Part shown: positions 1 to 64,000 of the stretch, in pieces
Numbering within the stretch: position 1 is the stretch's first letter
How the letters are laid out: every line of letters begins with the position of its first letter
Assembly (NCBI GenBank): GCA_948144175.1
Contig: CANXME010002281.1
Coordinates: 234,501-298,500 of the forward strand
Source of the DNA: Closterium sp. NIES-65
Lineage: Eukaryota > Streptophyta > Zygnematophyceae > Desmidiales > Closteriaceae
Reading direction: 5' to 3'
DNA length: 64,000 bases
Made by a program: the position numbers and the translations under genes
Notes under the pieces: generated by a model
The model's database searches: none
Seen by the model: only the letters and a program-made list of their open reading frames with translations
What the model was told of the DNA's origin: nothing

Positions 1-3000
1 GGCTCAAAAGGCACACCAGTCCCCTGCCATTCTCTCTCACCTGATGTCGCTGCTGGGTGGAACGAGCAGCACTCCGCATGGCGGCTATCTCCCTCTTCAG
101 CATGGTTATCGCCTCCCCCACATGCAGCCCATGCAGGTCCAACACCCGCCAATAAACTTCTTCCCCCACCCCCTCTTCCGCTCACCTGCTGTCGCTGCTG
201 GGTGGAGCGAGCAGCGCTTCTCATTGCGGCTATCTCCCTTTTCAGCATGGGTATCGCCTCCCCCACATGCAGCCCGTGCAGGTCCAACACCCTTGCCTCT
301 CCTCCCTCGCCAGCCACTCCACCCAGATAGCCCGACGCCGCATTGCTGGGAAAAGGGCAGAGCGTGTGGGGGGGTTGAGAAACAAGGGAAATATGGGGGG
401 GTAAGCATGCAGCCCACGGAGGTTCTTCAACACCTGCGCCTCTTCCTCTTCGCCTGCCCCTCCACCCAGTATCAATAGTACGATCCATTAATGTCCATTT
501 TCACTGTTACTTTGCTGGGCCTACCAAGTTCTGAAGATGGCATCGCTGGCATTGGCGTGAGCTGCCTTCATCTGCTCGTTGTGCCACTGCCCCCGAGCGC
601 TCAGCCAAGTCAGCTCCTTGGCTGCTGTGCTTCTGCCTCATGCCCTCTCATACTCCTCTTTGCAAGCAAGCAAGCATGCAACCAACGGCAGAAGCAATAA
701 CAACAACAGCAGCAGCAGGATCCATACCGGGTTCGGAAAATGGCATCGCTGGCCTTGGCATGGGCTGCCTTCATCTGCTCGTTGTGCCACTGACCCCGCG
801 CGCTCAGCTCCTTGGCTGCTGCCTTGTTGCCCGCCAGGTACGCTTGCGTGGCCTGCACGGAGGAAAGGAGCAAGATAGCAAAGAAAGAGGCTTTGAGATC
901 GAAAGAGGCTTTGAGAAAGAAAGAGGCTTTGAGATCGAAAGAGGCTTTGAGATCGAAAGAGGCTTTGAGAAAGAAAGAGGCTTTGAGATCGAAAGAGGCT
1001 TTGAGATCGAAAGAGGCTTTGAGATCGAAAGAGGCTTTGAGAAAGAAAGAGGCTTTGAGATCGAAAGAGGCTTTGAGATCGAAAGAGGCTTTGAGATCGA
1101 AAGAGGCTTTGAGATCGAAAGAGGCTTTGAGATCGAAAGAGGCTTTGAGATCGAAAGAGGCTTTGAGAAAGAAAGAGGCTTTGAGAAAGAATGCAGACGG
1201 AATGACTAGGTGCTTCCTTGTTGCCCACTACACATGTTTGCATGGACTGCAGGTGGGGAATGAAGTAGAAAGAGAAAACACGAAAGCCAACAGAATCAGT
1301 GTACGAAGGAGGGGAAGAAGTGGCACTGACCTGCTCGAAGCACGCATTTCGTATTCTTGCATGGTCCCGCGCCTCTTCCCTCATGTCTCCGTATAGGTTA
1401 GCTGCATGAGAGGATACGATAAGTGGAAATGGAAAATAGTTTGGAGAATGCTAATTAAATGGTCCCAAGCCTCCTCCATGTCTCCATACAAGTTGGCTAC
1501 ATGGGGGGAAACTTTGAATGGACATGCGTAACAGATTTGAGAATGCTCAATACGGTGTCTCCCAGACTTCCTCCCCCATGTCTCCATACAGGTTCGCTGC
1601 ATGGGGAGAAAACGGTAAGCGCACGAAGATGGGTTATGAGGTGACAATAGATATCCTCCTGCAACAACATGCCACATGTCTGACTGAAAGTGCACCAGAT
1701 CACAACTCACCGACAGCGTTGCCAGTTTCCAGCCATGGCTGTGCTCCTCCTCTTCCTGAAAACTCGTACCCCCCCCCTCCCCCTCCTCCTCCTCCCCCTC
1801 CCCCTCCCCCTCCCCCTCTTCGCCCTGCTCCGCCCATACCCCCCTCCCCTCCCCCGCTTCTCTCCGCCTGCCCGCCCCCCCACGCGTTCTGAGTCGCTGC
1901 CCCCGGGGGTAACGGCTTTCGCAGCACCCCGGCGAAATCAGGAACAGAGCCTTGCATGGGGCGAGTGTCAGGGCCTTGAGAGGAGGGGCGCGGGCGGAGC
2001 ATGGGGGAGGAGGAGGCGGGGAGGGGGTCTAGGGGGGAGAGAGAGGGGAAGTCGAGAGAGTCGAGGGAAGGGGGGTGCGCTGAGGGGGGTGGGGGACGGC
2101 GGTGGGTTGGTGATGGGAGAGTCATTTCGTCCTGAAGCTGTGAAGGTAAGAATAAAGTAGGGGAAAAGGAAGAAGGAATAAGGAGGGGGATGGGGGGTGG
2201 GGGTGGAGGCGGTGGCGGTGGGCGCAAAGAGAGGGGTTTGCGCAATGTGACGTTTGGTGTGGTTACATGTATTCAGGATGAGAGCTGGCGAAGGTAAAAC
2301 ATATGTCAAGAAACGTCACACGCCCCAATTACAGTGCACCGCAGCATCATATACACCCCAACCGCATAGATTCCAGCTAAACCAGATTGAACCCATGCCA
2401 ACCGCAAAGCACACCTGCAGCTGGGTCAGGATCTCCATGGTCCGAGGAAGGTCTGCGCCATTAGAGAAGAAGATCTCTGCCAGGGTGCTTATACTGAACA
2501 TGGGGAACTCTGTAGCGAGTATGCGCACAGGATCGTGCCGATCGTCTCCGCCCACCCCTTCTTCCGGTCCCCCCCATCCAACTGGCATCGACATCGCTCT
2601 TTCTCTCACTCCCCCACCTTCCCCCCCCCACATGCCGTCTCCTCCCCCTGGTCCCCCCATTCCCCCGCCTCCCCCCATCCCTCCCCCCATCCCTCCCCCC
2701 ATTCCTCCCCCCATGTCCCCTCCCCCTGCCGGACCGGGGAGTTCAAACGGTGGGGGGTGCATGGCTCTCGGGTCAGCATTCGGGGGAGGGGGATAACCCC
2801 TAGCGGGGCTGTTGAAGGGGTGATGGTGTGGGGGAGGGGGAGAGGCAGCACCAGGCAACGGCATAGACATGGATGTTACAGGGTTACCACCAAATCGGGA
2901 GAGAGGGCCTCCGGGGGAGGCATAGGGAGGAGGACCCCTGGCAGGGCTCTGCTGCGGACTCATGTGGTTAGATTTAGGGTTAACCCCGCCGTATGGGGGG

Positions 3001-4400
3001 TATCTGTTGGGTGTGCCCATGGGAGAATGGGGTACTCCTCCGCGGCCAATCACAGGGCTGGAAGGGACGGGACCAACAGAGCCCGGTGGTCCGCCAGGTG
3101 GGGGCCCAGGTGAAAACCCAGGTGGGCCTGGAGCAGGTCTCCAGGCAGGGCTGGGGGCGTTTCGAGGAAGCAGGTGTGAGGGAGGAGGACCGTGATAGGG
3201 AGCGGAAGGATCATAGGAAGGCTCGAAAGGCCTGTCAAGGGAAGCTTCGTAGGAAGGTCCCTGAGCTGGGGAGCCCATGAGAGGGCCACCAGGTGAGCGA
3301 TGCGGCATGTGGTGGTGCTGGCCAGGTCCGGAGAGACCGAGAGCGGTGCGATGTGGTGCAATGTGGTCTAGAGCCGAGTCTGACTTAACCTCCTCGAGAA
3401 TATTCCCCATGGATTGAGCTGCAGGGGGGCCACCAGCGGGGCCTACACCCTGCCGAAACGAGTACCCATACCCCTGCCTGTCAAAACTGTCTGGGCCACC
3501 AGAAGGAGCAGCACCACCAGCACCCCCAGCAGCAGCCGAACTGGACATGTGACCGCTATCTAGAGACGGCATGCTAGCTGCATGACGATGCAGGCTATTT
3601 CCACCTACCCCACCAGTATCCATCTCCATTCCCATCCCTCTCTGCAAAAACCCATCCCTCCCATCCCGCCCCGCCCCTCTCCCTTTCGGCGACTCATCGA
3701 AGCTCAGAAGCTCATCTGGCAGCCGGTCACGCCAGAAGCGGCGGTACTCGTCATCAGAGGCGTTGCTGTTGTGCGACTGTGACCGGCTCAACAGCTCCTC
3801 CTCGCACTCCTCAAACGTTTCATCTGCTGCTGCGCCATTATACCCTGCTAAACCGACGCTTGTCCCGCCGTACCCTGCTGCACTGCTCCCTGTCCCGTAC
3901 CCGGGTTGCAGTGAGGACGCGTACCCCCCTGCTCCTCCTCCGCCCGCTGCTGCTGCTAGTCCCTGTGGTTCTGATTGTGATGCAGCGGTGGGATTGCTGG
4001 CGTGGGAAGGAGGGCCGAAGACAGGAACGAACTCTGCAGCGTGCGGGTTGAGGCTCATGCCGCTCAGGTCTAGGGATCTCCGCACAGTGGAGGCGGCTGA
4101 GGAGGGCCCGGGAGAGGAGGAGGAGAGTGAAAGGCGTCTGGTTCCTGCTACAGATGATGCTACAGTTGATGCTACAGTTGATGCTACAGCTGGAGATTGA
4201 GCTGAGCCTACATTTGATCCTACAGTTGTTCCTATGTTAGATGTTACAGGCGCTCCCTCAGTCGACGCTACAGCTCCTCCTGTGGAAGCTTCTTGAGTGT
4301 GTGAGACGGTGGGAGATGATACAGGATCGAACCTGGTTTGGTAGAAGAGAAGGGCGCAACAACCAGCAGCAGCACAGTCAAGGCACGTGCAGAACAGCAA
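1..4400 (-). CDS. CID7-like PAM2/CUE/DUF1771/Smr protein (3' end outside window)
   Basis: Domain order and several motifs match plant CID7-type poly(A)-binding-protein interactors. Seen along the minus strand: a PAM2 motif (SLNPHAAEFVP, about 4020-4060); an SNASDDEYRRFWRDRLPDE block; a long Pro/Gly/Ser-rich stretch; a CUE-like segment (FPMFSISTLAEIFFSNGADL) ending at donor 2415; exon 1711-2137 (VPDFAGVLRK, then AQPWLETGNAV); DUF1771 exons 1331-1401 (ANLYGDMREEARDHARIRN) and 728-852 (GNKAAAKELSARGQWHN); and an Smr exon at 186-291 with LDLHGLHVGEA. Phases agree across these joins. PAM2 binds the MLLE domain of poly(A)-binding protein and Smr is a nucleic-acid-associated fold, so a cytoplasmic RNP role is likely. 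The 5' start is unresolved: the frame is open to 4400 and an acceptor may lie near 4260-4320. The rest of Smr lies left of position 1. Partial exon copies surround most exons. Confidence 0.85.
41..475 (-). repeat. Three copies of the Smr-domain exon
   Basis: Copies lie at about 400-440 (degenerate, VLKNLRGLHA), 186-291 and 41-150. The last two both read LDLHGLHVGEAI followed by MLKREIAA and end in a donor (gtgagc, gtgaga). Copy 186-291 has a phase-compatible acceptor (aag) and is the best candidate for the used exon. Copy 41-150 lacks a clear AG acceptor, so it may be a donor-side partial copy or part of an alternative transcript. Confidence 0.75.
528..645 (-). repeat. Donor-side partial copy of the second DUF1771 exon
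   Basis: It reads AAKEL, then ARGQWHNEQMKAAHA, then SDAIF, nearly the 3' two thirds of exon 728-852. It carries an inserted TWLS and ends at a possible gtaggc donor. It lies downstream of the intact exon in transcription order and has no acceptor-side part. Confidence 0.75.
883..1197. repeat. 18-bp minisatellite, about 17 units, two variants
   Basis: The unit is GAAAGAGGCTTTGAGATC, interspersed with a variant ending AAA instead of ATC. It lies in the intron between the two DUF1771 exons (1331-1401 and 728-852). The period is a multiple of three, so long open frames on both strands are artefacts of the repeat. Confidence 0.95.
1468..1612 (-). repeat. Two acceptor-side partial copies of the first DUF1771 exon
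   Basis: Sequences reading ANLYGDM occur near 1579-1605 and 1476-1500 (minus strand), each diverging after about 25-35 bases. Both precede the intact exon 1331-1401 in transcription order and lack its donor end. The 1579-1605 copy has a gcag acceptor in the same phase; the 1476-1500 copy lacks the AG (tgtag present instead). Confidence 0.75.
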
Positions 4401-4605
4401 AGGATGACAGCAAGAGTGACAAAGGAAAACGGGTACGAGGGGAGGAAGAGATAATTCAGTTCAAAAACTGTTGCATACGTTGGAAAGCTAGAGCTTGTGT
4501 GGGAACAGTGGACAATGACACGAATATTGCAAAGAAGGGAAAGAGCATGTTGACAAGTTGACAACCAGCCAACCGCCACACACTACTTACTGTTTCACAT
4601 CAAAC

Positions 4606-6375
4606 TTACTGTGTAGCAACCCCTTCTCGATCGTGCGTTGCTCTGCCCTGATTAGCAAGGCCAGAGCCTAACGGAGATGCCTGTAGTGAAGCGCTCTGTA
4701 ACGGAGATGCCGGGGATGCCTGCGCCTGCTCAGTCATCTTGAGCTTCTGCACCTGATGCAGCAGACCGTCCATGCTGTGCTCTGTGCCTCGCTGCATGCA
4801 TGAAGAGACACAGGGCAGCAGAGAAACACACACATAAGCGTGAATTGAGTAGTATTGAAACACTCTGTAGTGGGTACGCCTGGGCTGGCGGCGCCTCGGT
4901 CATCTTGAGCTTCTGCACCTGATGCAGCAGACCATCCATGCTGTGCTCTGTGCCTCGCTGCAACATGGGCATGGGCATGGGAGGACACACACAAGGCAGC
5001 AGACACACGCACAGGCGTGAGTTGCAACAAAGCCCTCCCATGCCCATGCCCATGGTGCAATGAAGCACTCTGTAACAGGACGCCTGGGCCCTGGGCCTTA
5101 GGCCTGCCTCTCCAACATCTTCAGCTTCTGCACCTGATGCAGCAAACCGACTTTGCTGTGCTCTGTTCCTCGGTGCACGCATGCAGACACACAGGGCAGC
5201 AGACACACACACACACATAAGCGTGAATTGAGTAGTAATGAAGCACTCTGTAGTGGGTACGCCTGGGGCTGGCGGCGCCTGCTCGGTCATCTTGAGCTTC
5301 TGCACCTGATGCAGCAGACCATCCATGCTGTGCTCTGTGCCTCGCTGCATGCATGCATGCATGCATGCGCCATGGGGCAAAAGAAACAGTAGCAGGCAAA
5401 CAAGCACGGACTTCACAATAAATAGCAGAAAAAAGAGACGCCTTACAACCATGTTGCACACATGATGACAGGGTGAAACGGACAGACAGAAATGTTCCGC
5501 AGCAAGGCAAGAATGCAAGCAAAATTTGAAACAATGGTAAAGCAGAACACGATGTGGATGAGGCAGAAAAGCTAATGTGTTCACAGGGAAAGGAAAACAA
5601 CTAGCGAAGAAAGAAAGCAAAGTATGACATACAAACAGGCTGGGCACGTCACAATAGTAGGAAGAAGGGGAAAGGATGGGTGGAGGGGGGTTGAGGATGG
5701 AGGAGAGGAGGAAGGGGGAGGATGGGGAGAGGGATTACTGACAGCAGGGGAGAGTCCGTGGGAGTCTACAGTTGTCTTGCGCTTTCGGCTGCTGGCAGGA
5801 GGCGCTGACTGGCTGGTGGATAGGCTGTAGCATGGGGAGAGTTCGAAGGAGAAGGAGATATGCAAAAGAAAAACATAGGTACGCAGTGCAAGTGAATATT
5901 GAAATGTTTCACACGGCTAGCTATGCATGTCTCATGGCACATGACGCATGACATGGCATGCGTTGCTCACTGCTGCCGAGGCGCGAGATACATGACATGG
6001 CATGGTACACTGCTCATCCGTGTCTCACTGGGTCATGATACATGCATGGCACGCATGGCATGGCACGGCATGGCATCGTATGGCATTGCTCACTGGCCGA
6101 GGTATGAGACGTAGTCATCCGTGTCGCAGCAGGGCGCGTCGAGAAAGTCGGACACCAGCCGCTTGACAGCGAGGTTGGCTCGTGGCGCATGGCATGTCAT
6201 GGCTCACTGCCTCGAGACGCACGGCATGGCATGACACGCGATGCATGGCATGGAAAAGCATGGCTTACTGGCCGAGGTAAGAGACGTAGTCATCCGTGTC
6301 GCAGCAGGGCGCGTCGAGAAAGTCCGACACCAGCCGCTTCACAGCGAGGTTGGCGAGCTTGCGGTCAGCAGCTCG
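4606..6375 (-). CDS. Unrecognised gene, 3' exons only
   Basis: I do not recognise this protein. Three joinable exons are visible on the minus strand. The first, about 6275-6375, contains AVKRLVSDFLDAPCCDTDDY and ends at gtaagc. The second, about 5742-5842, starts after ctacag, is Ser/Lys-rich (PPASSRKRKTTVDSHGLSP) and ends at gtaatc. The terminal exon carries HSMDGLLHQVQKLKMTEQA and ends with TAA at 4606-4608. Phases agree if the acceptor cacag before AGCACAGC is used. Substitutions between copies of the terminal exon are mostly synonymous in the LLHQVQKLKM frame, which supports that frame. The start and upstream exons are unknown. The gene lies just upstream of the CID7-like gene on the same strand, so these exons could instead belong to a distant 5' end of that gene, but the stop argues against it. 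Confidence 0.5.
4875..5355 (-). repeat. Three acceptor-side partial copies of the terminal exon
   Basis: Copies reading HS(M/K)(D/V)GLLHQVQKLKM lie near 4880-4960, 5100-5185 and 5290-5350, all upstream of the intact terminal exon (about 4606-4790). Each keeps the Tgcatgcag...cacag acceptor region and diverges after the TE(Q/R) codons. The spacers contain CACACA and GCATGC runs. Confidence 0.75.
6113..6375 (-). repeat. Two copies of an exon containing KRLVSDFLDAPCCDTDDYVS
   Basis: The copies at about 6275-6375 and 6113-6185 are nearly identical for about 70 bases. Differences are mostly third-position changes, consistent with coding constraint at some time. The upstream one has the better acceptor (gcaag); both keep the donor end (gtaagc, gtgagc). 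The spacer is rich in ATGGCATG-type repeats. Confidence 0.7.
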
Positions 6376-7409
6376 AGGCATCAGCGAGCCACACAAGCGA
6401 GCGGATTGGTAACACCGTAACACTGTCAGAAAACCCTATTTGCTGTTGGGCCAATATGAAGCTTGGTACAGAAGAGAGGAAGGAAAAGAGAAAAAGGCAA
6501 GATAAACGGAACCGCGATCAGATAAGTTAAACAATGAGGAGATCCCAATGTGAGGTGACTTGGATTGAAATGTACGTTGATTTTATACGCTGATGCCAGT
6601 TTAGATTCGCGCGTGATCGCGAAGGATTTGGAATTGCATCATCAGGCTGCTGAGGGACCGACGAAGGGGAATTCAAGAGGCTCAACAATGACCGGGAGGG
6701 GACTTGTGACAGAGTGAAACGAGAGAAGCGCACGAACGGCTCACGACGAAAGCATGGTGATTATGAGGGAGAGGCTGAATTCTGAGTCTGCTCAAAAGAG
6801 GTGGCCGAGGAGGGGAAGGCAACAGGGGACTCATAAAGTCACTGGGTGAGGGCTGTAGGAGAGGAAGGAGACGCTTTAATTAGCGTTCCTGGTAACGAAA
6901 ACTGACGGGTGGAGATAACGGAATTTAGGAGAATAATTGCTTACTCTGCAGAAGGAAAAGCTGGGAAAAGGCTGGCCTTCAGAGTGCTGAAATCAGTCAA
7001 TAAAAGTAAGAATGGCTTATGCGAATCCAAGGTATGAAGTTAGAGAACCGCAGAACTAGCCTAAACTGGTAGATCGCCACGCAAATTCGCGGAAGCACTT
7101 CCTGACAATTTGACCTACCAACTATTGTGCTTAGCTCATAAAAGCTTATGGCTGGCCATGGTGAAGCTCGACCATGCAAAGCAGTCCCAGCATGGCAGTT
7201 GGGAGCAGCAACTCCCAAGACAACTTCGGGGCTAACTTAGCCAAAAAAAAACAAGAGGCGAAGAAATCGTCTTAGGGTTGCGAAGCATTTTACATAACGA
7301 TATGTACACAAATTTTTACATTTTACATAACGACATGTACACAATTTTCTACAAGTGCGAATACTTTAATAAAAACCTGTGGTAATTGACATATATAGCA
7401 AGACTCGAA
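6376..7409. other. Intergenic stretch without a supported gene
   Basis: No exon with conserved-looking coding sequence was found. Two near-identical segments of about 30 bases sit in tandem at 7285-7350 (tacataacga(t/c)atgtacaca). Earlier bases may hold 5' exons of the gene ending at 4606, but none can be supported. Confidence 0.5.
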
Positions 7410-7492
7410 TAAGCAGCTTCAGCAGGATTCAAACCTACCTCCTTCATACCCAACGCCTTTTCCCTACCGACTGCACTAGCGCTACTGCACAG
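7408..7492 (-). other. tRNA-derived relic (SINE-like), minus strand
   Basis: On the minus strand there is an A-box-like TAGTGCAGTCGGTAGGG (7462-7478). About 35 bases further on, at 7422-7438, is a perfect T arm (GTAGG TTTGAAT CCTGC; 5-bp stem counting one G-T pair, 7-base loop). No clean acceptor or anticodon stem can be drawn. A working tRNA is therefore unlikely; a SINE head or tRNA pseudogene fits better. Confidence 0.5.
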
Positions 7493-8165
7493 AAAAGCAA
7501 CATGACTTTATAAGCTACATGACATAACGACGAATCTGACACTTTGTTAGGTTGTCTCTTCCTTTCATTCTCCCTCCCTTCCGCTCGCTGGTTTAGCTCC
7601 CCGCTACTCACGCCCCACCTACCCGTTCCTACTAAGGTGAGAACAACTCTACCTTACCGTTTCAAGTAGAATTAAGTTACCTGATTTCTAGCGAGACTAG
7701 CATGCGTTAATCTCGTACCATAGTTGTTTACTCTTGTGTTGGCCGCGTTTTAAAAAAATAGTTTGATTAAGCCTATGTTCTAGGTTCTAGGTATTCGTTT
7801 TCTCTTTCTCTTTTCTTCTCGCCAGTGGAGCTTGTTCTTTTGCCTCACGCTACTTACGCTCCACCTACCACTCCAAGGTCAGAAAGTTTAAGATGTCATT
7901 TAGAGTTGTTAGCTCATGGTAAGATGTAAGCTCTTATTGTCGTCATTTACTTCCTATTCTTAGTTAGCCCTCCCTTTCCTTCTTCCTCTCGTTCTGCTGA
8001 CGGGCTACGGGACTTCCGCTAGGTAAGCTCCTAACTTGCAACTTAAACGCGTTCGATACTTGTTAGGTCGACTTAATTCTAACACAGGACGGCTTAGATC
8101 TAAACTAGGTCGGCTTAGATCTTGTTTTTACACATGTTTTTTTTCGAAATCGTAGAAATCGTAAT
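7493..8165. other. Intergenic, no gene seen
   Basis: AT-rich and pyrimidine-rich sequence with no supportable coding region. Short recurring strings such as gctccacctac and gtaagctc appear, but I see no organised feature. Confidence 0.5.
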
Positions 8166-8465
<300 letters not shown>

Positions 8466-10020
8466 TCGTTGTTCTCGCTCTCTGTATTCGTTATATTCTC
8501 TTCTTTCGTTTACTGTCTCGGTATTTTGTTCCTCTATTCCCGTTCCTTATTTTCGTTTTATGCCTCGTTAGATTCTTCTCCATGCTCTTTGTCAAGTCTA
8601 ACCATTCAATGCTCACGGCGTTTTTCTTAGCCCTTGTATTGATTCATTTGTTTCTTCGTTATTCCTGTTTCTCTTCATTTCATCACACCTTATGCCTTTT
8701 TTCTGTTTTTTTTGTTGTACTGGCTATTCATTTCCGTTCCTCCTTTCCACTTCCTAAACCCGTTTGTCAGGGGCCTTTCCGGTCAGGAACGCGATTTCAA
8801 TCCAGAAAATGTGTATTGGTCACTAGGATTTATCGTATTGTCCTTTTAACATTGATTTACTTGTTATGTAGTTCGCGTGTATCTCGTGTTTTTTGGCTGG
8901 GTTTGCCGGAGCTCGTGTTTTTTATTGTGTGAATGTGTTTGTTCGTGTGAGTGCATTCATCTCATCTGTCATTGCAATATCAATGCATGTCTGTCAATTT
9001 TAAAAAGGGGGTTCATTTCTATCATTTCTAATTGGTTCATTGGCGCACTCAGTGACTCGTGTGTTTGCCACTTCGAACTGGATTTGATAGAGTGAACCTC
9101 TTTTTTAGAGTTAACAGATTGTATTTTTTCATGTGCTAGTTGATTATTCAAAGATTTTGCTATTGACCTCCCCCCCATGCTAGGCAGGGGATGGCGATAG
9201 CTTAGTTTTTGGGTTGTTAACTGTCACGCATTTTATCATGTGCATGTGCATCATTCATCACATATCACATGCATTATATACATCATTCTATGCATTATGC
9301 ATTGTATAGCATCATTTATGCATTACGCATGCACCTCTTCATCATTACACAACATCATCTAACAGTAACATATAATGCAAACAGTACAGCACATCTCCAC
9401 TAAACAATTGCAAAATGTTCATATGGAATAATGCACTATGAACAGTACCGTATTCAAAACTGCTCAACATGCATACAGTTTGGGAAGGGTAGTGCTGTAG
9501 TTGACAAAATTTATTTTCATGATTTTTTTAAAAAATATAAACATGAAAATAAAATTTGGCAAAATCGATCGTAAAGGGTTGCTTCGCAACCCAAAAAAAA
9601 AAAAAAAAAAACTCCCAAGACAAGAGGCCTGCTGCCTTTCCGCTAAAAAGCAGCCCCGTAGCGAATTACATACTAAAGTTTTCACTAACAATGTAGTACA
9701 CGATAAACTTTCCAGAAACATGTAAAGCATTGTAAGGTGTGTGTACGTAATTATTCGTATCAAGTTTGGACTCATAGATATCTAATTTGATCATCCAATG
9801 TCTCAATATAGGACATAATGCATCATAATCTCGATATAATATATTTCCTTCAATACGTAATCAAAACTGATCCATGAAGCAATAGTTAAATATTATTTTA
9901 TATTCATATTGTTATATAAAAATTCTTAAATGTATATTTATGTATTGGTAATATATACTAATATGCCCGGGTAATACTAAATAATCAACTACCATATTCT
10001 CGTATCAAATAGCTTAATTC
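8466..10020. other. AT-rich intergenic DNA
   Basis: No coding evidence. It contains GCATTATG/CATCAT-type short repeats (9235-9345). A small hairpin, GGGTTGC-ttc-GCAACCC, at 9577-9593 is followed directly by an A run (9592-9610). A very AT-rich block lies at 9830-10000. Confidence 0.5.
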
Positions 10021-10770
10021 ACTGTGGTACGGAATGGAGCAGCTCTTATTGCCGTTAATTCATCCGAGTTCCCGCCAAAAGGGAGCCTGCTCCACCTCGA
10101 GATTACTGCCGCACCGCCTTATCAATTCACAGCATCGCCGCTCCATTACACCAACCGCCATTACAACCATCAGTCATCTCGTCGCTTTCTCACCTTTGCC
10201 TCCTAGCCAAGTCTTGCTTTCTCCTAACCAAGCACCTCGTCAGGTCAGCTCCAAGTCCAAGCGTCACCATGGCGCCGTTCCGATGCGTAAGCGCGCGGTC
10301 ACCGCCGCGCGCAACGCTTCCGCACAGTCGAAGCGCGGTATGTCGTTCGAGCTTGCCTCCTAGCGGTACACAATGCGACAGACGACAGATGGCAGGTCGC
10401 CCCCACGTTCCGCTCCGTGAATCACGGACAACGCCGCTCGTGCGGCGAATAGTTCAAATGCTTTGAATTTCTAACGACGCGAGAAAATAGTCCACCTGGG
10501 TCACAATACCTCATTATTCGCCAGCTTTTCCATATCAGAAGCTGCGAAGGCGAAAGTGACGTCGCGCAGCTGGTCGCACAGGTCGCCGCAGAGATCATCG
10601 CATAGGTCGTCGTGCAGTTTGATGAGGTAGAGAATTGATCATCCGTTTTTTCAGGCGCCTCAAAGCTCAATGAAGTAGAGTATTGATCATACGCGTCACC
10701 GCCGCCGAGTTTCGAGATTTCTTGTGAGTTCGGAGACTTCTTGTGTTCTAAGAATCCTCGGGACTTCTCA

Positions 10771-10788
10771 TTTTGAGACGTCTCAAAA
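10771..10788. promoter_or_regulatory. Perfect 18-bp palindrome, dispersed family
   Basis: TTTTGAGACGTCTCAAAA, fully self-complementary, about 650 bp upstream of the modelled COBRA-like start. The same motif recurs in introns of two genes in the window. The regulatory label is only a guess; it could equally be a hairpin element or insertion scar. A weaker relative (AGGCGCCTCAAAG) lies at about 10650. Confidence 0.5.
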
Positions 10789-11436
10789 CTACTCTTTTTA
10801 CACGTGTTTTGTGAGTTAGGAGACTTCTTGTGATCGCTGAATCCTGGGGACTTCTCATTAACTGTCGTGCAGTGAGATTCAACGATCGGTCGCGCCGTCT
10901 TAAGTGTCATCGGCCTCTCGAGGCCGCAGTGCCACTGCTAACGCCACCGCGACCATCATTACCACCAGCATTATTTAGAAACGGCGCACCTACTGCAGTC
11001 AATTCACAAGCAACAGAGGGAGCAATCGAGAATGAGATTAGGAATTCTGAAGGGGATACGGCCGTCCACGGACTCCATGATGGCACGATCAACGGTTAGG
11101 ATGCCACGAACGGCGCCGCTCCCATCATCACCATCGATTGCATCATCATCGCCGTCGCCAAAGTCACCCCCGTGCGACTTTAGTCGTCTAGAGGAATTCC
11201 AATTTCACTTGGCGGATTTTGGCAGATGGGAACACCAAGAAACGCCTGGTTTGGTGCGGCATGAGAAATCTGATGAGACTTTTGGGAGGAGCGAAGAAGA
11301 GGTGATTGGTACACTCTGCATGGAAACTACAGAGATTGTTGCTGAGATGAACGTGGGGGGATTTGTGAAAAGGAATCTGGAGGTTGTTGAGTCCAGTCAG
11401 AAGTATGGAGGTGTTGTTGAGAGGGATGAGGAGCAG

Positions 11437-14400
11437 ATGGGCAAGAGACGCGTGAGAAATGGGAAGGAACGGAGAAAAACGAACAGCAGTGACGTCACGC
11501 GCGGCGCTATAACAGGAGGAACCCTCGCCTTTGTCACCCTGCTGCTGATGTCAGTCACGTCGACATTAGCGCAGGCATCACCTGCACCAGCACCGCCTTC
11601 CCCTGCAACACCCCTCAAGTCCTTATCATCAGCAGCAGCACCGCACTTCCTTGTCTCATCACCAGCACCACCACCACCCACCCCTGCATCTTCAACAGCA
11701 GCAGCAGCAGAAGCGGCAGCAGAAGCAGAAGCGATAGCAGACTCTTCCGCTGCAGCTCACATTTCGTCAGTCCCAATTGGTGCGGGCAGTGGTCCTGATG
11801 CTGCTGTTGGTGATGCTGTGAGAAGCGATGTCATGGCAAGTGGTGCCACCCTTCTTGCTGGTGAGTTTTTGGGAAGCATAGGAGGAGGAGAGAGGGGGAA
11901 GTACTCGAGGGTGATGGGGGAAGGGAGGGGAGAAAAAGGGTCAGGAGAGAGGGTCAAGAGGAGGGGTAATCTCGTCTTTGGGTTTCCTTACGAGAGGGCC
12001 ACAGCAGGAGGGAAAGGAAGCTTGCTGTATTCTTTGACTCAGTGCTGTTTCTCACACGTTATCTTGGCTCTGATTGTCCCCATTCACTCCCCTTTCTACC
12101 CTCGTCCCTCCCACAGCCAACCAGTCAGACACCATCCCCGACCCGATAATCCGCCCGCCCCCGACCAGCCCCTTCTCGCTCTCCCCCCTGCCGCCTCCCA
12201 TCCGCGGACCCATCGTCCCCGCACCCCCCGCCCCGTGCTTCGGGGTCACGGTGGCCTATGTGATAGAGAGTATCATCAACATCCCGTCTGTGTGGAATGG
12301 GAGTGTGAAGCCGTATGGGTTCAAATCCAAGATCGAGCTACTCAACACTGGCAAGAGGTCAGAATCTTTCTTTCCGCCATCTTCTTCTTCCTCTTCTCCC
12401 CCTCCTCCTCCCCCTCTTCCTGTTCCTCTCCTCCTTGCTGCGAGGTCACGGTGACCTATGTGATAGAGAGCATCATTACCATTCCATCGGTGTGGAATGG
12501 GACTGTGAAGCCATATGGGTTCAAGTCCAAGATCGAGCTACTCAACACCGGCAAGAGGTCAGGTCCCGTTCTTAATCTCCTTTCCCTCTACGTCCTATCT
12601 CTGTCCATGCAACAAGCAACAAGAGACTAGCAACTAGGAAACAAAAAGAGCTCTTATAAAGGAAAGGAAACAAAAACCAAAACGTTTAACAATAAAATGC
12701 CATGTTTCCCATGTTTCTCACCACCAAGACCAGGTGGGGTTGTTGGAGGTGAGAATGGATTTCACCTGCAACGAGCTCCCCTCACTCAAATCTTACCATG
12801 TTTCACTCCTCTCTCGTCTTGTCTCTCTTCGTACCTTGCACCACTGGGACCTGGTCGGGTGGGAGGTGAGGGTGGAGTTCACTTGCAACGAGCTCATCAC
12901 TCCACTGTTCCCCCTTGCGTCCATGTGCTTCCCCAACCCTCTCAAACTCTCTCAACCCATCTGAACCTGTGCATGACAGGGACCTGGTGGGATGGGAGGT
13001 GAGGGTGGAGTTCACTCGTAACGAGCTCATCACGCTGCTGGGGAACACTCAAGTGGAGTTTGAGCTGCCATACCCTGGTGAGAGGCCGTACCCAGCGCGG
13101 TGAGGTGCGATAGGCAATACACTCCCTCTGTTCTGCATCCTGCTTAATTGCCCTTTCTGGGGTGAGCTACCACCCACGACTTTTGGGACGTCTCAAAAAC
13201 TGCCCATTCTGGGGGTGAGCTGCCAGCCAATGTGTGATTGAACAAGCACACGAGGACCTCATTACTCTGCTGGGCAACACTCAAGTGGAGTTTGAGCTGC
13301 CATACCCCCTGGTGGGTAGGATGCCATCCAAGCTACCCCATCACTGCACTGAGGCAATAAGGGGCTCCTCTTTAACCCCATCTCACATTACCTGCCTCTT
13401 TTCCCCCATTCCTTCCTTAAGTCGGTTTTTGAGTCGACTCAAAAACCTACCCCATCACTGCACTGAGGCAATAAGAGGCTCCTCCTCTCACATTACCTGC
13501 CTCTTTTCCCCCATTCCTTCCTTAATCCCCCCCCTAGCCCCTGCCATTCCCCCCACAGGCTCCTCACTTCTGTTCTCCAGCATTGACGAACAGAGCGGTT
13601 GACTCATCACTGTACACTAAGAGAGGAGGAGTCCCACACACACTACCTGCCTCTCCCCATTTTTCCCCATTCCCCCCTTTCCGCTGCACCCACAGGCTCA
13701 GCGCCGCTCTTCTCCAGCAGTGACAACCAGAGCGACCGACTCATCACTACACTGAGGGAATACTGGTCACCAGGGGCGCTTACACTACCTCCCCCCTTGT
13801 CATTGCCGCTCCCCCCTTCAGGTTCCGCGCTCCTATTCTCCAGCATTGATGATCAGAGCGACCGCCTCATCACGGCAATCCACGCGGGCGGCGACGTTCG
13901 GCAGTATGTGGTGTTTGCGGAGGTGTTTGGCACGGAGTTTGGGGCGGCGACTGCTGGCAAGGCGCTCCCGCGCACACTGTACCTCACGACACCAGGTGGG
14001 TGGGTTTTGAGACGTCTCAAAACTCTTCTTTCTTCACAAGGCGCTCCTGCGTACACTCTACCTCACGACACCAGGTGGGTGGGTTTTGAGACGTCTCAAA
14101 GCTCTTCTTTCTTCACAAGGCGCTCCTGCGTACACTCTACCTCACGACACCAGGTGGGTGGGTTTTGAGACGTCTCAAAACTCTTCTTTCTTCACAAGGC
14201 GCTCCCGCGTACACTCTACCTCACGACACCAGGTGGGTGGGTTTTGAGACGTCTCAAAACTCTTCTTTTTTCACAAGGCGCTCCCGCGTACACTCTACCT
14301 CACGACACGAGGTGGGTGGGTTTTGAGACGTCTCAAAACTCTTCTTTTTTCACAAGGCGCTCCCGCGTACACTCTACATCACGACACCAGGTGGGTGGGT

Positions 14401-17400
14401 TTTGAGACGTCTCAAAACTCTTCTTTTTTCACAAGGCGCTCCCGCGTACACTCTACCTCACGACACCAGGTGGGTGGGTTTTGAGACGTCTCAAAACTCT
14501 TCTTTTTTCACAAGGCGCTCCCGCGTACACTCTACCTCACGACACCAGGTGGGTGGGTTTTGAGACGTCTCAAAACTCTTCTTTCTTCACAAGGCGCTCC
14601 CGCGTACACTCTACCTCACGACACCAGGTGGGTGGGTTTTGAGACGTCTCAAAACTCTTCTTTCTTCACAAGGCACTCCTGCGTACACTCTACCTCACGA
14701 CACCAGGTGGGTGGGTTTTGAGACATCTCAAAACTCTTCTTTTTTCACAAGGCGCTCCCGCGTACACTCTACCTCATGACACCAGGTGGGTGGGTTTTGA
14801 GACGTCTCAAAACTCTTCTTTCTTCACAAGGCGCTCCCGCGTACACTCTACCTCACGACACCAGGTGGGTGGGTTTTGAGACGTCTCAAAACTCTTCTTT
14901 CTTCACAAGGCGCTCCCGCGTACACTCTACCTCACGACACCAGGTGGGTGGGTTTTGAGACGTCTCAAAACTCTTCTTTCTTCACAAGGCACTCCTGCGT
15001 ACTCTCTACCTCACGACACCAGGTGGGTGGGTTTTGAGACGTCTCAAAACTCTTCTTTTTTCACAAGGCGCTCCCACGTACACTCTACCTCACGACACCA
15101 GGTGGGTGGGTTTTGAGACGTCTCAAAACCCTTCTTTTTTCACAAGGCGCTCCCGCGTACACTCTACCTCACGACACCAGGTGGGTGGGTTTTGAGACGT
15201 CTCAAACCTCTTTTTTTTTCACAAGGCGCTCCCGCGTTCACTCTACCTCACGACACCAGGTGGGTGGGTTTTGAGACGTCTCAAAACTCTTCTTTTTTCA
15301 CAAGGCGCTCCCGCGTACACTCTACCTCACGACACCAGGTGGGTGGGGCTTTCTTACCCACGACCAAACGGCCCCTCGACTCAACTTACTTCACCTGGCA
15401 CCTGTTGCCCAGGGTATAGGTGTGTTCCTCTTTCAAGACATCGTGGATTGTTTCCGTTCAAGCTCCAGCATGCAATGTCTCAAACACTGGTTGCATTGGT
15501 GGGGTAAATAAGCCACATGTAGCCCGCTCATCTCTCCTCCCCTTCTTCCCTTCTCTGCTGCAAACTTTTGCTGTGTGTCAACCTTTCCCCCATCAATCCA
15601 AGGACCTTCTGAGATCTCTCTATCGCTTCTGCTTCCTTGCCTATCCTCCCACCCCTCTGTCTCCCCATCCCTACTTTCCCCCTTCCTATGCAGGCTTCCA
15701 CTGTGCATCCAACCGCCCTCAGTTCCCGTCTCCCAACAGGATTCAGGTGAGCTTGCAAGCACGAACATTTTTTGGCGGCACCTCAAAAATAGAATCCAGC
15801 CGCCCTCACTTCCAATCTCCCAACAAGATTCAGTTGAATGCATAGAAGGGCACCTGTTTATCCCTGACAGCACGTGAATGCATAGAAGGGCACCTGTTTA
15901 TCCCTGACAGCACGTGAATGCATAGAAGGGCACCTGTTTATCCCTGACAGCACGTGAATGCATAGAAGGGCACCTGTTTATCCCTGACAGCACGTGAATG
16001 CATAGAAGGGCACCTGTTTATCCCTGACAGCACGTGAATGCATAGAAGGGCACCTGTTTATCCCTGACAGCACGTGAATGCATAGAAGGGCACCTGTTTA
16101 TCCCTGACAGCACGTGAATGCATAGAAGGGCACCTGTTTATCCCTGACAGCACGTGAATGCATAGAAGGGCACCTGTTTATCCCTGACAGCACGTGAATG
16201 CATAGAAGGGCACCTGTTTATCCCTGACAGCACGTGAATGCATAGAAGGGCACCTGTTTATCCCTGACAGCACGTGAATGCATAGAAGGGCACCTGTTTA
16301 TCCCTGACAGCACGTGGATGCATAGAAGGGCACCTGTTTATCCCTGACAGCACGTGAATGCATAGAAGGGCACCTGTTTATCCCTGACAGCACGTGGATG
16401 CATAGAAGGGCACCTGTTTATCCCTGACAGCACGTGAATGCATAGAAGGGCACCTGTTTATCCCTGACAGCACGTGAATGCATAGAAGGGCACCTGTTTA
16501 TCCCTGACAGCACGTGGATGCATAGAAGGGCACCTGTTTATCCCTGACAGCACGTGGATGCATAGAAGGGCACCTGTTTATCCCTGACAGCACGTGAATG
16601 CATAGAAGGGCACCTGTCACCCGTACCTCACTTGAATCCGTGCACTTGTTTGCTCTAACTCCCACTCTCAAACCGTGTACTTCTCAACCCTCAAACACAA
16701 GTCTGCTCTGCTACGTAATGTGCCTTGCTTAAAACCTTTCCTTTCCCTGTTGCTGACTCTTCTTTTATTCCCGACTCCCCATTCCCATCCAATCCCCCTC
16801 CTCTCAGGTCTGCTGCAAAGAAACCGCCTATCCGCCTCCCCCTCCTCCTCGCCCCCCTGCCCGCCTTCCCCCAGTCATCCCAGCTTTAACGGTCCAGATC
16901 GACGTGACAGCAGCGAGCGATCTGGACCATCAGATGCTCGTCACGATCCGCAATCTGCAGGCGGACAGGCGTGTTGGGCCCCCAAGACACGAGCCGTGGG
17001 CGCTCAGCTGGCGATGGACTCAGAATGAGGTGTGGGAAGGGTGTAGAGTTCAAGGTGGGGAGGGAATATGGTGTAAGCAGAGGACGGTTTGGGATTCAAT
17101 TGTGAAAGAGAAGAAACCTATGACCCCCTTGGAGCAATCTTTTGAGACGTCTCAAAAGCCATGTGTATGCAGAAGTGTTTGGAGACGTCTCAAAACACTT
17201 CTTCATACACGTGTAAGCAGAGGACGGTTTGGGATTCAATTGTGAAAGAGTAGAAACCTATGACCCCCTTGGAGCAATCTGCAGCCCGACAAGCTTGTTG
17301 GGCCAAGCAATCTGCAGCCCGACAAGCTTGTTGGGCCAAGCAATCTGCAGCCTCCGAGGAACGACTCCTGGGCGCTCACCTGGCGACGGACGCAGAATGA

Positions 17401-20400
17401 GGTCCTTTCTTTTCTGTTAGGCTTGGGTTGGAGCTCAAGGTTTGAGGTCTAAAGTTTGGATTTGGGTCTGGGTTTTGTAGAAGAAGGTGCGGACCCCGAG
17501 CTGCAAACCCTACACCCTAAACCAGAAACCCCTGGGCGCTCAGCTGGCGACGGATGCAGCGAGTTGAGGCGGGTTTCAGTTTTAGGGTGTTGGTGGGTTT
17601 TACGGGTTCTTCTACGGCCTGCAGTACAGCAATCACCAGCACCCACTCGTGCTCCTCCTGCCCACCCCGCTTCCCTTTCTCCCATTCCCAACCAGGCTCC
17701 CTGCTGCCCCACCCACACACAAATTCCTCTCCCCCATCTGTTGCTCTCAGATTGCTTGGGATGGAAAGCATATGGGGCATACCAGCGACACAGCAAGGCA
17801 ACTGCCAGCAGAAATCCGCCTCCTTTGCCATCGATGGAGCAGCCATCGCCAATGCCCACTCCTGCTACTCTTGTCCTATATTCCTCTCTCTTCCACTCAG
17901 ATCATGTGGGGGGCATACGGAGCACAGGCGACACAACAGGGCAACTGCCAGCAGCATTCTGCCTCGTCCGCAGTCTACAGAGCGGCCATCGCCACCACCC
18001 ACTCGTGCTCCTACCTTTCCCGCTCTTTCACACTGCCCTTCCCAACCCAGCTCCCTGCCCCCCACGCGCGCACATTCTCCTACCCTTCTCTTCCACTCAG
18101 ATCGTGTGGAAAGCATCTGGGGCACAGGCGACACAACAGGGCAACTGCCAGCAGCAGTCCGCCACCTCCGCAGTCTACAGGGCAGCTATCGCCACCGCCC
18201 ACTTGTGCAAACCTTCCCCTCTTTCTCCCACTCCCAACACCCTCTGTTGACTGTTGACTCCCAGATTGTATGGGAGGCATCTGGGGCACAGGCGACCCAA
18301 CAAGGCAACTGCCAGCAGCAGTCCGCCTCCTCCGCAGTCTACGGGGCAGCCATCGCCACCGCCCACTCGTGCTCGCCCCGGCCCACCTTTGTGGATCTGC
18401 CTAGCGGGGCGTATGGCAGTGAGAGTGGGCGGGACCTGGGGGCCACCCTGGGAGTGCGCCTCTCCTGCTGCAAGAACGGGTCCATCGGGTTGCGCTCGTT
18501 TCCATATGGCGACCCTGCGCTTGCCCAGTACCAGGTGGGTGGGTGGGAGGGAGGCTTTATTTTGTGTGCTGGGGGGGCGTACGGCAGTGAGAGTGGGCGG
18601 GACCTGGGGGCCACCCTGGGAGTGCGCCTCTCCTGCTGCAAGAATGGCTCCATAGGGCTGCGCTCGTTTCCATATGGCGACCCTGCGCTTGCCCAGTACC
18701 AGGTGGGTGGGTAGGAGGGAGGCTTTCACCCTGTGCCTTGGGGGGGCGTACGGCAGTGAGAGTGGGCGGGACCTGGGGGCCACCCTTGGGGTGCGCCTCT
18801 CCTGCTGCAAGAACGGGCCTGCGCTCGTTTCTGTATAGCGACCCTGCTCTCGCTCACTACCAGGTGGGTGGGTATCCTGTCTCTGTCCGGGGGGTGTTGT
18901 TGTCTCTGTCCGGGGGGTGTTGTTGTCTCTGAGAGTGGGCGGGACCTGGGGGACACCCTTGGGGTGCGCCTGTCATGCTGCAAGAACGGGTCTATAGGTC
19001 TGCGCTCGTTTCCCTATGGTGACCCTGCTCTCGCTCACTACCAGGTGGGTGGGTGGGTGCGTGGGAGTGGGCAGTCCGTCCCTCCATCTCAATCACCCTA
19101 TACCCCTCCTTCTCAATCACCCTATACCCCTCCATCTCAATCACCCTATACCCCTCCATCTCAATCACCCTATACCCCTCCATCTCAATCACCCTATACC
19201 CCTCCATCTCAATCACCCTATACCCCTCCATCTCAATCACCCTATACCCCTCCATCTCAATCACCCTATACCCCTCCATCTCAATCACCCTATACCCCTC
19301 CATCTCAATCACCCTATACCCCTCCATCTCAATCACCCTATACCCCTCCATCTCAATCACCCTATACCCCTCCATCTCAATCACCCTATACCCCTCCATC
19401 TCAATCACCCTATACCCCTCCATCTCAATCACCCTATACCCCTCCATCTCAATCACCCTATACCCCTCCATCTCAATCACCCTATACCCCTCCATCTCAA
19501 TCACCCTATACCCCTCCATCTCAATCACCCTATACCCCTCCATCTCAATCACCCTATACCCCTCCATCTCAATCACCCTATACCCCTCCATCTCAATCAC
19601 CCTATACCCCTCCATCTCAATCACCCTATACCCCTCCATCTCAATCACCCTATACCCCTCCATCTCAATCACCCTATACCCCTCCATCTCAATCACCCTA
19701 TACCCCTCCATCTCAATCACCCTATACCCCTCCATCTCAATCACCCTATACCCCTCCATCTCAATCACCCTATACCCCTCCATCTCAATCACCCTATACC
19801 CCTCCATCTCAATCACCCTATACCCCTCCATCTCAATCACCCTATACCCCTCCATCTCAATCACCCTATACCCCTCCATCTCAATCACCCTATACCCCTC
19901 CATCTCAATCACCCTATACCCCTCCATCTCAATCACCCTATACCCCTCCATCTCAATCACCCTATACCCCTCCATCTCAATCACCCTATACCCCTCCATC
20001 TCAATCACCCTATACCCCTCCATCTCAATCACCCTATACCCCTCCATCTCAATCACCCTATACCCCTCCATCTCAATCACCCTATACCCCTCCATCTCAA
20101 TCACCCTATACCCCTCCATCTCAATCACCCTATACCCCTCCATCTCAATCACCCTATACCCCTCCATCTCAATCACCCTATACCCCTCCATCTCAATCAC
20201 CCTATACCCCTCCATCTCAATCACCCTATACCCCTCCATCTCAATCACCCTATACCCCTCCATCTCAATCACCCTATACCCCTCCATCTCAATCACCCTA
20301 TACCCCTCCATCTCAATCACCCTATACCCCTCCATCTCAATCACCCTATACCCCTCCATCTCAATCACCCTATACCCCTCCATCTCAATCACCCTATACC

Positions 20401-23400
20401 CCTCCATCTCAATCACCCTATACCCCTCCATCTCAATCACCCTATACCCCTCCATCTCAATCACCCTATACCCCTCCATCTCAATCACCCTATACCCCTC
20501 CATCTCAATCACCCTATACCCCTCCATCTCAATCACCCTATACCCCTCCATCTCAATCACCCTATACCCCTCCATCTCAATCACCCTATACCCCTCCATC
20601 TCAATCACCCTATACCCCTCCATCTCAATCACCCTATACCCCTCCATCTCAATCACCCTATACCCCTCCATCTCAATCACCCTATACCCCTCCATCTCAA
20701 TCACCCTATACCCCTCCATCTCAATCACCCTATACCCCTCCATCTCAATCACCCTATACCCCTCCATCTCAATCACCCTATACCCCTCCATCTCAATCAC
20801 CCTATACCCCTCCATCTCAATCACCCTATACCCCTCCATCTCAATCACCCTATACCCCTCCTCCCAACCCCCCCCTCCTAACGCATCAGCCACTCTCTCG
20901 CTCCGTTCCGCCTGCCCATCGGTCAAACGAGCCAGTCATTCCCCTCCATCACCTGCCATTCTTTACACTATCACTCTATTCCCATCTTCTATTTCCTTCC
21001 CTCCCCTTCCGTGCCTTCTCCCATGAGGGCAACACCTCTCTGGCTCAGTTCCGCCTCCGCATCGGCTGCACGCGCCAGTTCAAGAGCATCCCCGCCATCG
21101 CCCCACCTTTTACCTGTCTGCAACCCTCCCTTCCATGCAACCCCTTCTACTTCCCTTCTCCCATCAGGGCAACACCTCCTTGGCTCAGTTCCGCCTCTGC
21201 ATCGGCCGCACGTGCCAGTTCACGCAACAGTCCATGCCATGTCACACCATTCATGTGCACCCTTCCTTCTTATCTCCTATCCCCATCAGGGCAACACCTC
21301 CTTGTCTCAGTTCCGCCTCCGCATCGGCCGCACGTGCCAGTTCACGCAACAGTCCATGCCATGTCACACCATTCATGTGCACCCTTCCTTCTTATCTCCT
21401 ATCCCCATCAGGGCAACACCTCCTTGTCTCAGTTCCGCCTCCGCATCGGCCGCACGTGCCAGTTCACGCAACAGTCCATGCCATGTCACACCATTCATGT
21501 GCACCCTTCCTTCTTATCTCCTATCCCCATCAGGGCAACACCTCCTTGGCTCAGTTCCGCCTCCGCATAGGCCGCACACGCCAGTTCAAAGCCATTCCCT
21601 CCATCGCTCCGCCGCGCAACCTCTCCCTCGGCCTCCCTGGAATAGTCTGCTCTGCTGGTGTTCGCATCGACTCCACCCAGTTCCCAGTGAGTCACATTGC
21701 ACGCATGCTTTGTCTTTCTCAGGTGTTCTGGTGGTGTTCTGGTGGTGTTCTGGTGGCACTAGGTCTTAAGGTCGCACGCGCCAGTTCAAGGCCATCCCCA
21801 CCATCGCTTTACCTTGCAACCTCTCCATCAGCCTCCGGGGAAGAGTTTGTTCTGCTGCCGTCCCCATCGACCCCACCCAGTTCCCGGTGAGTCACTGGCA
21901 GGGCCTTGCACTTCTAGTCTAGGGTTACATCAGTTCACATCGGGTTCGAATGGCCCTAGGTTTCTAGCTCTTCTCGCTCCCACGCGCCAGTTCAAGGCCA
22001 TCCCCTCCATCACTCTGCCTCGCAACCTCTCCCTCAGCCTCCCGGAACTGTCTGTTTCCCTGCTGACCGCGTCGACCACACCCAGTTCCCAGTGAGTCGA
22101 TGGGATTAGCAGCAGCTGGAAAAAGGGCGTGGGCTTGTAGCTACTTCATCTTATCCTACCACTTCCAAACACCCCGCGCTCCCACACCTTCCCCCACTCC
22201 CATCAGGTCAACCCCTCTCGCAACCTATCAGCGGTCGCCACGTGGCGCTACGCCTGCTACCGCGACCCTTCCTCCCCGCCTCCTCGCCCCGCCTGCTGCG
22301 TGTCTTTCTCAGCCGCTTTCAACAACACCGGCTCCCCTCAGGGCGCCTGGGGTAGCATCTTTGGCCGCAGCAGCAGCACCGGCAGTGGCAGCGGACAGTT
22401 CTATGTGTCTCCCTGCAAAAGCTGCGCCTGTGGATGCCCAGGGGAGGCTGTTTCTTCGTCTTCCTCCTCCTCTTCCCCCTCCTCCTCCTCCTCCGCCTCT
22501 TCCGCTTCCCTGTCCTCGGTTTCTCCTCCTACCTCTTCGTTCTCCCCCCCATCGCTTTCGAGTATCCTCCTCGTTGTTCCGTCTGCTGGGAATGGGACGG
22601 CTACTAACAGTAGCAGCTATCGCAATGTGGGGCTCCGTGATTGGCCGATGTGTTCTGCTCCTGGTGCGTGATTGGCCCACATGTGCTGCACCTGGTGTGT
22701 GATTGGCCCGTGTATGCTGCTCCTGGTGGGTCTTGATCCCGCGTAATCTTCCCATTCTCCTCTTTATTCTCTTGCAGTGTTCCATCCTACTTCTCTCATT
22801 CCCTTCCTCCTCTCCTCCTTTTCTCCACCTTACCTCATAATGCCCTCCCTACCTTCCCTTCTCCCTTCCTTCCCTCCTCCCCTCCTGCCCTCCTCCCCTC
22901 CTTCCCTTCCCCTCTCCCTCCTATATCCCTCACTTGGTGCATTCAGATACGTTGTTTGATACGATCGGTGGCAGGGGCGATGTGGTCCCTTCCAAGAAGC
23001 TTCCCAGCTGGTATGGCAAGGACAGGGATTTTATTTCTGCCCGGTGCCGCGACAGCTGCCCGATCCACCTGCACTGGCACGTGGTGGCAGTGTATGAGGA
23101 CGGATTCGTTGCCAAGGTGGGTTTGATCATGTCCTCTTTATAAGGCATCGATCTGTTAAGAAACAAACACAAACGTGTACATGCGGGATCCATCTGAACT
23201 GGCACGTGGTGGCAGCATACGAGAACGGATCTGTTGCCAAGGTGGGTTTGATTCTTTTCCTCCCTTCATTCATAGCGACATTGCTTTCAAGAGCATACAC
23301 CTGGCAGTACACCTAGTGGTGGCCGTGTTTGAGGACGTATTCGTTGCCAAGGTGGGCTGAATGACAATGGCTCGTACACACACACACACGATTGAAGAGC

Positions 23401-25947
23401 ATGCACAGCACACACTTCACCTGCACTGGCACGTGGTGGTGTCAGTATATGAAGATGGATTTTTCGCCAAGGTAGGCTGAATGGCATGGCACGCACACAC
23501 GATTGAAGAGCATGCACACACACACGATTGAAGAGCATGCACACTCACAATTGAAGAGCATGCACACTCACAATTGAAGAGCAGGTGTGTTTCCTCTCTT
23601 CCCCACCACTCTCCCCCCTGCCCCATCTGCTGCCATCAGCTGAGCATCATCAACCGGGGCAACAACAGTGTGTCTGACTGGGTAGCACTCATCGCCCTCC
23701 CTTCCATCGCCAACACCTCTACCATCTACTCATTCGGATACGCCAATGTGTCTGGTACGACCCTTTCTTTGAGACACTCTTGTCTTTGAGGCCCTCCCGT
23801 TGAGGCTCAAGGCCTAGCCTATGCTGCGTAGGGCTGTGTGCACCAGTGTCTGACTGGGTAGCACTCATCACGCCCCCTTCCATCGCCAACACCTCTGCCA
23901 TCTACTCGTTCGGATACGCCAATGTGTCTGGTATGACCCTCCGATAGACGGTCCGGGGTTTGGGCAGTTTAGGGTGGTGTGAACTAGCCTCTGACTGGGT
24001 CGCACTCATCACCCTCCCTTCAATTGCCAACACCTCTGCCATCTACTCGTTTGGATACGCCAATGCCTTGGGTACGGCCCTTTGTTTAAGGTGCCGTCTA
24101 GGGTGGGTGCATCAGTCTCTCACTGTGTCTCATCGCCCTCCCTTCCATCGCCAACAACTCTGCCATCTACTCGTTTGGATACGCCAATGCCTCGGGTACG
24201 ACCCTCTGTCAACATCTCTGGTACCACCCTTGGAGAAAATACCTTGGGTCTTCATGTTTCCGGATTTCCTATTGGTGTTTGGTTTGTCATCAGCCTTTGT
24301 CTCTCCCTTTCTCACCAGTCCCACTGCTCTCCTCGCTTCTCTCCCACCCTTTCTCTCTGCTCTCTCCTCGCTTCTCTCCCACCCTGTGCCATTGAAACGA
24401 GGTGACTTTTGAGTCAACTCAAAAGTCGCTTCATTTCCTATTTGTGTTCAGTTTCTCATCAGCCTTTGTCCCTCCCTTTCTCACTTCTCTCCTCGCTTCT
24501 CTCCCACCCTTTCTCTCTGTTCTGCTCTGTTCTCCCTTCCCTCCCTTTCGCTCTCCTCTCCTCCCTTCTCTTCCTTCCGTTCGCTCTGCTTTGCTCCTTT
24601 CTCTCCCTCCCTTTCTCTCCGCCTTGCCTTGGTCTGCCATTTGATTTTCCCCAGCCACGTCCTGCCTCCCCTACGGCTTCACAGGCAGCACAGCTGGCTG
24701 GAAGGCACGCCTCATCCCCTCAAGGCACATCTCTTTTCCACCCCTCCTCACTATCCAACCACCTCCCGCGTGCTATACGGCTGCACAGGCAGCAACAGCT
24801 GGCTGGAAGGCACACCGTCTCCCCCTTTCCCCCTCCCCCACCTTTTTCCCCTCCCCCTTCCTCCCTCCCCCCCTCCCCCCCTCCAGCCACGTCCCGCGTG
24901 CTCTACGGCTTCACAGGCAGCAACAGCTGGCTGCTAAAGACGCTGCCGCTAGAGGCACGCGGCATCCCCTCAAAGCGCCTCTGCCCCCCCTGCTTTGCCC
25001 CTTCTCTTTCCCCGCCCCCCTCCAGCCACGTCCCGCATGCTCTACGGCTTCACAGGCAGCAACAGCTGGCTGGAGGGAACACCGTCTCCCTTCAAGGGGA
25101 AGAGCTTTGGCAACGTGCAGAGCATTTTCAAGGTGTGCAGTGGTTTGCCTGTCTGATCAGCTGTGGCTGAGCAGTAAAGAGGGCTGTAGCAGGGGAATAA
25201 GGTAGGCTGTAGCAGCACTGCCTGACCTCAAGGCGAAGAGCTTTGGCAACGTGCAGAGCGTTTTCAAGGTGGGCTGTGGCTAGTGTGGTGGGCTGTGGCT
25301 AGTGTGGTGGGCTGTGGCTAGTTTGTCTCTCATGCCCTACCTAATCTCCCTCCCTTCTCTTGGCAGTTCGCTCTGCTCCCAGGGTTCAACCTCACAACAG
25401 CCGACGGGAAAAACGTCTTCCCCTCCCTCCTCTCCTTCGACGGCCACCCCTGCTCCATACCAGACCACTTCCCAGTCCGCCAAGCTGCAAAAATGCCCCA
25501 TCCCTTCATCCCCTCCCCTTTGCCCCCATCCCCCTCCCTTCTCCTTGCAGTTTGGTCTCGTCCCAGGTCTCAGCCTCACAGCAGCTGACGGGAAAAGCCT
25601 CTTCCCCTCCCTCCTCTCCTTCGACGGTTACCCTTGTTCCGTGCTCCCACTCTTCCCTCTCTCCTGACCCTCATTCTTTCCTCCCTCTCTTCCTTCCGTC
25701 TTACTCTCTTCCCTCTCTCCTTGCTTTGCAGTTCGCTCTGCTCCCAGGGTTCAACCTCACAGCAGCTGACGGAAAGCACCTCTTCCCCTCACTCCTCTCC
25801 TTCGACGGCTATCCTTGCTCCATGCCAGATCACTTCCCGCTCCTCCCTCCGCCTCAGCCGCCCTCCACGGCCATCCCAACGCGATACATCGCTGTCATTG
25901 TGGCCGTGCTGCTCGCTGCTGTGCTCATGCTCGGCGTGCGCTTTTAG
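11437..25947 (+). CDS. COBRA-like protein, COBL7-10 type, GPI-anchored
   Basis: Modelled exons: 11437-11860, 12117-12357, 12980-13077, 13822-13995, 15694-15746, 16808-17029, 18265-18534, 21534-21686, 22207-22663, 22947-23116, 23640-23754, 25026-25132, 25732-25947. All phases agree and the total is 2700 bases, or 899 aa. Features in order: signal peptide (LAFVTLLLMSVTSTLAQ); Pro/Ala-rich linker; N-terminal domain found only in COBL7-10-type proteins (WNGSVKPYGFKSKIELLNTG, FGTEFGAA); a CC motif and Pro linker; the COBRA domain (SWRWTQNE, GAQATQQGNC, VRLSCCKNGS, the family CCVS motif, HLHWHV); and a C-terminal hydrophobic tail (YIAVIVAVLLAAVLMLGVRF) typical of a GPI signal, ending in TAG. Family members act at the plasma membrane/wall in cellulose organisation. 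The start is chosen for proximity to the signal peptide; the frame is open to 11032. Nearly every exon has partial tandem copies. Confidence 0.88.
12430..12560 (+). repeat. Donor-side copy of COBRA-like exon 2
   Basis: It repeats the second half of exon 12117-12357 (VTVTYVIESII, then WNGTVKPYGFKSKIELLNTG) and ends at the same aagag/gtcag donor. Changes relative to the intact exon are few and largely conservative. It lies downstream of the intact exon and lacks its Pro-rich acceptor-side part. Confidence 0.8.
12730..12905 (+). repeat. Acceptor-side copies of exon 3
   Basis: Two sequences (DQVGLLEVRMDFTCNEL at about 12735-12785 and DLVGWEVRVEFTCNELI at 12846-12900) precede the intact exon 12980-13077 and diverge before its LLGNTQVEFELPY end. 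Confidence 0.75.
13245..13320 (+). repeat. Donor-side copy of exon 3
   Basis: It repeats DLITLLGNTQVEFELPYP downstream of the intact exon 12980-13077 and ends near a ctggtgggtagg donor-like site. Confidence 0.75.
13424..13447. promoter_or_regulatory. Perfect 24-bp palindrome (GAGTCGACTC centre)
   Basis: The core is TTTTTGAGTCGACTCAAAAA with matching GG/CC ends. It is in intron 3 of the COBRA-like gene. The centre differs from the 10771 copy at two complementary positions, so symmetry is kept. A one-mismatch relative lies at 13181-13198. Confidence 0.55.
13556..13775 (+). repeat. Acceptor-side copies of exon 4
   Basis: Two copies (GSSLLFSSIDEQ at about 13558 and GSAPLFSSSDNQSDRLITTL at about 13696) each follow a ccacag acceptor and precede the intact exon 13822-13995. 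Both diverge before its second half. The spacers repeat a ctcacattacctgcctcttttccccatt-like segment. Confidence 0.8.
13996..15345 (+). repeat. 79-bp tandem array, about 17 units, exon-4 end plus palindrome
   Basis: Each unit holds the last about 34 bases of exon 4 (encoding ALPRTLYLTTP), the gtgggtggg donor, the palindrome TTTTGAGACGTCTCAAAA, and a pyrimidine-rich stretch ending tcacaag. So each unit carries an acceptor-like site, a mini-exon and a donor. Units differ at a few scattered positions. The array lies immediately downstream of the intact exon in intron 4. Confidence 0.95.
15790..15836 (+). repeat. Donor-side copy of exon 5 without donor
   Basis: It repeats the exon 15694-15746 segment (ccgccctca.ttcc..tctcccaacaagattcag), but the donor is changed to ttgaat, so it could not be spliced there. 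The 40-bp array begins at its end. Confidence 0.7.
15837..16616. repeat. 40-bp minisatellite, about 19.5 units, each with CACGTG
   Basis: The unit joins CATAGAAGGGCACCTGTTTA and TCCCTGACAGCACGTGAATG. The only common variant is GTGGATG for GTGAATG. Every unit carries the palindromic E/G-box core CACGTG preceded by a gacag acceptor-like string. Intron 5 of the COBRA-like gene. Confidence 0.95.
17139..17202. promoter_or_regulatory. Two adjacent palindromes in intron 6
   Basis: 17139-17158 is CTTTTGAGACGTCTCAAAAG (perfect, 20 bp). 17171-17202 extends the same core to a 32-bp palindrome with AGAAGTG/CACTTCT outer arms and one mismatch. The outer arms differ between the two sites, yet each is self-complementary. 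Confidence 0.6.
17270..17560 (+). repeat. Donor-side copies of exon 6
   Basis: Repeated CAATCTGCAG..GACAAGCTTGTTGGGCC units (33 bp, about 2.5 copies) lead into a copy reading NDSWALTWRRTQNE with a gtcc donor-like end. A further degenerate copy lies near 17525-17560. All lie downstream of intact exon 16808-17029 and correspond to its last third. Segments 17075-17125 and 17215-17275 repeat each other (GAGGACGGTTTGGGATTCAA). Confidence 0.75.
17745..18205 (+). repeat. Three acceptor-side copies of exon 7
   Basis: Copies at about 17750-17870, 17900-18005 and 18100-18200 repeat the first half of exon 18265-18534 (GAQATQQGNCQQQSAS..., then ATAHSC). Each follows a ctcag acceptor and diverges after CCCACTCGTGCTC. 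One is disrupted by small indels. Confidence 0.85.
18575..19047 (+). repeat. Three donor-side copies of exon 7
   Basis: Copies near 18578-18703, 18748-18864 and 18925-19044 repeat only the second half (GSESGRDLGATLGVRLSCCK, then RSFPYGDPALA.YQ) and each ends at a gtgggtgg donor. Exon 7 therefore has three truncated copies on each side with opposite truncation. Confidence 0.85.
19079..20863. repeat. 24-bp minisatellite, about 74 near-identical units
   Basis: The unit is CCATCTCAATCACCCTATAC followed by CCCT; one early unit has CTTCTC. Homogeneity over 1.8 kb implies recent expansion or conversion. It is in intron 7. The period is a multiple of three with no stop in any plus frame. One frame encodes (PPSQSPYT)n and is open from the last exon-7 partial copy through to the exon-8 partial copies. 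Confidence 0.97.
21024..21480 (+). repeat. Four acceptor-side copies of exon 8
   Basis: Copies at about 21027, 21169, 21289 and 21409 read GNTSL(A/S)QFRL(R/C)IG and follow atcag or gag sites. The last three share a 120-bp unit with identical spacer (CATGTCACACCATTCATGTG), so this is itself a tandem array leading into intact exon 21534-21686. Confidence 0.85.
21770..22096 (+). repeat. Two donor-side copies of exon 8
   Basis: Copies at about 21777-21887 and 21978-22091 start within the exon (ARQFKAIP.I or ARQFKAIPSI) and end at the same TTCCC(G/A)/gtgagt donor. They lie downstream of intact exon 21534-21686. They have diverged further (LRGRVCSAAV) than the acceptor-side copies. Confidence 0.8.
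23185..23476 (+). repeat. Three donor-side copies of exon 10
   Basis: Copies of the last about 50 bases of exon 22947-23116 (HLHWHVV.VYEDGFVAK) lie near 23190-23240, 23298-23353 and 23420-23472. Each keeps a GCCAAG/gt(g/a)ggc donor. The following spacer (23380-23585) is made of cacacgattgaagagcatg repeats. Confidence 0.8.
23845..24200 (+). repeat. Three donor-side copies of exon 11
   Basis: Copies of SDWVALI.LPSIANTS.IYSF followed by GYAN(V/A)(S/L)G occur near 23848-23932, 23988-24073 and 24115-24198. Each ends at a ggtacgacc- or ggtatgacc-like donor, downstream of intact exon 23640-23754. Confidence 0.85.
24405..24428. promoter_or_regulatory. Dispersed palindrome, centre mismatch
   Basis: Arms GACTTTTGAGT and ACTCAAAAGTC are exactly complementary around a CA centre. 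Intron 11 of the COBRA-like gene. Confidence 0.5.
24650..24990 (+). repeat. Three acceptor-side copies of exon 12
   Basis: Copies of (T)SRVLYGFTGSNSWL follow cccagccacg or ccagccacg acceptors near 24651, 24762 and 24890 and precede intact exon 25026-25132. None contains the exon's KGKSFGNVQSIFK end. Confidence 0.8.
25226..25272 (+). repeat. Donor-side copy of exon 12
   Basis: It repeats KSFGNVQS.FK and the AAG/gtgggc donor downstream of intact exon 25026-25132. A short GGTGGGCTGTGGCTAGTGT repeat follows (25267-25325). Confidence 0.8.
25369..25645 (+). repeat. Two acceptor-side copies of terminal exon 13
   Basis: Copies at 25369 and 25551 (FALLPGFNLTTADGK and FGLVPGLSLTAADGK) each follow a gcag acceptor and run through PSLLSFDG. 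They then diverge before the GPI-signal part that only exon 25732-25947 retains in frame. Confidence 0.85.
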
Positions 25948-25974
25948 GACATCTCTTCATGTATACACCACTGC

Positions 25975-26580
25975 ATTGCATTCCCCTCCGCCTCAGCCGC
26001 CCGCCACGGCCATTCCCCTGCGATACATTGCTGTGATTGTCACTGTGCTGCTCGCTGCTGTGCTCATGTTTGGTGTGCTGTGCTCATGTTTGGTGTGCTG
26101 TGCTCATGTTTGGTGTGCTGTGCTCATGTTTGGTGTGCTGTGCTCATGTTTGGTGTGCTGTGCTCATGTTTGGTGTGCTGTGCTCGTGTTTGGTGTGCTG
26201 TGCTCGTGTTTGGTGTGCTGTGCTCGTGTTTGGTGTGCTGTGCTCGTGTTTGGTGTGCTGTGCTCGTGTTTGGTGTGCTGTGCTCGTGTTTGGTGTGCTG
26301 TGCTCATGTTTGGTGTGCTGTGCTCGTGTTTGGTGTGCTGTGCTCATGTTTGGTGTGCTGTGCTCATGTTTGGTGTGCTGTGCTCATGTTTGGTGTGCTG
26401 TGCTCATGTTTGGTGTGGTGTGCGCTTCTAGATGACTCGCTTATGCATGGATCTCTAAGCCGCCCGTCACATTTGCACCCTCCACAGCCACCCTCCTCAG
26501 CACTTCCCTTCCCCTGCGATACATTGCTGTGATTGTCGCGGTGCTGCTCGCTGCTGTGCTCATGTTGGGTGAGCACCTGT
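25975..26580 (+). repeat. Extra copies of the GPI-signal segment and a 20-bp array
   Basis: After the stop codon, the exon segment encoding RYIAVIV.VLLAAVLM recurs near 26020 and near 26517. The first copy runs into about 18 units of TGCTCATGTTTGGTGTGCTG (26060-26420; CTCGTG variants in the middle), derived from the AVLMFGV codons. All lie in the 3' region downstream of the stop at 25947. Confidence 0.9.
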
Positions 26581-26977
26581 AGACTGTCAGGCTCAGATAG
26601 CACAGGTAACTTCCACTCGCAGGCACTGCTACAGCCTCCCCTCCTCCTCCCTCCACCTCAGCCTCGCCACTGCCATCACTGTGCTGCTTTCCTGTGCTCA
26701 TGTTAGTCTGTGTCCATAGAATAAGAGATTAGAACAATGGCACTCATACATCTGAGAAAATATGTTTATTTCCACTACAGGATTGTATTCTACACTCCCC
26801 CAGGAAACTGCTGTTAGACCCTACCAGAGAACTACTACCAAGTCACCAACATCCCCACCATCCTATCAACTACACCCACATTTCCAAGTTACCACGATTG
26901 TAACCTATTTCATCTACTACTAACGTCCAGAGCTGGTCAATTCATCGACTCACTTTGGGCTATGAAATTCAAAAGGT
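26581..26977. other. Space between convergent genes
   Basis: No coding sequence is supported. It should contain the 3' UTRs of the COBRA-like gene (+) and the oxidase (-). AATAAA-like strings were not securely identified on either strand. Confidence 0.4.
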
Positions 26978-27576
26978 CTACTTCTTGATGACCAGAGGTC
27001 GCATCATGTCGTTATCCTCGTGGTCGAGAATGTGGCAGTGCCACACGTAGCCAGGGCCAGTGGTCGGGTCAAACTCGAACGGCATCATGTCCTGGACACA
27101 AGCAGGAGGGCAACAATAGAAAAGATAAGTTGACATAAACTCTTGTTAGTGGGACTGTGGGCCCGTTTTGGTGCACTATCTGGTGTTTGAAGTGCGATGG
27201 ACGAAACGACAAAACTCACACATCGGAATGATGGGTGTTTCACAGCATACCTGGCGCTTGAATGTGAGAATGAGCTTCAAAACTTCCCCAGGATAGGCCA
27301 GGGTGGTGTCCTTCCAGCCCCTCTCATGGTAGCCAACCAGCACCCGGTTACCAGTGTAACAGCTTGGCTTTGTTTTGTCCGTAAATGAGCAACGGCCAGC
27401 CTGGTAACCAGCCACATCGAACGGGCGGCGCCAGGCAGGGCGGTGTTGTACAAGATGAACATGCATCGGATGCGCATCAGCTGATAGGTTGATCAAGTAC
27501 CAGGCCTCAGTATCACCCTGCAAAGATTAAGAAGGCCAGAAAAGGTGCACAATTAGAAAAGAAAGAAAAAATAAGA

Positions 27577-27642
<66 letters not shown>

Positions 27643-30432
27643 AAGGAGCAGAAGTGTAGGCATACCAAGCCACAGTTATTTATCATCATGCCAATAAAAC
27701 TAACTGAAGAGATGCAATGTACCTGCTTTGGGGTCTCGGTAACAGGGTCCATGTACGACTTGCCATCGATTGTAACACGAATGGGCAGGTTCGTCGCACG
27801 ATCCATGATCTCCACGAGCGTGGCGTATCGCTCTCTGTTCACCGCGGGCACCTGGGGCATCCACTGCGTTCAGCGAAGAACATGCGAAAGAGGAAACAAG
27901 ATCAGACGCCCATCTCGACATAGTCAGAGACCGCTCGTTGGTCAGTTAGGCAAGAGGGTAACGACATTCTGCGATTGGACACCGAAAGGTTGAAGGGTCG
28001 CGGAGTAATGCTTTTCGGGATGGCGAGGGTGGAAATTCATTATGGATTTGCTTTCTTTTAGATCAATGCGAATAAAAATAAGCGTGAACTTACGCTGATC
28101 TTCTTGGGAATAACTGGGGACGGGATGCGCTTCCTGTTCAAAATGTTGATGCGCATCACCACGCCCGTTTCCGCAGTCACGGGCTGGCCCGCGGGGAAGG
28201 GCGCGCGGGCGTCGTTCGTTACAATCACGTCCTTGCAGTCCGACGGGACAAGCGAAAAGTCGACGAGGAGATCCACGCGCTCGCCGGGGGCCAGAAGCAC
28301 CTCGGTGCGGCGCACAGGGCGGACGAGATACCCGCCATCGGTGCCGATCTAAGGATGATGGGACGGAAAAGGGGGGGAGGGACAGGGGAAGGAGGAGGAT
28401 GCGGACTCGAGAGGAGAGGGGGGCAAAAGAGGCGTGAAGCACTGCCGCGGCGAGTGCGCTCGTCGCCGACAACGAATATACTCTACTCGCCACGTATGTC
28501 CGGGTTGCAAAAGGGAACCGCGTGTGCAGGGGAAGACGGTAGGTCACTTTAATGTAACCCGAGGTTTAAGGTTCAGCTTGCCAGGAGATGCCAGGGATTT
28601 TCCGCTCACCTGGATGACGGACATCGCGGCGCCCTGGATGGGCGGAATGAAGTTGGGGTAATTGGCGCGCGCGGCGCACACCCACTTGAGGTTGAACACG
28701 CGCGCATTGGCGGCGTTGAGCAGGCGCATGCGGTACATTGCGGGGCGCACCCGCATGTACGGCCACACCTGACGAGCAGCAGAAAAGCGCGGGGAAGAAG
28801 GGGACAAGACAAGGAGAGAAATAAGTTTTGAGCTGATTTGCTGAGGCGCCTGCTCATCGCCGTTGTCGGGAAGTGATAAATGTCTGAAAACGCGGCAAGA
28901 CGACGGTTCGATCGGAATGCGACGACGCGTACCGACGATAGTGTTGCCCAGATACTCGGGGTTCAATTTCGGTAGAGGGGAGTTTGAAGTCACCTCACCT
29001 CGGTTGAGTCAGACTCGAAAAGGTCATGCTTACCTTGCCGTTGACGACGATAGTGTTGCCCAGATACTCGGGGTTCCAGTTGGGATGCACGCGCGGCACG
29101 ATTCCGACATTCGGGTAGTTAATCGAACCGTTCGCGAAGAACGTGCGATCCGCAATCGCCAGTGCCACCTCGCGCGCGCCGCTCGGCAACCACCCCAGCT
29201 TGCGCTCGTACCCCTTGGGGTCCTTAATCACGTAGAGCCCGCCGATGCCGGCGACGGTATTAAGGCGCGTCCAGCCGAGAGTGTGGTCGTGGTACCAGAT
29301 CGCAGCGGGGTTTTGCTTGTTGGAGTAGGTGTAGAGACGGGACTTGAACGTGGGCCCCGTTTCGCCGAACTGCGTGAACCACGCTAGTGGGTGGCCGTCG
29401 CCGTCGCTTTGCTGCTCACCGCCGTGACGATGCGGCACTGGGAACACGAACGATGATAGCACATACGTCACGGTTAGAATAGGTGGAGAATAAGGAAGAG
29501 GCGAAGTGCAGCTTGTGAAGTGAGAGAACGGAGGAGCGATTTGCGAAGAAAGCATTGGTAGTAACAACATGCGAGGCCGAAAATCGCGCTTGTTGCTGCT
29601 GCCACAACGAGTCGTCTAAGTGGACATTGTTTGGGGACATACCAACGGGAATGCCACCGAGCTTCGGCTTGGGAATGCCGGGCATGAGAGAGTAGTCTAC
29701 AGTGAACATGTGTTGCCTGTCCAGCAGGCGATTCTCGAAATACACCTGCGACGCGACACGACGGATCAATAAGAAATCACGAAACAGCATTTTGTAGTGG
29801 AGATATCATGTGTTAGCTACAATGCCTGCGAATCATGTAACCAACGCTGTTCGCGACTTACCTTGGTTTCCACGCCACGCTGGGCGACGATGACCGGGCC
29901 GGGGTAGTAGGCGGTCTTCTCGTCCTTACCATACACGTACTGCTTCGTCGCAGGCAGATCGCGATGAAATTTCTGTCGGTAGAAAAAAGACAGACAAACA
30001 AACAAATAAACAGAAATGAGGGAGCGGTTCAGGCGTATGCAACACAGCATATGAAGCGACACGGGAGAAACGGTGGCGCACCGAAGCTGAATGGGCTGCA
30101 TTCGCAATGACGCGTACTACGGGAAACCCACAATGACGCATGGCATAGTAAACGCATTGCGCTTGGTCTGAGCCTTATTCAGTTGTGAACTGACAGTAGC
30201 TAACACTCACCTGGTACTTCTGATACACGCCGATCTTCACCAGCTTCCCCGTCGTTCCGTCGATAACGTCAAGCGGGTTCGTCGCGATGTCGTCCACGAA
30301 CTTGCAAAGCGGCTTGCGCGGGAAGCGGTTCTTGCACCGCGGCCCGGCGGAAGTTGCGGCGGGAGCTACGGCGCCAGAAGCAAGCAGCGCCGCGCTGCAG
30401 AGCAGCGCCACGAAGAGCCACGCCTTCGACAT
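26978..30432 (-). CDS. LPR1-type multicopper oxidase, probably secreted ferroxidase
   Basis: Exons (minus, 5' to 3'): 30211-30432, 29862-29972, 29643-29745, 29034-29437, 28610-28768, 28094-28348, 27723-27851, 27251-27517, 26978-27091. The phases close at 1764 bases, 587 aa, ending in TAG. An N-terminal signal peptide ([20 protein letters not shown]) targets secretion. All four copper motifs are present: [20 protein letters not shown] and [13 protein letters not shown], which supply the trinuclear-centre and type-1 ligands. Length and motif spacing fit the CotA/bilirubin-oxidase/LPR group rather than plant laccases. LPR1 in Arabidopsis is an apoplastic ferroxidase in iron-dependent phosphate sensing; the same role here is inference. 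Introns are short and one holds a (CA)n tract. It has only one visible partial exon copy. Confidence 0.92.
27577..27638. repeat. (CA)n microsatellite
   Basis: About 30 CA dinucleotides in the intron between oxidase exons 27723-27851 and 27251-27517, followed by an A run. Confidence 0.97.
28926..28982 (-). repeat. Donor-side partial copy of oxidase exon 4
   Basis: It repeats PEYLGNTIV(G) from the end of exon 29034-29437, within the following intron, then diverges. It is the only exon-copy event I see in this gene and obeys the same polarity as in the other genes. Confidence 0.75.
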
Positions 30433-32190
30433 GGTTGGGTAACACAACGCGGAAGGTGTTGTCAGGGCCAATAAGAGGAGATCGCGCGTGGTAAAAACTG
30501 TTCCTAGTAATGGCGGCTGGAGGGACAATGCGTGCACGAGAAATTGGGAACTCCACCAACCCTGGGCAATGGACGATCTGCTATGGGGAATGAACCAAGA
30601 GGGGCACTTTATTGACAGCCCAAGCTGCTTTGGAGGTTGAACCAGGTTCGCCACCAGGCGAACGAACCTACTCTGTTGCTCTGTCTAGGAACACTGAGTC
30701 AGACTGTGCGGGGCACGATACAGTACTGGTTCGGCAGGAGAGCTTACCCCAAGCCTCGCGGGCTTGGTGCACCAGGCGGCCAGTCCCAGTCATCGTTCCG
30801 CCAGCCCGATTCGACAAACCCCTCCTTTTCGTCCCCGCTTTTACTGTCCTTCCTCTTCTCCCCCGAAACGCCATGCGCGCACTTAGATACAGTTCTGTCT
30901 CTCCCCATTCCCCGTCGATTCCTTCCCCAAACCCAGACGACGCGAGCAATTGTAAACTGGCTGGTCCAGATGCGATTTTGGTTGGCGTACTGTGCTTGAG
31001 GAAAATGTTTTGGTACTTTCCTCAAACAAACCTTCAATTACCACACGAGGAACGGAAATATCTCTGACTGCAAGGGGTTCTGGTATTGGAACTAAAACCA
31101 GCACAAGGATGACCAGGTGAGTGATTGCGGTGAAATGAAATATATTCACAAGTTGACCAGCGGCTGCAATGCTATCTTCCTCGCTGCGCGGCCTTCCGTG
31201 TTGGGGCATTTGGCCCAGACAAGCCACGGGTTACGGACGGACTAATCTCAACAGACTCCCTCAATAAAATTAAAATCATATTGCTCGTGTTCTCCGGGAC
31301 AGGGGATGTTGGGGTGGAAACATTGAGTGAAACTCCACGGGGTTTTCGGGGTTTGCTAACCTGAAACATCCGCACCAGAACTTGGTGTACACTTCATTTA
31401 CATATCACGAAATAGTGTTGTTGCTGGTCCAAGTCGTAATTTCCAAAGGGTTTGAGTTGGGCCTTGCCAGCAAGACAAGGTCGACCAAAACGCGTGCGGC
31501 CCCGCACGGTCAAAAATCGATCACCTACGCGGAGTCAGCCAGCTAGATAGGAAGAACTGTACGCTACCCCGCCGCCCCGATACGGCCCGATCCGGAGCCG
31601 TAATGCCACACGCAAAACTGAAGGCGACACGAAAACGAAAGCGGCTCCTAAACGCATTTTGATGTCAAAGTATAGAACTTCGTTTGTGTACAAACTACAC
31701 TGAACTTGACAGTGACGTGTCTTACATTGATTGGTTTTCTTTCCCCGCACCCGCATCTCGAGCTGCGGTTGTCTTGCCAAGCCTAACTGATGGCTTGGGT
31801 ATGGCAGGCTTCCTTCCCAGCCTTGGTGCTGTAGCCCGCCAAGCCACCTTGGGTTAGATTTGCGCCTGCGAAACAACAAAGAATCGTGCGCTCACCACAC
31901 GGTTGCATGTCTGGCGCACACGTCTACACAACACACTATCCACTACAAGCATTCGTAGTTGCAACGAACATATCAAAGAAACTGAAAACATTAAAAATAT
32001 ATCCAGCAGGAAGGTTGTAGAGAACACGCATCACTATGTGTAGTGCCAAATTTCCTAATGTTGCTTTGATTGTTGTTGGCCATTTTCTGAAAAGTTGCAG
32101 ATTGCTTTCAGATTTCAAAACTGAGGATATTCTCCTGCATCTTTGAACCTCTGGTCTTCCACGAAAGACTCCACGTATATGTAAAGATAG
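30433..32190. other. Upstream region of the oxidase, no further gene seen
   Basis: Open frames here are short and show no recognisable domain. The oxidase promoter should lie near 30433-30700, but no convincing TATA box or motif cluster can be assigned. Confidence 0.5.
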
Positions 32191-32400
32191 TCCTAGCCTT
32201 AGGAGCCGTGGCAAGAGTGGGAACGTGAGTGACAGGAGATGTTCAAGAGGGAAGAAAGGTTTTCACTAATGAGAAGGATTCAAGATATAGTGCAAAGGAA
32301 GGTGGCAAAAGTGGGGGGTATACCACCAACAAAGAAATCTCGATGATACTACACTTACCAGTATAGTTTGGCATGCAATTACATCTATAAATTGAACATC
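32190..32400. repeat. 210-bp dispersed repeat, copy 1
   Basis: It starts AGCCTTAGGAGCCGTGGCAA and includes GATATAGTGCAAAGGAAGG and CCAACAAAGAAATCT. A second copy in the same orientation lies at 40570-40770, just past the other end of the complete Copia element. Identity is roughly 80% by eye. Confidence 0.8.
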
Positions 32401-32735
32401 CCCCCTTAACTGCATGCAACACTAGTTAGAGTAGGGGCGCTCTACCCGCACTGCTGCAATCACCAAGCAGCAGCTTGAACCACCGTAGTTGAACCCATAT
32501 GGCAAGTGCCCGGTTGCGGTTGAACCCCCGCAACAGGTGACGGTGTACGCGACAAGGGGCGACCACGACCAGAAACGACAGAACGAAACGAAACAAAACG
32601 AGAGAACGAGTGGTATCAGGAGCAAGTGATGCGAGGAGGAGGAAAAAGAAGAGGGAACGGGTGTAGCGGAAGGTAGAGGGGGGACGCGAGAGAAACAAAA
32701 CAAGATACTCTCATCCTCACTCAACCTCGTCCCCT

Positions 32736-32762
32736 CCCCCCCCCCCCCCCCCCCCCCCCCCA
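32736..32762. repeat. C homopolymer, about 26 bases
   Basis: A near-pure run of C about 60 bases before the Copia 5' target duplication. It is likely to be length-uncertain in sequencing. Confidence 0.9.
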
Positions 32763-33039
32763 GGCAACAAGTGCTGCAGGGAGAGAGGAAGCGAGAGGGG
32801 AGAAACGGGCTGCTGACTGTGTCAAACTCATATGCTATAGTCTGTGTAGGTTGTAGTGGGGTAGACAATATGGGGTACAACACTTCTAGGTTTTCCTACT
32901 TGTACCCACCTGCTTGCTAGTTCATTCATTCCTCATTTCTTCACATGGTATAAAGCAAGTTCCTTAGTGGGAACGCTTCCTTGGGCCCACCACTGAAAAT
33001 TTCCTTTCTGACCGGAGCGCCAGTCGCTCCTGCCCGAGG

Positions 33040-33930
33040 CGCGCCTTTTTGCCGCCCTTTCCAGGCCCCTACTGGCCCCTAGCGGCCTCGTCACCGCCCC
33101 TCACGCGGCCCCATTACCGCCCCTACGCGGCCCCGTCGCCGCCCCTAGCGGCCCCGTCGCCGCCCCTAGCGGCCCCGTCGCCGCCTCTCACCCTACGCGG
33201 CCCCGTCACCGCCCCTACGCGGCCCCGTCGCCGCCCCTCCGCGGCCCCGACGCCGCCCTTAGCGGCCCTGTCGCCGCCCTTAGCGGCCCCGTCGCCGCCC
33301 CTCCGCGACCCCGTCGCCGCCCTTAGCGGCCCCGTCGCCGCCCCTAGCGGCCCCGTCGTCGCCTCTCACCCTACGCGGCCCCGTCACCGCCCCTACGCGG
33401 CCCCGTTGCCGCCCCTAGCGGCCACGTCGCCGCCCCTCGCGGCCCCATTGCCGCCTCTCACCCTACGCGGCCCCGTCGTTGCCCATACGCGACCCCGTCG
33501 CCGCCCCTAGCGGCCCCGTCGCCGCCCCTACTGGCCCCGTCGCCGCCTCTCACCCTAAGCGGCCCCGTCGCCGCCCCTAAGCGGCCTTGTCGTCGCCCCT
33601 AAGCGGCCCCGTTGCCGCCCCTACGCGGCCCAATCGCCGCCACTACACGGCCCCGTCGCCGCTCCCCTCCCTAAGCGGCCCCGTCGCCGCCCCTAGCGGC
33701 CCCAACGCCGCCCCTACCGAGCAGCCCAGCAGCTGAGCCGCCCAACAGCAGAGCCGCCGAGCCGCCCAGCAGCCGAGCCGCCGAGCCGCCCAGCAACCGA
33801 GCCGCCGAGCCGCCCAGCAGCCGAGCCGCCGAGCCGCCCAGCAGCCAAACCGCCGAGCCGCTCGACAGCCGAGCCGCCCAGCAGCCGAGCCGCCCTGCCG
33901 TCGAGCCGCTCCTCGTCCTACCGGCGCGCC
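33040..33930. repeat. GC-rich degenerate repeats in element 1 leader
   Basis: A field of CCCCGTCGCCGCCCCTAGCGG-like units followed by AGCCGCCCAGCAGCCG units, between the LTR and gag. The same two-part field occurs in the other full-length copy (57080-57900) with different unit numbers. The Pro/Ala/Ser open frames across it have no domain. Confidence 0.85.
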
Positions 33931-33984
33931 CCGGCCCTACTTACTCGGACTGGTGAGCTCACTCCTTCCTAGGCCACTGCAGTC

Positions 33985-36900
33985 ATGGCTTCCCCCAGTG
34001 TTCTTACCTTTGATACTGAGGGTCGTGCTGTTGACTTTGAGGTCTGATCGATGACCTCCAGCTGTTCCTCCAGTGCGATAGGGCAGACGGCCTCTCCCTG
34101 TTAGACCTCACCTCTAGTGCCTCCCCTGCCCCGCGTGCTACTGCTGACAGCACTGTTCGCTCATAGTGGGCGACACGCGATGCTGCTGCCCGTCTTGCTG
34201 TGCGTCGCCACTCACCGACCACTGAGCGTGCGCACTTTAGCCAGTACAAGAGTGCTCAGACCTTGTACGACGCTGTAGTTGCACGCTACTCTTCCCCTGC
34301 CATTGCTGCACTGAGCCGCCTCATGCTACCGTACCTCTTCCCTGACCTTGCTGCCTTCCCCACAGTCGCTAACCTCATTACGCACCTCCGCACTAGTGAC
34401 ACCCGCTACCGCGCTGTGATTCCTACTAAGTTCTGCGCCAAGAACCCCGACCCCATGTACAGCACCCTCTACTACATAGTCACCCGGCTCCCTGAATCTC
34501 TTCGCTTAGTCAGGGACCACTTCCTCTCAGTTTGCCCCACCACACTCACCGTTGACCTCCTCGAGGAGCGCCTCCTAGCAGCAGAGAAGAGCATAGTCGC
34601 TGTAGGAGCCTCTCGTGGTGACCCTCGCACCCACGTCTTTGAGGGGTGTTCCCCCTCCCCCCTCTTGCCCTCTGTTGCTTCTGCTGCTGCTGCCGACCTC
34701 GTTGGTTTCTACGGGGTCGGCGCTGCGTCTGCCCCTAGCAGGAGACGCCGCACAGGCAAGGGCAAGGGGGGCAAGGGAGCTGGAGGGGCTAGCGGGGGCG
34801 GTGGAGGTGGTGGTGGAGGCAGTGGAGGGGGTGGGGGTGGTGGTGGGAGTGGTGGCGGGGGTGGCGGCGGCGGTGGCAGCAGTGGAGGCGGAGGAGGCGG
34901 CGGTGGTGGCGGAGGGAGCGGAGGCGGCGGAGGTGGCGGAGGCGGCGGAGGTGGCGGAGGCGGCGAAGGCGGCGGCGGCGGAGGCGGCGGTGGAGCTGGT
35001 CGCGACTCTGCGCAGAGGAGTGGGTTCGGTGGTGGTCCGCGCCAGCAGCAGCAGCGCAGTCGTGAGACCCTGTCCCCTCAGCAGCTTCGTGAGTGGTACG
35101 CTGCGCGTCAGCGCGGTGGGGGTACTGGTCCCTGCACTTACGTCCTCCATACCGGCGACCGCGCTGGTGAGCAGTGCGGGGGCCCGCACTCCACCCAGCG
35201 CTGCTTCGGCCGCCTGACTGACGCGTGGCGTCACCAGTTCCCTAAGGCGTCTGAGATCCCTCGCTGGGGAGATCTGTCTAGGGCGGGGGTTGCCATCTTT
35301 GATGTTGACTATGATGCTATCCTTGCTGCCATGTATGCTGTGACTACTAGTGTTGAGGGTGACTGTTACCTGTCTGTACCGCCTGACCCGGGAATTGAGG
35401 CTACTGCTCTAGGTGCTAGTGCGTCTGCTGCCCCAGGTGCTAGTGCGTCTGCTGCCCCAGGTGCTGGTGAGTCTGCTCTCTCAGGTACCACGTTGGCTCA
35501 GGCCTTACACACCTTCACCTTTGACTCGGGTGCTTCCCGCTCCTTCTTTCGAGACCGCACCACGCTTACGCCGCTTAGTCGGCCGATTGCAGTCTCGCTG
35601 GCGGACCCCTCTGGGGGTCCTCTCCTTGCTAGCTTCTGCACTGTCTTACCGTGCCTGGCAGCCCCCTCTGGTACCCTGTCCGGTCTCTACCCCCCCTCGT
35701 TCTCTACGAACTTGGTGAGTGGAGCGGACCTACAGGATAGGGGGGTTGACCAGTTCACTCCTGCGAGTCAGCGGGTGACCCACTGTACGTGTGCTCGGAC
35801 AGGCCGACACTCGGCCACGTTCACCCGTCGACCAGGGTCGAGCCTGTACACCCTTACTACTGAGCCTCCTCCGGCTGCTGAGTCTTGCCAGGTAGCTACG
35901 ACGTGTCAGGTGTTTGCTGCAGTTTCCAGGTCTGGTCCTAAGTCTGCTCCCTGCTCATGTCGTCTCCTGTCCCACCAGACTCTCCTTTGGCACCACCGCC
36001 TTGGTCACCCCTCCCTGCCTCGTCTCCGAGGCATGGCCTCCCGTGTCCTTGTCTCTGGTCTCCCCTGGTCTCTCCCTCCCCTACCTCCGGGGCGTGCCCC
36101 TACCTGCGTCCCATGCGTCGAGGGGCGACAGCGCGCCGCCCCTCACTCCTCCGAGTTTCCTCCGACAGAGGCTTCGCTGCAGACTCTCCACATGGACCTG
36201 TGGGGCCCCGCCCGCGTCCGTGGACAGGGGCACGAGCGTTAATTCCTGTTGGTGGTTGACGACTACTCGCGTTACACCACAGTCTTCCCCTTGCGCAGCA
36301 AGGGTGATGTCACTGAGGTGTTGATCGACTGGATCCGCGCAGCTCCTCTCCAGCTCAGGGAGAGTTTCGGCTCGGACTTTCCTGTTCTGCGTCTGCACTC
36401 TGACAGAGGCGGGGAGTTTTCCTCTGCCCGTCTGGGAGCCTTCTGTCGTGCACAGGGCATCCGCCAGACCTTCACGCTTCCGGCCTCTCCACAGCAAAAT
36501 GGGATTGCTGAGCGCCGCATTGGCATGGTCATGGACGTCGCTCGTACGTCCATGATCCATGCGGCTGCCCCCCATTTTCTGTGGCCGTTTGCGGTTCAGT
36601 ACGCTGCGCATCAGCTCAACCTTCAGCCCCGAGTCTCCTTGCCAGAGACCTCCCCCACCTTGCGGTGGATGGGGAAGGTTGGCGATGCGTCTGCATTTCG
36701 GGTCTGGGGATCTCGGGCGTTTGTCTGCGACTTGTCTGCGCACAAGCTGTCCCCCCGCACTGTTCCCTGCGTCTTCCTTGGCTTCCCCCCTGACGCGCCT
36801 GGTTGGCAGTTTTACCACCCCACCTCGCGCCGTGTTCTGTCCTCCAAGGATGTCACCTTTGACGAGCCGGTACCTTACTACCGTCTCTTCCCCTACCGCA

Positions 36901-39858
36901 CTGCGCCCCTGCCCCCGCCCCCGATCTTCCTTGCGCCAGGTCCTCCCCCGGTAGACCTCCACCCCCTCAGGGTCCTGCCCCGTCAGGTGTGTCCCAGGTA
37001 GACGCAGTCGAGCCTGTCGAGGTAGCTGTTGACTCTGGTGCTGTTAGAGCTGCTGAGCCAGCGGGTGCCGGGTCTGGAGGTGCTGAGTGTGGGGGTGCTG
37101 AGCCTGGGGGTGCTGAGTCTGGGGGTGCTGAGCCTAGGGGTGCTGAGTCTGGAGGTGCTGAGCCTGGGGGTGCGAAGTCAGGGGGTGCGGAGCCTGGGGG
37201 TGCGGAGCCTGGGGGTGCGGAGCCTGGGGGTGCTGGGTCTGCTCGTGTGGCCGCCGGCGGTGCTTCGTCGAGGCGGGAGCCACTCTCTCCACAGGAGCTG
37301 CGCGAGTGGTTTGCCCGGCGTTGGAGCCGTGCCGCTGGAGCTGGAGGTACTACTGTTGCTACTGGTCCCGGAGGTACTCATACTGGCGGTGCTGGAGCTG
37401 CTGGGACTGGGGGTGCTGCTGTGGCTGCTGGAGTTGGTTCTACTGGAGGTACTACTAGAGCTGCTGGCGGTACTGTAGCTGCCGGTCCTGCTAGAGCTGG
37501 AGCTGCTGAAAGTGTTGGCACTGGTGGTGCTGCTGACACTGGTGCTTCTGAGGGTGCTGGAGTTGGCGCTGTTTGAGCTGGAGGTACTGCTGGCGCTGGT
37601 GCTGCCGCTGGGGGTACTGGTGCTGTCCCTGCTGGCTCTGGAGACGCTGCGCAGCCGCGGCCGTACTTTGTTCTGCTCCTCGAGCAGGTTCTTGGTCTCC
37701 CGCCCTCCACTGGTCCCCTCCTCCCTTAGAGTGTCCGCAGCCTGTCCAATCGCAGTCACAGTTACAGCCGGCCTCCCCTCTTCCTGCTCCCTCTCCCTAC
37801 ACTGGTCCCACTGGAGGTCTTGCTGAGCGTCGTGAGCCTGCGTCTCGTCCTGCGTCGCCTGTTCGTGTTGCTCGCACCAGTCGTCATGTTCCGCGTCCGC
37901 GTCCTCCTGCGGTCCCAGGCACACACCAGATGGCACTGCGTCCTTCCACTGCTCCTCTGCGTGTCCCGTTGCCGTCTCCTCTTGAGTCCTCTCTTCCTGT
38001 TCTTGCTGACCCTGAGTCTGACTCTCTTCGTGCTGCCAGTCCTACTGTCACGCGTCTCCTGGCCACTGTTGTCACTGACCCTTCCTTTGAGTCCACTGCT
38101 GCGTCTGCCTTGGTTGCTGAGCTTGTCGACTTCGCTGCTCGCTGTCGTCTAGACTACGCCACTAGTCTCGTTACTGAGTCTGAGTCTGTCTGTCCTACGT
38201 CCGTCGGGGGTGAGTGTGCTCTTAGCACGGACGTCCTTGAGGACAGGCAGGAGGAGTTCCAGTGTTTTGCTGCTGCTTTGCCTCATCTCATGTCCATGCT
38301 GATTGCCATTGAGGGAGACCCGGATGCATCAGACATCCCGACTCCTCGATCATACGCTGAGGCGATCGAGGGTCCCTACTCCTCTCAGTGGCAGTCAGCC
38401 ATGGACGTAGAGATGGCTTCCTGGAAGTCCACAGGCACCTACGTTGACGAGGTTCCCCCACCTGGGGCGAACATCGTCAGTGGCATGTGGATTTTCAGGG
38501 TGAAGCGGCCGCCGGGTTCTCCGCCTGTCTTCAAGGCGCGTTACGTGGCTCGAGGCTTCAGTCAGCAGCAGGGAGTTGACTACTTTCAGACCTTCTCTCT
38601 CACCCCAAAGATGACCAATCTTAGGGTACTACTACATATAGCCGCTCAGCGCGACTACGAGCTTCACTCTCTTGACTTTAGCACAGCTATCCTGCAGGGC
38701 AGCCTGCACGAGGAGATCTGGCTGCGCCGCCCACCTGGCTTCACTGGGACTTTTCCTCCTGGTACCCAGTGGAGCCTCCGGCGGCCAGTCTACGGTCTCC
38801 GCCAGGCGCCCTGTGAGTGGCACGACACACTGAGGACTACACTTGCGGCTCTTGGGTTTGCTTCTTCTACAGCCGACGCGTCGCTGTTTCTGCGCATCGA
38901 CACCTCTTTGCCGCCGTTCTACATCCTCGTGTACGTCGACGACTTGGTCTTTGCCACTGCTGACACTGCTGGACTCGCCCACGTGAAGTGCGAGCTGCAG
39001 AAGAGACACACGTGCACAGACGTGGGTAAAATGCGCAGCTACCTTGGCTTGCAGATCACTCGGGACAGAGCACAACGCACCATTACCCTGACTCAGTCAC
39101 ACATGGTGCAGCAGGTCCTTCAGCGCTTCGACTTCACGTACTCCTCGCCTCAGGCCACTCCTCTGTCTACTCGCCACTCGCTCTCAGCTCTGCCTTCGGA
39201 TGAGTCCGTAGAGCCGAGTGGCCCGTACCCAGAGCTTGTTGGCTGCCTCATGTACCTGATGACCTGCACACGACCTGACCTAGCATACCCTCTTAGCATC
39301 TTGGCACGCTATGTTGCTCCTGGGAGACACAGACCAGAGCACATGGCTGCAGCGAAGAGGGTGTTGCGCTACTTGTGCAGTACGTCGGGCATGGGGCTAG
39401 TGCTTGGAGGGCGACGTCGAGTGGTCCTCACAGGTCACGCTGACGCTTCTTGGGCTGATGACCAGGCTCCGCAGCGGTCGTCACAGGGTTATTCCTTCAG
39501 CCTTGGCTCCGGCTCTGTTTCGTGGCGGTCTACCCGCTCGTCTTCTGTTCTCAGCTCCAGGTGTGAGGCTGAGATCTACGCGGGGGCCATGGCTGCACAG
39601 GAGCTACGCTGGCTCACCTACCTGCTGACTGACCTAGGAGAGCCGCCTCGTTCTCCTCCAGTTCTGTACATAGACAACAACGCCATGCTGGCCTTGTGTC
39701 GGGAGCACAGATTGGAGCACAGAACGAAGCACATTGCTCTTCGCTACTTCCTTGCTCGTGAGCTGCAGCAGTGTGGTCAGCTGCGCCTTGCTTACGTGGC
39801 CTCTGAGGCCAATACTGCTGATATCTTCACCAAGGCACTTCCGCCTTGTGATCATTAG
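33985..39858 (+). pseudogene. Copia gag-pol of element 1, inactivated
   Basis: Reading order: gag (from ATG 33985); Gly-rich linker; variant zinc knuckle (about 35133-35206); protease (FTFDSGASRSFF); integrase (LLWHHRLGHPSLPRL, HSDRGGEFSS, SPQQNGIAERR); GAEPGGAEPGG repeats; RT with LVYVDDLVFA; RNase H with YIDNN and ANTADIFTKALP. Compared with the copy at 57981, it has a 1-bp loss and stop at 34045, a TAG at 34164, a TAA at 36240, single-base losses near 36962 and 37725, and a TGA at 37576. RT-RNase H (about 38300-39858) is itself intact. Confidence 0.92.
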
Positions 39859-40242
39859 CCCTTTTGTACGATGTTAGGTTTTGTGCCTACTTGGCCTCAC
39901 TTGCTCACTTCTTGACCTTGCTTGTACTGTGATCTTTCTATACCTGCACTTGCTTGTTTACCTTTATGTATGATCTTGCATGTGAACTGGCCTTTTGGCC
40001 TTGCTTTAGTGCTTAGAGTGTGTGGTGACGTTGTGATCCACCCTGAGCTTGCTTTGCTTTGCTTGACTGGTCTTGTGACCTCTTGTTCTCCCCCACTTTG
40101 CCTATGGGTGTGTGTCAAACTCATATGCTATAGTCTGTGTAGGCTGTAGTGGGGTAGACAATATGGGGTACAACACTTCTAGGTTTTCCTACTTGTACCC
40201 ACCTGCTTCCTAGTTCATTCATTCCTCATTCTTCACAGACTG

Positions 40243-40565
40243 GTCACACCCGCCACCCCCACATCTCCACCCCCCCACCGCGGGAGTCGCGGAAGGGAGG
40301 GGGGGGGGGGGGGGGGGGGGTACGCTGCTGCTGGCGCTGGCGCTGGGCGTTGGCATCCGCGTCTAGCGTGCGCACCTGCTGTCGCTCGTGACGGGACGGA
40401 GCAGGGCAGCGCGGGACGGGGTGAGCGGCATGTGTGAAGGGTAGCACGGGGCGGGTAGCGAGCGAGCGCCTTAACGAGCGGTGGTACAGCCATGTATATA
40501 TATGGATATATGTATATATACATAAAGAATACCATAGGAACGTGTCGCTCTAATGCGATGTCAAA
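40243..40565. other. Low-complexity flank of element 1
   Basis: It contains a G homopolymer of about 26 bases (40291-40320) and a GC-rich stretch, then an alternating TATATA/CATATA segment (40493-40522). No gene is seen. Confidence 0.7.
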
Positions 40566-40775
40566 GTAGCCATAGCCTTAGGAGCCATGGCAAGGGTGGG
40601 AATGTGAGTGACGAGAAATGTTCAAGAGAGAAGAGAAGTTCTTCAGTAATGAGAAGGACACATGATATAGTGCAAGGGAAGGTGGCAAAAGGGGGGGTAT
40701 ACTACCAACAAAGAAATCTGGATTTTAGTGTACTTATTATTTAGCATGCACTTACATATATAAATCTCCCGATCA
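40566..40775. repeat. 210-bp dispersed repeat, copy 2
   Basis: Direct-orientation relative of 32190-32400 (AGCCTTAGGAGCCATGGCAA, GATATAGTGCAAGGGAAGG). It has no obvious terminal inverted repeats or target duplication. Confidence 0.8.
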
Positions 40776-41049
40776 AATGTAATTCATGCATAATGTCAGG
40801 GGAAATTGGATCGATATATCCGGAAGTGGGGCTTGGCTGTATAATCCGAAGTGATTCCAGATTCAATCCATGTGCGGATGGCTAGAATTGACAATTTTTC
40901 CCACACAGTAGCATCGCACTTGCCAATCGGACAACCCCCTACCGCCAAATCAACATGCAAAACTAACTACGGGCAGCTAACTCAATCAACTTGCGTGGAT
41001 GATGACCGTACAGGCAGATAATAAAGATAGAAAGAGGGGACTACGGATC

Positions 41050-44000
41050 GAGTACTAGGGACTAGGGTGCTCTCTCGCGCACACCTTGCCCTGCCCTGCC
41101 TGGTGTCACCCTGCGCCAACGCCCTTCCCTACGCCGGCGCCCTGCCCTGCGCCAGCGCCCTGCCCTGTGCCAGCGCCCTTCCCTGCGCCAGCACCCTGCC
41201 CTGCGTCAGCGCCCTGCCCAGCGCCCTGCCCTGCGCCGGTGCCCTGCCCTGCGCCAGCGCCCTGCCCTGCGCCAGCGCCCTGCCCTGTGCTAGCGCCCTG
41301 CCCTGGGCCAGCGCCCTGCCCTACGCCAGCGCCATGCCCTGCGCCAGCGCCCTGCCCAGCGCTAGCGCCCTGCCCTGCGCCAGCGCCCTGCCCTGCGCCA
41401 GCGCCCTGCCCTGCGCCAGCACCCTGCCCTACATCTGCGCCCTGCCCTACGCCTTCGCTGCAGCCCTGTGCGTCGCGCCCTACGGCAGCCCGCGCGTCGT
41501 TTGCTGCTGCCCCGCGCATCGCGCTCTGCTGCAGCCCGCGCGTCGCGCCCTAAGGCAGCCCACGAGTCGCGCACTGCTGCCTCGCGCGTCGCGCTCTGCT
41601 GCAACCCGCGCGTCACGCCCTAAGGCAGCCAGTGACGTCGCGCCATAAGGAAGTCAGTCGCGTCGCGCTCTGGTGCCCTTCGCGTCACGCACTACTGCAG
41701 CCTACGCCAGCACCCTACCTTGCGCGCGCTGGCGCCCTACCCTGTGCCAGCGCCCTGCCCTGCGCCCGTGCCCTGCCCTGCGCCAGCGCCCTGCCCTGCG
41801 CCATCGCCCTGCTAAACCGTAAATAAAATTAAATAATAATTGAAAAAAGAAAAAAAAAGGCCCTAGGTGCTTTTGCCCTAGAAGCTACTTCCTGCTGCTG
41901 CCTGCTACTGCCCTGCTGTGGCCGCGCGCCGCCGTGCTCTGGCTGCACGCCGCCCTGCTCTGGCCGTGCCCCGCCCTGGTGCTCTTACTGCTGCTGCTAC
42001 TACTCGTGCTACTGCCTTTACTCCGTACTACACTAGAGGTCGAGCTCCTCCTAGCTTGCCCGCCATGACTTCCCTTTGTCGTACCGGTGGGAGTGGTGAC
42101 GGTGGTGGTGGCAGTAGTGGGAGTGGTGGTGGCCGTAGTAGCAGTAACTATGGCGCTGTTTGGTGCGGAGTGTCTGGCGGTGGCTAGATGCAGCTACGGC
42201 GACGTCCGACCCTTATGCCCCGGCAGCTTCGTGAGTGGCTTTACCAGCGTGGGCCGTCTCCGAGTCTGGGTTGCTGCCAGTACGTCATTCGCACAGGTCG
42301 TCGAGCTGGTGAGACCTGTGGGACACTTGGTCACGCACAGTCCCGCTGCTTTGCCATTATTTGTAGCCATTTGCGGTCCGGTACGCCGCGCAGCAGCTCA
42401 ACCTCTGGCCCCGTGTCTCCTTGCCGGAGACCTCGTCCACACTGCGTTGGACAGGGGAGGTTGGCGATGCGTCGCGTTTCCGGGTCTGGGGTGCTCGTGC
42501 CCCTGTCCGCGATACGTCCGGGGACAAGCTCTCCTCCCACACCATTCCTTGTGTCTTCCTTGGCTTTGTCGCTGACGCGTCTGGCTGGCAGTTTTACCAC
42601 CCCACCTCGCGCCGTGTCTTCCCCTCTCAGGACGTCACCTTTGACGAGTCGATTCCTTTCTACCGTCTCTTCCCCTACCGCACTGCCCCTCTCCCTCCCC
42701 CGCTGCTTTTCCTCCCTCCAGGTCCCCCTCCGGTAGACCCCCTCCCCCCTCAGGGTCCTGCTTCTTGAGGTGTGTCTCAGGTAGACCCGCCCTCCTTAGC
42801 TGAGCCTGTAGAGGTCACTAGCGACTCAGGTGTTGGGGGGGGGGGGGTACTTTCGGACATTTTGGGGAAGCTTCCTCTCAATACACCGGCATACAGGGAC
42901 CACATACTGTATAATCTGTAGGGCCAGACTCCAGAAACGACTAAGTCTGAGAACTATTACACTATATCAGGGGCCTACAAACAATAACACTAAGGCCCTC
43001 AGGGATGAGATATTGATTACTCTGCAAATTCATTTTCCACAACCTCAATGCTCTGATTGGTCAGACTAATCAGACTATTTAGTCTGATAGCGTCAGCCCT
43101 GGATGCACCAGACATCCCGACTCCGCGTTTTTACGCTAAGGCGCTCCTCTAAGTGGCAGACAGCCATGGACGCAGAGATGGCATCCTGGAAGTCCACAGG
43201 CACTTACGTCGTTGAGGTTCCCCCTCCTGGGGCAAACATCGTCGATGGCATGTGGATTTTAGAGGTGAAGCGGCCGCCGGGTTCTCCGCCCGTCTTTAAG
43301 GCTCGTTACGTTGCACGAGGCTTCAGTCAGTGGCAGGGAGTTGACTTCTTCCAGACCTTCCCCCCCACCCCAAAGATGACCACTCTTTGGGTGCTATTGC
43401 ACGTTGCCGCTCAGTGTGACTACGAGCTTCACTCTCTGGACTTAAGCACAACGTTCTTACAGGGCAGTCTGCACGAGGAGATCTGGCTGCGCCGCCCACC
43501 TGGCTTCACTGGGTCGTTCCCTCATGGTACCCAGTAGAGCCTCCGTCGACCAGTCTACGGTCTTCGTCGACTAGTCTACGGTCTCCGCCAGGCGCCTCGT
43601 GAGTGGCACGACACATTGAGGACGACACTTGCGGCTCTTAGGTTTGCCCCTTCCATTGCTTACTCGTCGCTATTTCTACGCACCAACACTTCACTGCCGC
43701 CGTTCTACATCCTCGTGTACGTCAACGACTTGGTCTTTGCCACTGTTGACACTGAGGCTCTCGCCCTTGTGAAGTCGGAGCTGCAGAAGCGACACACGTG
43801 CACAGACTTGGGTGAGCTGCGCAAGTTACCTTGGCTTGCAGATCACCCGGGACAGAGCACGCCACACCATTACCCTGACTCAGTCACACATGGTGCAGTA
43901 GGTCCTTCAGCGCTTCGGCTTCACTTGGTCCTCACCACAGTCCACTCCTCTGGCTACAGGTCACTCGCTCTCAGCTCCACCTTCGGACGAGTCCGTAGAG

Positions 44001-45063
44001 CCGAGTGGCCCGTATCCAGAGCTAGTGGGCTGCACTCGTCCAGACCTTGCGTACCCTCTTGGCCTTTTGGCACGCTATGTAGCTCCTGGTAGGCACTGAA
44101 AGGTGCACATGGATGCTGCGAAGAGGGTACTGTGCTACTTGTGCAGTACATCGGGCATGGGGCTCGTGCTTGGAGGGCGGAGCTCAGTTGTCCTCACTGG
44201 ACACTGAGACGCTTCTTGGGTTGACAACCTGGCTACGCAGCGGTCGTCACAGGGTTACACTTTCAGCCTTGGCTGCGGCTCTGTTTCTTGGCCGTCTACC
44301 CGTTCGTCTTCTGTTCTCAGCTCCAGTTGTGAGGCTGAGATCTACGCCACAGCCATGGCTGCACAGGAGTTACGCTGGCTCACCTACCTCCTGACTGACT
44401 TGGGAGAGCGACCTCGTTCTCCTCCAGTTCTGTACGTAGACAACAAGGCCGCCATTGCCTTGTGTTAGGAGCACAGACTGGAGCACAGAACGAAGCACAT
44501 TGCTCTGCGTTACTTCTTGGCTCAAGAGTTGTAGCAGCGTGGTCAGCTTTGTCTTGCTTACGTGGCCACTCGGGCCAACACTGCTGATATATTCACCAAG
44601 GCACTTCCATCTGGTGATCATCAGCGCTTCTGTACTGTGTTAGGCCTTGTGCCTGTTTCGTCTCACTTGCTCACTTCGTAATTTTGCTTGTACTGTGATC
44701 TATATATATGTCTATATACATGTATATATATATACTTGCATGCTTGCTCTTGCTAGGTAGTGATCACTGTACTGTTGTTGCTGCATATATGCCTTTGCAT
44801 GTGACTTGGCCTTGTGGCCCTTTGCTTGTGCTCGAGTGTGTGGTGACGTTGTGATCCACCTCGAGCTTGCATTGTTTTTCTTGACTGGTCTTGTGACCCC
44901 TTGTTCTCCCCCAATTTGCCTATGGGGGTGTGTCAAACTATATATGTGTTAGTTCTATGTAGGCTATAGTGGGGTAGCCCATATGGGGTACAACCCAAAG
45001 TTAGGGTTAGTACTTGTACCCTCATTTCATTCAATGCAACCATTCCTGCTTGCTATCTTGACA
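41050..45063 (+). mobile_element. Decayed, internally deleted Copia element (element A)
   Basis: No 5' LTR was found. From 5' to 3': an 18-bp GCCCTGCCCTGCGCCAGC repeat leader (about 41085-41470, again 41700-41815); a Gly-rich stretch; a zinc knuckle (CQYVIRTGRR...CGTLGHAQSRC, about 42268-42345). The sequence then jumps to the integrase C-terminus (42366-42768), so protease and the integrase core are missing. An unrelated about 250-bp block starts with a G run (42834-43086). RT/RNase H (43100-44630) follows, with many stops and a catalytic YVDD changed to YVND. The 3' LTR is 44931-45063, preceded by CCTATGGGGGTG. Confidence 0.85.
42834..43086. other. Foreign block inside element A
   Basis: About 250 bases without similarity to the other Copia copies replace the integrase-RT linker. 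It begins with about 13 G residues and ends near a self-complementary GACTAATCAGACTATTTAGTC-like stretch. It may be a small insertion plus deletion; no clear target duplication is seen. Confidence 0.55.
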
Positions 45064-45192
45064 AGAATGACTAAGGAACGGGATTACAAGTATGAAAACG
45101 TAGAAAGATTGTAGACCATAAGGCTAGACCCACTATAGCCTAACAAAGTATGCACATATAGTTTTGACACACCCCCATAGGCAAAGTGGGGA
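45059..45192 (-). repeat. Inverted Copia LTR relic with polypurine tract
   Basis: Read on the minus strand, 45169-45059 starts TGTCAAAACTATATGTG, contains TAGGCTATAGTGGGT and ends CTTGTCA. It resembles the LTR at 44931-45063. It is preceded (45192-45170) by the CCCCACTTTGCCTATGGGGG element that normally abuts the 3' LTR. It shares the 5 bases TGACA with the end of the neighbouring direct LTR. Confidence 0.75.
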
Positions 45193-45197
45193 ATAAC

Positions 45198-48100
45198 TGT
45201 CATAATATATGTTTGTGTTCTCTCTAGGCTATAGTGGGTTAGCCTACAAGGGGTACAATACTTTAGGGTTAATACTTGTACCCAACTCATTCATAGTTCA
45301 TTCATTCCTCCACAGTTTATTTTGACATGGTATTCAGAGCAGGAAACCTGTTAGGTTTTTGGGGCCCACCGATAGTTTCGCTTGTTCCTGCCCGAAGTGC
45401 CCTTGCGCTGTCCGGCCTTGCTCTCACAGTGTCGCGCTGCCCTGCAGCTACTTGCACTGCCTGCCCCCGCACGTCGAGCCCTACTGTGGCATGCGAGTCG
45501 CGCTCTGCTGCCCTGCCCAGCGCGCGCCGCCCTGCCCTGCAGCCCGCACCCAGCTGCACTGCAGCCCGTACATCGCACTGCCCTGCCCTTAGGCCCGCGC
45601 GCCGCCCTGCCTTGCAACTCGCGAGCCGCGCTGCCCTGCCCTTAGGCCCACGCACCACCCTGCCCTGCAACCCAGCGCGTCGCGCCACTGCCCTGCGCGT
45701 CGCGCCATGCTGCAGCCCGCGCGTCGCGCCTTGCAGCTTGCGCGTTGCACCGTACTACAGCCCGCGCGTCGCGCCCTGCTGCCTCGCGCGTCGCGCCCTA
45801 CTGCAGCCTGCGCGTCACACCCTGCTGCCCTGCACGTCGCGCTCTGCTGCTCTGCCCAGCGCGCGCCGTGCCTTGCCCAGCTGCGCCGCCCAGCCCCGCC
45901 GAGCCGCGCTGCCCAGGCCAAGCTGCGCCGCCCAGCCCGAGCCGCCCTGCCCAACTCGAGCCGCACCGCCCTGCCCAACACCAGCCCCACCGAGCTGCCT
46001 TGCTGCTACTACTGCTGCTGCTGCTGCTACTGCTGCTACTGCTGCTGCTGCTGCTGCTGCTGCTCGTGCTACTGCTGCTGCTACTCGTGCTACTGCTGCT
46101 GCTGCTCGTGCTACTACTGCTGCTGGTGGAGGTGCTGCTGGGAGTGCTGGAGGTGCTGCTGGTGCTGGAGGTGCTGGACCTGCTACTGACCGTCACTGCC
46201 TATCATGGCCACTATCACGGTAGTTGCAGTGGCTAGGGGTGGACAGCAGCGGTTATTGCCTCTCCCGGACGACCCCACCCCTCAGCAACTTCGTGAGTGG
46301 GTTCTTCAACGAAGCAGTCCTGGTGGTGCAGGTTTAGGTTTTATGGGTACTGCACAGCGGCGGCAGCAGCGTCGACAGAGCACCTTCTCCCTGCAGCGGC
46401 CTCGCGACTGTGCTTCTTAGCGATGCGTCCCTGGTTGTGTAGAGGCTGCTGCTCCAAATCCTAGTGAGTCTGCTGCAGCTCTAGGTGCTCGTGTGTCTGC
46501 CGACGCTCTAGGTGATAGTGCGTCTACTGCCACAGGTCCTGCCTCAGCTAAGGCCTTGCACACTTTCATATTTGACTCAGGCGCGTCACGTTGCTTCTTT
46601 CGTGATTGCACCAGAGTCACACCGCTCGCAGCACCTGTCCAAGTCTCACTGGCTAACCCCACTGGGGGCCCAGTCGTTGCGCGAGCCTCTACTGTTCTCC
46701 CGTATCCGGTAGTCCCCTCTGGGTCTCTCTCATGTCTCCACCTCCTCGCGTTCTCGACGAACTTGTTGAGCAACGCGATTCTCCAGGATGAATGGGTTGA
46801 CACCTTCATTCCTGGAGGACAGCCTGTGGCAATCTGTGAGGTCAGGTGGCTGTGTCGAGTCGGGTGTCTGCGTCTGGTCAGCTTGCAGGGTCTTGCTCGT
46901 GTCGGGTGCTCTCTCACCAGCCTCTCCTCTGGCACCACCGCCTAGGTCACCCCTCGCTACCACATCTCAAAAGCATGCACTCCCGTCTCATTGTCTCTGA
47001 CCTTCCCAGGTCCCTGCCCTCCCTTCTGCGCTCACCTGGACCGCCGTGCCTTCCCTGCGTCGAGGGGCGGCAGCGCGCCGCTCCTCACTCCTTCGGGTTT
47101 CCTCCGACCACTGCTCCTCTGCAGACTCTCCACATAGACGTCTGGGGCCCGGCCCCCGTCGGTGGAACGGACAAGAAGTGCTACTTCTTGTTGGTTGTTG
47201 ACGACTACACACCCTACATCACTGTCTTCCCCTTGCGGCGCAAGGCGGACGTCGGCGGTGTTTTGATCCCCTAGATCCGTGCTACTCGTCGCCAGCTGCG
47301 CGAGCGGTTTTGGCGGGACTTGCTTGTCCTGCGTCTGCACTCTGACAGGGGCGGTGAGTTCTCTTCTGGCCTCCTTGAGGAGTTCTGTCAAGACCAGGGC
47401 ATCCGCAAGACGTTCACACTTCTGGCTTCTCCTCTGCAGAATGGGATTGCTGAGTGTTGCATTGGCTTGATCATGGAGGTTGCTCGTACCTCCATGATCC
47501 ATGTGGCTGCTCTCCATTTTCTGTGGCCGTTTGCGGTCCGATACGCTGCGCATCAGCTCAACCTCTAGCCCCGTGTCTCTGAGCCACCTGTCTCTGAGCC
47601 AGAGACCTCGCCCACACTCCGGTGGACGGGGAAGGTTGGCGATGCATCAGTGTTTCGGGTTTGGGGCGCCCTCTCTCTTGTTCGCGATGCCAAAGAGAGC
47701 AAACTCTCCTCTCGCAGTCTCCGCTGCGTCTTCCTTTGCTTCCCCACTAACGCCCCGCTGTGACAGTTCTACCACCCGCGCGAGCGTCGAGTCTTCTCCT
47801 CCCAGGACGTCACCTTTGACGAGTCTGTCTGTTTCTACAGACTACACCCGCAGTAGTGACGTCTTTGAGGACAGGCAGTTTGAGCTTGAGTGTCTTGCAG
47901 CCGCTTTACCTCGTTTCGCATTCATGCTGCTTTACCCTGAGGGAGACCCGGATGCACCAGACATCCCTACCCCACGCTCTTACGCTGAGGCGATCGCGGG
48001 TGAGTACCCCTCTCAGTGGCAGACAACCATGGACGCAGAGATGGCTTCATGGAAGTCCACAGGCACCTACGTCGACGAGGTTTCTCCTCCTGGGGTGAAC

Positions 48101-49120
48101 ATAGTTGATGGCATGTGGATTTTCAAAGTGATACGACCGCTGGATTCTCCGCCTACTTTCAAGGCGCTTACGTTGCTCAAGGCTTCAGTCAGTGACAGGG
48201 GGTCGACTTCTTTCAGACCTTCTCCCCAACCCCGAAGATGACTACCTTTGGGTGTTGCTGCACGTTGCAGCACAGCGTGACTACTTCTCCACAACTTTCT
48301 TGCACGGCAGCCTTCACGAGAAGATCTGGCTGCGCCGCCCACCTACAGGTACCAAGTGGAGCCTCTGGCGGCCAATCTACGGACTCCGCCAGGCGCCTCG
48401 TGAGTGGCACGACACACTGAGGACGACACTTGTGGCTCTTGGGTTTGCTCCTTCCTCTGCTGACCCGTCGCTGTTTCTACGCACCAACACTACCCTACCG
48501 CCGTTCTACATTCTCCTGTACGTTGACGTCTTGGTTTTTGCAACTGCTGAAATGGAGGCGCTGGCCCTAGTGAAGGCGACTGCAGGAGAGACATACCTGC
48601 ACTAACCTGGGTGAGCTGCGGAACTATCTTGGCTTGCAGATCACCCGGGACAGAGCACGGCTCACTATCACCCTGACTCAGTCACACATGGTGCAGCAGG
48701 TCCTTCAGCACTTCGGCTTCCAGTTCTCCTCGCCACAGCCCACTCCTCTGTCTACCGGCCACTCGTTCTCAGCTCCACCTTCGGACGAGTCCGTAGAGCC
48801 GAGTGGTCCGTACGAAGAGCTTGTGGGTTGCTTCATGTACCTGACGACGTGCACACGACCTGACCTCGCGTACCCTCTCAGCCTCCTGGCTCACTACGTG
48901 GCTCCCGGTAGAGACCGAAAGGTGCACTGGGATGCTGCGAAGAGGGTACTGCGTTACTTGTGCAGTACATCGGGCATAGGGCCCCTGCTTGGAGGTCGGG
49001 GTTCAGTGGTACTCACAGGAGACTCCGACGCTTCTTGGGCCGACGACCAGGCGACTCAACGTTCATCACAGGGTTACACCTCTAGTCTTGGCTCTGCTTC
49101 TGTCTCGTGGAGGTCAACAA
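45198..49120 (+). mobile_element. Decayed Copia element lacking its 3' end (element B)
   Basis: The 5' LTR is 45198-45327 (TGTCATAA...TTGACA), followed by TGGTATTCAGAGCAGG, a recognisable initiator-tRNA primer site. A GC-rich and CTG-repeat leader (45390-46190) follows. Further pieces are a protease piece (FIFDSGASRCFF, about 46560), integrase (LLWHHRLGHPSLPHL, HSDRGGEFSSG) and RT (RT box LLYVDVLVFA, a broken YVDD). RNase H stops abruptly near 49118, where unrelated sequence begins. Multiple stops and frameshifts are present. The knuckle region is deleted. Confidence 0.88.
46000..46195. repeat. CTG/CTGCTA trinucleotide-rich tract
   Basis: Imperfect (CTG)n and GGTGCTGCTGGAG repeats in the leader of element B. 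They produce poly-Leu, poly-Ala and poly-Ser frames with no domain. Confidence 0.9.
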
Positions 49121-50215
49121 GTAACATGTCATTTCGAAAGTCCTGCTGTTCATAGAGGTGACAAAGAGGAGAGTACGTTGTAACAAATGAAGTAGCTGAA
49201 AATTACTCCAGTTCAACTTCATGGCACTTTGGCCAGAAACAGACAAGCCTGGTTAATTAGCACCCTTAAGATTTATATCAACCGTAGTAAATGCTCTCAG
49301 CATAGCAAGCTAGGAGTGCCACACAACAACCAGGCCCTATTTTATCAAGGTAAATCACCTTGATACCCTGATTATCAGGGTAGTTTTTGGTACTAACACT
49401 GATGCCTTAGGGTAATTTTTTTGGGACCTTGATTTTTCCTGATGAGCCAGGGTTTACGATTAAGGCAGACTGTCGCCTCAGGGTTGCCGATCCTCTTATC
49501 GAGTTTTACCCTTAAGCGAGTACCAGGCTACCCCGACCACCCCCCCCCCTCCCCCCTATCCCGTAACCCGGGATTCCCGATTGTTACTGTCGAAACTGTA
49601 AATTTCGGCACAACATTACATGTGCTGGCATGAAGTGGCCCACCATTGGCCAGAATACAGTTTCATTCGAGACAACGCCAAGGGGAAAGAGAAAGTGCCG
49701 GAGCCAGAAGAAGAAAGCGACCACGAACAACACCCGTGTGGCATGTCTGATGATGATGACCAAGTTTGTTGTTGTGTGCTCTGTTAAAAACAAATTTAGC
49801 AGGGTTCTGTAAATTTGTACACTGATGCCTCAGCAGGATCCATTCAAAACAAGCAAAAACCTTGATGGATTAGTTTTTTTCAGAAGGGGCCACAGTGATA
49901 ATCAGGGTTTTGAACACGTGCAACACTGATGGTAAGGGTTGGTAAAAACAAAAAATTAGCCCTGACAGCAACACTGCAGCTTTAGAAACTACTATACTGT
50001 CCATTCATAAACAAGACTGTAGTCAAACCAACCAGTCTCCTCCGCGCATGCGTGAACAAGAGTGACATTGCCAAATACAATCGTCCAGGCCACTTGTGAT
50101 TCGTGAGGCGCCTCAAGTTAACGCCCGTGCCCGCTCTTATCATACGACCTGCACCACACAATCGCAGGCAATCATGCACACATTGTGGGGGGAGATCTGG
50201 GGGGGATCAGAAACT
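49121..50215. other. Intergenic, no gene seen
   Basis: AT-richer sequence after the truncated Copia element. It contains a short hairpin (ACCCTGAT-t-ATCAGGGT, about 49364-49380) with recurrent CAGGGT strings around it, and one small palindrome TGAGGCGCCTCA at 50104-50115. Confidence 0.5.
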
Positions 50216-50575
50216 CTAGAGAATCCCTGCACCCCACCCTCTTGGAGAATCCCACCCTCTTAGAGAATCCCTGCACCCCACCCTCTGAGAGAATCCCTGC
50301 ACCCCACCCTCTTAGAGAATCCCTGCACCCCACCCTCTGAGAGAATCCCAGCACCCCACCCTCTGAGAGAATCCCTGCACCCCACCCTCTAAGAGAATCC
50401 CTGCACCCCACCCTCTTAGAGAATCCCTGCACCCCACCCTCTGAGAGAATCCCTGCACCCCACCCTCTTAGAGAATCCCTGCACCCCACCCTCTGAGAGA
50501 ATCCCTGCACCCCACCCTCTTAGAGAATCCCTGCACCCCACCCTCTTAGAGAATCCCAGCACCCCACCCTCTTCC
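50216..50575. repeat. 26-bp minisatellite, about 13 units
   Basis: The unit is AGAGAATCCCTGCACCCCAC plus CCTCTT, alternating with units ending CTCTGAG. It lies 3' of the SAP30BP-like gene. The period is not a multiple of three, and the minus-strand open frame across it is fortuitous. Confidence 0.95.
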
Positions 50576-50594
50576 CTGCATCCCTCACCCACAG

Positions 50595-50890
50595 CAGCGG
50601 CATGCAATGGGGAGACGAATAGAGACTCACAAGTGCTCGGCTGAGGGCCCTGCAATCCCCATGGCATCTTCTTACCATCCCGCCTCCCTTGTCCAGCACT
50701 AGTAGCCGTGTCAGCAGTAGCTGCAGCAACAGCAATGTCAGCTAATGGGGAGACGAATAAAGACTCATGCGGATGTGGGCCCTGTAATTTTTATGGCATC
50801 TTCTTCCCTGCCCCCCTCTCCTACCCCGCAGCAGCAGCCGCAGCCGCAGCCGCAGCAGCAGCATGCAATAGGGAGGGAGAAGACTAGAGA
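50595..50890 (-). repeat. Degenerate copies around the terminal exon end
   Basis: Segments near 50600-50690, 50738-50810 and 50868-50935 share AATGGGGAGACGAATA.AGACTCA and CCCCATGGCA.C strings with the stop-codon end of the last SAP30BP-like exon. They are diverged and non-coding. Confidence 0.6.
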
Positions 50891-50891
50891 C

Positions 50892-53800
50892 TCACATGTG
50901 GCTGCCTGTCGGTGCTGCACTCCCCATGGCAGCAGCAGCGGCGGCGGCTGTGATGGCAGCAGCATGTGCTCTCGCTGCTGCCATTGCCATGTGCGCCCCT
51001 CGCCCTATGCCCATGCTCGCACCAGCACCAGCAGCAGCAGCAGCACCGGCAACGCCACCAGAAGCACCGCCAGCAGCTGTGGCAGCGCCAGCAGAACTAG
51101 CAGCACTCGCAGCGGCTCCTGCTGTTGATGTTGCTACTCCGGCTGCTGCTGGTGGGGCGTCCGCAACAACCTGGTGGAAGGGGGTACAGGCCAATGCAAA
51201 TAGGTGGGATGCGGTGACTGTGGGAGTATTTGAGTGAGAGGCCAATGGCAATCGTCCTCCCTTTCCCGCGTCCCTTGAATCTCCCATGTTTTCCTGCCTC
51301 TTTCCCCAACTGATCTCATTGAATCCGTACCTTATCCCACTTGCGCCTCATTCCGCCTCTTGTCAATCCATCCCCAATAGCAGTAGCACCAGCAGCACCA
51401 GTGCCTCCCCTCATAACACCAGGAGCCAAACCCATTATGCCCGCTCCCACAGCAGCAGCAGCAGCTGCACCTGCTGTCGCCATTGCCCCTCACTGTACCC
51501 ATTGTTCCCCTTCCCCTGCTCTCAAACCCTCAACCTCAATCCCTTTCAACAAAAACATACCTTATCCCATTTGCTCCTCTTTCCGCCTCTTGTCAATCCA
51601 TCCCCACCTTCAGCGGCACCGGTGCTTCCCCTCATAACGCCAGGCGCAGAACCCATTATGCCCGCTCCCACACCAGCAGCTGCTGCACCCCCTGCTGTCG
51701 CTGCCCCCATTGCTGCTGCCACTCCTGCTGTTGCCGCTCCTGCTGCTGCTGCGGCCCCTGCTGCCATTGGTTGCCCAGGTGCCATCACCCCTGCTACTCC
51801 TGCTACTGCAGCATCTCGAACGCGCTGAGTTCCTGTTTTGGAAGATGGGAAACACAGGGGAAAGACTTTCTTCAGGCACATCAAAACTCCTCCTGCTGCT
51901 GGTGGTTGCACAGGTACAGACGCCACCAATCCTGTCCCTCCTGCTAATGCTGCTCCTCCTGCTGCTGTAGTTGCAACATCTGGAACAGGTTGGGCTCCTG
52001 GTTTGGCAGATGGGAAACGCATGAGAAAGGCTTGCCCCAACACTCCTCCTAGTGCCACCATCCTGGTGTCACTCCTGCTGTTTCGGCCCCTGCTTTGCCA
52101 CCCCGCAAAAAACTCTATCTACCCGCCCTTCTGCCTCTAATGTCATGTGGCACAGAGCGGTGCAGAGAGATGCAAAGCAGTGCACTGTACCGCTCTAGTC
52201 AAGCAGACAATACCTTTGGGCGGAGCAGCAATGAGCTGCACTGCTGCACCACAGTGGTGCCCTCTCATTTACTTATGTGGTAGAGAGCGGTGCAGAGTGG
52301 TGCACTACCTTTAGGAGGAGCAGCGATCACTTGCACCACAGTCTGTCAGAATTATGTTTATTATAACTGCATGTAGTTCTAGCTGTAGTGTAGTTATTAA
52401 ATTTGTAGGTGGTGCACCTCTTCATTTGTTTCCTTTGCTATATGTACTTCGAAATCTATAGTGAAACCTCATTCTCCCAACTTCTCTTCCAACTCACTCG
52501 AACCTCACCCTAGGCAAGAACTACTCGACACCTAATCTCGGGCCTAGGCTCCTAAGCCTAGGCCCTAGTTTCAACTTAACTCAATCCTCGTTCAACTATT
52601 TTCGACATGGTATCAGAGCGACATTCGTCCTGGCCTGTGGGCCCGCCTCATGCTTCCGCTGCTACGCTTTTTCGGTCGCGCGCCTAGGGCGCGTGGCGAA
52701 TTTTTATTGTCCCGCCCCCGGGCGTGTGACTCCTTATCTGCCCGTCGCGCGCCCCGTGGCACGCGACGGAGCCCTAAATCTGCCCGTCGTGCGCCCCGTG
52801 GCACGCGACGGTGCCCTGCTCGTCGTGCACCCCGTGGCACACGATCGGGCCCTACACTTACTCTTACCCGTCGTGCGCCCCGTGGCACGCGACGGGCCTT
52901 TCTGCACCCGCTCTCCATTCAGCCGCCCCTGAGCTACCCGGTCCAACACATTGAAGCCGTTCTGCGACTTTCTTCCCGCCCACCCCCTCCTCCATTTTCT
53001 CCCTGCAGCCGTGGGGGGGAGGGTATGGGGGTGGCGGGTGTTGGGGTGTTGGGTCGTTCACTTCCCTTCCCCTCCTCCTCCTTTCGTTCCCACTGCTGCA
53101 GCTGCCGCTGGGGGGGAGGGTGTGAGGCTGTGGGGGAGCAGGGGGAGAGGCACCGGGGTGGCGGGTGTGAGGCAACCAGCAGCCGTCCCTCCACCTCTCC
53201 TCTCTTCCCCCCCTCTCTGCTGCTCCTGCAGCGGTGTGGGGGAGGGGAAGGAGGAGGGTGAGGAGATGGAGGGGGTAACCATTCAAAGTTAGCCCGCCTG
53301 CAGTACCTGCTGTTGCTTGTTTTATTGTTTGTTGGTGTACCTCTGCAGCTTGTGCTCTGCACTTAGCTATTCCTGCATGCAGTTACGGGGGGATGTCAGA
53401 ATTATGTTTATTATAACTGCATGTAGTTCTAGCTGTAGTGTAGTTATTAAATTTGTAGGTGGTGCACCTCTTCATTTGTTTCCTTTGCTATATGTACTTC
53501 GAAATCTATAGTGAAACCTCATTCTCCCAACTTCTCTTCCAACTCACTCGAACCTCACCCTAGGCAAGAACTACTCAACACCTAATCTCGGGCCTAGGCT
53601 CCTAAGCCTAGGCCCTAGTTTCAACTTAACTCAATCCTCGTTCAACTATTTTCGACACAGTCCCCCCTCGTTGGAACTCCATCTGCCTGCCCTTTTGCCT
53701 CCTCTCCTGCTCCTTCCACTCCATCTCCCTCCTTTGATCTGCCAGTGCCTACCCCAAGGGCCATCAGCCATGCCCAAGGGGGTGCAGAGAGATGCAAAGA

Positions 53801-56369
53801 GGTGCACCATTGCAAAAACGTTACCTTTAGGAGGAGCAGCTATGAGCTGAACCACAGTGCCCCCTCGCTGACACTCTATCTGCCCGCCCCTCTGCCACTA
53901 CTCAACGGTCATTCCCCTATGAACAAGCAGTACCTTCATGCGGAGATGAGTTGTCTAGTGTGGCACAGAGTGGTGCAGAGTGGTGCAATACCTTTAGGAG
54001 GAGCGGCAATGAGTTGCACAACAGTGCCCCCTCGCTGAAACTCAATCTGCCCGCCCTTCTGCCTCCTCTCCTGCTCCTTCCGCTCCATCTCCCTCCTCTG
54101 CTCTGCCACTGCCACCAGGGCTCACACACATACAGGAAACGACTTTTGGAACGTCTTGAATATAATCGATCACTAAAACAGTTTCGAGGCGCCTCAAAAC
54201 AAAACCCGACACCAGCGCAGGGGCGCACATGCAGCAAGCGATTTTGAAACGTCATCAATAGATCACCAAACCAGGCATACTTGTGTCCGCATGTTTGAGT
54301 GTGGTACCATGGTAAAGCTTTTGAGTCGACTCAAAAGCAGAGCATGGTAAAGCACGGGAAGCCAGGACCAGCAACCCAAGGGCGCCATAATGGTGCGTGG
54401 GGGGAACAACGAGACCATAAAGGGGGGGGGGGGGGGGGGGGGGATGCGGGGGAATGGAACCGGCATGAGGGAGGAATGGGGGGCAGCATGGTTTGAGATG
54501 TCTCAAAGCCAGGCCAGCAAACCAAGGGCGCCATAATGGCGCGTGAGGGGAACAACGGGACCATAGGGGAGGCATGGGGGCGGAATGGGGGGCAGCATGG
54601 GGATAAGCATGGGGTTAAGCATGGGGGGCAGCATGGGGGGCGGCATGGGGGGCAGCATGGGGGGCAGCATGGGGGGCGGCAGAGTAGCCAGTGTACCAAG
54701 AGCGTCCTAGTAGTCTAATCGGTTAAAGCCATGGGGAGTCTAGTCTTGAGGCGCCTAGAAAAATAGACCGAGTGAGGAGAACAGGCCAGCGTACCGAGAG
54801 CGTCATAGTAGTCTAATCGGTCAAAGCCGTGGGGATTAAAGACGTCCTTAGGAAAACAGGAGCCGTGCTCGTCTATACCCTCATGCTTCACGACCTGTCG
54901 TGGAAGAGGGTGGGAAATCAACAAAGTGTGAGGTTGGTATACCAACAAACAATGCGAGAGTGGAGAATGAGAGAGTGGAGAATGAGAGAGTGGAGAACCA
55001 GCAGTGCAGTGCATGAGAGGGAGGACGAGACTAATTGTGAGGCGCCTCTAAAACCGTGAGAGGTTGGTAAACCAACAAACAGCGAGAGAGTGGAGGAGAA
55101 CCCACAGTGCATGAGAGGAAGGGCGAAGGAACTATCTGTTTGGGAGTGCAGTGCATGAGAGGGGGGAAGGACAGATAAGTCCCATGGCCCCATCATCCCA
55201 CACTTGCTGCATAAGCCTCAATTTCTTCACCCCCCTGCTGCATCAAGTTAGGGTTGCGATAGCCCTAAAAGTCGCGTACATTCACACCTCTCTCCATTCC
55301 CCCCAAACAACCCCCCCTCCCCCCATCCCATTCACACCTGCTGCATGAAGTCAGGGTTGCGGTAGCCCTTGGAGTTCCTCAGAGCGTCGTTGATGCTCCT
55401 GCCAACCCTCCTCCACCCACCCCAACACGCCCAAACCCATCCCTTTCCCTTCACCACACCTGTTGCACGAAGTCAGGGTTGCGGTAGCCCTTGGAGTTCC
55501 GCAGAGCGTCGTTGATGCTCCTGCCGGCCCGCTTCAGCTCCAGATACCGGATAGACTTGGCCTGCAAGCACCAATCACAGCATGCCACGTGGCAGATACG
55601 TGATAAAATTGGCCTGCCACCACCAATCACAACACGCCACGTGGAAACATGGAGCGCTCTATAGGATGTGCAACGAGAACCTTATGCACAAAGCGGACTT
55701 TCACCCGTGCTCATGCTGAAAGGGCAAATTAGCAACACAGAAAAGACTTCTTAGTTTAGCCGAATCCCTCCTCGTTCCCTCTTCCCTCTCTCAAACATTC
55801 TCCCTCTTCCCCCCCTCCTCCCCATTCCCTTCCCCTCCATTCCTCCCCCCTCCCCCCAATTCCTCACACTCACACCTGAAGCTGCACTGAGCTCTTTTCT
55901 CGTGGCAAGGGCGGCAGAAACCCTCTCAACGCCTCCTCTACCTCCTCCTCCCTTCCTTGTCCTTCCCCACTCCCCTCGTTTCCCGCTTACAAACCTGAAG
56001 CTGCTCTGAGCACTTTTCTCGTGGTGGGGGCGGCAAAAACCCTCTCAGCGCCTCCTCTACCTCCTCCTCTTCCTCCCCCCCTCCTCACCCCCCCGCACCC
56101 CCCTCTCCACCCCTCTCAACACCCCCCCCTCCTCTCCCCTCCCCGGCCATCTCCCCTTCAGCCCCTACGTCTCCTTGCATAGTTCCATTCAAAGGTGGCG
56201 TGAGCTGTCCACGTGGCGCAATGCCATTAGCTGCTGCTAGGACCGCCACGTCACCGTCCACCGAGCCAGGTGGGGAAGGAGTGATCCGACCAACAATGGG
56301 TGTGGTTCGGCCAACGGGGGGAGAGAGGATATGCACCGAGCCTGGAGTGGCACGGTTGGGGGCTGGCAT
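50892..56369 (-). CDS. SAP30BP/HCNGP-like nuclear regulator
   Basis: Exons (minus, 5' to 3'): about 55995-56055 (ALRGFLPPPPREKCSEQLQ), 55460-55561 (ELKRAGRSINDALRNSKGYR), 54795-54894 (DEHGSCFPKDVFNPHGFDRL), 53992-54108 (RREMERKEQERRQKGGQIEF), 51561-51832 (Ala/Gly-rich, ending GGKRSKWDK) and 50892-51170 (Ala-rich, ending SHM and TGA). Phases agree throughout. The blocks NSKGYRNPDF, KDVFNPHG, RKEQERR and KSKWDK in this order are diagnostic of the HCNGP/SAP30-binding-protein family (nuclear, linked to transcription repression and splicing). The N-terminal part is uncertain: a frame from ATG 56369 (PGSVHILSPPVGR...) is plausible but its join to the PPPPREKC exon meets an in-frame TGA. The last two exons are unusually Ala-rich. 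A TRIM element sits in the 2.1-kb intron. Confidence 0.85.
51329..51470 (-). repeat. Donor-side copy of the KSKWDK exon
   Basis: It repeats GAGIMGLAPGVMRGG-like sequence through LTRGGMRRKWDK with a gtacgg donor, downstream of intact exon 51561-51832. Confidence 0.8.
51855..52030 (-). repeat. Acceptor-side copies of the Ala-rich exon
   Basis: Copies beginning at accag/GAGCCCAACCTGTTCCAG (about 52000) and near 51930 precede intact exon 51561-51832. They repeat its first about 40 bases (AQPVPDVATTAA versus TQRVRDAAVAG). Confidence 0.65.
52140..53890 (-). repeat. Donor-side copies of the GGQIEF exon, one split by the TRIM
   Basis: Copies of the exon 53992-54108 end (IEFQRGGTVVQLIAAPPKG/gta) lie at about 53820-53890. 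Another spans 53663-53720 plus 52305-52338 (interrupted by the TRIM), and one lies at 52215-52265. All are downstream of the intact exon. The spacers share GTGGTGCAGAG(T/A)GGTGCA strings. Confidence 0.8.
52344..53657 (+). mobile_element. Young TRIM-type non-autonomous LTR element
   Basis: The LTRs at 52344-52607 and 53394-53657 (264 bp each) begin TGTCAGAATTATG and end TTTTCGACA. I see a single difference between them (CTCGACACC versus CTCAACACC). A 5-bp target duplication CAGTC lies at 52339-52343 and 53658-53662. The primer site TGGTATCAGAGCG directly follows the left LTR and a purine tract (ACGGGGGGA) precedes the right LTR. The 786-bp interior has no gag or pol; it contains a CGTGCGCCCCGTGGCACGCG-type 24-33-bp repeat. 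It must be mobilised in trans. Confidence 0.95.
54421..54443. repeat. G homopolymer and following GGGGGGCAGCATG repeats
   Basis: About 23 G residues, then (54580-54672) tandem GCATGGGGGGCAGCATGGGG units of about 14-15 bp in the intron between exons 54795-54894 and 53992-54108. Confidence 0.9.
54690..54742 (-). repeat. Donor-side copy of the KDVFNPHG exon
   Basis: It repeats HGF(D/N)RLDYYDAL with the same gtacgc- or gtacac-type donor, about 60 bases downstream of intact exon 54795-54894. Confidence 0.8.
55222..55405 (-). repeat. Donor-side copies of the NSKGYRNPDF exon
   Basis: Two copies, at about 55338-55405 (SINDALRNSKGYRNPDFMQQ, gtgtga donor) and 55222-55262 (shorter, more diverged), lie downstream of intact exon 55460-55561. 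Confidence 0.85.
55870..55945 (-). repeat. Copy of the PPPPREKC exon
   Basis: It reads ALRGFLPPLPREKSSVQLQ with a gtgtga donor, downstream of the version at 55995-56055. The conserved Cys is replaced by Ser, suggesting that the upstream copy is the functional exon. Confidence 0.75.
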
Positions 56370-56716
56370 GGGAAAAAGAGGTGGGGGGAAGGGAGTACGG
56401 CCGGTGGGGGGTGCGGTGGTAGGTAGGTAGGGCAGGAAAGGGGAGAGAAAAAGGTGAAAGGGATATGGTTAGAGAAATTACCGGGTGGAAAGTAGATATT
56501 TCTCTGACGAGGAAAGGCGCAGATTGTAACAAGGAAGTCAGCCTAAATGGCACTGGAGGGAGGAGCACCGATAAAGGTCCTTCACAGAACAGCAAAGCAA
56601 AGCACAGCACAGAACAGAACAACACTGTACCGTACAACACCGAACAGCACCAAGTAAAGTGATGGAGTCTGAAGACCAGGAACGCAGGTCATGCCTAGAA
56701 TGCACTCTACTCACAC
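56370..56716. other. Putative 5' flank of the SAP30BP-like gene
   Basis: It may contain the promoter or 5' UTR. An imperfect GCA/CACAGAACA-rich stretch lies at 56585-56655. No gene is supported. Confidence 0.4.
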
Positions 56717-56865
56717 CCATAAAAGAACAATGTATGTAGGTATGTATGTCTGTATGTATGTATGTATGTATGTATGTATGTATGTATGTATGTATGTATG
56801 TATGTATGTATGTATGTATGTATGTATGTATGTATGTATGTATGTATGTATGTATGTATGTATGT
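56717..56865. repeat. (TGTA)n microsatellite
   Basis: About 34 TGTA/TATG tetranucleotides ending exactly where the LTR of the next Copia element begins. Confidence 0.95.
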
Positions 56866-57980
56866 TGTCAAACTCATATGCTATAGTCTGTGTAGGCTGT
56901 AGTGGGGTAGACAATATGGGGTACAACACTTTTAGGTTTTCCTACTTGTACCCACCTGCTTGCTAGTTCATTCATTCCTCATTTCTTCACATGGTATAGA
57001 GCAGGTTCCCTAGTGGGAACGCTTCTCAGGGCCCACCACTGATTTTTTTTTTTTTCCTGACCGGAGCGCGAGTCGCCCCTGCCCGAGGCGCGCCCCGTTG
57101 GCCGCCCTCACGTCCCCTCTCACAGCCCCCCCTCGCGCCACCCTTAGCGGCCCCGTCGCCACCCCTTACGGCCCCGTTCCCGTCCTTAGCGGCCCCGTCG
57201 CCACCCCTTACGGCCCCGTCGCCGTCCTTTGCGGCCCCGTCGCCGCCCCCTCTAGGCCCCTCGCGGCCCCTTTGCGGCCCCGTCGCCGCCCCTAGCGGCC
57301 CCGTCGCCGCCCTTCGAGGCCCCTCTCGGCCCCTTTGCGGCCATGTCGCCGCCCCTAGCGGCCTCGTCGCCGCCCCTATCGGCCCCGTCGCCGCCCCTAT
57401 CGGCCCCGTCGCCGCCTCTAGCGGCACCGTCGCCGCTCCTACCGGCCCCATCGCCGCCCTTTGAGGCCCCTCGCGGCCCCTTCGCGACCTCGTCGCCGCC
57501 CCTAGCGGCCCCGTCGCAGCCCTTCGAGGCCCCTCTCGGCCCCTTTGCGGCCTCGTCGCCGCCCCTAACGGCCTCGTCGCCGCCCTTATCGGCCCCGTCG
57601 CTGCTCCTAGCGGCCCCGGTCGCCGCCCCTATTGGCCCCGTCGCCGCCCCTAGCGGCCCCGTCGCCGCCCTTCACGGCCCCCCCCTTCAGCTGCCAAGCA
57701 GCCGAACCACCAAGCCGCCGAGCCGCCCAGCCGCCCAGCCGCCCAGCAGCCGAGCCGCCCAGCACCCGAGCCGCCCAGCAGCCGAGCCGCCCAGCAGCCG
57801 AGCCGACCAGCAGCCGAGCCGCCCAACAGTCGAGCCGCCCAGCAGCCGAGCCGCCCAGCAGGCGAGCCGCCCAGCTGCCGAGCTGCTGAGCCGCCGTCAA
57901 GCCGCTACTGTTCCTACTGGCGCGCACCGGCCCTTCCCGCCCGGACTTGTGAGAGCACTCCCTGTTAGACCACTGCTGTC

Positions 57981-60900
57981 ATGGCTACCCCCAGTGTCCT
58001 TACCTTTGATGCTGAGGGTCGTGCTGTTGACTTTGAGGTTTGGGTCGGTGACCTCCAGCTCTTCCTACAATGCGATAGGGCAGACGGACTCTCCCTGTTT
58101 GATCTCACCTCTGGTGCCTCTCCTGCCCCGCCTACTACTGCTGACAGCACTGTTCGCTCACAGTGGGCCACGCGCGATGCTGCTGCCCGTCTTGCTGTGC
58201 GTCGCCACTTACCGACCGCTGAGCGTGTGCACTTTAGTCAGTACAAGAGTGCTAAGACCTTGTACGGCGCTGTAGTTGCACGCTACTCTTCCCCTGCCAC
58301 TACTGCTCTTATCCGCCTCATGCTGCCGTACCTGTTCCCTGACCTTGCTGCCTTTCCCACAGTCGCTGACCTCATTACGCACCTTCGCACTAGTGACACT
58401 CGCTACCGCGCTGCGCTTCCTCCTGAGTTCTATGCCAAGAACCCTCCCCCCATGTACATCACCCTCTACTACATAGTCACGCGGCTCCTTGACTCCCTTC
58501 GCTTAGTCAGGGACCACTTCCTCTCAGTTTGCCCCACCACACTCACCGTTGACCTCCTCAAGGAGCGCCTCCTAGCAGCAGAGAAGAGCATAGTCGCTGT
58601 AGGAGCCTCTCGTGGTGACCCTTGTACCCCCGTCTTTGAGGGGTGTTCCCCCTCCCCCCTCTTGCCCTCTGTTGCTTCTGCTGCTGCGGCCGACCTCGTT
58701 GGTTTCGAGTCGGTCGACGCTGCGTCTGCCCCTAGCGGGAGACGCCGCACAGACAAGGGCAAGGGGGGCAAGGGCGCTGGAGGGGCTGGCGGGGGCGGTG
58801 GAGGTGGCGGTGGAGGCCGTGGAGGGGGTGGGGGTGGAGGTGGGAGTGGTGGCGGGGGTGGAGGTGTCGGTGGCAGCAGTGGAGGCCGAGGAGGCGGCGC
58901 TGGTGGCGGTGGGAGCGGAGGCGGCGGAGGCGGCGGCGGTGGTGGAACTGTTCGCCGCTCTGCACAGAGGAGTGGCTCCGGTGGTGGTCAGCGCCAGCAG
59001 CAGCAGCGCACTCGTGAGACCCCGTCCCCCCAGCAGAATCGTGAGTGGTACGCTGCACGTCAGCGAGGAGGGGGTACTGGTCCCTGTACCTACGTCCTCC
59101 GTACCGGCGACCACACTGGTGAGCAGTGCGGGGGCTCGCACTCCACCCAGCGATGCTTCGGCCGCCTGACAGACGCTTGGCGTCACCAGTTCCCTGACGC
59201 CACTGAGATCCCTCGCTGGGGAGAGCTGTCTAGGGCGGGGGTCGCTATCTTTGATCTTGACTATGATGCTATACTTGCTGCCATGTATGTTGTGTCTACT
59301 AGTGATGAGGGTGACTGTTACCTGTGTGTTCCGCCTGACCCGGGCATTGAGGCTGCTGCTCTAGGTGCTGGTGAGGCTGCTGCTCTAGGTGCTAGTGCGT
59401 CTGCTGCCCCATGTGCTGGTGAGTCTGCTCTCTCAGGTACCTCGACAGCTCAGGCCTTACACACCTTCACCCTTGACTCGGGTGCTTCCCGCTCCTTCTT
59501 TCGAGACCACACCACGCTTACGCCGCTTAGTCGGCCGGTTGCGGTCTCCCTGACGGATCCCTCAAGGGGTCCTGTCCTTGCTCGCTTCTCCACTGTCTTA
59601 CCGTGTCCGGCAACCCCCTCTGGCACCCTATCAGGTCTCTACCTCCCCTCGTTCTCTACGAACCTGGTGAGTGGTGCTGTCCTACAGGATGGAGGGGTTG
59701 ACCAGTTCACTCTTGCGAGTCAGCTTTTTTTTTTTGTTTTTTTTTTTTTTTTGGGCTTTAACCTGCGAGTCTGCAGGTGACCCACTGCACGTGTGCCCGG
59801 ACGGGCCGACACTTGGCCACGTTTACCCGTCGGCCGGGGTCGAGCCTGTACACACTGTCTACTGAGTCTGCTCCAGTTGCTGAGTCTGGTCAGGTAGCTG
59901 CGTCGAGTCAGGTGTTTGCTGCAGCGTCCAGGTCTGGTCCTGAGTCTGCTCCCTGCTCGTGTCGTCTCCTGTCCCACCAGACTCTCCTTTGGCACCACCG
60001 CCTTGGTCACCCCTCCCTGCCTCGTCTCCAAGGCATGGCCTCCTGTGTTCTTGTCTCTGGTCTCCCCCGGTCCCTCCCTACCCTCCCTCCGGGGCCTGCC
60101 CCTACCTGCGTTCCCTACTTCGAGGGGCAGCAGCGCGCCGCCCCTCACTCCTCCGAGTTTCCTCCGACAGAGGCTCCCCTGCAGACTCTTCACATGGACG
60201 TGTGGGGCCCCGCCCGTGTCCGTGGCTAGGGTCACGAGCGTTACTTCCTGTTGGTGGGTGACGACTACTCGCGTTACACCACGGTGTTCCCCTTGCGCAG
60301 CAAGGGTGATGTCACTGAGGTGTTGATCGACTGGATCCGCGCAGCTCGTCTCCAGCTTAGAGAGAGTTTCAACTCGGACTTTCCTGTTCTGCGTCTGCAC
60401 TCTGATAGAGGCGGGGAGTTTTCCTCTGCCCGTCTGGGAGCCTTCTGTCGTGCACAGGGCGTCCGCCAGACCTTCACGCTTCCGGCCTCTCCACAGCAAA
60501 ATGGGATTGCAGAGCGCCGCATTGGCATGGTCATGGACGTCGCTCGTACGTCCATGATCCATGCGGCTACTCCCCATTTTCTATGGCCGTTTGCGGTTCA
60601 ATACGCTGCGCATCAGCTCAACCTTCAGCCCCGGGTCTCCTTGCCAGAGACCTCCCCCACCTTGCGGTGGACGGGGAAGGTTGGCGATGCATCTGCGTTT
60701 CGGGTCTGGGGATCTCGGGCGTTTGTCTGCGACTTGTCTACGGACAAGCCGTCCCCCCGTGCTGTTCCCTGCGTCTTCCTTGGCTTCCCCCCTGACGCGC
60801 CTGGTTGGCAGTTTTACCACCCCACCTCGCGCCGTGTTCTGTCCTCCGAGGACGTCACCTTTGACGAGTCGGTGCCTTACTACCGTCTCTTCCCCTACCG

Positions 60901-63900
60901 CACTGCGCCCCTCCCCCCGCCGCCGCTCTTCCTTGCGCCAGGTCCTCCCCCAGTAGACCCTCTCCCCCCTCAGGGTCCTGCCCCGTCAGGTGTGTCCCAG
61001 GTAGACGCAGTCGAGCCTGTCGAGGTAGCTGTTGACTCTGGTGCTTTTAGGGGTGTTGAGCCTGCGGGTGCCGGGTCTGGGGGTGATGCGCTTGGGGGTG
61101 CGGAGCCTGGGAGTGCTGAGTCTAGGGGTGCTGAGCCTGCGGGTGCCGGGTCTGGGGGTGCTGAGCCTGGGGGTGCTGAGCCTGGAGGTGCTGAGCCTGG
61201 GGGTGCTGAGCCTGGGGGTGCTGAGCCTGGGGGTGTTGAGCCTAGGGGTGCGGAGCCTGGAGGTGCGGAGCCTGGGGGTGCTACGTTTGCTTCGTCGAGG
61301 CGGGAGCTACTCTATCCGCAGGAGATGCGGGAGTGGTTTGCCCGCCGCTGGAGCCGTGCTGCTGGAGCTGGAGGTACTACTGTTGCTGCTGGTCCTGGAG
61401 GTGCTCGTACTGGCGGTACTGGAGCTGCTGGGACTGGGGGTGCTGCTGGGGCTGCTGGAGTTAGTCCTACTGGAGGTATTGCTGGAGCTGCTGGGGGTGC
61501 TGGAGCTGACGGTCCTGCTGGAGTTCGTGCTGCTGGAGCTGGTGGAGCTGCTGGTGCTGGAGCTGCTGGGGGTGTTGGCGCTGGTGGTTCTCCTGGCGCT
61601 GGTGCTTCTGAGGGTGCTGGAGTTGGCGCTGTTGGAGCTGGAGGTGCTGCTGGCGCTGGTACTGCCGCTTGGGGTACTGGTGTTGTCCCTTCTGGTTCTG
61701 GAGGCGCTGCGCGGCCGAGGCCGTACTTCGTTCCGCTCCTTGAGCAGGTTCTTGGTCCCCCGCCCTCTACTGGTCCTGCTCCTTCCTTAGAGTGTTCACA
61801 GCCTGTCCACTCGCGGTCACAGTTACAGCCCGCCTCCCCCCTACCTGCTCCTTCTCCCTACACTGGTCCTACTGGAGGTCTTGCTGAGCGTCGTGAGCCT
61901 GCGTCTCGTCCCACGTCGCCTGTTCGTGGTGCTCGCACTAGTGGTCGTGCTCCGCGTCTGCGTCCTCCTGCGGTCCCCAGCACACACCAGATGGCACTGT
62001 GTCCTTCCACTGCTCCTCTGCGTGTCCCGTTGCCGTCTCCTCTAGAGTCCTCTCTTCCTAGTCTTGCTGACCCGGAGTCTGACTCTCTTCGTGCTGCCAG
62101 TCCTCCTGTCACGCGTCTCCTGGCTACTGTTGTCACTGACCCTTCTTTTGAGTCCAGTGCTGCGTCTGCCTTAGTTGCTGAGCTTGTCGACTTTGCTGCT
62201 CGCTGTCGTCTAGACTATGCTGCTAGTCTTGTTGCTGAGTTTGAGTCTGTCTGTCTGTCCTCCGTCCGTCGGGGGTGAGTGTGCTCTTAGCACGGACGTC
62301 CTTGAGGACAGGTAGGAGGAGTTCCAGTGTTTTGCTGCTGCTTTGCCTCATCTCATGTCCACGCTGATTGCCCCTGAGGGAGACCCGGATGCACCAGACA
62401 TCCCGACTCCTCGATCGTACGCTGAGGCGATCGAGGGTCCCTACTCCTCATAGTGGCAGTCAGCCATGGACGCAGAGATGGCTTCCTGGAAGTCCACAGG
62501 CACCTACGCTGACGAGGTTCCCCCACCTGGGGCGAACATCGTCAGTGGCATGTGGATTTTCAGGGTGAAACGGCCGCCGGGCTCTCCGCCTGTCTTCAAG
62601 GCGCGCTACGTGGCTCGAGGCTTCAGTCAACGGCAGGGAGTTGACTACTTTCAGACCTTCTCTCCCACCCCGAAGATGACCACTCTTCGGGTGCTGCTGC
62701 ACATAGCCGCTCAGCGCGACTAGGAGCTTCACTCTCTTGACTTCAGCACAGCTTTTCTGCAGGGCAGCCTGCACGAGGAGATCTGGCTGCGCCGCCCACC
62801 TGGCTTCACTGGGTCGTTTCCTCCTGGTACCCAGTGGAGCCTCCGACGGCCAGTCTACGGTCTCCGCCAGGCGCCCCGTGAGTGGCACGACACACTGAGG
62901 ACTACACTTGCGGCTCTTGGGTTTGCTCCGTCTACTGCCAACCCGTCGCTGTTTCTGCGCACCGACACCTCTTTGCCGCCGTTCTTCATCCTCGTGTACG
63001 TCGACGACTTGGTCTTTGCCACTGCTGACACTGCTGGACTCGCCCACGTGAAGTCCGAGCTGCAGAAGAGACACACGTGCACAGACCTGGGTGAACTGCG
63101 CAGCTACCTTGGCTTGCAGATCACCCGGGACAGAGCACAGCACACCATTACCCTGACTCAGTCACACATGGTGCAGCAGGTCCTTCAGCGCTTCGACTTC
63201 ACGTACTCCTCGCCTCAGGCCACTCCTCTGCCTACTCGCCACTCGCTCTCAGCTCTGCCTTCGGATGAGTCCGTAGAGCCGAGTGGCTCGTACCCAGAGC
63301 TTGTTGGCTGCCTCATGTACCTGATGACCTGCACATGACCTGACCTAGCATACCCTCTTAGCATCTTGGCACGCTATGTTGCTCCTGGGAGACACAGACC
63401 AGAGCACATGGCAACAGCGAAGAGGGTGTTGCGCTACTTGTGCAGTACGTCGGGCATGGGGCTAGTGCTTGGAGGGCGACGTCGAGTGGTCCTCACAGGT
63501 CACGCAGACGCTTCTTGGGCTGACGACCAGGCTACGCAGCGGTCGGCATAGGGTTATACCTTCAGCCTTGGCTCCGGCTCTGTTTCGTGGCGGTCTACCC
63601 GCTCTTCTCCTGTTCTCGGCTCCAGCTGTGAGGGTGAGATCTACGCGGGGGCCATGGCTGCACAGGAGCTTCGCTGGCTCACCTACTTGCTGCTTGACCT
63701 AGGAGAGCCGCCTCGTTCTCCTCCAGTTCTGTACGTAGACAACAAGGCCATGCTGGCCTTGTGTCGGGAGCACAGACTGGAGCACAGAACAAAGCACATT
63801 GCTCTTCGCTACTTCCTTGCTCGTGAGCTGCAGCAGCGTGGTCAGCTGCGCCTTGCTTACGTGGCCTCTAAGGCCAACACTGCTGATATCTTTACCAAGG

Positions 63901-63937
63901 CACTTCCGCCTTGTGATCATCAGCGCTTCTGTACGAT
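57981..63937 (+). pseudogene. Copia gag-pol of element 3, inactivated
   Basis: Gag starts at ATG 57981. The sequence is open through the Gly-rich linker, the variant zinc knuckle (about 59086-59160) and the protease (FTLDSGASRSFF). It is then broken by a poly-T insertion at 59722-59763. Integrase (SPQQNGIAERR), a GAEPGG repeat tract and Gly/Ala-rich tract, RT (LVYVDDLVFA intact) and RNase H (ANTADIFTKALP) follow. Stops: TAG at 60227, 62313, 62451, 62721 and 63549, and TGA at 63336. A 4-bp CTGT gain near 62255 shifts the frame. Most TAGs replace CAG of element 1. Confidence 0.92.
61085..61285. repeat. 15-bp GAEPG-encoding minisatellite in Copia linker
   Basis: Units of GGTGCTGAGCCTGGG between integrase and RT. 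The equivalent tract in element 1 is at 37080-37235 with a different number and order of units. It is followed in both by a Gly/Ala-rich stretch. Confidence 0.9.
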
Positions 63938-64000
63938 GCTTGTCAGAATTCCAACCACTAGACCATTGGGATAAAAGGGCTTGTTTCAGTAGCGGGTCAG

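Follow-up and report, generated by a model that had tools for sequence, protein, structure and literature searches.

The window analysed here is a stretch of 64,000 nucleotides of Closterium sp. NIES-65 DNA, located within contig C1983 of an assembly of 874 Mb in 2400 contigs. Four interrupted genes were modelled in it (Table 1), namely a COBRA-like gene, a minus-strand gene of the PAM2/DUF1771/Smr type, an HCNGP-like gene and a multicopper-oxidase-like gene. The 13-exon COBRA-like model yielded a single open frame with the stop codon TAG, and the PAM2/DUF1771/Smr-type model was open after refitting of one splice site (A2). Pfam matches were obtained to COBRA (E 2.5e-26) and COB_C, to DUF1771 and to HCNGP, and the matches listed included neither a PAM2 nor an Smr domain; these two labels of the minus-strand gene A are those that presumably apply. 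By reading, the HCNGP-like gene has more exons down to about 51 kb. The window also contains two 7-kb retroelement-like copies (32820-39873 and 56866-63938), 88% alike, with related stretches at 43-49 kb, as well as a 40-bp array within an intron (15835-16617) and a 20-bp array after the COBRA-like stop codon (26056-26423).

Table 1. Genes, partial exon copies, arrays and palindrome-containing duplications in the window
Feature	Position	Strand	Remarks
PAM2/DUF1771/Smr-type gene	186-6381	-	8 exons A1-A8; continues past the window's left end
Exon A6 acceptor-side copies, n=2	1459-1619	-	exon alignment
Exon A3 acceptor-side copies, n=3	4852-4962, 5056-5212, 5235-5355	-	exon alignment
Two insertions upstream of COBRA-like gene	10622-10857	+	palindromes 10648, 10771; direct repeats 24 bp, 49 bp
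COBRA-like gene	11032-25947	+	13 exons B1-B13
COBRA-like exons B1-B4	B1 11032-11860; B2 12117-12357; B3 12980-13077; B4 13822-13995	+	
COBRA-like exons B5-B8	B5 15694-15746; B6 16808-17029; B7 18265-18534; B8 21534-21686	+	
COBRA-like exons B9-B11	B9 22207-22663; B10 22947-23116; B11 23640-23754	+	
COBRA-like exons B12-B13	B12 25026-25132; B13 25732-25947	+	
Direct duplication	13333-13525	+	palindrome 13427-13444 between copies
79-bp x 17.6 array after exon B4	13958-15347	+	
Young insertion	17071-17279	+	69-bp target (68/69 identical) flanks 71-bp insert 17140-17210 with two palindrome cores
Exon B7 acceptor-side copies, n=3	17738-17866, 17898-18010, 18098-18208	+	exon alignment
Exon B7 donor-side copies, n=3	18569-19064	+	exon alignment
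24-bp x 74 intronic array	19080-20861	+	1.8 kb, nearly all missing from contig C461
Exon B8 acceptor-side copies incl. 122-bp units	21020-21466	+	exon alignment
Exon B8 donor-side copies, n=2	21769-22098	+	exon alignment
Exon B10 donor-side copies, n=3	23182-23476	+	exon alignment
Exon B11 donor-side copies, n=3	23846-24205	+	exon alignment
Direct duplication	24264-24545	+	99/122 aligned columns identical; spacer palindrome 24407-24424
Exon B12 acceptor-side copies	24651-24725, 24730-24823, 24854-24933	+	exon alignment
Exon B12 donor-side copy	25205-25300	+	exon alignment
Exon B13 acceptor-side copies, n=2	25347-25661	+	exon alignment
Multicopper-oxidase-like gene	26967-30432	-	approximate limits; read from open frames
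Oxidase duplicated pair	28933-28972 / 29045-29084		decayed palindrome (4 errors) at 29002 in spacer
Whole-exon copy of C4	52276-53749	-	split by LTR-flanked insertion 52344-53657; pairing by reading
HCNGP-like (SAP30BP) gene	53992-56369	-	exons C1-C4, rough model
HCNGP-like introns	54113-55172	-	palindromes 54182, 54319, 54491, 54744, 55035; direct repeats 11 bp (54319) to 129 bp

Partial exon copies and their polarity

Each exon, together with 40 bp of flank, was aligned against its own neighbourhood and the copies were tallied without self matches, exons B1, B9, A4 and A5 having been excluded beforehand for matches that were absent or of low complexity only. In the COBRA-like, PAM2/DUF1771/Smr-type and HCNGP-like genes, 23 of the 26 upstream copies start at exon position 1 or 2 and none keeps the donor end alone, and 27 of the 31 downstream copies lying outside the 79-bp array extend to the exon end, with a single one starting at exon position 1 and thus showing the wrong polarity. 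The array holds 16 further copies of exon B4, and the donor end is kept in all 16. These counts confirmed the consistent polarity that an earlier note had claimed, in which copies upstream keep the acceptor side and copies downstream the donor side.

By reading, the copy of wrong polarity (53657-53749) belongs with 52276-52342 on the far side of an LTR-flanked insertion, and would thus be one piece of a broken whole-exon copy. The insertion itself is a small LTR-type element whose direct ends, 264 bp each, are 99.6% identical. Copies of an entire exon including its two splice sites, as known from mutually exclusive exon duplication, were otherwise lacking among the 57 tallied non-array copies, the one case being this broken copy of C4. 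The other exceptions to the polarity are internal fragments (17608-17666, 406-469 and 52096-52137), weak matches at 67-69% (C1 247-333; C4 9-78) and one copy that ends 8 nt before the end of the stop-codon exon.

The copy numbers given in the earlier note were reproduced for exons 7 (three before, three after), 10 (three), 11 (three) and 12 (three and one) of the COBRA-like gene; for exon 8 the two downstream copies were recovered, whereas upstream five matches, one of them at 62% identity, stood in place of the four reported. The exons named there as DUF1771, Smr, NSKGYRNPDF and GGQIEF (A7, A8, C2 and C4) do have such copies, and the KSKWDK exon lies, by reading, outside the gene models. Among the tallied copies, identity lies between 62% and 97% and points to differing ages, in line with the same note.

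Local direct duplications cover 28% of gene region A, 54% of B and 33% of C, and were absent from order-2 Markov shuffles (three per region) and from control contig L001. Chance as their source was ruled out by the shuffles. The oxidase gene region holds one duplicated pair, amounting to 2% of the region, exon A2 has no copy and A4 low-complexity matches only in the exon-to-neighbourhood alignment, and the intergenic stretches 6401-10500 and 30501-32700 contain zero local duplications. The proposal that copies occur in all five interrupted genes was therefore too strong, as four were modelled, one of them with that single pair.

Geometry, presumed selection and continuing change

For a tandem duplication of which one break falls within an exon and the second within an intron, the polarity follows automatically from geometry: duplication from intron into exon gives u..m u..m..d, and from exon into intron a..d..v m..d..v. 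It is thus automatic for tandem events, as it would not be for dispersed ones, and what requires explanation is the missing within-exon and whole-exon classes. A model of random placement, based on 47 duplication lengths taken by hand from the exon alignments, gave 34% within-exon, 6% whole-exon, 24% acceptor-side, 24% donor-side and 10% intron-only events when introns were capped at 200 bp, and 16%, 3%, 12%, 12% and 57%, respectively, with the present introns. In the window, within-exon duplications are short repeats only and a whole-exon duplication is found once. This suggests purifying selection as the simplest reason for the two near-absent classes, mutational bias being an alternative; if within-exon and whole-exon duplications are mostly purged, the polarised class would accumulate.

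Mismatches between exons and their non-array copies amounted to 183/1472, 138/1472 and 321/1466 at codon positions 1, 2 and 3 (12.4%, 9.4% and 21.9%), a spectrum near the 1:1:2 expected when the intact exon alone is constrained, and the copies thus look unselected as far as the sequence can tell. That they are functional decoy or alternative exons, selected for splicing regulation, we regard as very improbable: many of them, by reading, retain GT or AG and adjoin exons, but the mismatch spectrum fits an unselected copy beside a constrained exon, copy number varies between near-identical contigs, and the identities are widely spread. As the main reading, functional exon copies were ruled out by this codon-position test.

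Over the 22 kb compared, which lie outside gene C, contig C461 is 99.8% identical to the window, with 38 mismatches in 22,359 aligned bp (three blocks). It carries four donor-side copies of exon B7 as compared with three in the window (+168 bp), is without one acceptor-side exon B8 unit of 122 bp (21199-21320) that is identical to its neighbour, and shows smaller length differences of 25, 19, 12, 12 and 4 bp. The strain comparison advocated in the earlier note was thereby run in part, and C461 was found to differ in the number of exactly such copies. Judged from these two contigs, the duplication process is apparently current and copy numbers are still changing; as the differing copies of exons 7 and 8 sit in pre-existing repeats, the differences may represent gain or loss of units and not new breaks. 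An assembly artefact is extremely improbable as a source of the copies: the assembly is a draft and repeats are prone to misassembly, but many bases distinguish the copies from one another, the two contigs have nearly all of them in common over the 22 kb compared, and the empty and filled sites described below align cleanly. Other near-identical contigs in the assembly are C14/C975, C1769/C926 and C21 with C1907 and C1792 which, like C1983/C461, are about 0.1-0.7% different and represent either haplotypes or recent duplicates. Stretches L055 and L056 differ by 13 mismatches in 3071 bp, without indels of 4 bp or more.

Elsewhere in the genome, proteasome subunits were searched for with Pfam; 44 exon matches resulted, a number that includes contig pairs, and seven stretches were sampled. 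Partial copies lie beside 7 of 11 exon hits in six of the seven stretches; since L064 had been picked because the listing already hinted at a partial copy, five of the six other stretches is the fairer figure, and the second exon hit of L064, itself a copy, was left out of the count. With exon limits that are HMM hit ends and hence approximate only, nine of the ten upstream copies start where the hit starts and six of the ten downstream ones extend to its end, with no wrong polarity on either side. L067 yielded zero copies and L066 one good copy plus two weak internal matches. In the gene of L065, by reading, one exon has three acceptor-side copies, all with the same last codon. Local duplication covers 53% of L045 and nothing of L044, two random 10-kb stretches. 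The genome-wide process postulated earlier is upheld in that proteasome genes elsewhere obey the polarity rule; its extension to all genes would be too strong. Short tandem duplications with a breakpoint inside an exon, the origin first suggested for the pattern, are supported by the geometry, the proteasome genes and the second contig alike. By reading, one exon in L022 on C21 also seems to have a second copy that is complete, which adds to the exceptions to the polarity.

Palindromes between the copies

Some of the duplications hold a palindrome, TTTTGAGNCGNCTCAAAA, between their copies, an insert that had been overlooked before. Scanning for this motif outside the array and the retroelements gave 14 places matching at least 14/17 (0 expected), and a scan allowing indels gave 11 places at no more than three errors (0.25 expected). 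With the exception of the palindrome at 6780, where a flanking duplication is absent, the palindromes are flanked by direct repeats of 11-129 bp, making twelve spacers. The unit of the 79-bp array, by reading, consists of the end of exon B4 with its donor (about 44 bp) and the palindrome with one arm (about 35 bp). Within the retroelement-like sequence, no palindrome at up to four errors was found in 23.9 kb and no local duplication in 3.1 kb.

Palindromes differed from random positions in an unanchored test (p 0.0018) and in an anchored test at score 15 (10/11 as against 251/600), the separation being modest because duplications are dense here; the argument rests instead on the tests at score 18, on the flanking duplications at genomic palindromes and on the empty sites described below. 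At score 18, 10 of the 14 motif hits passed, compared with 23.8% of 1500 positions; the failures were 17140 and 17178, which have a common 71-bp spacer and pass jointly, 6780, and 54319 with its 11 bp only. As six palindrome duplications and the array had been noticed before the motif was defined, the seven motif-only places were also considered separately, and five of these pass score 18. Of the 13 young duplication clusters in the window genes, three contain a palindrome; none of the six clusters in the proteasome stretches and none of the three in the two random stretches does so, and 43 of 93 do at loci chosen for palindromes. Palindromes as the cause of all duplications were ruled out by the first of these figures. 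Since they accompany a minority of young clusters, most partial copies need ordinary tandem duplication only, or else their insert has decayed.

In the whole 874-Mb assembly, TTTTGAGACGTCTCAAAA occurs at 5,047 and TTTTGAGTCGACTCAAAA at 13,080 exact places, and the reversed strings at none. Together these are 18,127 places, contig pairs and arrays included, a count that covers the two versions and not the centres TTTTGAGNNNNCTCAAAA as a whole. We analysed 38 loci around the first places listed, which were chosen for their palindromes and are thus not a random sample. Of the 67 non-array clusters in these loci, 50 are accompanied by a flanking duplication and 17 are not; the corresponding shares at random positions are 33.5% (n=820) and 26.7% (n=600). 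A strict test (direct repeats of at least 15 bp at 90% identity) was passed by 27 of 52 single palindromes and by 234/1460 and 164/1000 random positions, 16%; the target duplications measure 17-103 bp (median 39) and the inserts 18-58 bp. Self-complementary centres were found in 73 of 80 palindromes, and the families differ symmetrically at the centre. Arm positions 10-17, counted from the centre, of 44 ACGT-centred palindromes are 50.6% complementary, compared with 32.4% after swapping of arms among loci (maximum 42% in 2000 shuffles), and the two halves thus vary together.

Thirteen palindromes with a near-identical partner contig listed were compared with that partner, L018 being without one. 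At three, the partner lacks the palindrome and has the target once: letter by letter, the filled sites are longer by 78 bp and 95 bp (L013 versus C975) and by 59 bp (L027 versus C1907), with target duplications of about 37, 55 and 57 bp. As palindrome and second target copy are missing together, insertion and duplication must have come together, and in the palindromic subset a single-copy ancestral allele thus stands opposite the duplication at three sites. At L022:1490 the partner holds an extra 59-bp unit of target plus palindrome, indicating that the composite can multiply into arrays; the remaining nine palindromes were called shared from an equal or near-equal span, not letter by letter. 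Head-to-tail arrays built of palindromes were also seen at L021:3179-3971 (36 bp), L030:2388-2820 (48 bp) and L042:2001-2127 (42 bp), and minisatellites may be born in this way. In L031, where a GatB-domain exon has an acceptor-side copy, a palindrome plus one arm occupies the break of that copy. Near position 2001 of L022, by reading, a complete exon copy holds a palindrome with a 41/41 target duplication and an apparently intact copy lies just downstream, which raises the question whether a duplicated exon was disabled by insertion.

The empty sites bear on whether slippage and unequal exchange alone produced the copies, as chance-seeded repeat expansion with incidental palindromes. This we consider unlikely, even with the B7 and B8 contig differences being unit changes in existing repeats and 10 of the 13 young clusters in window genes being free of the palindrome; it is contradicted for the palindromic subset by the three empty sites, and the excess of flanking duplications in the strict test speaks against it as well. 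An equally doubtful reading is that the palindromes are remnants of larger DNA transposons, whose terminal inverted repeats were joined once the interior had been deleted or excised and whose target duplication was unusually long. It would account for the conserved core, the centre families, the target duplications and the high copy number, and inverted symmetry in a multi-copy family, as in transposons and MITEs, was indeed found; but it seems improbable that deletion should have led to an identical centre in thousands of cases, and in place of the fixed short target duplication of such elements the lengths, 17-103 bp, vary far more than transposases are known to produce. Less likely still is target-primed reverse transcription by a LINE, in which a short self-complementary RNA would make palindromic insertions: variable target lengths and one-arm, truncated inserts would fit, but the 27 strict-test inserts, their ends judged by reading, are cut on either side of the core with no shared tail apparent beyond it, and mirrored arms are not expected from simple reverse transcription. 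A scan of viral contigs gave one unrelated match, and a plasmid search gave none.

Proposed mechanism and relation to known systems

We conclude that, with high probability, frequent short tandem duplications, which are still active, leave polarised dead fragments, a subset of them being target duplications of palindromic insertions. Gene regions would undergo frequent tandem duplications of tens to a few hundred bp; where a segment ends in an exon and the adjoining intron, an intact exon would remain with a fragment upstream bearing the acceptor or downstream bearing the donor, most within-exon and whole-exon duplications presumably being removed by selection. The fragments would then drift as unselected DNA, and the repeats would gain and lose units, up to arrays. 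For the subset, the duplication would be the target-site duplication of an inserted 18-58-bp palindrome with core TTTTGAGNCGNCTCAAAA and mirrored arms. The variable target length may reflect joining at widely staggered breaks with fill-in, and we prefer the reading that such wide staggered breaks capture hairpin-forming DNA. It is tentatively suggested, with rather more doubt than confidence, that the TTTTGAGNCGNCTCAAAA palindromes represent minimal mobile DNA of a new class, self-complementary over 18-58 bp with halves copied from one another, which inserts at staggered breaks while duplicating tens of bp of target, was recently active, leaves polarised partial exons and seeds arrays.

If the proposal holds, one genome offers natural experiments by the thousand, its exons having their own splice sites repeated around them at varied distance, and splice-site choice, i.e. 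exon versus intron definition, becomes directly testable; correct splicing amid decoys both upstream and downstream would point to exon definition. Intron growth, the birth of minisatellites and change of gene structure would likewise be tied to one continuing process. The empty and filled sites, at which a palindrome was inserted and a long target duplicated in one event, reveal a kind of mobile DNA that we could not match to any described class, and we found no description of the palindrome motif, of similar elements or of the exon pattern in the open-licence literature, beyond which print may differ.

MITEs are short, of high copy number, with inverted symmetry and a target duplication of a fixed few bp, and lie near genes. 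The present elements resemble them in all but the length of the target duplication, and differ further in their size of 18-58 bp, most of it palindrome, internal sequence being scant or absent. Introners, too, are mobile, invade genes in large numbers and duplicate their targets; unlike them, the palindromic insertions gave no sign of creating introns here. Schiml in 2016 reportedly described small tandem duplications from staggered-break repair, and Vaughn and Bennetzen in 2014 are said to have described such duplications at rice insertions. Head-to-tail copies of a local segment, a feature of this kind of repair, were found here.

Paired nicks and end joining yield tandem duplications through overhang fill-in at staggered breaks, with tens-of-bp copies at breaks with complementary overhangs, a signature called abundant in genomes (PMC8355091). 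The copies here are alike in being tandem and tens of bp long, and are unlike in being dense in genes and, in a subset, in having a recurring palindrome between them that occurs thousands of times. In the potato RdRp gene, an intron was gained by tandem duplication under the Rogers model, the duplicate comprising the 3' side of an intron and the 5' side of the next exon (PMC4974935). This is the anatomy of an acceptor-side partial copy; the potato event made a new intron, whereas here existing introns seem to lengthen and the fragments look dead, the gene models, drawn from the DNA alone, reading through with the copies inside existing introns. Copy-number variation in Closterium is treated in PMC10407611. 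The Short Interrupted Repeat Cassettes (SIRC) of Arabidopsis are direct repeats around diverse, low-copy spacers (PMC10342631); short direct repeats around a spacer are common to both systems, but in the present genome it is the spacer that is conserved, as the element itself, and the local target that forms the repeats.
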